Shown here: in pieces, positions 1 to 47,339 of the stretch
How the letters are laid out: each line of letters opens with the position of its first letter
Numbering within the stretch: position 1 is the first letter of the stretch
Source of the DNA: Ruminococcus sp.
GTDB taxonomy: Bacteria > Bacillota > Clostridia > Oscillospirales > Ruminococcaceae
Direction of reading: 5' to 3'
Length of the DNA stretch: 47,339 nt
Assembly: GCA_021770655.1 (NCBI GenBank)
Contig: JAETQO010000026.1
Coordinates: forward strand, 1 to 47,339
The notes under the pieces: generated by a model
The model's input: only the letters and a program-made list of their open reading frames with translations
The model's database searches: none
What the model was told of the DNA's origin: nothing
Made by a program: the position numbers and the translations under genes

Positions 1-1097
1 TGGTACTTGGTTACTGCATAGCCCTCGGGGAGGTCTACTGCTTCTAACTTGTAGCCTGCAAGATAAGTCTTGTCCTCTACGACTACGCTTGTTTCAAGCT
101 TTGTGAATTCGTACTTGCCGTTTTCGTCCGTTGCGGCGATCTGCGGTTCGTATGATTCGTCTAGCTTCCACTCGCCGTCGTAGTAGTATCTGTGAAGCTT
201 TACTTCTACGTCCTTGATTCCCTTTTCATCTTCGTCCTGAGAACCGTTGTAGTTCTCGTCGTTCCAGATGATTCCGCTGATTGTTGTCTGCTCTATCTTC
301 GTCAATCCGCCGTCGTTTCCGCTGTGAGATTCAGCCTTTACTATGTCGTACTTTGTTCCGTCCACAGTTCTTATGCTGTGCTCGTTTGCGTTCTCGTCCG
401 CTTTGACTGCGATGATGATATACTCGTCATCTTCTGTGAGTTTCAGCGTTCCCGGTTCAAGGTCACTGTCCTTGGTTTTATCCTTATCCGCGTGGTACTT
501 GGTTACTGCATAGCCCTTCGGCAAATCGGTAACTTCAAGTTTGTAGCCTGCGAGATAGGTTTGTCCGTCTACTTCTACGCTTGTTTCAAGCTCCGTGAAT
601 TCGTACTTGCCGGTTTCGTCGGTCTTGACTGTAATCGGTTCGTATGATTCGTCTAGCTTCCACTCGCCGTCGTAGTAGTATCTGTGAAGCTTTACTTCTG
701 CGTCCTTGATTCCCTTTTCGGTTTCCTCATGTACTCCGTTGTAGTTCTCGTCGTTCCAGATGATTCCGCCGATTGTTGTCTGCTCTATCTTCGTTAGTCC
801 GCCGTCGTTTCCGCTGTGAGATTCAGCCTTTACTATGTCGTACTTTTCTGTTCCGACTGTTCTTATGCTGAACTCGTTTGCGTTCTCGTCCGCTTTGACT
901 GCGATGATGATATACTCCTCATCCTCCGTGAGCTTCAGCGTTCCCGGTTCAAGGTCGCTGTCCTTGGTTTTATCCTTATCCACGTGGTACTTGGTTACTG
1001 CATAGCCCTCGGGGAGGTCTACTGCTTCTAACTTGTAGCCTGCAAGATAAGTCTTGTCCTCTACGACTACGCTTGTTTCAAGCTTTGTGAATTCGTA
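1..1097 (-). CDS. Continuation of the giant surface protein gene: SdrD B-like repeat units, both ends open, shifted frame
   Basis: Reading the minus strand from 1097 down to base 1 (tac codon at 1097-1095) gives an open frame with no stop. It has the same domain style as the giant gene to its right: a partial unit starting YEFTKLETSV, then two complete units with IIWNDENYNG, HRYYYDGEWK, YLAGYKLE and GYAVTKYH motifs. No methionine codon occurs, so it is not a separate gene. It lies in frame 2 of the minus strand, while the giant gene arrives in frame 1 and hits a stop at 1067 only because of the frame break at 1098/1099. I read it as the C-terminal part of the same protein, separated by a real frameshifting deletion or by an assembly error. 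The protein continues beyond base 1, so the anchor (LPxTG-like or other) is not visible. Confidence 0.8.
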
Positions 1098-1098
1098 C
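1..1098 (-). repeat. 492-bp tandem repeat, two full copies plus 114 bp of a third
   Basis: Units run 1-492, 493-984 and 985-1098. The period is exactly 492 bp (164 codons), so the frame is kept between units. Bases 1-114 and 985-1098 are identical, while the middle unit differs at scattered sites and in short blocks. Each unit encodes one SdrD B-like domain plus its linker. These copies are far more alike in DNA than the older units at 1100-6900, which points to recent duplication or gene conversion. The exact match stops at 1098, precisely where the reading frame breaks. Confidence 0.9.
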
Positions 1099-4000
1099 GC
1101 TGGATTTCGGTTAGTCCGCCGTTAATGTTATTAACTACACGATGTGTAGCAGGCAGATATGTTTCATCTCCGACTGTAACAGTATACTGGTCGGTGCTGT
1201 CGCCTTCATCAAGCAAGCACGCAAGAATGATATGCTCTCCCTTTTGGGTCATATTGCCGTTTTCAGCATTAATGTTGCTGTGTAAGCGATACTTGGTCAA
1301 ATCATCTCCGAATATTCTGAATTTTGTAACAGCATAATCCGCAGGAATACTCTCAAGATCAACCGCTATTTTATAGCCGTATAATCTCTTTTCGTTGTTC
1401 TGATCTTCTACCTTTCCGTGATCCTTGGCAACATGAACATTAAGTTCCGAGAATTCATAATAACCTGAATCGGCATCTGCATAGGTTTCTCTTTTGAACT
1501 CTTCATCGGCTGTCCACTTTCCTGTTTCATAATCATAAATATCACGGGTCAAAATGATCTTGACAGGTTCATGTACAGAGCCCTCTTTTTCATATTCATA
1601 CACGCCGTCGTAATTTTCATCATCCCAGATATATCCTGAGATCATTGTCGTATCCTGTCGCTTTACACCTGCGTCATAGTGACCTACCGATGTTCCGACG
1701 GCAACGTCAACAGTGATCGCAGAATCCTTTGTATTCTTAACAGTCTGTACTGCTGCACTGTTGTATTCACCGTCTGTTCCTGCCGTAGGTTCTGCCGCCG
1801 CAACGATGTACTCATCAGAGGTTGTAAGATTCATACTTCCTATCATAAGATCGCTGTCAACCGTAGGATCGTCACCCACGTGATGTTTTGTTGCAAGATA
1901 GGGTCCGTGAGCGTTTCTCAGATAAAGCTTGTACCCTGCCGCATAGCATTTTCCGTTTACATCGACTGCTGTCGGCAGATCTTCAAACTTGTAAACTCCC
2001 GCTCCGCTTGTCGTTACTGAAGCGAGCGCTGTCTTTGACAGTATCCATTCAGAACCATTATAGTAGTATTGATCTGCAACAACGATAATTCCGCTTATAG
2101 CTTGCAGATCTTCATCGGTATAATCAAATATATTGTCATTCTGTATACCGTCATAGTTCAGATCTACCCAGGCTCTGCCGTCTATCGAACCCGACGCGAT
2201 AGGTGCAAATCCTGCGTCATAACCGCTTACATCAGATTTTCTCAGAATGTCACAGCCTTCTACTTTATAAGGCGCATTTGCATAATTCTGAACATCGTCT
2301 TCGACCGACATTCCTACCGTAAAGACATTTTCGGAAGCATTTGTCAAATAATTTGTTTCATAGAGCAGGTCGTTATCCTGTACTCCGTTATTTTGCCTGT
2401 ATCTTGTTATTACATAATTCTCAGGAACATTTCCGTCAAATTTCAGTCTGTAATAACACAAATGTGTTTTGCCGTTAACGTTCACAAACGTTGGCACGCC
2501 GCTGAATTTATAAATTCCCGCATCGTTGGAAACTGCCGATACCTCAGCGTGTCCGTCCTTATCGGTAAGCTTTCCGTCTGAGTTTTCATAAACTCTTACA
2601 AAATTCTTATTTTCAGCGTCGTAGTAATACTTTTCAAGAAGTATCTTAACGCCTGAAATTCCCGACTCTCCGTCGTCGCCGGTCTGTCTGATACCGTCAT
2701 AATTTGCATCGTCCCAGACATAGCCTTGAATCTCAGCCTTTTCAACCTCTTTCAATCCGCCTGAATAACTGTCGATGTCAACTTGACCAATAATATCGTA
2801 ATCAACGTCGTTGTATCTGCGAATATAATGAGACGATACTGTCTCTGTCGCTTCCGCCGCAGTTATGATATATTCATCTGTTTGAGTCATGTATACGCTG
2901 CTGTCCTGTTCGCAGTTATTTACCCACAGCTTATTGTAAACTCCGCCGGTGCCGTCGGCAATCTGAGCCGATGCTGTTACGCCGTAGGTTATATTGCCGT
3001 TTGCGTCTGTCGGGAGCTTATCAAGCTTCAGCTTATAGCCTACCAGATACCTTACCCCGTCAACTTCAACAAAGGTAGGAACATTGGTAAATGTATACTT
3101 TCCATTAACGTCTGTTACCGAGTTATTCGTTATAGCAGGAGCATCAACCTTATTCCAATTGTTACCGTCATAATAATACTGCTCCAGAATTACATTCAGC
3201 CCGCTGTGACCATTTTCCAATGCGGCGTCATATATTCCGTTATAGTTATCATCATCCCAGATCACGCCGCTTATCTCAGAAGTCATGAACTCCTTGATAC
3301 CGCCGTTGTAATCGCCGGTGCTGTCCTGCTTTGTTATAATGTCATACTTGACAGTTTCGTCTCCGACTGTGTATTCGCGGACATAATAATCATTATACTG
3401 AGGTTCTTCCTTTTCTTCGCCTGTGAATTCCTCAGCCGCTCTTGCGGCAATGATATATTCGTCTGTAACAGTCATATCCAGCGTTGTATCGCTCCGCGGA
3501 ACAGAAATAACGTCGCTGTCGATTCCGTTTCCGACCTTGTATTTGGTAACGGCATAGCCCTTGGGCGCCGCCTGCATTCTCAGCTTATAGCTTGCCAGGA
3601 ACACCTTGTTATCCGCCGATACAGATGTCGGAACATTTGTAAATGTGTATTTGCCCTGTGCGTCTGTTTTTATTTCGGCTGTGCTTACAAACTGCCAGTT
3701 TCCGTCCGTATTAAGATAATACTTATCCAGATAAACGTTCAGTCCGCTTACACCGCTTTCTGTGCTGTCCTTAGTTCCGTCATAATTTTCATCATTCCAG
3801 ATAAGACCGCTTACAGTCGCTTTTTCCACTGCCTTGATACCGCCGTTGAAGTCCTTTACAGGTTCAATTGCCGTTACAATATCGTAAGCGTTAGTTTTTT
3901 CTCCGTAGTTATAATATCTTACATACAGATCGTTATAACCCTTATCAGCACTTCCGACAGCTCCGTTTTCGGCTGTCTTTGCAAGTATGATGTATTCGCC

Positions 4001-7000
4001 CTTTGCGTTGAAATCAACTGAACCGCTTCCGTCGGATTTTAAGGTAGCCGCAATAAGATCGCTGTTTACTGCCGATCCCTCGACACGGTACTTTGTAACT
4101 GCATATCCCTCAGGAACGGACGCAAGTCTGAGTCTGTAGCCTGCAAGATAATCTTCATTATTTTTAGTTACATAAGTATACAGTGTTTTGAAACTATAGT
4201 TTCCCGTCTTGTCCGTAACGCTGTTCAGCGTACGGTTAAGCTGCCACTTTCCGTCCGAATCAAGATAATACTCATCAAGATAAACGTTCAGATTTGCGTA
4301 GCCGCTTTCTTTGCTGCCTTTAAGACCGTCATAGTCTGCGTCGTTCCAGATAATACCGCTTATGCTTGAAGTTTCATACATCTTAACGCCGCCGTTGTAT
4401 TTATCTGTCACGTCATTCTTCACAACGCTGTCATAAGCGACCTTTTCATCGCCGTTTACATCATACAGAATATACGCATCGTTCTCAAGACCCTTTTCAG
4501 CCTTCTTGGCAACTATGAAGTAATCGCCGTCCGAAGGTGAAGTCAGATAATCCTTGACTTCATAAGTTCCGTCATAGCCTGCACCCTCCTGCTCGTTATA
4601 GGAAATCCAATCGCTGTCGATCTCCTCGCCGGAAGCCGCCTGCTTGTATCTTGTTACAGCGTATCCGCTTGGTACGCTGTCTGCCTTTATCCTGTAATAT
4701 GCAAGATAGTCTGTACCGTCCGATACCACATGAGTAGGAACCTTGCTGAACGTATATCTGCCCAAAGCCGCTTTTACAGCTGATGTTTTGACTGTATTGC
4801 TGTATCCGCCGACCTTAATAAACTTGCCGTCCTTTTTGTAATACTGCTCAAGAGTAATACTTACATTAGCCAGTCCGTTTTCCTTTGCGTCCTTGATACC
4901 GTTGTAGTTTGTATCCTCCCATATCATACCGGAAACTGTGGAGTATTCACGCTGTTTAAGACCTGCGTCCATACCCTCCAGACCTCTCGCTTTGATAAGG
5001 TCGTAATACATGGTCTTATTTTCCTTGGTATCGTAATTCTTAATGTTTGTTTGGCAAACATACTTGTAGTTATAATCGGTATAGCCCTCGTCTGCGTCGG
5101 AATTATTTCCCTCCTTTGCCTTCTGCGCAATGATAACATACTCGTTGTCATCTTCAAAGACTGTGAGCGGAATATTCGCTGTACGCTGGCTGTCCTCTTC
5201 ACCATTATCGTCGATCACATACAGCTTACTGTAAACAGTGTCCTTATCCTTATCGTTCCAGTATTTTGTTGCCGCATAATCGCTCGGAAGATTCTTGAAG
5301 CTTACCTTATAGCCTGCCAGATACTTTTCGCCGTCAACCGCAACGTATGTAGGAAGCTTATCAAATGAATAAGTTCCTGTCTTTGTTGTGATCTCCTTAA
5401 AGCTCTTCGAAGCATTAGAGTCTACCCATTTGCCACTGTTGAACTCATCAGGCTGATAATAATACTGCTCCAATACGACTGTTACATTAGATGTAAAGAG
5501 TTTTTCATTTTCTTCATCATAAACACCGTCGTATTCCGTATCGTTCCAGATCATACCGCTGATAGAGGACGTTTCAAACTCCTTAACGCCTCCGTCAAAG
5601 CCGTCATAATCTACAGCCTTGATATAATCGTATGCGTAATCGTGATTCTTGCCGCTTTCGTTCAAAAGGTAATCATCATAGATAATATACTCTTCAAAAT
5701 AAGTATTGCCTTCAAAGTCCGAAGCTGTTTCTTCCTTGCTGTGCTCAGCTGTGATGAAATAATCTCCGTCGCTTGGCGAAGTGAGATAGCTTTCAATGTC
5801 ATAATCAGTGTAACCTGCTCCGTTCTGGGAATTTTCTGAGATCAGGTGGCTGTCGATAACATTTACATTTTCAAGCTCGCCGTTCTGCTTATAGCGTGTG
5901 ACCGCGTAATTCTCATAGCCCTTCGGCAGACTGTTAAGCTTTAATCTGTAATGAGCAAGGATCTTACGTCCGTTAAGCTCAATGTAGGTAGGAACGTCCG
6001 TGAAAGTATACCTACCGTTCTTATCCGTCTTGACCTTAACTGGATAGTTATCCTCTACAGTAACCGCTGTACCGTCAATTTCGATTTGCTCGCCTTTGAC
6101 TATCTTTTTATACTCGCCGCCCAGATCAATATACATCTCCAACCGGATCTCAGCGCCCTCGATGCCCTTTTCATAGAACGAACCGTCCTCGGACTTGTTC
6201 ATGATACCGTCGTAATCGTAATCGGCATTATACTCGCCCTCGGCGTTCACTCCGTTATCGTCCCAGATATAACCGCTTACAACAGATGTTTCTATCTTTG
6301 TAAATCCGCCGTTATAGTCCAGAAGTCTTTGAGCATTGCCCATATTATAGTAGAACACTTTATTGTCCTTATCCGTATACTCTGCTATGCTGGTGTTGGT
6401 ATCAATTCCGTCGGAGTTTTTCTTCTGACCGGCAATGATTATCATATCATCACTGTAATTGTAATTGCTGTACTCTCCGGCAGGTTCGCCGTTTTCGTTA
6501 TAATCCGTCCAATCGTCGCCGATAAGGTAATACTTCATATCACCCTTATAGTAAATATCGCTGTTTTCGGTTGAACGATCTTTCGTATACTGCTTATACT
6601 TGGTTATTGCGTAATTCTTATACAGTTCCTCATTTTTTTCGGGGTCTACCATGAGTCTGTAACCCATAAGATACATTTTGCTGTCATCAGGCTTATTATA
6701 GTAGGACATGACATTCTGGAAAACATATGAACCGGACTCTGCGGTCTTTATGAACCTGTCTTTTCCTTCAATGTAATTCCATTTGCCGTCGTCATAGTAA
6801 TACGACTTGAGAGTAACTGTAACATTTCCGATACCCTTTTCAAAGGTATCCATGATACCGTTATAATTTTCATCGTCCCAGATCCAGTTTCCTAAGAAAC
6901 CTCTTCCGCCGTTTACAAAGCCGAGGGAAATGCTGTTGTTTATCTTAAAGCTCTGTCCGTCGTCTTCATATATAGGCTTTCCGTCGCTGTCCAAAGTCGG

Positions 7001-10000
7001 CCCTGTTAGGAACGGCTTGGTTCTGAACGTTCCGACTACCATTGAAATATCATTATCATCATCGGCCGCCAAAGGATCGTTGTGAAGAGTAAACGGTGAA
7101 GGCTTTAACGGGGTTTTCGTTTCATTCTTAGCCACAACGACATAGTTCTTATTCGGATACAGTCTGAACGAATAATATCCGCCTTTCTTTGTGGTGAATT
7201 CTGCCTTGTTTCCGTCGCCGTCAACTGCGACTTCCTTAGAAATATTTCCGTCGTCGTCAACTTCATACATTGCAACATAAATGTTATCAAGCTTTTCTTC
7301 GCTCTCTTCCATTATACCGTTGCTGTTAATAACGGTTTCATTGTTTTCTTCCGTTTTGGTCTCGTCAAGCCAAGTGTATCCGCCGTAGGTATACGCTCTG
7401 GAAACGCCCAGCATATACGATGTCATACCGAGATCGTACTCTTCATGATTTGCATATCTATCCGTGACCGTTGATTGATCGCTGTCATCAACAACCGGGT
7501 CGACCTTAACAGGCACGGTAGTCTGAACTACAAGTTTTCCTTCTTTAGAAATAGCAGCAGTCTGAGTCATTGCGTCTTTCGTTACGGAGCTGTTCTCATT
7601 AGCAGGAGTTCCGTTGTAAACGACTTCGCCGTCTCTGTATACCATTATCGGAGTTTTTGTATCTCCAAGCTCTCTTGTCGTTACCGAATACTGGTTGTAT
7701 TCCTCCGGGAATGTATACCTGAGCAGATACTCGCCCGGCTCAAGATTTGAGAGAATGAAGTAACCCTGATTTCCGAACCAGTCGTTTTCAGTCGTGTATG
7801 TTACAGGTCCGTAAGACGTATAGCTGAACGTTTTATTTATAGGATCGCTGTAATCGTACTCTCCTGTTTCTTGGTTTATAAGCGCATAACGAGGAGTTTC
7901 CGGGTAAGGATTTGTGGTTGGATCAGGATCGGCAACAACTGCCTTTCCGTCCTTATTTACAGGATAACCTGTTTTTGTAAGAAGCTCAACGGTAACTCCG
8001 TTGATTCCCGGATCGTCCGGCTTTCCGTCAAAATCTATGTCTGTCGTAAGCTCTGTCGGCAAAGATCTGCCGTTTTCGGACTTTTCGTACTTCGCCTCAT
8101 TTGTCTTTGCGTCATAGTTAAAGTCGTTCCATACATAACTTCCCAGATATCCTCTTCCCGTAGGAGCCGTTATGTAAGCGCCTGCTTTATTACTGAGAAG
8201 TACAGAATACTGTCCTCCGCCGGTTGCTGCGTCCCAATAACGTCCTGAGAAATCATTGTTCTGCGTGGTGTCTTTGACCTGTTCTGCGATCTCAGCATTA
8301 TATTTGCTCTGATTTTTCTCTTCAGAGGTAGGCGTACCCACATACTTAGGAAGATTAAGCGGGGCGTGAAGATCGTAAACAAGCTCCAATCTGTTCTTCG
8401 ACGGCAGATTGTATCCTGTATCTGTTACCTCGGCCCAGATTGCACGTATACCTCTTACAATTTCTTCATATTCCTTATCTGATATGTTGCCGTTTTCTCG
8501 GTCGGACAGCAGTTCGCTAAGCTTTACAAAATTCTGCTTATACTTATTACTGTCATTAAGATAAAGATTGTTATAGTCGTTCTCTGTGACATTCCTTACC
8601 GGAATATCGTCAACGGTTTTCAAGGTATAACTGTTGCCTGTCTTTTGGATAGGTCCGACCCATACCTCGAATTTACTTGTGTCGAATCTTGAGCTTACTC
8701 CCTTCTCGTCGGTAAGTCTCAGATAAACGGATTCCGGAATAAGATAACCGTTCCATGTTGATTCTCGTCCGTCGCCAATATACGGAAGAATATCGTAAAA
8801 TACCATCTTATTGTAATCAACATTGGTATTGAGAGGAGTATCATTTTGCAGAGACGCCGAGTAGGAATAATTTCCGCCCTCCTGCACTCTTACAGGAACG
8901 CTCATCTGAACCGTGTCGAAATCCGATGAGGCCGACTTATGTCTTGTTACCGTACTTAACGTAGACAGACCGAGAGCATTTGACGATTTTGTAATAGCCA
9001 TATCTCTGGTATTTCCGTTGCTGTTTACATCGTGGCTGTCAACCTCGTATGAAACCATTTCAGAAGAATTCTCCTGATCGCTCGGGATATACGCTCTGAA
9101 AGTACCGTTCTTAAAGCCGTATGCCTTTGCCTGAAGCAGTTCGTTTGACACGGCGTTGGTATTTCCCGTTTCGATCGGCACCATAAGTTCGATAACGATT
9201 CTCTCGCCCGGGAGCAAAGTGCCATTGTACTTAAAGTTGATCATCTTTCTGTTGAGTCCGTTAAGCGTGATCGGCTTTACGTCAAATGACGGGGTGTTGT
9301 CTGATTCGATCTTATTTTGTTCTTCATTTACAACATACTTTCTCTTATATTCTTCAAGACCGTTAAATTTTTCTGTTGTAAACCTTTTTTTCAATTCTTC
9401 TATGTTTTTATCTGTGTCCCTGATGCTGACATATTCACCGTATTCATTTTCAATATGCCATGTCCACTGAGGAGTTACATTGTCAAGATTACGAGCATAT
9501 TCAACTACTTTGTCGTTTTCATCTTTGACTGCAGAAGTCGAATAATTATCTCCTATGTAGTAATCCTCTATACCGCTTGCGGTCTGAGAGTCGTCTTGGA
9601 AATCGACATGTTCAAATTTAGATTCGGACAATGATTCAAGATAAGGAAGAACCAATACAATATTTGGATTTGCAAGATTGTCCTCCACCGCATTTCGACT
9701 GCCGTAGCTTTCGGTTGCCAACAATGATGAACTGAGATTTTTATATGTTACGGTATATTTGAGGACCTTACTGTTTTGACCTTTGATTCCCGTAATATTA
9801 GGCGACCATTTGTAGCCCTCACCCGCCGAACCTTCAAAATATTTACTGGAAATATCGATAGCTACCCAAGGAAGCTGCGGATCAAGATAATAACCCAATC
9901 TGGCACGATTTTCTCCCAGCGAATATTTATAATCATCGTATCTTCTTATCACAGATACAAAATGATTGTTGTGAACCGACGCCGACAAACTTTCATTAGG

Positions 10001-13000
10001 ATCCGGAGATGTGGTGAACTGGAGTCTTGCGCTGTTCTCAGCAACCGATTCGGGAACAGGATTCAAGCTGTAATTGTTGGGATCAATATCGCTCATATCC
10101 TGGATACCGTCTGTATCGGGATCTGCGTCTACATTCATTCTCAGTCCCGCAGGAACAGGGAAATATTTAGCCGCCTCTTCATCTGTAAGCGTTATCCTGA
10201 TATTGTTGCCGTTTAATTCAAACTCATCATCAAAGCCTTCTGTTCTGATGACCCATCTGATCTGTCTTACAGAATCTATGAGATCTCCCTTTTCGCAGAC
10301 AGCTTTTACATTTTCATGAGGATCAATCAAATTTTCTTTGTCGATCTTTATCACAGCGTTTGCGTCCAATGAATAGCCGTCTTTCTCGCCTATTCTTACC
10401 CAGTAAGCCGTTTCGGCTTTTTCGTTGGAATAAATTCCGTCATCAGCCTCTGTTTCAGGATAAATATAAGCGCTCTCCTGCTCAGGAGCGGTGCTGATGA
10501 GCAGATATGGATAAACCTTGAGATGCTTAGTCAAAACATCGTGAACAAGCTCATTGTACTTATCGCCGTATTCAGTTTCCAGATCAGCCGCCTCCGGTAT
10601 AGACCAGTTTCCTGTTGTCATATACTGAAGATGAGGAAAGACCTTTCTGTCGCTGAGCGTAGCTTCTTCCAGACTTCCCATAGAAGTGGCGTGATATGCC
10701 AGATTATAGTTGACAACAAATTCATTCAAAGACGCAGTATCGTTAGATACCTGCGACAGATATGCAACTGTGGCAAATGCCTGCCTTACATGAGGATCTT
10801 CTGCGATCACAAGCTCTGCGTCCGGATCGTTTACCTGTGTACGTGTAGCATTCAAATTAGCACGAATTGTACTCTTAGGCTGAATAACAGATACCTTTGC
10901 CGACGAAGCAGTCATATAAATTCCGTAATCAGATTTTTCGATACCGGATACATCTTCATCCTCATCATATCTTTCGGAGTGCTCAAGCTTCATGCTCTCC
11001 ATATTCTGTTCGCTGAGGTTGAAATCGTAGGTATCGTATCTGATCTCGGACTTATTTACCTGCTGTCTTTCCTTTTCAACATAAATAACGTTTCCGTATT
11101 CATTATAAACCTTATTTCCGTACTCATCAGTTTCGGGAATAAGACAGCCGCCTCTGGTATAATAGTTTCCGTCCTTGTCACGTTCAGCAAAAATACCGTC
11201 GTTTGTGATTGCAAACTTACCGTCGGTGTCACAGTAGGTAACATATACCTTTGAATAATAATTTTCCCAGTCGCCTTGCTGTGAAGCGTCCGCTATTACT
11301 TCAAGGTTTTCAATTCTTGTCTTGATCTTGAAAGTAAGCTCGCCGTAAAACGAACCTGCCGGACGCTCGCCTGCAACATAAGTTTTGTCGTCATTGCAGT
11401 CAAAATTAGGCGACGGAGGCGTTGTGATCTCAAATACAACCGTTTCACAGCCTCTCTTTTTGAGAGAGTTCGCTCTTTGCAAATCAAACTTGTCACTATC
11501 CGCTGTGGCTGTATTTTCGTCAAAGCTGCGCTTTACAAGCTCAACACCCCAGCCGTTTTTCTTTGCATCAGACACAGTAAGCTTTTCGGTTTCGCCTGTT
11601 ATTTTATTGACATATTCAATATAGTAATCGTCCAGATAATCATCGTCGTCCCAGTAAATCACATTCTGAGGGAGTTTAAAGGAAACCACTGTTTTCGCAT
11701 GAAAAATACTTCCGCGGTATCTGTAATTGCCGTCCGGAACATTTGATATTTTTGCGGAATACCAGAGAACATCGCTGTAATCAAAGTCCTTGCCGTTGTA
11801 CTGATACTTCCGGCGATCTTCTGTTTCGTCCATGACGACTTCTCCGCCTGTCATACCCTCTTCGGTCTTTTCAGCGGCAACCATATTCTCAGTCTTCATA
11901 GACGGAGTCTGCGTTCTGATCTTGAGCGTGTTCACTGCGCCCATATCATTATATGGTCCTGCCGCAGTTATATCGCTGTGAGTAAAATCGGTAGCGGAGG
12001 TGAATATATCTGTATCACGGTTAAGAGCCGATCTTACATTTGCGGGAAGATACTTATCCTCACGAACAGACGTATAATCCTCCATGTTCATCTTATCGCT
12101 CTCGCTGTACTTTTGCATCTTGCCTATCATATAGGTGTTTTTTTCAAAATTATGATTTAAAAGTACATACTTATCCGGAGCAATATTATTAGTAGTGAAA
12201 CCGTTAGTTTCAGGAGTCATAGGAAGAACGCCGGCGCTCATTCTATGATAGTTGTTATGACTATTCTGCTTTATGTTAACATCTGTGGTAATAGCATCTT
12301 TTCTTGCGTCTGCATTGCGATTATAGAACGAATAATAATTATTTCTGAGATTTCCTATCGCCGCAGGTGAACATACAGTATAAGGATTATCCTTGATATC
12401 GTCATCTGTGATAAACTTATAAGCGTTTACCTTACTTGAAACATAGGAATAGTTGTTCTGATAATTCTGTGAAAGATCGGGTTCTTCACCGTTATTCTTG
12501 GTATAAGTTTCCGGCTCTGCATAAGTGAAAGTCTTGATACAGAAATTGTAAAGAGCGTCATTTGGTATAACTGCCTCTGCTTTTTTGCGCTCGGCAAGCT
12601 CAGCCTCGTTCGCATTAGCCGATGTGTCGTTATCCTTTATTGCAAAGATCTGAACAACATATCTCTTCGTAGTTTCATCATAATATGCGAGCGTATCATA
12701 CAAGTTTTTCTGTACGTCAAGCTTAGTAATACCGTCACGGTCATACATATCCCATGCTACCCGCTTGCCTTCATTATTGGTATTATCGGTAGTAAATCTG
12801 CTTCCGTCCTCAGCAACAGGAACAATACCGTAAGGCAGAACGTTTGTGATAACAGGAAGACTAAGCGTACCCTTTTGTCCGCCGTCTACATTATAATTGT
12901 GGAAAACTTTTTCACGAACCCAATCTCTGCTTCCGTAATTATTCCAAGCATACTGATCCCACCAGTATTTGTTTTCAACGTGAATATTAAGCCAGTTTAC

Positions 13001-16000
13001 TTCGCCCTGAGTTTCGGTATAATACTGTTCAACATCAGTGCCGTACATCTCGTTTTCAGACTTGCCGACGGTTTCGCTGATCGTAGTCCATGTTCTTACC
13101 AAAGGCTTCCTCTGGATAGCTCTTGTACCTGTTTCAGCGTAAATATTTTTTATATCGGCAGTGCTGTAAGAATTTTCGTTCTTATTATTAGTGGACTTGT
13201 TATTAGTGAACTTGCCCATAGGTTTATCATCGCTTACAACAACTTCCTTGTTCTGGATATTATATCCGTTTACAGAAGGTGTATTAGGCGACGCCGCACC
13301 GTAGATCAAAGAACCTAGCTGTAGCGTACCTGTAGAGTAGCAACACCACCAAACAGGATTCCACATATAATCCATGCCGTTATTCTGATTATGCTGTGTT
13401 CCTGTCTTAGTAGAACCGTCCCAATGATCGATGTCATAGATCTGATAATAATAATGGTTCTGGCTGTTTTTGGCAACATCAACATATGGAGCTGTAAGCA
13501 CTCTGTCGTACCAGTAACCTACCTCTGTATTGGTGAAGATTCGTGCAGGAATGGTTACTTTCGTGATGTAACCGAAATCGCTTCCTCTGTTGAACCACTT
13601 GTTGAGCGGATTTTTTACTGTGATCTTAACAACATAAGGAACATACTCCTTGGCAGTATAGAAATCGCTTTCCGAATCAGACATATCCGGATTCTGCTCC
13701 GGATCTCTCATTTTCTTAGGCGCAAAATACTTAGGATCCTTTGTATCGGGAGTCTGAATAAGTTCAACCTCTACTTTATCTGCGTCGATCGCGGCAAAAG
13801 AGTCCGTGTTGCTCAGTCCCGTATTTGTGAAAGCCTTAACGTCAATTGTTTTTCCGTCTTCGTTAAATACAGGCTTCATTCCATAAGCGAAAGTATAGAT
13901 AAAGGTTACGCCGTCCAGTCCCCAGTCGCCGTAGTTATAAGCTTTTAAGTTTACATTTATATTTTCACCGTATTCAAGTGCAACCGCGCCCGAACGGTCG
14001 GTAACACTGTCAACCGAATTGTAATATGAACCTTTTGCGTGACTCTGATTCCATGTACCGTGATATGCGTAATCAGGGTAATTAGGATTTATAGCCATGC
14101 TGGTATAATCGCCTGTTGTCGCCTCATACTGAATATTTCCGCTTGTGTCGCTACTTATAAATTCAGAGCTGGAAGCAAGCCAAGCCTTTTGCAGATGAAT
14201 GCGGGTCTCGCTCCATACAACAGGAACTTTAGGAACTTCAGGAACTTTAAGGTCTTTCCAATCCGCGTAATTGCTGTTGCGTTTGCCCATAGCAAGTTTA
14301 AACCAGTCTCTGTTATTACCGTTTGAAACGTATGTAACAGATGTCGGAAGTTTGTCAAGATCTTCTGGCTTGCTTATGGTCGAATTTGCGGTATACCTTA
14401 CATTAGCGGTTTTCTTTGCCGCGTCGTACTGCATATTATTTGCCGTACTTATATCTTCGTCTGCCAGTACTCCGTTCTGTCCGCCCAAAGCGGAATTTGT
14501 AGAATTAGAACCGGGAATGACAGTATAAGTTTGATCTAAGAATTCCCACATATCTACCTGAGTATTCTTCTCAGCGCTGAAACCTATATCGTGGATAAGG
14601 TAATCCATATCCATTAGAATGCCGCTGTTCTGTATCTGCTTGAAGTTACTCTGCGCATCTGCCGAACTTTGATATCCACCTTCAAGCATAGGATAAAGAT
14701 TTCCGTGTTCGTCTGAATTGTAATAATTATTTACCCTTGTCTGCCAGTATTCACCGACTCTTGGGAAATATGCAGGGTGCAGACCATCAGACTCAACTTC
14801 AGACGGTGTACCGTCATTTGAAAATGTCGACGCCGTAAATACCATAGGAAGATCATTCTGCCTTATTTTTGCATTATACCAGAATTCGATCCTTTCGCCC
14901 GGCATAAGGACAAATTTCTTATTTGGATCATCTTTATAGCGAAGTTTGACTTCATAGATTTTGAAGTTGATCGTATATACATTCTTAATATCTGTATTCA
15001 AGTCGTTGAACACTTTTTCTCTCACATTACCTGTTTTATAACCGTCGGTATAGGTCATCTTTCCGGCATAGTCATAATCTTCCTTCTCGGTAACGCCGAC
15101 AAGGTAAAGCTCCAGATCGTCATGAGGTTTTTCTTTGCCGTTTCTGTCAACCAGACGAACGCCGAATTCACCCAAGCTTGCGCCAGCCTTATACTTATCG
15201 TACAAAGTTTCGCTAAAATATTCTGGTATTTTGTCATAGAATACAGGGTCGATAAGTCTTCCCTCTTCGCCTGCCTGTTCACCCTTAGTATTTGTAACGG
15301 CAAGATTATTCTTCAGAGTAACCTTCTGCCAGATCTCATCATTCGGGCGGTATGCCTTCTTCTGAGCCCTTTCAATATTGTAAACCGCAGAAGCGCTTTC
15401 CTTTGAAGCAAATGTTTGAGTATGGAAAGACGCAATAGGATTTTCTCTGTAAACTTTCGGATTGATAACAGTTTTATCCTTGATGTTGACAATATGCTCG
15501 ACAGCCGTGTTTTCCTCAGCAACTTTACTGCCCTCGACCGTTACGGTAACTGCCTTTTTATCTTCGGAATGGATATGAGTATACTTATTGTCCGCTGTGA
15601 AGAACTGAGTATAGGTATCGTTCTTCGCACTTGTCGCATCGAAAATGTCCTGATACCTGCCGACGCCTGTAAGTTCAACATCATCAAGAGGCTGGCTAAC
15701 TTTGTTAGTAGACGAATACTGTGCATTGGTATCAAAGCCCTTAAGGTCATAGTACACCCACTTTACGCCTACTACGTTTGCAAGCTCCTCATTGGTCATC
15801 TTCGCAGTCGCATACTTGGATTTTTCCGGACTATTCGGATCATATTCATAGGACTTCCATTCAACTGCGATCTCGCCCTCATCATCAAGCTCAAATTCGA
15901 TGTTTTCATCGGAATTTGCCTTATTCTCCTTGGCAACTGCATAAAGTACCTCTACATGACCGAAGTTTTCATTTGGCTTAACTGTATAAGGCGCAGTCAA

Positions 16001-19000
16001 CTCAAAACCGCGGTAGAAGTTTTTGTCTCTTTTTTCAATAAATGAAACATTAACTTCGTATTCGTCACAGTAATGACCGGTTTCATTAGTAATTCCGCTG
16101 ATCGTAAGCTTAGAAGATTTTCCGTCATAGTTTTCTGCCTTATTATCCACGGAATATGACAGCTTAACAGGAGAAACAGACTGGAAAGTCAAATTATTTT
16201 TACCGACTGTTTTGTACTGCGTCTGTCCGTCCGCATCTCTGTAAGTAGAGCGATAGTAATATGTTACTCCCACTATATCACTGCTGTTTCTGTATGAACC
16301 GGAAGCGCTTGTGTACGAATCAGTATTATCGATATAATACTGAGGATATGTGTGACAAGGCGCAGACTGGAATGAAACAGTTGTGTTATCCGTTGTCTTT
16401 CCGTCAAAATTTCCGCCGTTGTCTGTAAGCTGAGTTATTACTCTTACATAGATTTTTTCACCGGGCATAATGCGGTCTTGGTCTTTCTTGCCGCTGCCCA
16501 GACTTACAGTAAGGGTATCGAATTTCGTTTCCTCAGCCTTATCGGCGCCGCCGACAGCCGCCAAAGCGTAGTCAACGCCCTGCTGCGCATTGATAGTATT
16601 CGTCCCATCGGAAAGCTTGGCAGTAATATCGCCCGCCAAAATATTCTCAGACGCTTTTTCCGAAACAGCAAGGATCTTTCCCTTGTCATTCTCGACTACC
16701 CATTTAACAATCCTCTGTCCTGCGGGAACATTAAATGTAATATCCGTATGCTCCACGGGAATAAGCGGCGAATCGTTAGCCGCCCCGGCAGTAAGCTTGT
16801 ATTCAACATAATCATTCGGCATTAAATGCAGATAATCTACAGCGATCCGTTCTGGTTGTGTCTTTGAATCAAGATCGTAGATATTATCTCTGGAAACATC
16901 GACAATAAGCTTGCCCAGCAGATTCTTTACGTTGTAATAGGCAGACTTAACGTTGCCCTTAGCCGTTCCGTCGGTATTTCTGTATTGAAAAATATTCGCA
17001 TTCGGATCGCATGATGTAAACGTTACGGAAAGCTTACCGTATACGTTAGTGGAAGGATATGCGTTAGGACTCTTGCCGACCGTAGGATTAGAGGTATAAT
17101 CCCAGGTATTTTTCTCAAAGTTTTCTTCTGTTCTGTCGGCAAACACACCGTCGTACATAAACGAATATCTGTCGTTTTTCTTAGTGGCAGAAAGATATTC
17201 ACCGTCGCCGAGAACAGTGTCTTTATTGGTTCTGTCGGGATTTACCGCACGCAGATTCAGTTCAAAGCTTGAAACAAAAGCTTTGAGATACGGTTTGTTA
17301 TTGGAAGTATTCGTATAAGAGGTTGTATAGTCAGAACCTAATTTCCTGATAATATCCTCAACATCTACGGTATAAACAGCTTCACCCTGTACGGACTCGG
17401 TTTTATTTACATAAACAACATAATTTCCGTCCTCGTCAAGACCGTTTTCACCCGTTCCCTTGACGACCTTAACAGGAACCTTCTTACCGTTCACATTGAG
17501 AGTGAGGCTGTCGATTCCAAACCATTTTTCGTCAATAAGGAAAGCAGGAATGTAAATATGACGCAGTCTGTAATTGGCGTCCATAGTATTTACGGTAGAC
17601 ACACTGTCTATCTTCGCAGCAGCGTCCTCGCCCTCGGCATTGTTTTTGTTCTGATTAAACACCTTTACTTTATACAAACCGTTTTCGGGCGTAATGTTAT
17701 CATAACTTCCGTTAGCTTTCTTCTGAACGAAATCGCAAATGCTCTGTGAGTTATTGTTATTCTCGGTAGTAATAGTATAACCGCCGCTGAAAGAAATAAG
17801 ATAACCCATTATTAAAGCTTTATCATTGTGAGTGTATATTGAAGTATTCGGATCGTAGTCGGTATAAGTATTGGTATAAGCCGTGTTTGTGCCGTCGGCA
17901 TCATCATCTTTCACATTAATTACATACGGCTTACCGTGCACCAATATATCCCATTTCTGTTCAGTGTGATAATCTGCCTTTGTCTTATTCTGTACTTCTT
18001 TGGAATAATCGGCAGTTCCCGGAAGATCATACATTGTCATTTCATAATTTGTGACATACGTATTTTCTTCCATAACGATCGTATATTTTCCGTCGGACGT
18101 ATCTACAGTAAAGCCTGCGTTATAATCGGGCTTGGTAACGGTAGAACCCTGACCATCGCCGGCTTTTTCGGAAACATTCACAAAAGCCTGCGGAATTTTT
18201 ATAAGCCCTACATAATTCTTGCTGGAAACTTCACGCTTGTTTACAACAGCGTCTTCGCCAATTGTGAAAACTTTTTTCTCGTCGTCAACGGTTACATTAT
18301 AAGCGTTGGTGTTCTGAATACAGCCGTCAACTGCGGAAATTTGCCTTACAACATAATCGCCGTTGCTGATGCCGCTGAATATAAAGAAACCGTCGCTGTC
18401 TGTTTTGACAGACATAAGCGGATTTGCATATTCGCTGTCCGATCTGTCGTAAAGACCAAATTCCACTCCCGCAAGAGGCGTTCCCTCATTATCCATAGCC
18501 TTACCCATGACAACAGCAGACTGATAGCCTTCACTATCCTCGTTATTATCTCCTTTTATCTTTATTTCGGGGTATGTGACCTTTGTATCAGCGTCAACAG
18601 GATTGTCAAATTTTACATTATATTGTTCTTTAGATTGTTTATAACCTTCGGCAGTACCTGTCTGCTTAACAAAATATTCTCCGTTCTTCACATTTTTAAA
18701 TATGAAGAATCCGTTATCATCAGTTGAAGCTGTCATGATCGGTGAAAGTGCGCTGTTCTTATCAAACAGACCCACGCTTACATTTTTCAGCGCTACGCCG
18801 TCACTGCCCGTGATCTTACCGATGATCGCAGGTTCGTCTGTTGATTCGATTTTCGGGAATTCCGATTCGCTGATATAGCTTGGAATAAGCTTAAGTTTAA
18901 TAACGTTATCAAGCGTAACGATATTATTATCTGACATTACTTCGGGAACTTCATAAGCAGTCTCATTCTTCTCATAGCCTGCCAATGCCTTAGTCTGCTT

Positions 19001-22000
19001 GACAGTATATTTTCCGCTTTGAACTCCGCTGAACTGTACAAAACCGTCCTTATCGGAAACGGCAGTATAAGACGCTTGCGTTTCACCGACCTCGAACAGA
19101 CCGAACTCGGCTCCGCTTATCGGCTTATCAAAATCAGAAACGATCTTGCACATTACAAAGGTCGGATCCTTTGTAGAATCAGGGTCGGGATAATCGATCT
19201 TTCCCTCATTTGGGTCATCGGTCTTAATATTTTTATCGTAATTGAAGTTTATAAACCAGTTTTCCTCTGTACCGTATAATTTCTTTAACTCAGATACAGG
19301 AATCTCAACCGTTTTCGCGGCTGAAAGGTTGGCATTCTTCTCACCCTTTGACTGAAGAGTAAGCTTGATCGTATCATCGTCATCAAAGTACTTGTAAATA
19401 TCTTTTTTGATCTCAAGTCCCGTTGTAAGGAAACCGTGATAATCATATGTTGCATCCGGATAAATAACAGGAAGCTTATCCGAAAGAACGACCTTATCGG
19501 AATATGAAAGCTTGTTTACCCAGTCGTACTGATCCGCACGGATTATCGGCGAAGCCATAGGCCAATGATAAGCATCGTTATCTGTTGTTGTTCTCGCCCA
19601 GTAATCTCCGACAGGAACATGAAGACGATAACCGCTGTCATTCTGATTCTCAGGCTTGATCTCATTAGGAGTTACATAGCCCCGACGATAAAAGCTTATA
19701 GCATAACTGTTGTCATTTGCAAAATGAGCAGATCTATTTTCATCAACATCAGGAGTTTCTCCAACGCCCTTGAGTACATTGTCCTTATCATTCAGAATGT
19801 GTACTCTGGTTTCGGAGTACAGATCTCTTGCAGTAGACTCGATAGGCGTGTTAGTCCAGTAGTAACCGTCATATGAGTTGTAATTTCTTGTCCAACTACG
19901 GTATCTATTCAAAAACGACCATTCAGACTTTTTGTTTGACGAACTACCCTTGTCGGTTCTTTCCTTACTTCTGCCGTTATTTCTGTTACCAACGGTAACC
20001 TCGGCGGAAGCTGTGGCAACCGCCTCACTCATTTTATAAAATCTTCCCGTAACCTCAAACATACCCTGCGTTGCGGAATCAGTCTGATCATACCATATAC
20101 CGTAATCGGGAGATGCGGCGGTCTCGCCGTCTTCCTGAGTTTGATTCTGGTTAATATCAATATTTACAACAACATTTTTTATGGGATTTTCGGGCGGATT
20201 TTTACCGTAATCCGACGGCTTTACATAATAGTACTTTTCGTCCTTGGAGAACAGTGTTTCAGACTTGCCGTCAACATTTATAAGATTTACCCTTGCAAAA
20301 TTCTCTCCGTTAAGCTGTTCTACAGCCTCATAACTGATATCTTTACCGTCAATCTTATATGTAGTTCCGTTTTTATAGGTAACGCTTATATAATTGATAT
20401 AGTCCTTCGCTCTTGGGTCGATCTTCAGATAATATGCGTCAAAACTGTCATAAGGCAGGTCTACGGAAAGATTTACCGTAGCCGCTGTATTTAACGATTC
20501 ATTATGAACATAAAGCATTTCCTGATGCTCCTGCGAATCATAAGAAGGATTTGCCTTGGGCAGTTCTTTACCGCTGTTATTATACTGTCTGAAATCTACA
20601 GCAAAGGAACCCATTGCCTTATAGCCTATTTCAAGCTCGGAGTTATCCGCATTTTCTCCCCACATAGCGGACTCTGAGAACAAGTAGCCGTTTCGACCGT
20701 ATACTCTTCCGTCGCTTTTATTAATGTTACCTTCCGGCTGTGCATAATTCTTTCTGATATGCTCGACTGCGCTGGAAGCCGCAGTATATTTTCCGCCTGC
20801 GGTAGTAGTCTTACCGTCGTTATAGAAAGACATAACAACAGTGTCAAAATACATCTTTGAAATGTATGCAGAGGTAATATCCTTGGCATTAACAATGTAC
20901 TTGTTTACGTCAAACTTCGCTGTGTTATATCCTTCGGATTCTCTGAAACAATCGAGATAGTTGTTAGTGTTTACAACCAGCGTATCGAATTTACCGAAAA
21001 TAGTATCGTCGTATCCGTAAAATTCGATATAACGCTTTTCGTTGTTTTCATCAGCATTTTCAACGATCTTGACCTGTTTGCCGTTCATCTCAACAGATGT
21101 AAGTGTTTTGATCCCGAAATTTTTAAGCAGCTGTTCATCCGTAAAGCTCAGCGACTTATCATCATCATACTCAAAAACAGTTTCCTCATTGCCCTTGAGA
21201 TAGAATCCGATAATTTTTCCGTCTTCTGTTTTAGGCAGTAAAACTGCTTTTTCAGCATCGGAATTACCCGAGTTTTTGCCGTTAAGTATAATATTATCCA
21301 CGGTCTTGAACTGATCGATCAGATCCTGATAGATCATAAGCTTAGTGGTATGGAATCCGGTTCCTGCCTCACCGTGCTTTTCATAAGGAACATCAGCGAT
21401 TATCTGAACATCGTCAAGGACAGAGATAGTATGGTTTCCGAATTCCGCACGGTACATAAAATCTCTGTCATAAGGTACGCCGGTGATAGTTTGATCCTTG
21501 TCGGTTGATATATCACTGCTCTGCGCTGTTTCCTTAACATTATTGTAGAAAATATGTGTATTTACGCTCAGATAAGGACGATCAACATGGAAAGTCGCAT
21601 TGCCTGATTTTTTCTGATCCTCCATAAGCTTATGCAACGGCGTAACAACGGTAGTTGCCTTCAAATCGTCAAACCAGTCGCTTTCTCCGTAAATACGCAC
21701 ATCAACAGCATTGCCTTTTTCTGAAGTCAAACTGCGCTCCATATCCTTATATACAATACGTATATTGGAGAGATATTCCATTTTGCCGTTAAGATCAACA
21801 GTAAAACTTCCGTCATCCTCTTTATAGGACTTCTCAAGCTCGTCTAAGGTAAGCGAAATCGTAGGCTCGTTTGCTCCAACCTCTTTTCCAAATTCATACA
21901 GTTCAATATGGTCAATAGCGCCCGATTCAGCATAATTTCCCGAAATTGTTACCTTGCTGCTCTTAAAGCCTTTGACAATTTCTTCATCATCTTTAGTTGT

Positions 22001-25000
22001 TTTTACACCTACGCTGTCAACACTTATATCAACATTTGCAGGTCCGACCTTTGAGATACTGTCATTCTCAATAACAAAGCTGTAAAACAGATCCTTAGCC
22101 TTATTGGGAACGGTAAGCTTATTTTGGCTTTCCTCTCCTCTGTTAGCCGTAGCCTCAACATTTATATTTGTTTCAGCAACAGACATAGTCGCCTCTGAAG
22201 TTGTCCTGGAAGCCTCATTGATACTTCCGACAACCTCGAAATAAACGGACGCTTTTAAACTGCCTATCCAGTCGGTATGTCCGTAAACATTAACATCAAG
22301 TTCATTGAGGTTGGAGGTATCCTTGTTTCCGTAAATCCTCGAAAAAACTATTCTTATTTTCTTTGCACGTTCGACACTATCAAGAATTGTAAGATAAACC
22401 TTTCCGTCCTCTGCTGTAAGCTCGTCAAGGGTAGCCGTATAATTCGGCTTGGCATTTGCAAGGTCAAGAGTATATGTATCATTATTCCAGTCGAAAATCT
22501 CTACTCTGTCAATAATAGCAGTAACTTCCTCGCCCTTGACATACTTGTCAAATTCGATCTTTCTGGCATCAAAGCCCTCCAGAACTTCCAGACCGTCAAC
22601 CGGGGGATTTCCTACGCTGTCAAGGGTAATATCCATAACAGACTGTGTTGCAGTGGACTGAGAATCATTTTTTAATGTGAATCTATACCAAGTATCATTC
22701 ACTTCGCTCTTATTGGGAACGGTGAGAGTAGGATATGTAACGATCTCATTTCCGTTTTTATCCTTTGTTCGTTTGATCTCAGCAGAATGCTTCTTGCCGT
22801 CGGCATCTATATAATGCACACTGCTGTCAATCACAGGAATGATTTTAGACACCTTAAGTATAGCCGTACCTGTTACAGACTGATCCTTTTCCGTCTGATC
22901 GTTGCCGTCAAAGCTGTAATCTGTAGAAAATACTGCCGTTGCCTCTATATCTGCTTCCGTAGTAGGCGTTCCGTTTATCTGAACGAAACAGTTGTCGTTT
23001 GATTTTTCATCTTCAAATGTAATGTGCGGTTTTACCGTGTTGAATTTCAGCTCAACATTAAGCAGATAGCTAAGCTTTAAATTCTTCCAGACAGAAGCCG
23101 GTATTACAAGGTTTCCGTCTTCAAGCACAGCTCCGCCCTTGGCAGTTATATTACCGTCCTTATCAACGGAATAATAATCGCCCAATGAAAGAGGCACTGT
23201 TTTATTGCCTTTTAAAATAACCGAATTGATCTCACTGTTTTTTAAAAGATTTTTGCTGAAGATCATTTTGGACGCAACAAGTCCGCCCTTGGAATATTGA
23301 TCATCAGGATATAGATTTCCGATGGTCATATTTGCAGGGGTTATCTCTGAATTGCTGTCGTTACTGATAACAAACCTAACTGCCGCTGTATCGTCGTTGA
23401 GCGATACCGACTGCTCTTTTCCCATATCTGTCCGCTTATAAATCGGGTCGTAAAATACGCCCAGCGGCGTAACGGCAGGGTTAGCCTTTTCGGTTTCGAT
23501 AACAGCACTGTCGGCAATAGTTCTGTGTTCAGCCTGATAATGCTCTTTATTATCAGAAGTTGCCGGTACAAAATATTTGAAATCATAAGTGGTAGTTATA
23601 TTATTCTCATAAGTCCAGAGATAGGGGAATTTTCCTTTCATGGTGATCAGACCGTTGAAAGTCTTGTAACGGTTGATCCTCTCCTTGAAAACGAATCTGA
23701 CTTCGTTGTTAAAGGTTAGTCCGTCCTGCTTTTCCAGAGCACTGCCGATCTTCAATTTCCATGTTTTAGAGCCTTCCTGATAGCCGGCTTCACCCTCTTC
23801 TTCCGCAGTAGTATTGGAAGAAAGCTCCACATTAAGCCCCAGTTCTTTTGCTGTTTTATAAACAGTTTTGCCCTCTGAATCTGTAAAACCAAATTCTATA
23901 AACTCGTTTATATCGCCGTCATTGACCTTAAACCAATCGGATAGCTGAATGTCCTTAAACTGCTTGCTGTTATCAAGTCTTACATCGATTTCCTGCAAGC
24001 CGAAATACTCAGGTACTTTATCGGTAGTGATTGCATTGAATACAGGAACGTTTCCAACGCTGTTAAAACCGTCGATATAGTATTCGTTTACAGTACCGAT
24101 CCCGGTAGTCTTGCTTTTGATTATGTTCTCTTCGCTGTCCTTAGCAACATATTTACGATGCTGAAAAAGGGCATCTCTGTCTGCACGCGTAAACTCGCTG
24201 ACATTAGTAGCCTCCTTACTCCAATGGATACTGCTGCTGCCGCCGAAAATAGCCGTAGATATTATCTTGGTTTCATTCTTATAACCCGTCGAACCGTTAA
24301 AATTGTTCGGATACGGTATAGCAACCATATATGTTCGTTCGCTGTAATATTTTTTACCGTCTGTTGAACTGCTGTTAAGACTTTCAGCCGCCTTGGGATT
24401 ATACAGAATATGAGAACCGTCCTTAGACTCATCGCATACGATTATAAGTCCTGAACCTGCATAACCGTAAGACATAAGAGGAGCGTCTATATTGCTGAAG
24501 GTCTCCAGATCCCACTCGTCTTTCCAATTCTCCTTATCGGTAACATCATAAATAAGCACTCCGCCCTCGTTAGGCTTACCGATAAAGTCGTTCTTTTCAT
24601 AAATACCTTCGCTTATATCATCATTTTTTTCCGCAGTGCCGTCCTTATATATCCACTGCATTATATCCTTATCGGCAACAGATCTCATGCCCGAAGAATC
24701 ATGCTGCGCCCTTACGCTCATCTGAAAATTATCAATAACGCTTTTTTCATCTTCGGAAGTATTCCTTATTTTGAGTTCGTACACCATATAGTTGTACTTA
24801 TCCCACATAACGGAATTTACTTTTTCAGTGCTGTCGTCCTTAAGCTTAACATTGGGAACGTTGACTATAGACGTCTCCCATTTCAAGTTAGAATTGACAA
24901 ACGTCAAACGCCTTGCACTCTTACTTTTTTCGTCGTCCGCATTTTTATCAGTTGACCACTTTGCCGATACTGTATTTCCTTCCTTATCATAATACTGAGA

Positions 25001-25675
25001 ACAAGAGAAGTCCAGCATTATTGACGCGGCGGCATTTTCAGGAACTATAGCGCCGGCACCGTTTCCGTCATAGAACTGTACATCAAAACTAGGTGTGGTT
25101 TCTCTAATAAACGAGTCTATTTGCTCATAAGTCATAGATTCATGTGATAATTTAAGCTTGCCTCTTGCCCAAGTTTGACCTTTCTCATCTACATACGACT
25201 GAAAAGGTTCTTCTTTTGCAGCGTCTCCGAAATTGGATTTATCATGCACTCTAGCCTGAATACCCATATATTGACCGGACTTTCTCAGCTCCTCCGGTAT
25301 CTCGGAAAAATTATACGTAGTTATGAGAACACCGTTATTATAATAGAAATACGGGAGAGTTAATGTAAGATCATAAATATCAGGACGAATATCGTCAAAC
25401 TGAGAATCAATACTTATCTTAGTTACTACCGATATATCATCAGACCTAGAGATCATATAAAACGGATCGTTATGCTCATCGCCGTCATTGGCAGGTTTCA
25501 GCGTTGTGTTTCCGTTATTTACATATGAAAATGCAACATTAAAGCTAGGCGAAGAATCACCGGACACCTCGTCAACAGCCTCAGCTAAAATTTCTATGTA
25601 ACTGGGAGAAAGCAGCATACATACTGCGAGTAAAAAGCTTATTCCTCTCTTAAAAATATTATTGATGCCAATCAC
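1067..25675 (-). CDS. Giant secreted surface protein with SpaA/Cna-B and SdrD B-like repeats (8202 aa before frame break)
   Basis: The product is a predicted cell-surface adhesin or stalk of roughly 0.9 MDa. The start is a GTG at 25675 with an AGAGGGG ribosome site six bases upstream. Residues 1-33 form a signal peptide: FKRG, the hydrophobic stretch FLLAVCMLL, and a likely cut after AEA. Residues ~750-1900 hold several copies of an unrecognised ~200-residue module. Residues ~2172-2470 are three SpaA/Cna-B prealbumin-like domains (GAEFGLF, GVEFGLYD; DGFF.F; YVVRQ). SdrD B-like domains begin near 5848. From about 6258 they repeat every 160-240 residues with IWNDxNYDG loops that resemble calcium sites, then TDxxGxYxF, YLAGYKL and GYAVTKY. 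The last ten residues (RTNSQSLKQA) are an artefact of the break at 1098/1099, where a unit jumps out of frame into another. A sortase gene is divergent. Ligand and anchor are unknown. The gene is certain, its 3' end is not. Confidence 0.93.
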   Translation of the reverse strand: MIGINNIFKRGISFLLAVCMLLSPSYIEILAEAVDEVSGDSSPSFNVAFSYVNNGNTTLKPANDGDEHNDPFYMISRSDDISVVTKISIDSQFDDIRPDIYDLTLTLPYFYYNNGVLITTYNFSEIPEELRKSGQYMGIQARVHDKSNFGDAAKEEPFQSYVDEKGQTWARGKLKLSHESMTYEQIDSFIRETTPSFDVQFYDGNGAGAIVPENAAASIMLDFSCSQYYDKEGNTVSAKWSTDKNADDEKSKSARRLTFVNSNLKWETSIVNVPNVKLKDDSTEKVNSVMWDKYNYMVYELKIRNTSEDEKSVIDNFQMSVRAQHDSSGMRSVADKDIMQWIYKDGTAEKNDDISEGIYEKNDFIGKPNEGGVLIYDVTDKENWKDEWDLETFSNIDAPLMSYGYAGSGLIIVCDESKDGSHILYNPKAAESLNSSSTDGKKYYSERTYMVAIPYPNNFNGSTGYKNETKIISTAIFGGSSSIHWSKEATNVSEFTRADRDALFQHRKYVAKDSEENIIKSKTTGIGTVNEYYIDGFNSVGNVPVFNAITTDKVPEYFGLQEIDVRLDNSKQFKDIQLSDWFKVNDGDINEFIEFGFTDSEGKTVYKTAKELGLNVELSSNTTAEEEGEAGYQEGSKTWKLKIGSALEKQDGLTFNNEVRFVFKERINRYKTFNGLITMKGKFPYLWTYENNITTTYDFKYFVPATSDNKEHYQAEHRTIADSAVIETEKANPAVTPLGVFYDPIYKRTDMGKEQSVSLNDDTAAVRFVISNDSNSEITPANMTIGNLYPDDQYSKGGLVASKMIFSKNLLKNSEINSVILKGNKTVPLSLGDYYSVDKDGNITAKGGAVLEDGNLVIPASVWKNLKLSYLLNVELKFNTVKPHITFEDEKSNDNCFVQINGTPTTEADIEATAVFSTDYSFDGNDQTEKDQSVTGTAILKVSKIIPVIDSSVHYIDADGKKHSAEIKRTKDKNGNEIVTYPTLTVPNKSEVNDTWYRFTLKNDSQSTATQSVMDITLDSVGNPPVDGLEVLEGFDARKIEFDKYVKGEEVTAIIDRVEIFDWNNDTYTLDLANAKPNYTATLDELTAEDGKVYLTILDSVERAKKIRIVFSRIYGNKDTSNLNELDVNVYGHTDWIGSLKASVYFEVVGSINEASRTTSEATMSVAETNINVEATANRGEESQNKLTVPNKAKDLFYSFVIENDSISKVGPANVDISVDSVGVKTTKDDEEIVKGFKSSKVTISGNYAESGAIDHIELYEFGKEVGANEPTISLTLDELEKSYKEDDGSFTVDLNGKMEYLSNIRIVYKDMERSLTSEKGNAVDVRIYGESDWFDDLKATTVVTPLHKLMEDQKKSGNATFHVDRPYLSVNTHIFYNNVKETAQSSDISTDKDQTITGVPYDRDFMYRAEFGNHTISVLDDVQIIADVPYEKHGEAGTGFHTTKLMIYQDLIDQFKTVDNIILNGKNSGNSDAEKAVLLPKTEDGKIIGFYLKGNEETVFEYDDDKSLSFTDEQLLKNFGIKTLTSVEMNGKQVKIVENADENNEKRYIEFYGYDDTIFGKFDTLVVNTNNYLDCFRESEGYNTAKFDVNKYIVNAKDITSAYISKMYFDTVVMSFYNDGKTTTAGGKYTAASSAVEHIRKNYAQPEGNINKSDGRVYGRNGYLFSESAMWGENADNSELEIGYKAMGSFAVDFRQYNNSGKELPKANPSYDSQEHQEMLYVHNESLNTAATVNLSVDLPYDSFDAYYLKIDPRAKDYINYISVTYKNGTTYKIDGKDISYEAVEQLNGENFARVNLINVDGKSETLFSKDEKYYYVKPSDYGKNPPENPIKNVVVNIDINQNQTQEDGETAASPDYGIWYDQTDSATQGMFEVTGRFYKMSEAVATASAEVTVGNRNNGRSKERTDKGSSSNKKSEWSFLNRYRSWTRNYNSYDGYYWTNTPIESTARDLYSETRVHILNDKDNVLKGVGETPDVDENRSAHFANDNSYAISFYRRGYVTPNEIKPENQNDSGYRLHVPVGDYWARTTTDNDAYHWPMASPIIRADQYDWVNKLSYSDKVVLSDKLPVIYPDATYDYHGFLTTGLEIKKDIYKYFDDDDTIKLTLQSKGEKNANLSAAKTVEIPVSELKKLYGTEENWFINFNYDKNIKTDDPNEGKIDYPDPDSTKDPTFVMCKIVSDFDKPISGAEFGLFEVGETQASYTAVSDKDGFVQFSGVQSGKYTVKQTKALAGYEKNETAYEVPEVMSDNNIVTLDNVIKLKLIPSYISESEFPKIESTDEPAIIGKITGSDGVALKNVSVGLFDKNSALSPIMTASTDDNGFFIFKNVKNGEYFVKQTGTAEGYKQSKEQYNVKFDNPVDADTKVTYPEIKIKGDNNEDSEGYQSAVVMGKAMDNEGTPLAGVEFGLYDRSDSEYANPLMSVKTDSDGFFIFSGISNGDYVVRQISAVDGCIQNTNAYNVTVDDEKKVFTIGEDAVVNKREVSSKNYVGLIKIPQAFVNVSEKAGDGQGSTVTKPDYNAGFTVDTSDGKYTIVMEENTYVTNYEMTMYDLPGTADYSKEVQNKTKADYHTEQKWDILVHGKPYVINVKDDDADGTNTAYTNTYTDYDPNTSIYTHNDKALIMGYLISFSGGYTITTENNNNSQSICDFVQKKANGSYDNITPENGLYKVKVFNQNKNNAEGEDAAAKIDSVSTVNTMDANYRLRHIYIPAFLIDEKWFGIDSLTLNVNGKKVPVKVVKGTGENGLDEDGNYVVYVNKTESVQGEAVYTVDVEDIIRKLGSDYTTSYTNTSNNKPYLKAFVSSFELNLRAVNPDRTNKDTVLGDGEYLSATKKNDRYSFMYDGVFADRTEENFEKNTWDYTSNPTVGKSPNAYPSTNVYGKLSVTFTSCDPNANIFQYRNTDGTAKGNVKSAYYNVKNLLGKLIVDVSRDNIYDLDSKTQPERIAVDYLHLMPNDYVEYKLTAGAANDSPLIPVEHTDITFNVPAGQRIVKWVVENDKGKILAVSEKASENILAGDITAKLSDGTNTINAQQGVDYALAAVGGADKAEETKFDTLTVSLGSGKKDQDRIMPGEKIYVRVITQLTDNGGNFDGKTTDNTTVSFQSAPCHTYPQYYIDNTDSYTSASGSYRNSSDIVGVTYYYRSTYRDADGQTQYKTVGKNNLTFQSVSPVKLSYSVDNKAENYDGKSSKLTISGITNETGHYCDEYEVNVSFIEKRDKNFYRGFELTAPYTVKPNENFGHVEVLYAVAKENKANSDENIEFELDDEGEIAVEWKSYEYDPNSPEKSKYATAKMTNEELANVVGVKWVYYDLKGFDTNAQYSSTNKVSQPLDDVELTGVGRYQDIFDATSAKNDTYTQFFTADNKYTHIHSEDKKAVTVTVEGSKVAEENTAVEHIVNIKDKTVINPKVYRENPIASFHTQTFASKESASAVYNIERAQKKAYRPNDEIWQKVTLKNNLAVTNTKGEQAGEEGRLIDPVFYDKIPEYFSETLYDKYKAGASLGEFGVRLVDRNGKEKPHDDLELYLVGVTEKEDYDYAGKMTYTDGYKTGNVREKVFNDLNTDIKNVYTINFKIYEVKLRYKDDPNKKFVLMPGERIEFWYNAKIRQNDLPMVFTASTFSNDGTPSEVESDGLHPAYFPRVGEYWQTRVNNYYNSDEHGNLYPMLEGGYQSSADAQSNFKQIQNSGILMDMDYLIHDIGFSAEKNTQVDMWEFLDQTYTVIPGSNSTNSALGGQNGVLADEDISTANNMQYDAAKKTANVRYTANSTISKPEDLDKLPTSVTYVSNGNNRDWFKLAMGKRNSNYADWKDLKVPEVPKVPVVWSETRIHLQKAWLASSSEFISSDTSGNIQYEATTGDYTSMAINPNYPDYAYHGTWNQSHAKGSYYNSVDSVTDRSGAVALEYGENINVNLKAYNYGDWGLDGVTFIYTFAYGMKPVFNEDGKTIDVKAFTNTGLSNTDSFAAIDADKVEVELIQTPDTKDPKYFAPKKMRDPEQNPDMSDSESDFYTAKEYVPYVVKITVKNPLNKWFNRGSDFGYITKVTIPARIFTNTEVGYWYDRVLTAPYVDVAKNSQNHYYYQIYDIDHWDGSTKTGTQHNQNNGMDYMWNPVWWCCYSTGTLQLGSLIYGAASPNTPSVNGYNIQNKEVVVSDDKPMGKFTNNKSTNNKNENSYSTADIKNIYAETGTRAIQRKPLVRTWTTISETVGKSENEMYGTDVEQYYTETQGEVNWLNIHVENKYWWDQYAWNNYGSRDWVREKVFHNYNVDGGQKGTLSLPVITNVLPYGIVPVAEDGSRFTTDNTNNEGKRVAWDMYDRDGITKLDVQKNLYDTLAYYDETTKRYVVQIFAIKDNDTSANANEAELAERKKAEAVIPNDALYNFCIKTFTYAEPETYTKNNGEEPDLSQNYQNNYSYVSSKVNAYKFITDDDIKDNPYTVCSPAAIGNLRNNYYSFYNRNADARKDAITTDVNIKQNSHNNYHRMSAGVLPMTPETNGFTTNNIAPDKYVLLNHNFEKNTYMIGKMQKYSESDKMNMEDYTSVREDKYLPANVRSALNRDTDIFTSATDFTHSDITAAGPYNDMGAVNTLKIRTQTPSMKTENMVAAEKTEEGMTGGEVVMDETEDRRKYQYNGKDFDYSDVLWYSAKISNVPDGNYRYRGSIFHAKTVVSFKLPQNVIYWDDDDYLDDYYIEYVNKITGETEKLTVSDAKKNGWGVELVKRSFDENTATADSDKFDLQRANSLKKRGCETVVFEITTPPSPNFDCNDDKTYVAGERPAGSFYGELTFKIKTRIENLEVIADASQQGDWENYYSKVYVTYCDTDGKFAITNDGIFAERDKDGNYYTRGGCLIPETDEYGNKVYNEYGNVIYVEKERQQVNKSEIRYDTYDFNLSEQNMESMKLEHSERYDEDEDVSGIEKSDYGIYMTASSAKVSVIQPKSTIRANLNATRTQVNDPDAELVIAEDPHVRQAFATVAYLSQVSNDTASLNEFVVNYNLAYHATSMGSLEEATLSDRKVFPHLQYMTTGNWSIPEAADLETEYGDKYNELVHDVLTKHLKVYPYLLISTAPEQESAYIYPETEADDGIYSNEKAETAYWVRIGEKDGYSLDANAVIKIDKENLIDPHENVKAVCEKGDLIDSVRQIRWVIRTEGFDDEFELNGNNIRITLTDEEAAKYFPVPAGLRMNVDADPDTDGIQDMSDIDPNNYSLNPVPESVAENSARLQFTTSPDPNESLSASVHNNHFVSVIRRYDDYKYSLGENRARLGYYLDPQLPWVAIDISSKYFEGSAGEGYKWSPNITGIKGQNSKVLKYTVTYKNLSSSLLATESYGSRNAVEDNLANPNIVLVLPYLESLSESKFEHVDFQDDSQTASGIEDYYIGDNYSTSAVKDENDKVVEYARNLDNVTPQWTWHIENEYGEYVSIRDTDKNIEELKKRFTTEKFNGLEEYKRKYVVNEEQNKIESDNTPSFDVKPITLNGLNRKMINFKYNGTLLPGERIVIELMVPIETGNTNAVSNELLQAKAYGFKNGTFRAYIPSDQENSSEMVSYEVDSHDVNSNGNTRDMAITKSSNALGLSTLSTVTRHKSASSDFDTVQMSVPVRVQEGGNYSYSASLQNDTPLNTNVDYNKMVFYDILPYIGDGRESTWNGYLIPESVYLRLTDEKGVSSRFDTSKFEVWVGPIQKTGNSYTLKTVDDIPVRNVTENDYNNLYLNDSNKYKQNFVKLSELLSDRENGNISDKEYEEIVRGIRAIWAEVTDTGYNLPSKNRLELVYDLHAPLNLPKYVGTPTSEEKNQSKYNAEIAEQVKDTTQNNDFSGRYWDAATGGGQYSVLLSNKAGAYITAPTGRGYLGSYVWNDFNYDAKTNEAKYEKSENGRSLPTELTTDIDFDGKPDDPGINGVTVELLTKTGYPVNKDGKAVVADPDPTTNPYPETPRYALINQETGEYDYSDPINKTFSYTSYGPVTYTTENDWFGNQGYFILSNLEPGEYLLRYTFPEEYNQYSVTTRELGDTKTPIMVYRDGEVVYNGTPANENSSVTKDAMTQTAAISKEGKLVVQTTVPVKVDPVVDDSDQSTVTDRYANHEEYDLGMTSYMLGVSRAYTYGGYTWLDETKTEENNETVINSNGIMEESEEKLDNIYVAMYEVDDDGNISKEVAVDGDGNKAEFTTKKGGYYSFRLYPNKNYVVVAKNETKTPLKPSPFTLHNDPLAADDDNDISMVVGTFRTKPFLTGPTLDSDGKPIYEDDGQSFKINNSISLGFVNGGRGFLGNWIWDDENYNGIMDTFEKGIGNVTVTLKSYYYDDGKWNYIEGKDRFIKTAESGSYVFQNVMSYYNKPDDSKMYLMGYRLMVDPEKNEELYKNYAITKYKQYTKDRSTENSDIYYKGDMKYYLIGDDWTDYNENGEPAGEYSNYNYSDDMIIIAGQKKNSDGIDTNTSIAEYTDKDNKVFYYNMGNAQRLLDYNGGFTKIETSVVSGYIWDDNGVNAEGEYNADYDYDGIMNKSEDGSFYEKGIEGAEIRLEMYIDLGGEYKKIVKGEQIEIDGTAVTVEDNYPVKVKTDKNGRYTFTDVPTYIELNGRKILAHYRLKLNSLPKGYENYAVTRYKQNGELENVNVIDSHLISENSQNGAGYTDYDIESYLTSPSDGDYFITAEHSKEETASDFEGNTYFEEYIIYDDYLLNESGKNHDYAYDYIKAVDYDGFDGGVKEFETSSISGMIWNDTEYDGVYDEENEKLFTSNVTVVLEQYYYQPDEFNSGKWVDSNASKSFKEITTKTGTYSFDKLPTYVAVDGEKYLAGYKVSFKNLPSDYAATKYWNDKDKDTVYSKLYVIDDNGEEDSQRTANIPLTVFEDDNEYVIIAQKAKEGNNSDADEGYTDYNYKYVCQTNIKNYDTKENKTMYYDLIKARGLEGMDAGLKQREYSTVSGMIWEDTNYNGIKDAKENGLANVSITLEQYYKKDGKFIKVGGYSNTVKTSAVKAALGRYTFSKVPTHVVSDGTDYLAYYRIKADSVPSGYAVTRYKQAASGEEIDSDWISYNEQEGAGYDGTYEVKDYLTSPSDGDYFIVAKKAEKGLENDAYILYDVNGDEKVAYDSVVKNDVTDKYNGGVKMYETSSISGIIWNDADYDGLKGSKESGYANLNVYLDEYYLDSDGKWQLNRTLNSVTDKTGNYSFKTLYTYVTKNNEDYLAGYRLRLASVPEGYAVTKYRVEGSAVNSDLIAATLKSDGSGSVDFNAKGEYIILAKTAENGAVGSADKGYNDLYVRYYNYGEKTNAYDIVTAIEPVKDFNGGIKAVEKATVSGLIWNDENYDGTKDSTESGVSGLNVYLDKYYLNTDGNWQFVSTAEIKTDAQGKYTFTNVPTSVSADNKVFLASYKLRMQAAPKGYAVTKYKVGNGIDSDVISVPRSDTTLDMTVTDEYIIAARAAEEFTGEEKEEPQYNDYYVREYTVGDETVKYDIITKQDSTGDYNGGIKEFMTSEISGVIWDDDNYNGIYDAALENGHSGLNVILEQYYYDGNNWNKVDAPAITNNSVTDVNGKYTFTNVPTFVEVDGVRYLVGYKLKLDKLPTDANGNITYGVTASAQIADGTGGVYNKLWVNNCEQDSSVYMTQTDEYIITAAEATETVSSHYIRRYNDVDYDIIGQVDIDSYSGGLKEVEKAEIQGYVWDDANYDGIRQTGDDGESGISGVKILLEKYYYDAENKNFVRVYENSDGKLTDKDGHAEVSAVSNDAGIYKFSGVPTFVNVNGKTHLCYYRLKFDGNVPENYVITRYRQNNGVQDNDLLYETNYLTNASENVFTVGMSVEDDVQNYANAPYKVEGCDILRKSDVSGYDAGFAPIASGSIDGRAWVDLNYDGIQNDNIFDYTDEDLQAISGIIVVADQYYYNGSEWILSKTALASVTTSGAGVYKFEDLPTAVDVNGKCYAAGYKLYLRNAHGPYLATKHHVGDDPTVDSDLMIGSMNLTTSDEYIVAAAEPTAGTDGEYNSAAVQTVKNTKDSAITVDVAVGTSVGHYDAGVKRQDTTMISGYIWDDENYDGVYEYEKEGSVHEPVKIILTRDIYDYETGKWTADEEFKRETYADADSGYYEFSELNVHVAKDHGKVEDQNNEKRLYGYKIAVDLESIPADYAVTKFRIFGDDLTKYRLHSNINAENGNMTQKGEHIILACLLDEGDSTDQYTVTVGDETYLPATHRVVNNINGGLTEIQRTNSQSLKQA
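1100..6915 (-). repeat. Array of ten diverged SdrD B-like units within the giant gene
   Basis: Ten units start near residues 6258, 6468, 6705, 6918, 7108, 7291, 7471, 7651, 7833 and 8013. Each opens with a G.IW.D.NYDG type loop, has a YYYDxG.W strand, a TDxxGxYxFxxVPT segment, YLAGYKL and GYAVTKY, then a linker with DEYIIAA and YDI..NGG. Spacing shrinks from about 240 to about 180 residues toward the C-terminus. Unit 10 ends with GGLTEIQ and is followed directly by the frame break. Acidic D-x-N-x-D-G loops suggest calcium binding, as is known for SdrD B domains of staphylococcal adhesins. Confidence 0.82.
18260..19165 (-). other. Three tandem SpaA/Cna-B type domains inside the giant protein
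   Basis: Residues ~2172-2470 hold three domains of about 100 residues. Each has the pattern 'xxGKxxDxxGxPLxGVxFGLYDxxx...TDxDGFFxFxxxxxGxYxVKQ'. The lysine near the start (VMCKI, IIGKI, VMGKA) and the glutamate in the AEFGL/VEFGLY motif fit the intramolecular isopeptide pair known in pilin-type SpaA domains; the second copy has VSVGLFD and lacks that glutamate. Placing such rigid domains a quarter of the way along the chain, not at the wall end, is unusual. Confidence 0.75.
19970..23420 (-). repeat. Unrecognised ~200-residue module repeated in the N-terminal third of the giant protein
   Basis: Copies begin near residues 758, 988, 1187, 1395 and 1720. The second and third are clearest. Both have LTVPNK, then an aromatic-rich F.L.NDS or F.IENDS strand, DI..DSVG, a G..S.K or G..A.KI strand, a 'Y...G.ID..E' turn, TLDEL, IRIV, and a closing 'DV.IYG..DW...LKA'. 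The other copies share only the 'NDS/NHT' opening, the G.....K..I block and the ID.I.L turn. The pattern looks like a repeating beta-sandwich, but I cannot name the family. Confidence 0.5.
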
Positions 25676-25780
25676 TTTAAACCCCTCTATTCTATATGGT
25701 TATCCAAAAATTTCTTTTAAATCTTTTCAATTATACACATTATGTTTACAAGATATGAACATAATATTATGATTAAACTT

Positions 25781-25810
25781 ATTATATCATATTTTATATA
25801 TTGTTGTCAA
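25781..25810 (-). promoter_or_regulatory. Sigma-A promoter of the giant surface protein gene
   Basis: On the minus strand TTGACA (25810-25805) is followed after 18 bases by TATAAT (25786-25781). Transcription would start near 25775, leaving a 5' leader of about 100 bases before the GTG at 25675. Both hexamers match consensus exactly. Confidence 0.8.
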
Positions 25811-25841
25811 TACCAATTAATTTTTCTTGGAAATCAGTATT

Positions 25842-25873
25842 ATTTTGTTAAATACTAATAAATTTTGTTAAAT
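25842..25873. repeat. 12-bp direct repeat ATTTTGTTAAAT, two copies 20 bp apart
   Basis: Copies lie at 25842-25853 and 25862-25873, on the same face of the helix (two turns apart). They sit about 30-60 bp upstream of the -35 box of the giant gene and about 100 bp upstream of the sortase promoter. This is a good candidate regulator or UP-element site in an AT-rich gap. The rest of 25676-25968 shows nothing else I can name. Confidence 0.5.
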
Positions 25874-25968
25874 GTACAGAATCAAAAAGCAAAGCGGTTT
25901 TGATATAAATCTGCTTTGAACAGCCGAGATAATATTTTCTTGTTTCAGACAAAAAAATATCAGCGTCA

Positions 25969-25997
25969 TTGAAATTTCAAAAAAATGATGCTATAAT
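25969..25997 (+). promoter_or_regulatory. Sigma-A promoter of the sortase gene
   Basis: TTGAAA (25969-25974), 17-base spacer, TATAAT (25992-25997). The predicted start of transcription is near 26004. It overlaps a possible in-frame TTG start at 25969, which therefore cannot be the true translation start. Confidence 0.8.
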
Positions 25998-26043
25998 ACA
26001 ATTGACAACCTTAAAAATGCTCATTAAAGGAAATGAAAAATCA

Positions 26044-27189
26044 ATGAATACTATTAATAATGAACCCGATCATAAAAAAAATAATATTTTTAATGTCCTT
26101 GCAAAACGTTTTATCCCTCAGAAAAAAGATCCGACAAAAGAAAAAATACGCAAAATTGTAGTTTTATGCGCTCTTGTGCTTTTTATCGGGACATCTGCAT
26201 TTTTGCTGGTAAATTACGCTTCCGTCAAAGCAGACAGATCGTCCAATGATAAATTCCGGGAATATTATCATGCTTATGACGGCACTAACGTAAACAATAA
26301 CGGTACTTCGCCCGATAAGCTTTCCGATATTCCCATAGACACGGACGATGAAGAAGTAATAGAGTTCTATGAACAAAATCCGGAGGCTCTGCACAATTTT
26401 GCAAAACTGCTGGAACTTAACTCCGACACGATAGGCTGGTTAAAAGTCGGAGATACGGGTATAGATTATCCTGTATTCAAAAGCTATGACAATTATTTCT
26501 ATCTCTCACATAACAACACTAAAGAATACAGCCGTTTCGGTTCTGTTTTCGCTGATTGGAGAACGAGGATAGAGAAGGACGATTCCTCCGATGTGACTAT
26601 ACTTTACGCTCACAATATGGAATCCACAGGAGAATATTTTGAAAAGCTTACCAACTACTCGCCTTGGGAGACGGGACTTGATTACTACAAGCAAACGCCT
26701 GTTGTGGATTACGACACGTTGTTTGAACAGTCCAAGTGGAAAATATTCGGAGCAGTCTACTGTTCAATAGATTCAGACTACGGTGAAACCTTCAACTACC
26801 TGGATAAAATTGATTTCAGCGACGAATCGGATTTTTATGAATATATCTCCGAAGTTATGGACCGAAGTCTTTTCTACACAGACGTTGACGTCAAATACGA
26901 TGATAAATTCCTGATCCTTTCTACATGCTACTTTCCTATTGACAGAAGGGTTAACGGAAGATTCTTAGTATATGCAAGAAAGGTGCGTGAAAACGAATCG
27001 GAAACGGTCGATACAGAAAAAGCCGTTATAAATCCCTCACCGCGTCTTTTCGAGTACTTTTATGAAACTCAGGGCGGAGAATGGTCCGGCGGAAGCTGGG
27101 ATCATTCAAAGGTCGTGGGATATGACAAATGGTTGAAAAGCCGGGAGTCGGAGGAATCGGAAAGCTCCGACGGCAAACAGTCCGAATAA
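26044..27189 (+). CDS. srtB: Class B sortase (SrtB family transpeptidase)
   Basis: This is a membrane-anchored cysteine transpeptidase that cuts a C-terminal sorting signal and joins the protein to peptidoglycan or to another pilin-like protein. I start it at the ATG at 26044 (381 aa), preceded by AAAGGA; a TTG 75 bases upstream is the -35 box of the promoter. After a basic N-terminus there is one membrane segment (about residues 40-62, LCALVLFIGTSAFLLV), then the sortase fold. The catalytic triad is visible: His190 in LYAHNM, Cys295 in LSTCYF and Arg306 in GRFLVYAR. The HN-M motif and the helix-rich insert between Cys-proximal strands fit class B. It is divergent from the giant surface protein gene, which suggests that protein as substrate (inference). 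It is monocistronic, with its own terminator. Confidence 0.9.
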   Translation: MNTINNEPDHKKNNIFNVLAKRFIPQKKDPTKEKIRKIVVLCALVLFIGTSAFLLVNYASVKADRSSNDKFREYYHAYDGTNVNNNGTSPDKLSDIPIDTDDEEVIEFYEQNPEALHNFAKLLELNSDTIGWLKVGDTGIDYPVFKSYDNYFYLSHNNTKEYSRFGSVFADWRTRIEKDDSSDVTILYAHNMESTGEYFEKLTNYSPWETGLDYYKQTPVVDYDTLFEQSKWKIFGAVYCSIDSDYGETFNYLDKIDFSDESDFYEYISEVMDRSLFYTDVDVKYDDKFLILSTCYFPIDRRVNGRFLVYARKVRENESETVDTEKAVINPSPRLFEYFYETQGGEWSGGSWDHSKVVGYDKWLKSRESEESESSDGKQSE

Positions 27190-27234
27190 TTGTACAGGTT
27201 CATAAGTCTCATATATCAAAATACAAAATACAGA

Positions 27235-27275
27235 TGAAAATGCGGTGTTCACTTTTGTGATACGCCGCATTTTTA
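27235..27275 (+). terminator. Rho-independent terminator of the sortase gene
   Basis: Imperfect inverted repeat AAAATGCGGTGTTCAC / GTGATACGCCGCATTTTT, about 15 bp stem with one mismatch or bulge, ending in a T run. It starts about 45 bases after the stop codon. Confidence 0.8.
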
Positions 27276-27276
27276 C

Positions 27277-27650
27277 TTAAGGCAACACCGCACAACTATT
27301 GTGTGCGGTGTTCAGTTTGTCGAAAAAGTCTTTTTATAACTGCCAAGGAGGTAAAAAGAGCGGGGTCAAACGACGCTATTGCCGCTTGCGAGGAAAAGTC
27401 TTGCTCGACAAGCTTGCAAGACTTAAGGGCAGAGCCCCCGTCGCTCCCGCAGGAGCGAAATCCCCTTACTTTAGGAGCTCCGAAAGGGGTGAATATGTTG
27501 TCAAGAATGACTTTTTCATTGTACATTGGATAACATCGGAGAATGCTCAGACAAAGCCGTCCAAACAAACACTGTTGGCATAGCGCCCACCGCCAACAGC
27601 TGTCAATAATTAACGGGATCGCATAGCGCATAGATTTATAAATGGTATTC
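27277..27650. repeat. Dispersed non-coding repeat element (GGCAACACCGCACA family)
   Basis: It begins with TTAAGGCAACACCGCACAAC, and nearly the same 22 bases recur at 37607-37628. An 11-bp stem (27284-27294 with 27302-27312, 7-base loop) is followed by GC-rich inverted repeats, such as GTCTTGC/GCAAGAC near 27398-27422, CGCTCC/GGAGCG, and TGTTGGC/GCCAACA at 27573-27598. Base composition differs sharply from the AT-rich flanks. Open frames on both strands lack ribosome sites and look random. I infer a mobile or REP-like non-autonomous element; the right boundary is approximate. Confidence 0.55.
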
Positions 27651-27734
27651 AACAAGCAAGATCAAAACCAAAAGTTATATATTTTTTTAATTTGTGTGTA
27701 AACTGTAAACAATTTGAACTTTGCTTTTTTATTG

Positions 27735-27763
27735 TTGACATATGTCGAATTCTACGATATAAT
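27735..27763 (+). promoter_or_regulatory. Sigma-A promoter of the HD-GYP/Hpt/kinase operon
   Basis: TTGACA (27735-27740), 17-base spacer, TATAAT (27758-27763). The spacer overlaps the palindrome GACATATGTC (27737-27746), which could be an operator. Transcription would start near 27770. Confidence 0.75.
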
Positions 27764-27769
27764 ATAGAT

Positions 27770-28126
27770 GATTTTTGTGGTTAAAAAATGGTTATGAATT
27801 ATATTACGAATTGACAAATAATGTGGAAACTAATGACTGTCGGCGAAATCAATTATGTAATAAAACCGGTATAGGTCTCTCTGTTGCTATAGGTTCAGGT
27901 CAAGCGAACGCTGTTATTACTCAGCTTAACAACTACATCAAAACAGGATGTTATGCGATTTTAATTTTTCAGTGTATACCTAAAATAGGAAGATCTTCAT
28001 AAAAAGATCCGTTACCTTGATAACCTGAAAATTATTGATGCAAAATGTGAAAATGCGGTTTAATTTAAGAATGTTGATTTTTGATTTGCAAACTAAACCT
28101 TGAATCTAAAAACGGAGGTTGGTAAG
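27770..28126 (+). other. Long 5' leader of the phosphorelay operon, function unknown
   Basis: About 355 bases separate the promoter from the first start codon. A 75-codon frame (GTG at 27775 to 28002) fills part of it but has no ribosome site. A small hairpin (GATCTT/AAGATC near 27991-28009) is present, without a following T run. I do not see a c-di-GMP riboswitch signature or any other known aptamer. The leader may hold a degenerate gene or an unrecognised RNA element. Confidence 0.4.
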
Positions 28127-29644
28127 ATGATGAAATATAACAACCCGAAGCCTAAATTACTGATAGTTGACGATTCACCTATAAACAGAAGTCTGCTTTC
28201 TGATATTCTGGGCGAGGAATATGAAACGATCGAAGCTGAAAACGGTGAGGAAGCTATAGCGATTCTTGAAAAACTCGGCGTAGAAATATCATTGGTTTTT
28301 CTGGATATTTGTATGCCTAAGATAGACGGATTCGGTGTTCTTGAAGTAATGAAAGAAAAACGCTGGTCTGAAGACATTCCTGTTATAATCATATCTTCGG
28401 ACGATTCCGGCGAACATATAGAACAGGCATATGACATGGGAGTAGTTGATTTTATCAGACGTCCGTTTGACGCCGCGATTGTAAAAAAGCGTGCAATTAA
28501 CACGATCATGCTTTATTCAAAACAAAGACTTCTTGCGAGCATGGTTACCGATCAAATATACGAAAAAGAAAAAAACAGCAATATGCTTATAAATATCCTG
28601 AGTCATATTGTAGAGTTTCGCAACGGGGAAAGCGGTCTGCATATTATTCACGTTAAAACGTTTACAGAGATTCTTTTGAGAAAGCTCGTTTCAATGACCG
28701 ATAAATATAAAATATCCGATGAAGATATTTCTATCATTTCAACAGCCTCTGCTCTTCATGATATAGGAAAAATATCTATACCGGACGCAATTCTCAACAA
28801 ACCGGGAAGATTTACCGATGAAGAATTTAACGTCATGAAAACTCATTCAAAAGCGGGAGCGGAAATTCTGGAACAGCTTACCCTTTACAAAGACGAACCG
28901 CTGGTTAGAGTTGCATATGAAATATGCCGTTGGCACCATGAGCGTTTCGACGGAAAAGGTTATCCCGACGGTCTTGTCGGCGATGAGATACCGATTTCCG
29001 CTCAGGTTGTTGCTATGGCAGACGTATATGACGCCCTCACAAGCGAGCGTTGCTATAAGAAAGCGTTCAATCATGAAAAAGCTATTGAAATGATTCTTAA
29101 CGGCGAATGCGGGGAATTTAACCCCATTTTAAAGGAATGCCTTAAAAGCTCTGCCGACACGATCAGAAATGAAATTTATCACGCAAAAACCATGAACAGC
29201 TGTGAATCAGTCAAGATTGAAATTCCGACCGAAATTCTTAAAATAGACGAACTCTCATCTTCAAAACGTCTTATGTTCATGTACAATTATGAAAGTGAAA
29301 AGAACAAATTCTTCTCAGATTTTTGCGACGATATATTCTTTGAATATCACCTTGATCCTTCAATATTAAAATTATCGGCCTGCGGCGCCGCAAGGCTTGG
29401 ATTAAGTGAAACAATCGTAAATCCATTCGAAGAGCCTACCTTAATAAACAAAATCATGACTGCGGAAAACACAAAAAAAGAACTCAGAGAATATTCTGTC
29501 AACGAAGAAACTATTACCGAACACAAATGCAATATATTGCTGGATGAAAAAATAAAAACTGTAAAAATAGTTTCCAAAAAGCTCTATTCATTCAGCGATA
29601 AGCCGGTATATATCGGCGTTATCGGAAAAATAATTGAAATTTAA
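28127..29644 (+). CDS. Response regulator with HD-GYP c-di-GMP phosphodiesterase domain and C-terminal PAS-like region
   Basis: This is a cytosolic regulator that, when phosphorylated, should hydrolyse cyclic di-GMP. I start it at the ATG at 28127, eight bases after GGAGG; a TTG 27 bases upstream has no ribosome site (505 aa). Residues ~8-130 are a receiver domain with acidic pair DD near 14-15 and phospho-acceptor Asp60 in FLDICMP. Residues ~160-345 are a complete HD-GYP domain: HDIGK at 211-215, HHERFDGKGYP at 270-280, ADVYDALTSERCY. All metal ligands expected for activity appear present. The last ~130 residues (FFEYHLDPSILKLS..GLSE) look like the PAS-like input domains found in clostridial GGDEF proteins, an uncommon addition. 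It is first in an operon with an Hpt protein and a hybrid kinase, its likely phosphodonors. Confidence 0.9.
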   Translation: MMKYNNPKPKLLIVDDSPINRSLLSDILGEEYETIEAENGEEAIAILEKLGVEISLVFLDICMPKIDGFGVLEVMKEKRWSEDIPVIIISSDDSGEHIEQAYDMGVVDFIRRPFDAAIVKKRAINTIMLYSKQRLLASMVTDQIYEKEKNSNMLINILSHIVEFRNGESGLHIIHVKTFTEILLRKLVSMTDKYKISDEDISIISTASALHDIGKISIPDAILNKPGRFTDEEFNVMKTHSKAGAEILEQLTLYKDEPLVRVAYEICRWHHERFDGKGYPDGLVGDEIPISAQVVAMADVYDALTSERCYKKAFNHEKAIEMILNGECGEFNPILKECLKSSADTIRNEIYHAKTMNSCESVKIEIPTEILKIDELSSSKRLMFMYNYESEKNKFFSDFCDDIFFEYHLDPSILKLSACGAARLGLSETIVNPFEEPTLINKIMTAENTKKELREYSVNEETITEHKCNILLDEKIKTVKIVSKKLYSFSDKPVYIGVIGKIIEI

Positions 29645-29656
29645 GGAGGATTTTTT

Positions 29657-30016
29657 ATGACTCTAGAAGAAGCTTATTCTAAGCTCCAAGGAGATTATGG
29701 AAAAGTAATGAAACTTTTGAGAAACCCCGCTTTGGTAAAAAAATTTGCACTTAAATTTATTGACGACGAAAGTTTTGAGCTCCTTGAAAAATCGCTTAAC
29801 GAAAAAAAATATACGGAAGCGTTCAGAGCCGCTCATACTTTGAAGGGCGTGTGTCTTAACCTTTGCTTTGACAAGCTTTATCTTTCTGCCGCAGAAATGA
29901 CCGAAGACCTTCGTCCGGGTATACCGACCGACAAAACAGAGGAGATTTTCAATCGTTTGAAAGACGACTATTTAATTACTGTCTCGGCGTTAAAAGAACT
30001 TTCGGAGGAATTATAA
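29657..30016 (+). CDS. Stand-alone histidine phosphotransfer (Hpt) protein
   Basis: This 119-aa helical protein shuttles phosphate between receiver domains in a phosphorelay. The site is His60 in AAHTLKGVCLNL, the classic Hpt motif. The start ATG at 29657 follows AAGGAGGA by six bases, and the gene begins 12 bases after the HD-GYP regulator. Its TAA stop is immediately followed by the TTG start of the hybrid kinase, so the two are likely translationally coupled. Kinase receiver to Hpt to HD-GYP receiver is the obvious path, given order and coupling. No membrane segment. Confidence 0.9.
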   Translation: MTLEEAYSKLQGDYGKVMKLLRNPALVKKFALKFIDDESFELLEKSLNEKKYTEAFRAAHTLKGVCLNLCFDKLYLSAAEMTEDLRPGIPTDKTEEIFNRLKDDYLITVSALKELSEEL

Positions 30017-32551
30017 TTGAAAAAAAAGACAACGCATTTTTTGATTTCAAGTTTTATAATTATTGTATTAGTATACACATCTATCATGGCTTTCTATGCT
30101 ATTACTATGAGCCGAAAAACTAAAAATGTAGTTGAGGATGTTGCCACGATCTACATGGAAGGAATAAATGTCCGAACGACCAAACATTTCAGATCCACAA
30201 TCGAGTCAAAACTGGATCTGGTTTATGCAATACTTAAAAATTGCGTTCCTACAAAATACAACAACCGCGACGAACTTATGAGCGATATTGCAGAACATGG
30301 AAAGCTCCATGGCTTTGAGCATATGGCTTTTTATGATAAAAACGGAGAATTTATAAATATTTACGGTGAGGACTTGACGCTTGTAGACAACGATTCTTTT
30401 TTTAAATCTATAACAAGCAATAACAAAAAGGTTGCTGTGGGAAAAACTGCCTCAGGAGAAGACATTATTGTGTTGGGTATCCCTACTAATGTTTATCCGC
30501 TTGAAAACGGCGACAACAGCATTGCGTTTGTCGCCGCCGTATCCGTCAATTTTGTAAATGACGCTCTTTCACTTGATGAAGAATCATCACTTGCATATTC
30601 ACATATAATAAGGCGTGACGGAAGCTTCGTTATCGGAAATAAGTATGAGATAAATACAAATTATTTTGATCTCATCAGAGAAGAAGTTGCATCTGATGTC
30701 AATAAAACTTCAGATGAATATGTCGAAGAGCTCAAAAACTCAATGAAAAACAGAGAAGAATATTCTCAGTCTCTCTCAACAAGCGAACAGAGAATGATGC
30801 AGCTTTATTGCACTCCGCTTCCGGATTCGGAATGGTATCTTGTTACAATAATGCCGTATGACAGACTTAATACCGCTTTCAGCGATCTTGAACATCTGAG
30901 AATCTTTATGTTTATTATAAGTCTTTGCATTACGCTCATTGTTCTTCTAACCATTTTTATAATATATTTCAGAATGACTCAAAAGCAAATATACGAACTT
31001 GATAACGCTCGCCGCAAGGAAATATCGGCGAACCATGCAAAGAGCGAATTTCTTTCAAATATGAGCCACGACATAAGAACTCCGATGAATGCGGTTATGG
31101 GAATGACCTCGATTGCGCAGAACAATATTGATGATAAAGCCCAGGTGGAAAATTGCCTCAGAAAAATATCAGTTTCGGGAAAACACCTCCTGGGGCTTAT
31201 AAACGACGTTCTGGATATGTCTAAGATAGAAAGCGGAAAAATGACGCTTAATCCGGATGTGGTTTCATTAAATGAAGAAATCGAATCTATTGTAAGCATT
31301 ATCAGAATGCAGGCAAAAGAAAAGCAGCAGAAGTTCGACGTTTATCTTGAAAATTTAAAGACTGAAAACATTATCTGCGACGGCGTTAGATTGAATCAAG
31401 TTATAATAAATTTCCTGTCAAACGCCGTGAAATTCACTCCTGTCGGCGGAGAAATCAGCTTTTCTATCTCCGAGGAAGAATCTTCAAAAGGCGATAACTT
31501 CTGCCGTATGAAGATCGGGATAAAAGACAACGGAATCGGAATGAGCGAGGATTTTCAGAAAATTATTTTCCAATCATTCACAAGAGAGGATTCAAAGCGT
31601 GTCAATAAAACACAGGGCACAGGACTTGGAATGGCTATTTCAAAATACATTGTTGACGCAATGGGAGGAACCATAGATATTAACAGTGAACTGAACAAGG
31701 GAACGGAATTTGTAGTAACCTTAGACTTTGAAAAAGCAGAAATAAATGAAGAGGAAGCTGTTTTCCCGAATTGGAACGTACTTGTGGTAGATGACGATGA
31801 AATGATATGCAAAAGTACTGTAAGTATTCTCCGTTCGCTCGGAATGAATGCGGAAAGCGTCTTAGACGGAGAAAGTACGCTCAGAAGGCTTGAAAAAAAT
31901 CCCGATTATTACAACGTAATTATTATTGACTGGCAGTTACCCAATATTGACGGCATTGAAACAGCAAGACGCATCAGAGAAAGAACAACGAAAAAAATAC
32001 CTATACTTCTTATATCTGCATACGACTGGAGCGACATTGAGGAAAATGCAAAAGAAGCAGGAATAGACGATTTTATTTCTAAGCCGCTGTTCCGTTCCAC
32101 AATTATCAGAGCATTTAATCGGATCGTTAACCAAAATCAAGCCGGTGACAAAACCCCAAATAAAAAACAAGCTATTGGCGCAGGACTTAAAGTATTGGTT
32201 GCAGAGGACAACGATCTGAACTGGGAAATCGCAGAAACATTGTTAAAGGAAAAAGGATTTTCATGCGAGCGAGCCGAAAACGGAAAGATCTGTCTTGATA
32301 TGCTTGCAAATGAAAATGATTTTGACGCTGTGCTTATGGACATCAGAATGCCGATAATGGACGGCTTTGAAGCCACACGTGAGATAAGAAAGCTTGGCGG
32401 AAAAGCAGGCGAAATTCCAATAATAGCTATGACTGCCGACGCGTTTGCGGAAGATATGAAAAAATGTCTTGAATGCGGAATGAATGCGCATATTGCAAAG
32501 CCTATTGACATAGACGAAGTTGAGAAAGTTCTTGAGAAATACATCATTTAG
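30017..32551 (+). CDS. Membrane hybrid sensor histidine kinase with two receiver domains
   Basis: This sensor kinase should start the relay that controls the HD-GYP regulator. The start is TTG at 30017, seven bases after GGAGGA and directly abutting the Hpt stop codon (844 aa). Membrane segments at ~9-30 and ~295-318 flank an extracellular domain of about 265 residues with Cache-like features (FYDKNGEFINIYGE, SVAVSVNF-type strand, SEWYLVTIMPYDRL). Next are HisKA with His351 in NMSHDIRTPMNAVMG, the ATPase domain (N box NFLSNAVKFTP, DNGIGM, GTGLGMAISK), receiver 1 (~586-700, Asp638 in IIDWQLPNIDG) and receiver 2 (~725-840, Asp775 in LMDIRMPIMDG). All catalytic residues are present. The ligand is unknown. 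A strong terminator follows. Confidence 0.92.
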   Translation: MKKKTTHFLISSFIIIVLVYTSIMAFYAITMSRKTKNVVEDVATIYMEGINVRTTKHFRSTIESKLDLVYAILKNCVPTKYNNRDELMSDIAEHGKLHGFEHMAFYDKNGEFINIYGEDLTLVDNDSFFKSITSNNKKVAVGKTASGEDIIVLGIPTNVYPLENGDNSIAFVAAVSVNFVNDALSLDEESSLAYSHIIRRDGSFVIGNKYEINTNYFDLIREEVASDVNKTSDEYVEELKNSMKNREEYSQSLSTSEQRMMQLYCTPLPDSEWYLVTIMPYDRLNTAFSDLEHLRIFMFIISLCITLIVLLTIFIIYFRMTQKQIYELDNARRKEISANHAKSEFLSNMSHDIRTPMNAVMGMTSIAQNNIDDKAQVENCLRKISVSGKHLLGLINDVLDMSKIESGKMTLNPDVVSLNEEIESIVSIIRMQAKEKQQKFDVYLENLKTENIICDGVRLNQVIINFLSNAVKFTPVGGEISFSISEEESSKGDNFCRMKIGIKDNGIGMSEDFQKIIFQSFTREDSKRVNKTQGTGLGMAISKYIVDAMGGTIDINSELNKGTEFVVTLDFEKAEINEEEAVFPNWNVLVVDDDEMICKSTVSILRSLGMNAESVLDGESTLRRLEKNPDYYNVIIIDWQLPNIDGIETARRIRERTTKKIPILLISAYDWSDIEENAKEAGIDDFISKPLFRSTIIRAFNRIVNQNQAGDKTPNKKQAIGAGLKVLVAEDNDLNWEIAETLLKEKGFSCERAENGKICLDMLANENDFDAVLMDIRMPIMDGFEATREIRKLGGKAGEIPIIAMTADAFAEDMKKCLECGMNAHIAKPIDIDEVEKVLEKYII

Positions 32552-32582
32552 CCGACTTTATTATATCATATATTTGGAACGC

Positions 32583-32634
32583 TTACGGCGCATCTGTACG
32601 ACCATGGTTGTGCAGATGCGCCGTAATTTTTTTG
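32583..32634 (+). terminator. Terminator of the phosphorelay operon
   Basis: A 17-bp stem (32583-32599 with 32610-32626, one T/G variation), TTACGGCGCATCTGTAC against GTGCAGATGCGCCGTAA, is followed by a T run. It starts about 30 bases after the kinase stop. Confidence 0.88.
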
Positions 32635-32749
32635 TCGAATTGTGTATGCTGCTGCGCGGTATTACCTTAAAACCTATAGAAATCACGAAGCACACAAAAG
32701 CAAGCTCTATATGTGAAAATTGATTTCCGGGCGGTTCATATTATATTTA

Positions 32750-32778
32750 TTGCAATGATGATCAAAATATGCTATAAT
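32750..32778 (+). promoter_or_regulatory. Sigma-A promoter of the Bce-type two-component genes
   Basis: TTGCAA (32750-32755), 17-base spacer, TATAAT (32773-32778), giving a start near 32785 and a leader of about 50 bases before the regulator ATG at 32838. Confidence 0.7.
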
Positions 32779-32837
32779 TTATGTAACATAATATTTTACT
32801 AAGTTCTTTATTGACGCCTGATGAAAAGAGGTACTAA

Positions 32838-33512
32838 ATGTATAAAATCCTTATAGTTGAAGACGACAGTGCGCTTGCCGCCGCAATGAAAAAATACATT
32901 GAGTCATGGAATTACGACGTATGCCTGATACATGATTTCAATAACATAATCGCGGAATTCACATCATACGACCCGCATATTGTTCTGATGGATATAATGC
33001 TTCCGTTTTTCAACGGCTACCATTGGTGTACTCAATTAAGAAAAATATCAAATGTACCGATCGTTTTTATATCGTCCGCATCGGATAATATGAATATCGT
33101 CATGGCAATGAACATGGGCGGCGACGACTTTATACCCAAGCCTGTCGAGCCTAACGTCATGGTCGCAAAAATACAGGCTATTCTTCGCCGCACCTATGAT
33201 ATGACCGATAAAATACCTGTGATCGAGCATAAAGGCGCTGTACTTAATCTTAACGATACTTCTCTTACATACAACGATAACAGAATCGAACTTACCAAAA
33301 ATGAGTTTCGTATTCTGCAAACGCTCCTTGAAAACAAGGGCAAAGTCGTTAGCAGAGATACGCTTATGACCAAACTCTGGCAAATGGATTGCTATGTTGA
33401 AGAAAACACCCTTACCGTAAATGTCACACGACTTCGGAGAAAGCTTGAAAGCGCAGGGCTGTTCGATTTTATCAAAACCAAGGTCGGAAGCGGATATATA
33501 ATCGAATTATGA
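32838..33512 (+). CDS. bceR: OmpR/PhoB-family response regulator, BceR-like
   Basis: This 224-aa DNA-binding regulator is predicted to activate the adjacent ABC transporter genes when cells meet antimicrobial peptides. The receiver domain covers ~1-118 (EDD near 9-11, Asp52 in VLMDIMLPFF, Lys in PKPVEP). The winged helix covers ~130-224 (LTKNEFRILQTLLENKGKVVSR, VNVTRLRRKL, GSGYIIEL). The ATG at 32838 follows AAGAGG. The cognate kinase starts eight bases after the stop. The BceR assignment rests on context: a short kinase without a sensor domain and a FtsX-type transporter next door. The symbol is by analogy. Confidence 0.85.
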   Translation: MYKILIVEDDSALAAAMKKYIESWNYDVCLIHDFNNIIAEFTSYDPHIVLMDIMLPFFNGYHWCTQLRKISNVPIVFISSASDNMNIVMAMNMGGDDFIPKPVEPNVMVAKIQAILRRTYDMTDKIPVIEHKGAVLNLNDTSLTYNDNRIELTKNEFRILQTLLENKGKVVSRDTLMTKLWQMDCYVEENTLTVNVTRLRRKLESAGLFDFIKTKVGSGYIIEL

Positions 33513-33519
33513 GGCGCAT

Positions 33520-34518
33520 ATGAAAAAACGTAATTTACTTGCAGGTTACCTTTATCAGTATCGTTTTCAGGCAATTATTTTTGTCGTATTCGCTTTGATC
33601 TTTTCCGGCGTTTTCTCTTTATACAACCTCAGGATCGACGCCGTGATCTATGCCTCAGTCCTCTGTCTGTTCATAGGGATCTCAGCTTTGACTGTTCATT
33701 TCATCTTCTACTGCAAAAAACACAAAGAGCGTCAGCGCCTGCTTGAAAACATTCTTATTATGACCGAAAATCTGCCTGAGCCTAATACTCTTGCAGAAGC
33801 CGATTATATAGAAATGATCGAAGCCCTCAGAAAAGCCAACAGCGCAAATATAACCAAATATCAGAACGAACGGACAGAAAGCATTGACTACTATACCGCT
33901 TGGGTGCATCAGATCAAAACGCCTATATCAGTGATGCAGATGATACTGAAAAGTGAAGACAGCGACGAATACCGTGAGCTTTCCGCTGAACTTTTCCGCA
34001 TAGAGCAATATGTGGAAATGGTCTTGTCTTATTTCAGACTTGACAGCGCTTCTTCCGATTTTGTTTTCAAGGAATATGAGCTGAATACAATTATAAGAAA
34101 CGCTGTCCGTAAATTTGCTCCGCAGTTTGTAAGAAAACGTATCGGACTGGAATATGAGCCTACCGATATTACCGCTTTGACAGATGAAAAGTGGCTGTCG
34201 TTCATTATCGAACAGTTACTTTCAAACGCTATAAAATACACCGATAAAGGAAAAGTAACTATAAGAGTTTCATCAGATAAGATTTTGAGTATTGCCGACA
34301 CCGGCATCGGCATTGCCGAAGAGGACATTCCCCGTATTTTTGAAAAAGGATTTACAGGATATAACGGCAGAGCTGTCAAAAAATCAACAGGTCTCGGTCT
34401 TTATCTTTCTAAAAAGGCCGCAGACAAGCTTTCCCACAAGATCAGCGTAGTATCAGCTGTCGGAAAAGGCAGTACTTTTTATATAGACCTGCGTTCAGAA
34501 CATATAGAAATTGAATGA
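33520..34518 (+). CDS. bceS: BceS-like intramembrane-sensing histidine kinase
   Basis: 332 aa. Two membrane segments (~16-36 and ~41-64) are joined by only a few residues, so there is almost no extracellular sensor, the hallmark of kinases that sense through a Bce-type transporter. The phospho-acceptor is His130 in WVHQIKTPISVMQ, typical of the BceS group. ATPase motifs are present: N box QLLSNAIKYT, ADTGIGI, GLGLYLSKKAADKL. The start ATG at 33520 has GAGG upstream. The gene ends just before a terminator-like hairpin that separates it from the transporter genes. Confidence 0.88.
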   Translation: MKKRNLLAGYLYQYRFQAIIFVVFALIFSGVFSLYNLRIDAVIYASVLCLFIGISALTVHFIFYCKKHKERQRLLENILIMTENLPEPNTLAEADYIEMIEALRKANSANITKYQNERTESIDYYTAWVHQIKTPISVMQMILKSEDSDEYRELSAELFRIEQYVEMVLSYFRLDSASSDFVFKEYELNTIIRNAVRKFAPQFVRKRIGLEYEPTDITALTDEKWLSFIIEQLLSNAIKYTDKGKVTIRVSSDKILSIADTGIGIAEEDIPRIFEKGFTGYNGRAVKKSTGLGLYLSKKAADKLSHKISVVSAVGKGSTFYIDLRSEHIEIE

Positions 34519-34529
34519 ACTTACAAAAT

Positions 34530-34593
34530 TGTCACATAAAAAGCCGAAATGTCACACAAATAGATGTCGGACATTCGGCTTTTCTATTATACT
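34530..34593 (+). promoter_or_regulatory. Tandem TGTCACA boxes, terminator-like hairpin and probable inducible promoter of the ABC genes
   Basis: TGTCACA occurs at 34530-34536 and 34550-34556, 20 bp apart on one helix face, as expected for an OmpR-family dimer. The second box lies in the left half of a hairpin (AAAAGCCGAA..TTCGGCTTTT, ~34538-34583), probably the terminator of the regulator-kinase transcript. TATACT at 34588-34593 could be a -10 box with a poor -35, fitting a regulator-dependent promoter. Known BceR-like regulators bind TGTnAC-type half sites; assigning these boxes to this regulator is inference. Confidence 0.5.
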
Positions 34594-34696
34594 TATATAT
34601 GTTGACAGACAGATCGGATACAGCAAGTTCAGGAATGACGGCTTTATACATATTCCTTTCCGTTATTTCAACAAAAGAATACAGGAGGTTTGCGAA

Positions 34697-35464
34697 ATGG
34701 CAATACTGGAGGTAAAAAACCTTGAAAAAATCTATACAACAAGACTTGGAAGCAATCAGGTACAAGCGTTGTCAAACGTTTCTTTCGCTGTCGAGCAAGG
34801 CGAATATGTTGCGATAATGGGAGAGTCCGGTTCGGGAAAAACTACCCTGCTTAACATTCTTGCCGCGCTTGATAAACCGACAAGGGGCGACGTGATACTT
34901 GAAGGCAAACCGCTTTCACAGATCAAAGACAAGGAAATGTCCGCTTTCCGCCGTGAAAACCTTGGATTTGTTTTTCAGGATTTTAATCTGCTGGATACGT
35001 TTACCCTTGAAGATAACATATATCTTCCCCTTGTGCTTGCTGGCATGAAATATGAGGAAATGAAAAAAAGACTTGATCCTATAGCTGAAAATTTAGGAAT
35101 AAAAAGTCTGTTGAAAAAATATCCTTACGAGGTTTCCGGCGGACAAAAACAGAGAGCCGCCGCGGCAAGAGCGCTGATAACCGACCCTAAGATACTGCTT
35201 GCCGACGAACCTACCGGAGCCTTGGACTCAAAGTCTTCTGATGAACTGCTCGCGCTGTTTTCAAATATTAACAACAGCGGTCAAACGATCCTTATGGTAA
35301 CTCACTCGACGAAAGCTGCAAGCCACGCCGGCAGAGTGCTTTTCATAAAAGACGGAGAGGTTTTCCACCAGATCTACAGAGGAGGAAGTTCAAACGAGGA
35401 AATGTATCAGAAAATATCGGATACGCTGACATTGCTTGCAACAGGCGGTGACAGAAATGAATAG
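34697..35464 (+). CDS. bceA: BceA-like ABC transporter ATP-binding protein
   Basis: This is the ATPase subunit of a peptide-detoxification and sensing transporter. The ATG at 34697 follows AGGAGG by six to seven bases and gives 255 aa, the usual size; upstream in-frame codons belong to the leader. It has Walker A GESGSGKTT at 42-50, a Q-loop in FVFQDFNLLDTFTLEDN, the signature VSGGQKQR, Walker B ILLADEPTGALD and the switch histidine in MVTHS. The last codons overlap the start of the permease gene by eight bases, so the two are co-translated. It belongs to the MacB/LolD-like ATPase group that pairs with FtsX-type permeases. Confidence 0.9.
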   Translation: MAILEVKNLEKIYTTRLGSNQVQALSNVSFAVEQGEYVAIMGESGSGKTTLLNILAALDKPTRGDVILEGKPLSQIKDKEMSAFRRENLGFVFQDFNLLDTFTLEDNIYLPLVLAGMKYEEMKKRLDPIAENLGIKSLLKKYPYEVSGGQKQRAAAARALITDPKILLADEPTGALDSKSSDELLALFSNINNSGQTILMVTHSTKAASHAGRVLFIKDGEVFHQIYRGGSSNEEMYQKISDTLTLLATGGDRNE

Positions 35465-37466
35465 TCTGTATCCCAAGCTTGCCGTTCAGGGTATTCGTAA
35501 AAACGGCAAGATATATCTTCCATATATCATTACCTGCATAGGAATGATAATGATGTTCTATATCATATCCTACCTTACCTATTCAAAGTCCGTCTACGCT
35601 ATGAGCGGCGGACGTGATATACAGATGATACTGTCCTGGGGCATGGGCGTTATAGCCGTATTTTCCGTGATTTTTCTTTTCTACACAAACTCATTTATAA
35701 TCAAGCGCAGAAAAAAAGAATTCGGACTTTACAACATTCTGGGAATGGGAAAGAAAAACATTGCGTCAATATTAGTCTGGGAAACGCTTATAGTATTCGC
35801 CGTTTCCGTTATCTCCGGACTTGGGCTTGGAATCCTGCTCTCAAAGCTTTCTGAGCTTATTACCGCAAAGATACTTGGCGAACAGGCGGCTTTGGGATTC
35901 ACTATAGAACCTAACGCAGTGAAAAACACTGTACTGCTCTTCTGTATCACGTTCGGACTTATTCTCCTCAATTCACTCAGACAGATACATCTTTCAAAGC
36001 CGATCGAGCTTCTGCACAGTGAAAGCGCCGGAGAAAAACCTCCAAAAGCGCATATCCTGCTTGCATTTGCAGGCATTATTATACTTGCCGCGGCATATTA
36101 TATGTCCTGTACTATAAAAGACCCTATGACAGCACTCGCAGTGTTCTTTGTCGCGGTTATTATGGTAATCATAGCTACCTATGTCCTCTTTACTGCCGGT
36201 TCAGTCGTGCTTTGCAGACTTTTACAGAAAAACAAGAAATATTATTATAAGACCAAGCATTTCGTTTCAGTATCTTCAATGACATACAGAATGAAGAGAA
36301 ACGGCGCAAGCCTTGCGTCTATCTGCGTTTTGTCTACAATGGTGCTTGTAATGATCTCATCAACACTTTGCCTGTATATAGGCAAGGACGATAATCTCAA
36401 AACCCGCTATCCAAGAGACATGGTTCTGGAAACATACTCGATCGACGATAAATATATAAACGCAGTTCATTCATCCGCCGACAAGATAGTAAAAAAGCAC
36501 GAACTGTCGGCGCAAAACGGAATCAACTATAAATACCTGTCTGTTGCAGGCGTTGCGGAAGGAAGCAGAATAAGCTTTGAAGAGGCAAATGTTTCAGCCG
36601 ATCTCAGCAATATATTGGCGCTGAATTTCATCACATTAGACGACTACAACAGGATCATGAACAAAAACGAGACATTAACGGATGACGAGATCATAATTTA
36701 TTCAGATAAATCGGAATATGAATATGACGACCTTACGCTCGCCGGCATAGGAAAGATGAAGATAAAAGAGAAAGCCGACGAATTCATTACCAACGGGGAA
36801 AGTGAAGTCAGCATATATACATCGCTGTACATTGTCGTTCCGAATATGGAAAAGCTTGTCAAGATAGATGATCTGCAAAGAAAAGTATACAAGAACAATA
36901 TGTCAACCATAAAAGACAACTATGGATTTGATCTTGATTGTTCAGAGGATGAAAAAATAGAAATATACACTGAGATACAAAACGAAATAGCCTCTGTAGT
37001 CAGCAAAAGCGGAGAATCGGATTTCCCTATGTATTCGTTCGAGTGCCGAGAGGCAGAAAAGCACAGCTTTTATTCGCTGTACGGCGGACTGTTCTTCTTG
37101 GGCATACTGCTTAGCGTGGTATTCATATGCGCGACGGTTCTTATAATGTACTATAAGCAGATCACGGAAGGCTACGAGGACGTGGGAAGATTTGAAATAA
37201 TGCAGAAAGTGGGTATGACAAAGAAAGAAATACGCCGAAGCATTAATTCGCAGATACTTACAGTTTTCTTTGCGCCGCTCCTTATAGCAGGAATGCATAT
37301 CGGATTTGCAACGCCGATTATTTTCAAGCTGTTAAAAATGTTCGGACTGTCTAACGTACCTTTGTTTATAGGAGTCACAGCCGGTGCGTTCGCTGTATTC
37401 GCAGTATTCTATGCTTTGGTATACAAAATCACATCACGAAGCTATTATAAGATAGTCAGCAAGTAG
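35457..37466 (+). CDS. bceB: BceB-like FtsX-type ABC permease
   Basis: This membrane subunit binds the peptide or its lipid target and signals to the kinase. The ATG at 35457 overlaps the ATPase stop (669 aa, typical for BceB). Hydrophobic segments suggest about ten helices. Two FtsX-like blocks are clear, around residues 55-240 and 540-660. Between them is a large extracellular region (~305-538, beginning LYIGKDDNLKTRYP), the part known to bind bacitracin-like peptides or undecaprenyl substrates in this family. The last helix bundle ends KITSRSYYKIVSK. A terminator follows 38 bases after the stop. The substrate cannot be read from sequence. Confidence 0.88.
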   Translation: MNSLYPKLAVQGIRKNGKIYLPYIITCIGMIMMFYIISYLTYSKSVYAMSGGRDIQMILSWGMGVIAVFSVIFLFYTNSFIIKRRKKEFGLYNILGMGKKNIASILVWETLIVFAVSVISGLGLGILLSKLSELITAKILGEQAALGFTIEPNAVKNTVLLFCITFGLILLNSLRQIHLSKPIELLHSESAGEKPPKAHILLAFAGIIILAAAYYMSCTIKDPMTALAVFFVAVIMVIIATYVLFTAGSVVLCRLLQKNKKYYYKTKHFVSVSSMTYRMKRNGASLASICVLSTMVLVMISSTLCLYIGKDDNLKTRYPRDMVLETYSIDDKYINAVHSSADKIVKKHELSAQNGINYKYLSVAGVAEGSRISFEEANVSADLSNILALNFITLDDYNRIMNKNETLTDDEIIIYSDKSEYEYDDLTLAGIGKMKIKEKADEFITNGESEVSIYTSLYIVVPNMEKLVKIDDLQRKVYKNNMSTIKDNYGFDLDCSEDEKIEIYTEIQNEIASVVSKSGESDFPMYSFECREAEKHSFYSLYGGLFFLGILLSVVFICATVLIMYYKQITEGYEDVGRFEIMQKVGMTKKEIRRSINSQILTVFFAPLLIAGMHIGFATPIIFKLLKMFGLSNVPLFIGVTAGAFAVFAVFYALVYKITSRSYYKIVSK

Positions 37467-37503
37467 ACCAAGGCAAGAATATATAATCATACTAAATCTC
37501 TTA

Positions 37504-37552
37504 AAATCGGCAAGCCGCAGACCTCCCGTCCTCGGCTTGTCGATTTCCATTT
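37504..37552 (+). terminator. Terminator of the Bce-type transporter operon
   Basis: A 14-bp stem with one mismatch, AAATCGGCAAGCCG (37504-37517) against CGGCTTGTCGATTT (37533-37546), is followed by CCATTTTTTC. Confidence 0.8.
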
Positions 37553-37562
37553 TTTCAAAAGC

Positions 37563-37733
37563 CAAGGCAACACCGCGCATATCAGAGCAAATTTACAGCA
37601 AAGACGTTAAGGCAGCACCGCACAACTACCGCCTAACGGCTTTGTGTACGTCTAACTTGCCAATTTTCCGTTATCTTGCACAGAAACTCCTTGAAAGACA
37701 CAAGTATTCCTGCGTCGTTTCTATACAATCTGC
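37563..37733 (+). repeat. Nested copies of the GGCARCACCGC repeat, fused to a tRNA fragment
   Basis: AAGGCAACACCGCGCA occurs at 37563 and TTAAGGCAGCACCGCACAAC at 37607. The second matches the left end of the element at 27277, one mismatch in 22. The tail (GTTATCTTGCACAGAAACTCC... to ACAATCTGCC) runs straight into the anticodon region of a tRNA-Arg fragment. No coding frame looks real here. I infer one insertion of this repeat family into or next to another, the right end now abutting tRNA sequence. Confidence 0.5.
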
Positions 37734-37778
37734 CTCCTAAGCGAAAGGCCGCGCGTTCGAATCGCGCCGGGGACGCCA
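37734..37778 (+). pseudogene. 3' part of a tRNA-Arg(CCT) gene, 5' half missing
   Basis: From 37734 the sequence folds as the end of a tRNA: anticodon loop CTCCTAA (anticodon CCT), 3' stem GCGAA, variable loop AGGCC, T arm GCGCG-TTCGAAT-CGCGC, acceptor strand CGGGGAC, discriminator G and encoded CCA at 37776-37778. Spacing is canonical. The matching 5' acceptor (GTCCCCG) and D arm are absent upstream, where the repeat element lies. The anticodon stem pairs poorly with the repeat-derived bases. A terminator is still present eight bases after the CCA. The gene was probably cut by repeat insertion or recombination. Confidence 0.75.
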
Positions 37779-37785
37779 ATTACTC

Positions 37786-37817
37786 GCCGTGACGGGCTTG
37801 TCCCGCCACGGCTTTTT
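37786..37817 (+). terminator. Terminator of the disrupted tRNA-Arg gene
   Basis: GCCGTGACGGG (37786-37796), loop CTTGT, CCCGCCACGGC (37802-37812), then TTTTT. The stem has one mismatch. Confidence 0.8.
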
Positions 37818-37865
37818 ACGTTAACAGTACTTATGCGCCGCTGTCATACATACATTTTGTATTAG

Positions 37866-37955
37866 GGATGCACTGATTAAAGCGAAGCGTATCAAATTCA
37901 GCCGCGTGAGTTTCATTGTTTGAACGGGGCGAATTTGATTTAATCAGTGCTTCCT
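37866..37955. mobile_element. Miniature hairpin element (MITE-like)
   Basis: The ends are an inverted repeat: GCACTGATTAAA (37870-37881) pairs with TTTAATCAGTGC (37939-37950), and TCAAATTC (37892-37899) pairs with GAATTTGA (37931-37938). The left arm carries a 10-base insert (GCGAAGCGTA). The loop is about 31 bases. It has no coding frame. The perfect outer arms and small size fit a miniature transposable or REP-type element; boundaries and target duplication are unclear. Confidence 0.55.
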
Positions 37956-37983
37956 TAGCATCACACCAAGGAAATCCAAACTA

Positions 37984-38018
37984 AAAAATACGCCTTACAT
38001 TAAGCAGGGCGTATTTTT
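37984..38018. terminator. Bidirectional terminator-like hairpin
   Basis: AAAAATACGCC (37984-37994) pairs with GGCGTATTTTT (38008-38018), a 13-base loop, with A/T runs on both sides. No gene ends close to it; it may belong to the adjacent miniature element or be a second stop for tRNA-Lys. Confidence 0.55.
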
Positions 38019-38041
38019 CGCATAATATCGTATAACAACAA

Positions 38042-38068
38042 AGCCGAACGGGATAAACCCATTCGGCT
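38042..38068 (-). terminator. Terminator of tRNA-Lys
   Basis: AGCCGAACGGG (38042-38052) pairs with CCCATTCGGCT (38058-38068). Read on the minus strand the stem is followed by TTTGTTGTT. It begins four bases past the tRNA CCA. Confidence 0.75.
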
Positions 38069-38072
38069 GAAT

Positions 38073-38148
38073 TGGTGAGCTATCGGGGATTCGAACCCCG
38101 GACCCTTTGATTAAAAGTCAAATGCTCTGCCAACTGAGCTAATAACTC
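38073..38148 (-). tRNA. tRNA-Lys(TTT)
   Basis: The minus strand folds into a full 76-base cloverleaf with encoded CCA. The acceptor is GAGTTAT with ATAGCTC plus discriminator A. The D arm has AGCTCAGTTGGCAGAGC. The anticodon loop is CTTTTAA (anticodon TTT) on stem TTGA/TCAA. The T arm is CCGGG-GTTCGAAT-CCCCG type. It reads lysine codons AAA and AAG. It has its own consensus promoter and terminator, so it is transcribed alone. Confidence 0.95.
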
Positions 38149-38172
38149 ATGCCGTCTTACAACGACTTAATT

Positions 38173-38201
38173 ATTATACCAATTTTCGCAGCGTTTGTCA
38201 A
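38173..38201 (-). promoter_or_regulatory. Sigma-A promoter of tRNA-Lys
   Basis: On the minus strand TTGACA (38201-38196), 17-base spacer, TATAAT (38178-38173). The start would be near 38166, 18 bases before the mature 5' end. Confidence 0.8.
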
Positions 38202-38294
38202 GCCTTTTTGAGAAATATTTTTCCCTTGTAAGCAGTTTTTTCAATCTGCACAGTTTATTCATATCAATTTGCCGTTTCTTATGCAAAATACAAA

Positions 38295-38325
38295 AAACGC
38301 CTCCGCATATGACGCGGAAGCGTTT
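38295..38325 (-). terminator. Terminator of the zinc-ribbon protein gene
   Basis: AAACGCCTCCGC (38295-38306) pairs with GCGGAAGCGTTT (38314-38325). Read on the minus strand it ends in TTTTTTG. It lies 13 bases past the stop codon. Confidence 0.8.
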
Positions 38326-38337
38326 CGGATAAATTGC

Positions 38338-38706
38338 TTAATTGATCTTGTTTCCGCAGTTAGGGCAGAACTGATTTCCGGCAGGAACCTTACCGCCGCA
38401 GGTAGGACAGAATGTGTCACCCTGAACAGGCGCCTGTGCAGGAGCGGCCTGCTGAGTATATGCCGTATTCTGCTGAGGAACTGCTCCGGCAAACTTCTTG
38501 AACAGACTGTAAAGTCCGCAGATAATAAGCACGATAAACGATATCCAAAGCATAACATATGCAAATGTGTAGAAACCGCCCTTAAACTCACTGTAGCTTG
38601 AAAGGTAACTTCCTGCTCCATATGTAACGATCAGCGCCAAAAGAACACCAAATACTTTTGCAACAGGTTTAACAAACTTATCGGCAATTTTAATAAAATC
38701 ATTCAT
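38338..38706 (-). CDS. Small membrane protein with C-terminal zinc ribbon
   Basis: 122 aa. The ATG at 38706 follows GGAGGG by six bases. Two hydrophobic segments (~17-35, VFGVLLALIVTYGAGSYL, and ~46-66, FAYVMLWISFIVLIICGLY) precede a Gln/Ala/Pro-rich linker. A zinc ribbon follows at the C-terminus: FCPTCGGKVPAG and FCPNCGNKIN, two CxxC knuckles. Proteins of this layout are common in Clostridia and their function is unknown; the ribbon likely faces the cytosol. It is monocistronic, with its own promoter and terminator. Confidence 0.85.
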   Translation of the reverse strand: MNDFIKIADKFVKPVAKVFGVLLALIVTYGAGSYLSSYSEFKGGFYTFAYVMLWISFIVLIICGLYSLFKKFAGAVPQQNTAYTQQAAPAQAPVQGDTFCPTCGGKVPAGNQFCPNCGNKIN

Positions 38707-38738
38707 AATGAACCCTCCAATATAATATTCTATATTTC

Positions 38739-38767
38739 ATTATACAATTGTTAATATACAATGTCAA
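38739..38767 (-). promoter_or_regulatory. Sigma-A promoter of the zinc-ribbon gene
   Basis: On the minus strand TTGACA (38767-38762), 17-base spacer, TATAAT (38744-38739). It sits between the SGNH hydrolase stop and the zinc-ribbon start. Confidence 0.8.
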
Positions 38768-38794
38768 GAGATTTATCGCAAAATTTACGATATT

Positions 38795-39907
38795 TTATGA
38801 TTTGTGTGCAGTTATAACGGAAATCAGCATAAAGTCGCTGTCCTTTTTACCCTCGCTGTCAATATATATTTCCAGCGTATGCTCTCCTTTGTTGTCACCC
38901 TCATAAAGAACGGTAAGGCAGCACAGATCTCCCCAATCCTCATCAAAATTGGCGTCAAGCTTTATTTTACCGCTGTAGTCTCCGTCGATTACCGCATAAG
39001 CTATCGGCGCCGGTTTATTTACGGTTTTCTTCCACTGTACCATAATTATGCCGCCGGTGACTTTAAAAGCGATACGGCTTCCCTTGTCGTGAGCCGTCCA
39101 ACCGTCTTTAAACGGATCGCTCCATTGCTGAGATTCATGTTTATCAGGCACAAATCCTTCCATAACAGGCTCGCAGTTACCGTTCTGAATTCTTTCTGCG
39201 TCTTCATACCGACAAGCTGTAAAAGGTTCAGGCAGCTCAGGCTTAGGCTTTACTCCCAGCTTCTTATAGTAATTATATTCAACATCAAGCAAATTCATTA
39301 TCAGATCCGAAATCATTTTGTGTCCCGGATCCTTGGGGTGAAGCATATCGTCGGTATAATCGCTTAATCGGACATTGCCAAGCTGTATCTCGGGATAAAT
39401 ATAATCTCTTACACTTACTATCGGCAATCCGTATCTCAGTCCGATATTATTATGTATTTCCTGAGCGTTTTTTCCCGTGTCATAGAAAAGATTATTTATC
39501 AGTATCACCGCTTTTACACTTTCCGCTCTGAGCAGTTTTCTGATAAGGCTCTCATATGTTTCCATAAAAAGAGGGCTTGCCTCATCGTTTACCGAGAACT
39601 CAACAAAAACGAGATCAGGTTCTCTGTTTAAAACATGATCCTCGACCCTCGCTGCGCCAAACTGCGAAGTGGTTGCCCCTATTCCTGCATTGAAAAAATC
39701 CACATCAGCGTCGGGAAAATTATTCTTCCACCACTTGACAGAGCGGTTAACATATCTGAGTTCATCGTCGGTTGCATGACACCCCATTGTTATCGAACCG
39801 CCCAGATAAACTATATTAAGTTTCTTTTCCTTTTCAATTTTAGAAAACACATTGGACATATAGCCGATGTTCCCTATATTGACGATAGCCTGATTCTTAT
39901 TTGTCAT
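38795..39907 (-). CDS. SGNH/GDSL-family hydrolase (carbohydrate esterase-like)
   Basis: 370 aa, ATG at 39907 after AAGGAG (ten-base spacing). The SGNH blocks are visible: nucleophile Ser38 in LGGSITMG (GGS in place of GDS), Gly in NAGIGATTS, Asn in VEFSVND, and the Asp/His pair in DDMLHPKDPGH. A second C-terminal domain of about 130 residues (WSDPFKDGWTAHDKGSRIAFKVTGG to the end) looks beta-rich and is typical of esterases acting on acetylated or otherwise substituted polysaccharides. There is no signal peptide, so it probably acts inside the cell, for example on imported oligosaccharides (inference). It is monocistronic; no clear terminator is seen before the next promoter. Confidence 0.85.
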   Translation of the reverse strand: MTNKNQAIVNIGNIGYMSNVFSKIEKEKKLNIVYLGGSITMGCHATDDELRYVNRSVKWWKNNFPDADVDFFNAGIGATTSQFGAARVEDHVLNREPDLVFVEFSVNDEASPLFMETYESLIRKLLRAESVKAVILINNLFYDTGKNAQEIHNNIGLRYGLPIVSVRDYIYPEIQLGNVRLSDYTDDMLHPKDPGHKMISDLIMNLLDVEYNYYKKLGVKPKPELPEPFTACRYEDAERIQNGNCEPVMEGFVPDKHESQQWSDPFKDGWTAHDKGSRIAFKVTGGIIMVQWKKTVNKPAPIAYAVIDGDYSGKIKLDANFDEDWGDLCCLTVLYEGDNKGEHTLEIYIDSEGKKDSDFMLISVITAHKS

Positions 39908-39961
39908 AACTTACATACTCCTTTTTATGATCTATGGATAAAGACATTATATAATGAAAAT

Positions 39962-39990
39962 ATTATAACACTTTTAAGCTTATATGTAAA
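39962..39990 (-). promoter_or_regulatory. Sigma-A promoter of the SGNH hydrolase gene
   Basis: On the minus strand TTTACA (39990-39985), 17-base spacer, TATAAT (39967-39962), about 50 bases before the ATG. Confidence 0.6.
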
Positions 39991-40258
39991 TATTTCAGAA
40001 GATTTTTTCCGCAATTTTTTCCTGAGCTGCAAAGTTGTGAATGAGTGAAAAAACAAATGACTAAATTGCCTTTAGGTTATATCGGTGAAGTCTGTTCTCC
40101 CCTCAATTCGGCGGAGAGAACAGATCACATTTCATCAAATATCTTTTGACTGTTTACAATTTTTTACTCGGTCAAAAACCGCGAGATTTTTTTGCATCTG
40201 CTTGAATTAACCTACAAAAAGTTATTGAGTTTTTTGTTAAAATCGTGCAATATTAATG
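39991..40258. other. Intergenic gap between divergent promoters
   Basis: AT-rich and without coding frames. The only structure I see is an imperfect inverted repeat, CTGTTCTC (40092-40099) with GAGAACAG (40116-40123), not followed by a T run, which could be a regulator site or remnant hairpin. Nothing else is recognisable. Confidence 0.4.
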
Positions 40259-40287
40259 TTGACTAAAAGGGTATTTTGTTCTATAAT
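40259..40287 (+). promoter_or_regulatory. Sigma-A promoter of the DUF815 ATPase gene
   Basis: TTGACT (40259-40264), 17-base spacer, TATAAT (40282-40287). The start is near 40294, with a leader of about 30 bases. Confidence 0.78.
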
Positions 40288-40325
40288 TATACTAAAACAT
40301 ATAATTTAAGAAAGGCGTGTCTGTA

Positions 40326-41516
40326 ATGCACGATTTTAAAATGCTACTTAAACAGGCTCACACATTGGTGATTTTCAAGAGTCTTCATCAAATCCCTGTT
40401 TTTAAAAAATTTCTCAAAGCGCTTGAAGCCTGCGAGGGTGATACCGATGCGGCTATAGACATTTATTCCGACTTTGTTTCGGAGCTTTTCGCCTATTCCG
40501 ACAATTTCACTCAGTATATGCTGAAGCTTGTGCTTGAGAACGAGAATCTGTTTATGCTGAAAAAAGGCGAGGGAAAAGAAACAGGCGTATTACTTGACGA
40601 ATGTCTTGCAAACGAACTGGCGGTCATCGAAGAACTTTCGCAGATCCCTTGCAATGAAATTATTGACAAAATAGATTACGACGGATTTCTTCCGAGATAT
40701 TCAGTTGAAAAACTGGATTTCTCCAAGATATATGCCGACAGGATACACGCAATAAATCAGTACGGTTACGGTATTTACTCACGTTATCATGTGTTTGTCA
40801 TAAAGGACGGAAAAATCGTTCCTGTGGAATATCCCGACGACATAAAAATCTCCGACCTGCATAACTATGAACGTGAAAGACAGCAGGTCGTCAACAATAC
40901 GCTCGCACTCCTGAAAGGTAAACCTGCAAACAATGTTCTCCTTTACGGCGACTGCGGAACGGGAAAATCTTCTACTGTCAAAGCTATCGCCAACGAGTAT
41001 GCCTGCAAGGGTCTGCGGCTTATTGAACTGAAAAAGAAACAGCTTCACGAAATACCTGCAATAGTTGAAACAATAAGCAAAAATCCTCTGAAATTCATCA
41101 TATTCATTGACGACCTGTCCTTTACCGAGGACGATGATGATTTCGCCGCGCTTAAAGCTATCCTTGAAGGAAGCGTATCTTCCACAGCTTCTAATCTTTG
41201 TATATACGCCACATCAAACAGACGTCATCTTGTAAGAGAAACCTTTTCGGCAAGAGAGGGCGACGAGATTCATTTCAAGGACACGATGCAGGAACTTCTT
41301 TCCTTATCGGACAGATTCGGTCTTACAGTTACATATCAGAAACCCGATAAGAGGATCTACCTTGACGTTGTTGAAAAGCTTGCAAAGCAATATGAGCTTA
41401 CCACGCCGATAGACGAAGTTTTACAGAAAGCAGAGGCCTATGCTCTGTCAAGAGCGGGACGTTCTCCGCGTGTCGCTAAGCAGTTCGTTGAATATATGAA
41501 GGGCTGTGAAGAATAA
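40326..41516 (+). CDS. DUF815-family AAA+ ATPase
   Basis: 396 aa. I use the ATG at 40326, ten bases after AAAGG; a GTG at 40317 is too close to that site. The N-terminal ~180 residues are helical. The AAA+ core follows, with Walker A GDCGTGKSS at ~208-216, Walker B FIIFIDDLSF near 260, a sensor-like ATSNRRHLVRE, and a helical lid ending VAKQFVEYMKG. This matches the DUF815 predicted ATPases, widespread in Firmicutes and of unknown substrate. It has its own promoter and shares a convergent terminator with the cytidylyltransferase gene. Confidence 0.88.
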   Translation: MHDFKMLLKQAHTLVIFKSLHQIPVFKKFLKALEACEGDTDAAIDIYSDFVSELFAYSDNFTQYMLKLVLENENLFMLKKGEGKETGVLLDECLANELAVIEELSQIPCNEIIDKIDYDGFLPRYSVEKLDFSKIYADRIHAINQYGYGIYSRYHVFVIKDGKIVPVEYPDDIKISDLHNYERERQQVVNNTLALLKGKPANNVLLYGDCGTGKSSTVKAIANEYACKGLRLIELKKKQLHEIPAIVETISKNPLKFIIFIDDLSFTEDDDDFAALKAILEGSVSSTASNLCIYATSNRRHLVRETFSAREGDEIHFKDTMQELLSLSDRFGLTVTYQKPDKRIYLDVVEKLAKQYELTTPIDEVLQKAEAYALSRAGRSPRVAKQFVEYMKGCEE

Positions 41517-41546
41517 GCAAGTACACGGCTAAAATCAAAAAATTAT

Positions 41547-41591
41547 AAAATCGGACGCGTCGATCAAGAGCTTTGACACGCCCGATTTTTT
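41547..41591. terminator. Bidirectional terminator between the DUF815 and cytidylyltransferase genes
   Basis: AAAATCGGACGCGTC (41547-41561) pairs with GACACGCCCGATTTT (from 41575), with about two mismatches or wobbles and A/T runs on both sides. It touches the minus-strand stop at 41590. Confidence 0.7.
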
Positions 41592-42300
41592 ATTTATCCG
41601 AAAGTACTCCGGCAACAGCATTTGCCAGAATCAGATCATTATTCGTAGTGATCTTAAAATTCAGTACGTCACCCTCGACGATATGAATGTCCTTTCCGCA
41701 GGCGGTAAATATACTGCAGGTATCTGTCAACAGGGCTTTCTTCTCGTCGCTGAGTCCTGAATAACACTTGCGGAGAGCCTTTACTCCGAAGCTCTGCGGG
41801 GTCTGCGCCTGAAAAAGACAGCTTCTGTCCAATACAGACTCAACTATCCCTCCGTCCGACCGGACAATAGTATCCACAGCGTGAAGATAAGTTCCGCAAG
41901 CCGAAAATTTTGCCGCCGCAGAAATATTATCCCTGATGATCTTATCCGAAACGAAGGGTCTTACCGCGTCATGAGTAAGTATTATATCATCGTCATTTTC
42001 TCCGAACCGTTCAGTAATTGCACCGACAATATTCATTACCGTACCGTTTCTGTCACTCCCACCGTCAACTATACATACACGGCTTGTTTCAATATCGGAT
42101 CTCGCCAGAAGCTTGTCCATATAATCGTGCCAATCAGCCTTAATACCGATATAGACCATATCGATCTCCCCGACAGCAAGAAAGCTTTTCAGCGTTCTGA
42201 TAATTATTGCCTCGCCGCCGATCTCTATAAACTGCTTTGGAATCTCCGAACAGGTCATACGCGATCCGCATCCGCCTGCTACAATACCAGCAAATACCAT
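41590..42300 (-). CDS. IspD/TarI-family cytidylyltransferase (TarI-like: ribitol-5-phosphate or MEP)
   Basis: 236 aa. It transfers CMP from CTP to a sugar-alcohol phosphate. The N-terminal nucleotide loop is AGIVAGGCGSRM..PKQF. Then come GGSDRNGTVMNIV, the HDAVRPFVS block, AVDTIV and QAQTPQSF. IspD acts on methylerythritol phosphate in isoprenoid synthesis; TarI makes CDP-ribitol for wall polymers. Several features fit TarI better: MVFAGIVAGG start, GGSDRN.T.MNIV, THDAVRPF in place of HDAARPF, and VDTIV. No TarJ partner is adjacent, so the role stays open. The ATG at 42300 has a weak GGCGGG site. It lies 72 bases after prs, across a terminator hairpin, so read-through is likely. Confidence 0.8.
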   Translation of the reverse strand: MVFAGIVAGGCGSRMTCSEIPKQFIEIGGEAIIIRTLKSFLAVGEIDMVYIGIKADWHDYMDKLLARSDIETSRVCIVDGGSDRNGTVMNIVGAITERFGENDDDIILTHDAVRPFVSDKIIRDNISAAAKFSACGTYLHAVDTIVRSDGGIVESVLDRSCLFQAQTPQSFGVKALRKCYSGLSDEKKALLTDTCSIFTACGKDIHIVEGDVLNFKITTNNDLILANAVAGVLSDK

Positions 42301-42329
42301 TTTTACCCGCCTTATAAATCAATAATAAC

Positions 42330-42364
42330 AAAATCGGGGTACCGAAAGACAACACCCCGATTTT
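42330..42364 (-). terminator. Terminator or attenuator between prs and the cytidylyltransferase gene
   Basis: AAAATCGGGG (42330-42339) pairs with CCCCGATTTT (42355-42364); on the minus strand the stem ends in ATTTTGTTATT. No promoter is evident between it and the downstream gene, so partial read-through may set that gene's expression. Confidence 0.75.
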
Positions 42365-42372
42365 TATGTACA

Positions 42373-43518
42373 TTATTTTATACCGTATTTCTTCAGCAAT
42401 GCCTCGATCTTTGAATGTGGGTCGATAACCTGAGAAATAGACTTATCGTGATTGAGTGACGCAATAAAGTATGCGATATACTTAGCGCAGTCAACTTCAT
42501 AGAACCAAGGACTTGAAAGCAGTTCGGGAGTTCTGTATGTAAGATTCGTACCGAATACGCCGTCAATAATTCCGTCGGCATATGCCTTGTCGAAAGATTC
42601 CAGACCGTTTGTAAAAATAGGATATGTCGCATAACAGTATATCTTATTAGCCTTACGCTTTTTAAGCTCCACTGCAATGTCAAGCATAGATTCGCCGGAA
42701 GAAATAATATCGTCGGCAATAAATACGTCCTTGCCGGCAACATCATTGCCGAGGTATTCATGAGCGACGATCGGATTTCTGCCGTCAACAACTGTCGAAT
42801 AATCTCTGCGCTTATAGAACATTCCGAGATCTACTCCGAGAACGGAAGCATAATACATATTTCTGTTGATAGCGCCCTCATCGGGAGAGATTATCATAAA
42901 ATGCTGTTTATCAGGTCTGAAATCCTTGAGATTCTTGAACATAGCCTTAAGAACCTGATAGGAAGGAATGATATTGTCAACACCCATAAGCGGAACTGCA
43001 TTCTGTACACGCGGATCGTGAGCGTCAAATGTAAGGATATTTGAAACGCCCATAGACTGAAGCTCCTGCAAAGCAACCGCACAGTCCAGCGACTCACGGT
43101 AGTTCCTTCTGTGCTGTCTTCCTCCGTAAAGGGACGGCATGATTATGTTGATCCTGTGCGCTTTTCCGCCGGCGGCCTGAATGATCCTCTTCAGATCCTG
43201 ATAGTGATCGTCCGGAGACATACGGTTTTCTTTGCCGAAATAATTATATGTACAGCTATAATTTCCCACATCGCAGAGAATAAAAAGGTCATCGCCTCTT
43301 ATAGAAGATTTGATAAGTCCCTTTCCGTCGCCGGAAGAAAATCTTGGACAATCAACCTCGACAAGAAAAGTGTCCTTGACATACTCATTCTCGTTAGCCC
43401 ACTGTGTAAGAAAGCTATTGACCTTTTTTCCAAGCTCGGCCGCACCGTCCATAGCAATCAGACCAAGGGGAGCTACTCTTGAATCGTTGTCGAACAATAC
43501 ATTATCAACATTACCCAT
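42373..43518 (-). CDS. prs: Ribose-phosphate pyrophosphokinase (PRPP synthetase), long form
   Basis: This enzyme makes PRPP from ribose-5-phosphate and ATP for nucleotide, histidine and tryptophan synthesis. I start it at the ATG at 43518 (381 aa, ten bases after GGAGG); a TTG at 43524 lies only four bases from the site and is the alternative (383 aa). Motifs: DLFILCDVGN in the N-terminal half, GGRQHRRNYRES, the catalytic DAHDPR, SPDEGAINR, and the PRPP loop DVFIADDIISSGESMLD, with Ser-Gly in place of the usual Thr-Gly. At ~380 residues it exceeds the ~315 of classic Prs, matching a long clade seen in Clostridia. It has its own promoter and terminator. Confidence 0.88.
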   Translation of the reverse strand: MGNVDNVLFDNDSRVAPLGLIAMDGAAELGKKVNSFLTQWANENEYVKDTFLVEVDCPRFSSGDGKGLIKSSIRGDDLFILCDVGNYSCTYNYFGKENRMSPDDHYQDLKRIIQAAGGKAHRINIIMPSLYGGRQHRRNYRESLDCAVALQELQSMGVSNILTFDAHDPRVQNAVPLMGVDNIIPSYQVLKAMFKNLKDFRPDKQHFMIISPDEGAINRNMYYASVLGVDLGMFYKRRDYSTVVDGRNPIVAHEYLGNDVAGKDVFIADDIISSGESMLDIAVELKKRKANKIYCYATYPIFTNGLESFDKAYADGIIDGVFGTNLTYRTPELLSSPWFYEVDCAKYIAYFIASLNHDKSISQVIDPHSKIEALLKKYGIK

Positions 43519-43578
43519 TTCCAAATATCCTCCAATACAACTAAAAATATTGACAGTTCAATTCGCCTTAATATGTAT

Positions 43579-43607
43579 ATTATACTTTATATCTGCCCAT
43601 TTTACAA
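43579..43607 (-). promoter_or_regulatory. Sigma-A promoter of prs
   Basis: On the minus strand TTGTAA (43607-43602), 17-base spacer, TATAAT (43584-43579), about 60 bases before the start codon. Confidence 0.65.
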
Positions 43608-43752
43608 TAGTTTTTTATCAAATAAAAAATTTTTCTCCTTTTTCACAAAAAAACAGCTTTCAGACATACACATTTAGACACAAAAATCAAGTAAACGTTT
43701 GCTGAAACAGCTGAAAATCCATGCAGATCCACGCTTTTCAAACATGCCCGTA

Positions 43753-45081
43753 TCAATATCCCCGCTCTTTAAGCTCCTTTACCAGACCAACGTAAAACTC
43801 ACGGACATCAAAGTCCTTAATATTATCCCTGAACAGATCGATAACGTCCCCGTGAGAGATACCGCGTTTGCCCTTATGTTCAACCAATCGTCTGTTTTCT
43901 CCGTAAAGACCGGATTCTACAGTAACAAGTCCGTCGTTTCCTTTGCCGTAGGGCTTATTGAGCAAATATCCGAAATTCAGCGGAAAGCCCGCCGCTCTTA
44001 TACTGTTCATTTTTGTCATGACCGAACGATAATATACATCAGGGCTGTCGGGAGTGATCTCGTTCATTTTCCGACAGCTTTCATAAGTTAGCTCATAAAC
44101 GCCGTTATAAAAGCTGGGATCGCTGTCGCCCAGTGCCTTAAATATCCTGTTGTACTTTCCGTCCACCATTTTTACAATGCTGTCCGGTATCTTCTTCAAC
44201 AGCATATCCACAAATTTACAGCCACAATGAGGCGTATTTATCGTAGTAAGCGACGCCACATATTTGTCCATTCCCAGATGTGAAATAGCATAGCGGGAAT
44301 CAAGGCCGCCTTTTGAATGAGCAATAATATTTACTTTTTCAGCGCCTGTTTCCTCAAGAACCGACTTGATCTTATCCGCAAGCTCCTGAGCGCTGAGGGA
44401 AATCTTATTTGCGGACTGCTGTCCTCCGTAATATATGACCGCTCCGTTCTTTATCAGTTCTTGGGGTATCCTGCCCCAGTAGTTCATGACCTGCCAGTCT
44501 CTGAAAAATATGCCGTGAACCATTAAGATCGGATACTTTGTATGACAGACCTCGCTTTCCTTTCTTACTTCGTCAAGGTCAAGCTTTGCCTGTTCAAAAT
44601 GATATTCACTGCGCGCCGTTTTATAGAACTTTCTGAACACCAAACAGTTTATCACGGGTATATACCATGTAAACAGCAAAACTACATAATGCAGAACCTT
44701 GACCTGTCTGGCAGAAAATGATATTCTCAGAATTCCGCTCATACATAAAATAAGAATTATAAGATATGCCGCAATGCAGTTTATGACTATTCTCCAGACG
44801 TTAAGTCCGCTGAAACACAGCATAATTATTACAGCCAACTGCAAAACGTTGGCAAATACTCCGCACCACAAAAGATACGCTCCAAAGTCAAGTCTTTTCA
44901 GTTTTCCCTCAGAGGCTTTATTTCCGTGAGCCTTGCAAATAAAGGCGATAAAATAAACCGAGAGTGCAACAATGATCAAAACCTTTGCCCAGCCGTCCAA
45001 AGCGGCAAGTTTCCAAAGCGCAACGCAGTTAGCAAGCGCCAGAACAGGAAGCGTTCCTATTATCCCCGATAATCTTCTCAT
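43753..45081 (-). CDS. Membrane-anchored alpha/beta hydrolase (lipase/PGAP1-like)
   Basis: 442 aa, ATG at 45081 with AAGGAG six bases upstream. About five membrane segments fill the first ~150 residues. Then comes an alpha/beta hydrolase of the triacylglycerol lipase/PGAP1 type: YPILMVHGIFFRDW (oxyanion HG), the nucleophile Ser near 254 in AHSKGG (Ala in place of the first Gly of GHSxG), the acid in GNDGLVTVESG and His in GISHGDVIDLF. It probably acts on lipids or acylated polymers at the membrane. It is the last gene of a dnaD-dnaC/I operon, starting 10 bases after the loader gene stop; the link to replication looks incidental. The substrate is unknown. Confidence 0.83.
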   Translation of the reverse strand: MRRLSGIIGTLPVLALANCVALWKLAALDGWAKVLIIVALSVYFIAFICKAHGNKASEGKLKRLDFGAYLLWCGVFANVLQLAVIIMLCFSGLNVWRIVINCIAAYLIILILCMSGILRISFSARQVKVLHYVVLLFTWYIPVINCLVFRKFYKTARSEYHFEQAKLDLDEVRKESEVCHTKYPILMVHGIFFRDWQVMNYWGRIPQELIKNGAVIYYGGQQSANKISLSAQELADKIKSVLEETGAEKVNIIAHSKGGLDSRYAISHLGMDKYVASLTTINTPHCGCKFVDMLLKKIPDSIVKMVDGKYNRIFKALGDSDPSFYNGVYELTYESCRKMNEITPDSPDVYYRSVMTKMNSIRAAGFPLNFGYLLNKPYGKGNDGLVTVESGLYGENRRLVEHKGKRGISHGDVIDLFRDNIKDFDVREFYVGLVKELKERGY

Positions 45082-45091
45082 TTTTTGCTCC

Positions 45092-46072
45092 TTACAGATT
45101 ATTTTTCAGCTTTACGTGCCTTATATCCTCTCCCATAAACATTATAGGAGAAAAACATCCGGTAAGGCGTGAAATAATTCTTTCGTTATACCTAGCGCTA
45201 TATTCGTTGGGAGAAAGATTTGTAGAAATGATCGTCGGTTTTCCGAGATTTATTCTTTCATTGACAATCTCATAAAGAACAGAATCCGTAAAGCTTGTCT
45301 GAAACTCGGAACCCAGGTCGTCAAGTATCACTAAGTCGGCATTTTCAATTACGTCAAGGGTATCACCCTGAGTTCTTCCGAAATGCTCGTCCTCGATCTT
45401 TCTGAAAAGCTTGAGTATAGAACCGAACACAACGCTGTAGCCCTTTTGCACAAGTTCGTTGGCTATACACGAGGACAGGAACGTTTTTCCCAGACCCGTT
45501 CTTCCGAAAAAGAAAAGCGACGGCGAATCCTCTCTGAATTTTTCCGCATATTCTTTGCAGTTTGAGTATACCGTTTTCATTCTCTCTCTCGGAGACATTC
45601 CGTTTGAAACGGATTCCGGGTAAAAATCAAGTCTGAACTCAGAAAAATCGTGAAGTTCAATGTGGCAGTTCTCATTCAGCTCCTCTGCGGTATACTTTTT
45701 CAGCAGACCCGTAAAACAATGACAGCGCTCGCCCTCCTTATAACCTGTATCCTTACAATCAGGACAATAATATGTATATTCAAGGTAATCCTCAGGATAT
45801 CCGCAGGTTTTAAGCAGTTCCTTTATGGTACGCTGTGTGTTAAGGTTTTTATCTCTTATCTGAGCGATAATTCCCTTGACCTCGCCCTTTTGCCTGCCAA
45901 TAATTTTCAGCAGTTCAAAATTAGTATTCTTCAGAGAATTAGTAAGAGAAATTATCTCAGGCACATTTGCAGAAACCTCTTCAAGCCGCGTTCTGTACTC
46001 TGCCTCTGCGGAATCTCTGCGCTGTGCAAGCTCCTGCTGAGCCTTATCAAAAGCCGCATGAGTATATTTCAT
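45092..46072 (-). CDS. dnaI: DnaC/DnaI-like replicative helicase loader
   Basis: 326 aa AAA+ ATPase that loads the DnaB-type helicase. The N-terminal ~90 residues are coiled-coil-like (FDKAQQELAQRRDSAEAEYR). A zinc-binding cluster, CPDCKDTGYKEGERCHC, sits at ~101-118, as in DnaI. Then Walker A FFGRTGLGKTFLSS (~183-196), Walker B LVILDDLGSE and sensor IISTNLSPNE. The start ATG at 46072 has AAAGGA ten bases upstream, 15 bases after the dnaD stop. The gene next to it is DnaD, its usual partner in Firmicutes. A transposon-type IstB protein was considered, but the zinc cluster and the DnaD neighbour argue against it. Confidence 0.88.
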   Translation of the reverse strand: MKYTHAAFDKAQQELAQRRDSAEAEYRTRLEEVSANVPEIISLTNSLKNTNFELLKIIGRQKGEVKGIIAQIRDKNLNTQRTIKELLKTCGYPEDYLEYTYYCPDCKDTGYKEGERCHCFTGLLKKYTAEELNENCHIELHDFSEFRLDFYPESVSNGMSPRERMKTVYSNCKEYAEKFREDSPSLFFFGRTGLGKTFLSSCIANELVQKGYSVVFGSILKLFRKIEDEHFGRTQGDTLDVIENADLVILDDLGSEFQTSFTDSVLYEIVNERINLGKPTIISTNLSPNEYSARYNERIISRLTGCFSPIMFMGEDIRHVKLKNNL

Positions 46073-46087
46073 TCTTCATCATTCCTT

Positions 46088-47116
46088 TCAAAGCTTTCCC
46101 GATTTGCTCAGATCAAAATTCATTGCAAAGTTTTCAAAGTCGTCCAAATTATAAGATGTTTCCTTAGCAGCAGACTGGCGCTTATTTGAACTGCTCTTGA
46201 ATTTATTATCCTCTTCATTGACCTGCTGTGGAGTGGAAATACTCTTTCCTGCCCAGTTCATTAGGATAGTGTCTATGTATTTGAAATTCAGCTTATTGGT
46301 ATTGTCCATACATTTGTTGTATGCGATCTCCAGCATTTCCGAAGTAAAGCCCATGGAACGCCACTTAGAAATATATTCCTGCTGTTGCTTGGAGGGCTTT
46401 GCGGTCACGCCGAAAATTTTAAGTATACGATTCTCAAAGCTTTTAAGCTCCGTACATCTTATTATCTCCGCCTCGATCTGAGCATACGAACAGATGTCCT
46501 CCTCATACCAGCGTTTCATCACCGTCACAAGATAGGATACACGGCGTTTATCCAAGGAAACGCAGTACTCAGCCGCAAGAAGTATCGACGCCGCATCAAA
46601 GTGATAATACTCATACAGCGCCAACAGCTCGCCTTGCTCCGTGCTGTTTATTGTATATTGCAGAACCGACTGTATCTCGTTGAACAGATTTTTCAGATTG
46701 GCGTCCTTCTCTGCCTTTTCCAGAATTTCAGAATTTCTGTATCTTATGACAAGCTTATTGGAAACCGCTGATTTCGTTGGATTGATAGATTCAACAGCCG
46801 ACGCCGGAACGTTCTGTACTGTCGATACTTCAGATTTTACGGCGGCAAACGAAGGAGTGACAGACTTACTGTCTGCTCTTTCGGCAGTGATTACCCCAAG
46901 ATTCACCCAATGAGTTACAGCGTCCTCCGCAGCGTCCTCCGAAACTCCCGCACGCTGAGCAAGACTAGCCGTGTCAATCTCACGGTCACTGCTGCAAAGA
47001 ATACAGAGCAGGACCTTTACAAAGCTCCCGTCGCTTATTTTCAAATAATCCTCAACCACTTTTGAGGGTACTGAAAAAAAGCTTCCCCATCGGTCGCAGT
47101 CAAATATGTATTTCAT
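46088..47116 (-). CDS. dnaD: DnaD-like replication initiation protein
   Basis: 342 aa. DnaD-type proteins remodel origin DNA and help recruit the helicase loader. The N-terminal ~110 residues form a winged-helix region (VPSKVVEDYLKIS..FVKVLLCIL; LAQRAGVSEDAAEDAVTHWVNLGVI). Two DnaB_2/DnaD C-domain blocks follow: ~150-220 (EIQSVLQYTINSTEQGELLALYEYY) and ~235-300 (IFGVTAKPSKQQQEYISKW..YIDTILMNWAGK). The ATG at 47116 has a GGGG site. It heads an operon with the loader and a membrane hydrolase. Confidence 0.88.
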   Translation of the reverse strand: MKYIFDCDRWGSFFSVPSKVVEDYLKISDGSFVKVLLCILCSSDREIDTASLAQRAGVSEDAAEDAVTHWVNLGVITAERADSKSVTPSFAAVKSEVSTVQNVPASAVESINPTKSAVSNKLVIRYRNSEILEKAEKDANLKNLFNEIQSVLQYTINSTEQGELLALYEYYHFDAASILLAAEYCVSLDKRRVSYLVTVMKRWYEEDICSYAQIEAEIIRCTELKSFENRILKIFGVTAKPSKQQQEYISKWRSMGFTSEMLEIAYNKCMDNTNKLNFKYIDTILMNWAGKSISTPQQVNEEDNKFKSSSNKRQSAAKETSYNLDDFENFAMNFDLSKSGKL

Positions 47117-47150
47117 TTCTATTCCCCGATCATAATTAATATCTTTATCA

Positions 47151-47179
47151 AGTATACCACATAAATAGATTTATTGCAA
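47151..47179 (-). promoter_or_regulatory. Sigma-A promoter of the dnaD operon
   Basis: On the minus strand TTGCAA (47179-47174), 17-base spacer, TATACT (47156-47151), about 30 bases before the ATG. Confidence 0.65.
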
Positions 47180-47194
47180 CATTAAAAAGACAAA

Positions 47195-47220
47195 AGTCGG
47201 AACGGTTTCCCGTTCCGACT
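47195..47220 (-). terminator. Terminator hairpin of a gene outside the window
   Basis: A perfect 11-bp stem, AGTCGGAACGG (47195-47205), loop TTTC, CCGTTCCGACT (47210-47220). On the minus strand it is followed by TTTTGTCTTTTT, so it likely ends a minus-strand transcript coming from beyond the right edge. Confidence 0.7.
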
Positions 47221-47255
47221 CAATTTGTCGATAAACCTAATTTTGATGGTAAACA

Positions 47256-47315
47256 AGGGGAAGCCCTCGAATTATTGCGAACAAGTTGAGCAATAATTTT
47301 CGCAGGGCTTCCCCT
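47256..47315. repeat. Long inverted repeat at the right edge
   Basis: AGGGGAAGCCCT (47256-47267) pairs with AGGGCTTCCCCT (47304-47315), and the stem continues with TTATTGC/GCAATAA after small bulges. It may be a second terminator or a dispersed hairpin element; no gene is seen in 47221-47339. Confidence 0.55.
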
Positions 47316-47339
47316 CTTTCAAAACAGTCCACCGGACTG

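Follow-up and report, generated by a model that had tools for sequence, protein, structure and literature searches.

On its minus strand, the window (the whole stretch of 47,339 nucleotides from Ruminococcus sp. that was analysed) carries most of a gene for a giant surface protein, which we read, with a probability of roughly 0.6, as a wall-anchored, fibrillar and probably adhesive protein that, in most Bacillota members of its family, has a helper of its own at the membrane. In the sequence, this reading rests on an N terminus of the secretion type, roughly 5,500 distal residues that contain no known domain and are mostly conserved, an SdrD_B stalk, and a sortase-type signal located on a second contig. 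The protein is a member of an orthologous family of giants spanning two phyla, to judge from a colinear match of the body in all 16 relatives compared (16/16).

The open frame and its start

The frame (1067..25675, minus strand) is unbroken from a GTG start at 25675 to a stop at 1067, comprises 8,202 codons, and predicts an acidic protein of 8,202 aa, about 924 kDa and pI 4.6; at 41% G+C, we judge an open frame of this length to be far beyond chance. It is preceded by a promoter (25781..25810, minus strand) with TTGACA, an 18-base spacer, TATAAT and a TG before the -10 element, matching at 12/12 bases. Because the 551-base promoter stretch contained eight promoter-like sites, against a mean of 4.1 in shuffles, only this perfect site was given weight. 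A ribosome-binding site, AGAGGGG (25682..25688, minus strand), lies 6 bases 5' of the GTG, and a signal-peptide-like N terminus occupies approximately residues 1-31 (25583..25675, minus strand), both recognised by eye. The uninterrupted frame with promoter, ribosome site and signal peptide that the first-pass annotation had described was thus recovered, and its view that one gene encodes a surface protein exceeding 8,200 residues is borne out by the signal-peptide-like start, the SdrD_B stalk, the sorting-type signal on the second contig (C66), which has a membrane helix and a basic tail, and independent genomes in which the protein is likewise encoded by an unbroken frame (6,701 codons in G161, assembled in 4 contigs; 6,947 and 6,939 codons in Beduini massiliensis). 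Riboswitch control, as in the sortase substrates of C. difficile, was looked for without support: Rfam at gathering thresholds returned only tRNAs in the window and C66. One tRNA gene is present in the window (38076-38148) and three are on C66 (L004 3410-3699).

The contig ends and the true end of the gene

The window is the whole of contig C25, in a genome of 2.657 Mb assembled in 92 contigs. Its first 1,098 bases (1..1098, minus strand) hold a tandem array of a 492-base (164-codon) SdrD_B unit, 2.2 copies of which extend to the contig end in a frame other than that of the giant. Adjacent copies show 86% matches (87% over 613 bases), and elsewhere in the genome the repeat was matched only at the end of C66. 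A 114-base stretch at 985-1098 recurs with 100% identity at the contig end (window 1-114), and the frame break at 1098 coincides exactly with the start of this recurring stretch, leaving the last 10 codons of the frame (below 1098) as an out-of-frame tail at the repeat junction. A second frame break was found on C66 near 10363, where 137 bases recur at 99% (L004 10227-10363 and 10564-10700). Because both breaks sit at the edges of stretches that are repeated at the contig's own end, they were most likely made by the assembly at an unresolved repeat, and 1067 is probably not the true end of the gene.

Read in the sense of the giant, C66 continues the SdrD_B array and then encodes ...NSPQTSDD, a hydrophobic helix and RKRKDEEKD. 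Gene order further supports the link between C25 and C66, as the array on C66 is succeeded by a gene of the same type as the one next to the giant in relatives. The end copies of the two contigs are 96% identical at best, which suggests that they are different copies; if so, about 8,900 residues are visible on the two contigs (8,192 + 366 + 365, from coordinates). The earlier statement that the protein continues past the window therefore has to be reworded: the frame itself stops at 1067 and the window is a whole contig, but the end of the gene, with its sorting signal, lies on C66. Near its far end, C66 carries a 51-base direct repeat in 2.9 copies (L004 185-330). The contig of the closest relative, G1117 (C60; L080-L081), likewise breaks off at the corresponding position in the SdrD_B stalk, a hint that this species, too, may carry an array of nearly identical repeats.

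Domain layout of the giant

The distal part begins with a conserved N-terminal region (residues 191-690; 23606..25105, minus strand) that has no Pfam match above the cut-off and no PDB match. It is followed by approximately four diverged repeats of about 220 aa (residues 691-1530; 21086..23605, minus strand), detected by profile self-comparison and without Pfam match, and by a further conserved region (residues 1531-2160; 19196..21085, minus strand; alignment A3 spans 1501-2130), again without match. Three SpaA prealbumin-like domains were identified by Pfam in residues 2161-2465 (18281..19195, minus strand), with overlapping CarboxypepD_reg and SdrD_B matches; no relative in the colinearity set of 16, which does not include G1117, extends over residues 2201-2400. 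Residues 2466-5840 (8156..18280, minus strand) form a conserved, non-repetitive body of 3,375 residues with no Pfam match above the cut-off and no PDB match for 2533-5840. The stalk (residues 5841-8192; 1099..8155, minus strand) comprises about 12 SdrD_B-type repeats, delimited by Pfam, profile self-matches and eye, with an array of similar units at its membrane-proximal end. By eye, stalk units start at residues 5842, 6097, 6259, 6466, 6707, 6916, 7107, 7290, 7470, 7651, ~7833 and 8014; Pfam recognises SdrD_B from about residue 6261, and profile self-matches indicate repeats some 190 residues long between about 6100 and 8192, with a short match at 5840. DxDxDG-like loops are present in the SdrD_B domains of the stalk.

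The profile for the self-comparison was built from 16 relatives and compared in 200-residue windows with at most 8 alternative alignments each. The possibility that the body consists of diverged repeats was rejected, as no off-diagonal match of at least 40% probability occurred inside residues 2466-5830. The first-pass annotation had noted that the middle of the protein, about residues 2500-5800, matches no nameable domain; this proved correct for 2466-5840 as a distinct and non-repetitive region, and the unmatched part is larger than was first stated, since residues 1-2160 are likewise without a Pfam match. Accordingly, no known adhesive domain was found by Pfam above the cut-off in residues 1-2160 or 2466-5840. 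In the giant's own row only SpaA, CarboxypepD_reg and SdrD_B exceeded the Pfam cut-offs (DUF3859 was sub-threshold), and NCBIfam matches were all far below cut-off, the SdrD/SdrC models reaching 22.7-45.4 bits compared with cut-offs of 1700-2500. The SD repeat is absent from the giant, the longest run being a single SD.

Five alignments were used to search for more remote similarity: A1 (residues 3401-4500; 31 rows), A2 (191-1000; 17 rows), A3 (1501-2130; 23 rows), A4 (2533-3400; 17 rows) and A5 (4501-5840; 19 rows). A1 contains the window and 30 of 49 matching stretches, three Beduini duplicates, five stretches with long inserts and 11 partial ones having been left out. For A2 to A5, stretches with less than 60% coverage, long inserts or masked letters were set aside beforehand; A2 kept each of its 17 candidate rows, the window among them, A3 23 of 36, A4 17 of 24 and A5 19 of 30. 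PDB profile searches with the five alignments, which span residues 191-1000, 1501-2130 and 2533-5840 (1-190 and 1001-1500 lying outside them), yielded nothing meaningful, with a best E of 0.44 and a few chance matches at E 0.4-0.9. Pfam matches among the relatives' rows were scattered: DUF7507, DUF11, DUF7927, DUF7619 and Trypan_PARP in one row each of A1, a weak DUF7619 in 4/17 rows and a GDSL model in one row of A2, DUF7896 in 1/23 rows of A3, and none in the 19 rows of A5 (0/19).

A colinear family of giants in two phyla

Relatives whose frames are intact (6,701 to 34,927 codons) are patchily distributed in the Bacillota and in the family of Adlercreutzia (Eggerthellaceae). Residues 1-1000, used as a query against a collection of named genomes, matched two loci, in Beduini massiliensis (Bacillota) and Adlercreutzia mucosicola (Actinomycetota), and matched 2/197 genomes of the giant's own family; alignment A1 detected 4/396 genomes in that family and, in the own genus, 1/8, namely the genome studied here. 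The same genome was the only one found with residues 3501-4400 in samples of the class (1/391) and the phylum (1/398), where a single-protein query may miss distant relatives and to which G161 does not belong. The family was present in 1/4 genomes of the genus of G161, in 4/43 of the family of Beduini, and in 18/138 of the Eggerthellaceae. The latter contributed 42 frames (counted manually) of 4,173-34,927 codons, of which 39 have at least 8,000 and 16 more than 20,000 codons; these lengths were measured between stop codons, and contig ends truncate some of the frames. To our knowledge, few bacterial surface proteins at large reach more than 8,200 residues, and the first-pass annotation was right in this respect; within the family, by contrast, such a size is ordinary among the Eggerthellaceae, with 39 of 42 frames at or above 8,000 codons. 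A family match on contig C39 of G1101, from the family of Adlercreutzia, lies near 52722-56420 in the frame of 34,927 codons, a length among or close to those of the largest known bacterial proteins. The C termini of the Eggerthellaceae giants, where read, are mostly LPxTGD-like with a helix and a basic tail.

Residues 2533-7823 of the giant aligned with residues 1794-6657 of the G161 protein in one continuous alignment of 34% identity, and each of the 16 relatives examined gave a chain of matches in the same order over 4,958-7,456 of the giant's residues. G1117 is the closest relative (59% identity to residues 3401-4500). A four-way alignment of the giant with the proteins of G161 and the two Beduini loci contained 20 to 71 invariant residues per 200-residue block of the body, with poor coverage at 1001-1200, 2001-2600 and 6401-6800. 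In the longer Eggerthellaceae giants the order is kept with inserts between the blocks, a frame of 22,326 codons matching in 16 pieces. In all six close Eggerthellaceae pairs (3,166-6,195 codons each), dN/dS was 0.12-0.64, which shows these giants to be under coding constraint; the higher values suggest that some copies change faster.

In a tree of 36 body segments, 27 Eggerthellaceae rows were separated from nine Bacillota rows with a branch support of 100/100; the partial row of G1310 formed a very long branch. The place of the giant in this tree, together with genes of its genome such as the class B sortase and DnaD- and DnaI-type genes, points to a Bacillota host. The Bacillota part of the tree departs from the taxon families, as G1252, from the giant's own family, grouped with G1330, from the family of Beduini (100/100). 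The tree of the partner gene described below gave the same splits, with the two Beduini loci (BedA, BedB) together, G1252 with G1330 (93/93), and these four set against the own protein, G161 and G1313. This agreement suggests that giant and partner were transferred jointly among families of Bacillota. The G+C content of the giant loci ranges from 30% to 66%, and the transfers look old, since the G+C of a locus is taken to follow that of its host. A mobile origin was looked for and found no support: body residues 3501-4400 or alignment A1 had no match in plasmids, phages or IMG/VR.

A partner gene of the SBP_bac_5 type

On C66, about 300 bases 3' of the end of the giant and on the same strand, we found a gene whose 536-residue product has a helix at the N terminus and contains an SBP_bac_5 domain (PF00496; 135.6 bits in this genome and 106.6 bits in G161, cut-off 32.4). 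It is the next gene after the giant in 7/8 Bacillota loci with a visible 3' end, and it lies within about 60 bases of the giant, or overlaps it, in G161, both Beduini loci, G1252, G1313 and G1330. In G1310, other genes are found 3' of the giant, and the contig of G1117 ends inside the array. An N-terminal hydrophobic helix is present in 7/7 partners (mean hydropathy 2.2-3.3), with a lipobox-like MAAC, seen by eye, only in BedA. The PDB relatives of the partner are oligopeptide- and nickel-binding proteins (OppA, AppA, NikA).

The partners form a subfamily of their own: a model built from the remaining members gave each omitted one 244-335 bits, and with the full model in 31 genomes the seven members, which are members by construction, scored 545-639 bits and the other proteins listed at most 106. 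The subfamily was not found in 18 genomes that lack the giant (best match at most 76 bits). The full model also gave no member-level match in G1117, G1310 or any of five Eggerthellaceae genomes (5/5), and tblastn detected no partner in 13 stretches around Eggerthellaceae giants. As the partner is not beside the giant of G1310 and was not found in G1117 or in the Eggerthellaceae searched, it is not essential to the giant family. In a partial check of the flanks, no oligopeptide permease was seen on C66 or upstream of the BedA giant; C66 carries HPr (by eye) and PtsI beyond the partner, and the four genes upstream of the BedA giant encode a HAD hydrolase, an RpiR-type regulator, a polysaccharide deacetylase and a GH32 enzyme.

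Sortase and neighbourhood

The divergent neighbour 5' of the giant (25969..27189, plus strand; start probably at an ATG near 26044) encodes a class B sortase, which reached 129.4 bits on the class B model, below the cut-off of 153.75. Two further sortases were listed in the genome, in a listing that does not contain the class B neighbour. The sorting motif of the giant is SPQTS and not SPxTG, and several other Bacillota members are looser still. SPKTG is cut by SrtB of C. difficile (PMC4371152). A pairing of the putative SPQTS signal with the neighbouring class B sortase would be attractive. When the C terminus of the giant was used as a query, no other protein with an end of this type was detected. 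A class B sortase as a fixed part of the system was dropped, as it adjoins this copy only: BLAST detected none beside the other Bacillota loci, of which only four had upstream flanks of at least 7 kb.

Near the sortase, window positions 28100-32551 encode a response regulator with an HD domain, a small Hpt-like protein (by eye) and a hybrid histidine kinase, possibly a cluster for cyclic-di-GMP-type signalling. Genes for a Bce-type ABC transporter, recognised by eye, lie near the giant both here (32838-37466) and in G161 (L010 1-4121), which may be chance; Bce-type clusters are common. Further along the window, a gene at 38795-39907 encodes a GDSL-type lipase/acylhydrolase with a C-terminal extension that has no Pfam match.

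Discussion

Taken as a wall-anchored fibre, the giant would be exported by Sec, with the body outermost and the SdrD_B rod directed toward the wall, and the neighbouring class B sortase would link its C terminus to peptidoglycan. The SdrD_B domains would form a stiff, calcium-stabilised rod; B domains are described as calcium-stabilised and able to withstand more than 2 nN (PMC6232131). Gain and loss of units in the DNA-level array would alter the distance of the body from the wall, and the conserved body would bind something outside the cell, so that the giant would act as an adhesin or capture fibre. The SBP-type partner, finally, would hold the emerging chain at the membrane in the manner of a chaperone. 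This last is the weakest step. Its fold, its company with the giant and the shared tree lead us to read the partner as a helper devoted to the giant in most Bacillota loci; that it most likely holds the chain as a chaperone would is favoured because proteins of its fold bind peptides, because OppA of another species is reported to have chaperone-like activity (PMC7442780), and because no permease was seen alongside in the flanks checked.

The main alternative to such a holder or folding helper is peptide uptake. The giant might be a nutrient-capture fibre whose body binds gut peptides or glycans and hands peptides to the SBP-type protein, the two forming a two-part uptake system; the oligopeptide/nickel-binding fold of the partner (OppA, AppA, NikA) and its position as the next gene in most Bacillota loci would suit such a role, but the flanks checked beside the pair, on C66 and upstream of BedA, contain no oligopeptide permease, and the Eggerthellaceae giants do without the partner, which makes this reading rather improbable. 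Unlikely, too, is that the giant mainly binds its own copies in aggregation, a biofilm or a sheath, as a structural coat with no foreign target. Many conserved blocks, none repeated and all in a set order, would suit a long fibre that assembles with itself, and the acidic composition and the failure of Pfam to find a ligand-binding domain point the same way, yet the patchy presence, in one of the eight genomes of its own genus, fits an accessory binding trait equally well. That the long frame is chimeric, through misassembly or gene fusion, is very improbable in spite of the repeat-made junctions at both contig ends: most of it can be aligned to unbroken frames from independent genomes, one of them assembled in four contigs, and these relatives in effect refute an artefact up to about residue 7,900, leaving only the array and its length to which the doubt could apply. 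We accordingly keep to the wall-anchored, probably adhesive fibre. A stronger version, in which the ordered body of several thousand residues is one machine whose layout is kept across two phyla, with a co-evolved SBP-type assembler or receiver in most Bacillota members, would make it a new surface apparatus; we regard this as a tentative proposal, more doubtful than not.

Giant genes are reportedly the subject of work by Reva and Tummler in 2008, which PMC3778203 cites. Giant genes of Adlercreutzia were reported in 2013, with frames of 74,766 and 74,247 bases and a C-terminal LPXTG (PMC3778203), and from taxon and size we infer that both belong to the present family. They share the giant frame with our protein, which is shorter, comes from another phylum and has a different sorting motif; PMC3778203 contains no analysis of their domains, homology or partners. 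Size differences of Adlercreutzia giants between subspecies (PMC8142583) and the absence of giant genes in a related strain (PMC4599084) are noted in later papers. The main text of a 2024 survey of huge proteins does not mention Eggerthella, Adlercreutzia, adhesins or SdrD (PMC11573180), and our literature search, covering titles and the starts of abstracts with subscription journals mostly outside its reach, found no publication on the Bacillota branch, the shared body or the SBP-type partner.

Among known systems, the adhesin of Mobiluncus mulieris (7,651 residues) is likewise a Gram-positive, wall-anchored giant with a long N-terminal region before the stalk, but, compared by description, it has 51 repeat Ig-like domains with cross-links, whereas our giant has about 5,500 residues without Pfam match and an unrepeated body (PMC10619420). 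Fibrillar adhesins are defined by large length, a surface anchor, repeated stalk domains and a recognisable adhesive domain (PMC9210967); the giant has the length (8,202+ aa), an anchor (SPQTSDD, helix and basic tail on C66) and SdrD_B repeats. It also resembles the periscope proteins (PMC8201768, PMC9210967) in having highly similar tandem stalk units at the DNA level (the 492-base unit, 86% between adjacent copies), which are prone to length change; its own units are of the SdrD_B type. SdrD_B stalk domains are common to the giant and to staphylococcal SdrC/SdrD, from which it differs in its distal part and in having no SD repeat. Giant1-5 of Apilactobacillus kunkeei are also surface giants, of 3,000-8,000 residues, in a Gram-positive host-associated bacterium, and are described as beta-solenoid; the likeness to our protein is one of description (PMC12863079). 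The SrtB substrates of C. difficile share the combination of a class B sortase and an SPxT-type motif, the fifth residue being S in our protein and not G (PMC4371152). Wall-anchored giants with SdrD_B-type stalks are a known kind; what is new is the conserved, unnamed body and the dedicated partner, and most of the family has not been described before.

Surface giants of bacteria are generally known as series of a single domain repeated many times, as in the Mobiluncus adhesin. In the present family, thousands of residues are conserved in order across two phyla and are accounted for neither by curated families nor by the sequences of solved structures. The partner gene in the Bacillota offers a first handle on how so long a chain is exported, held and anchored, and frames of up to 34,927 codons bear on the limits of protein size. 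For gut bacteria, the giant represents a sizeable accessory trait in which species of the same genus differ, one genome of eight having been found to carry it.
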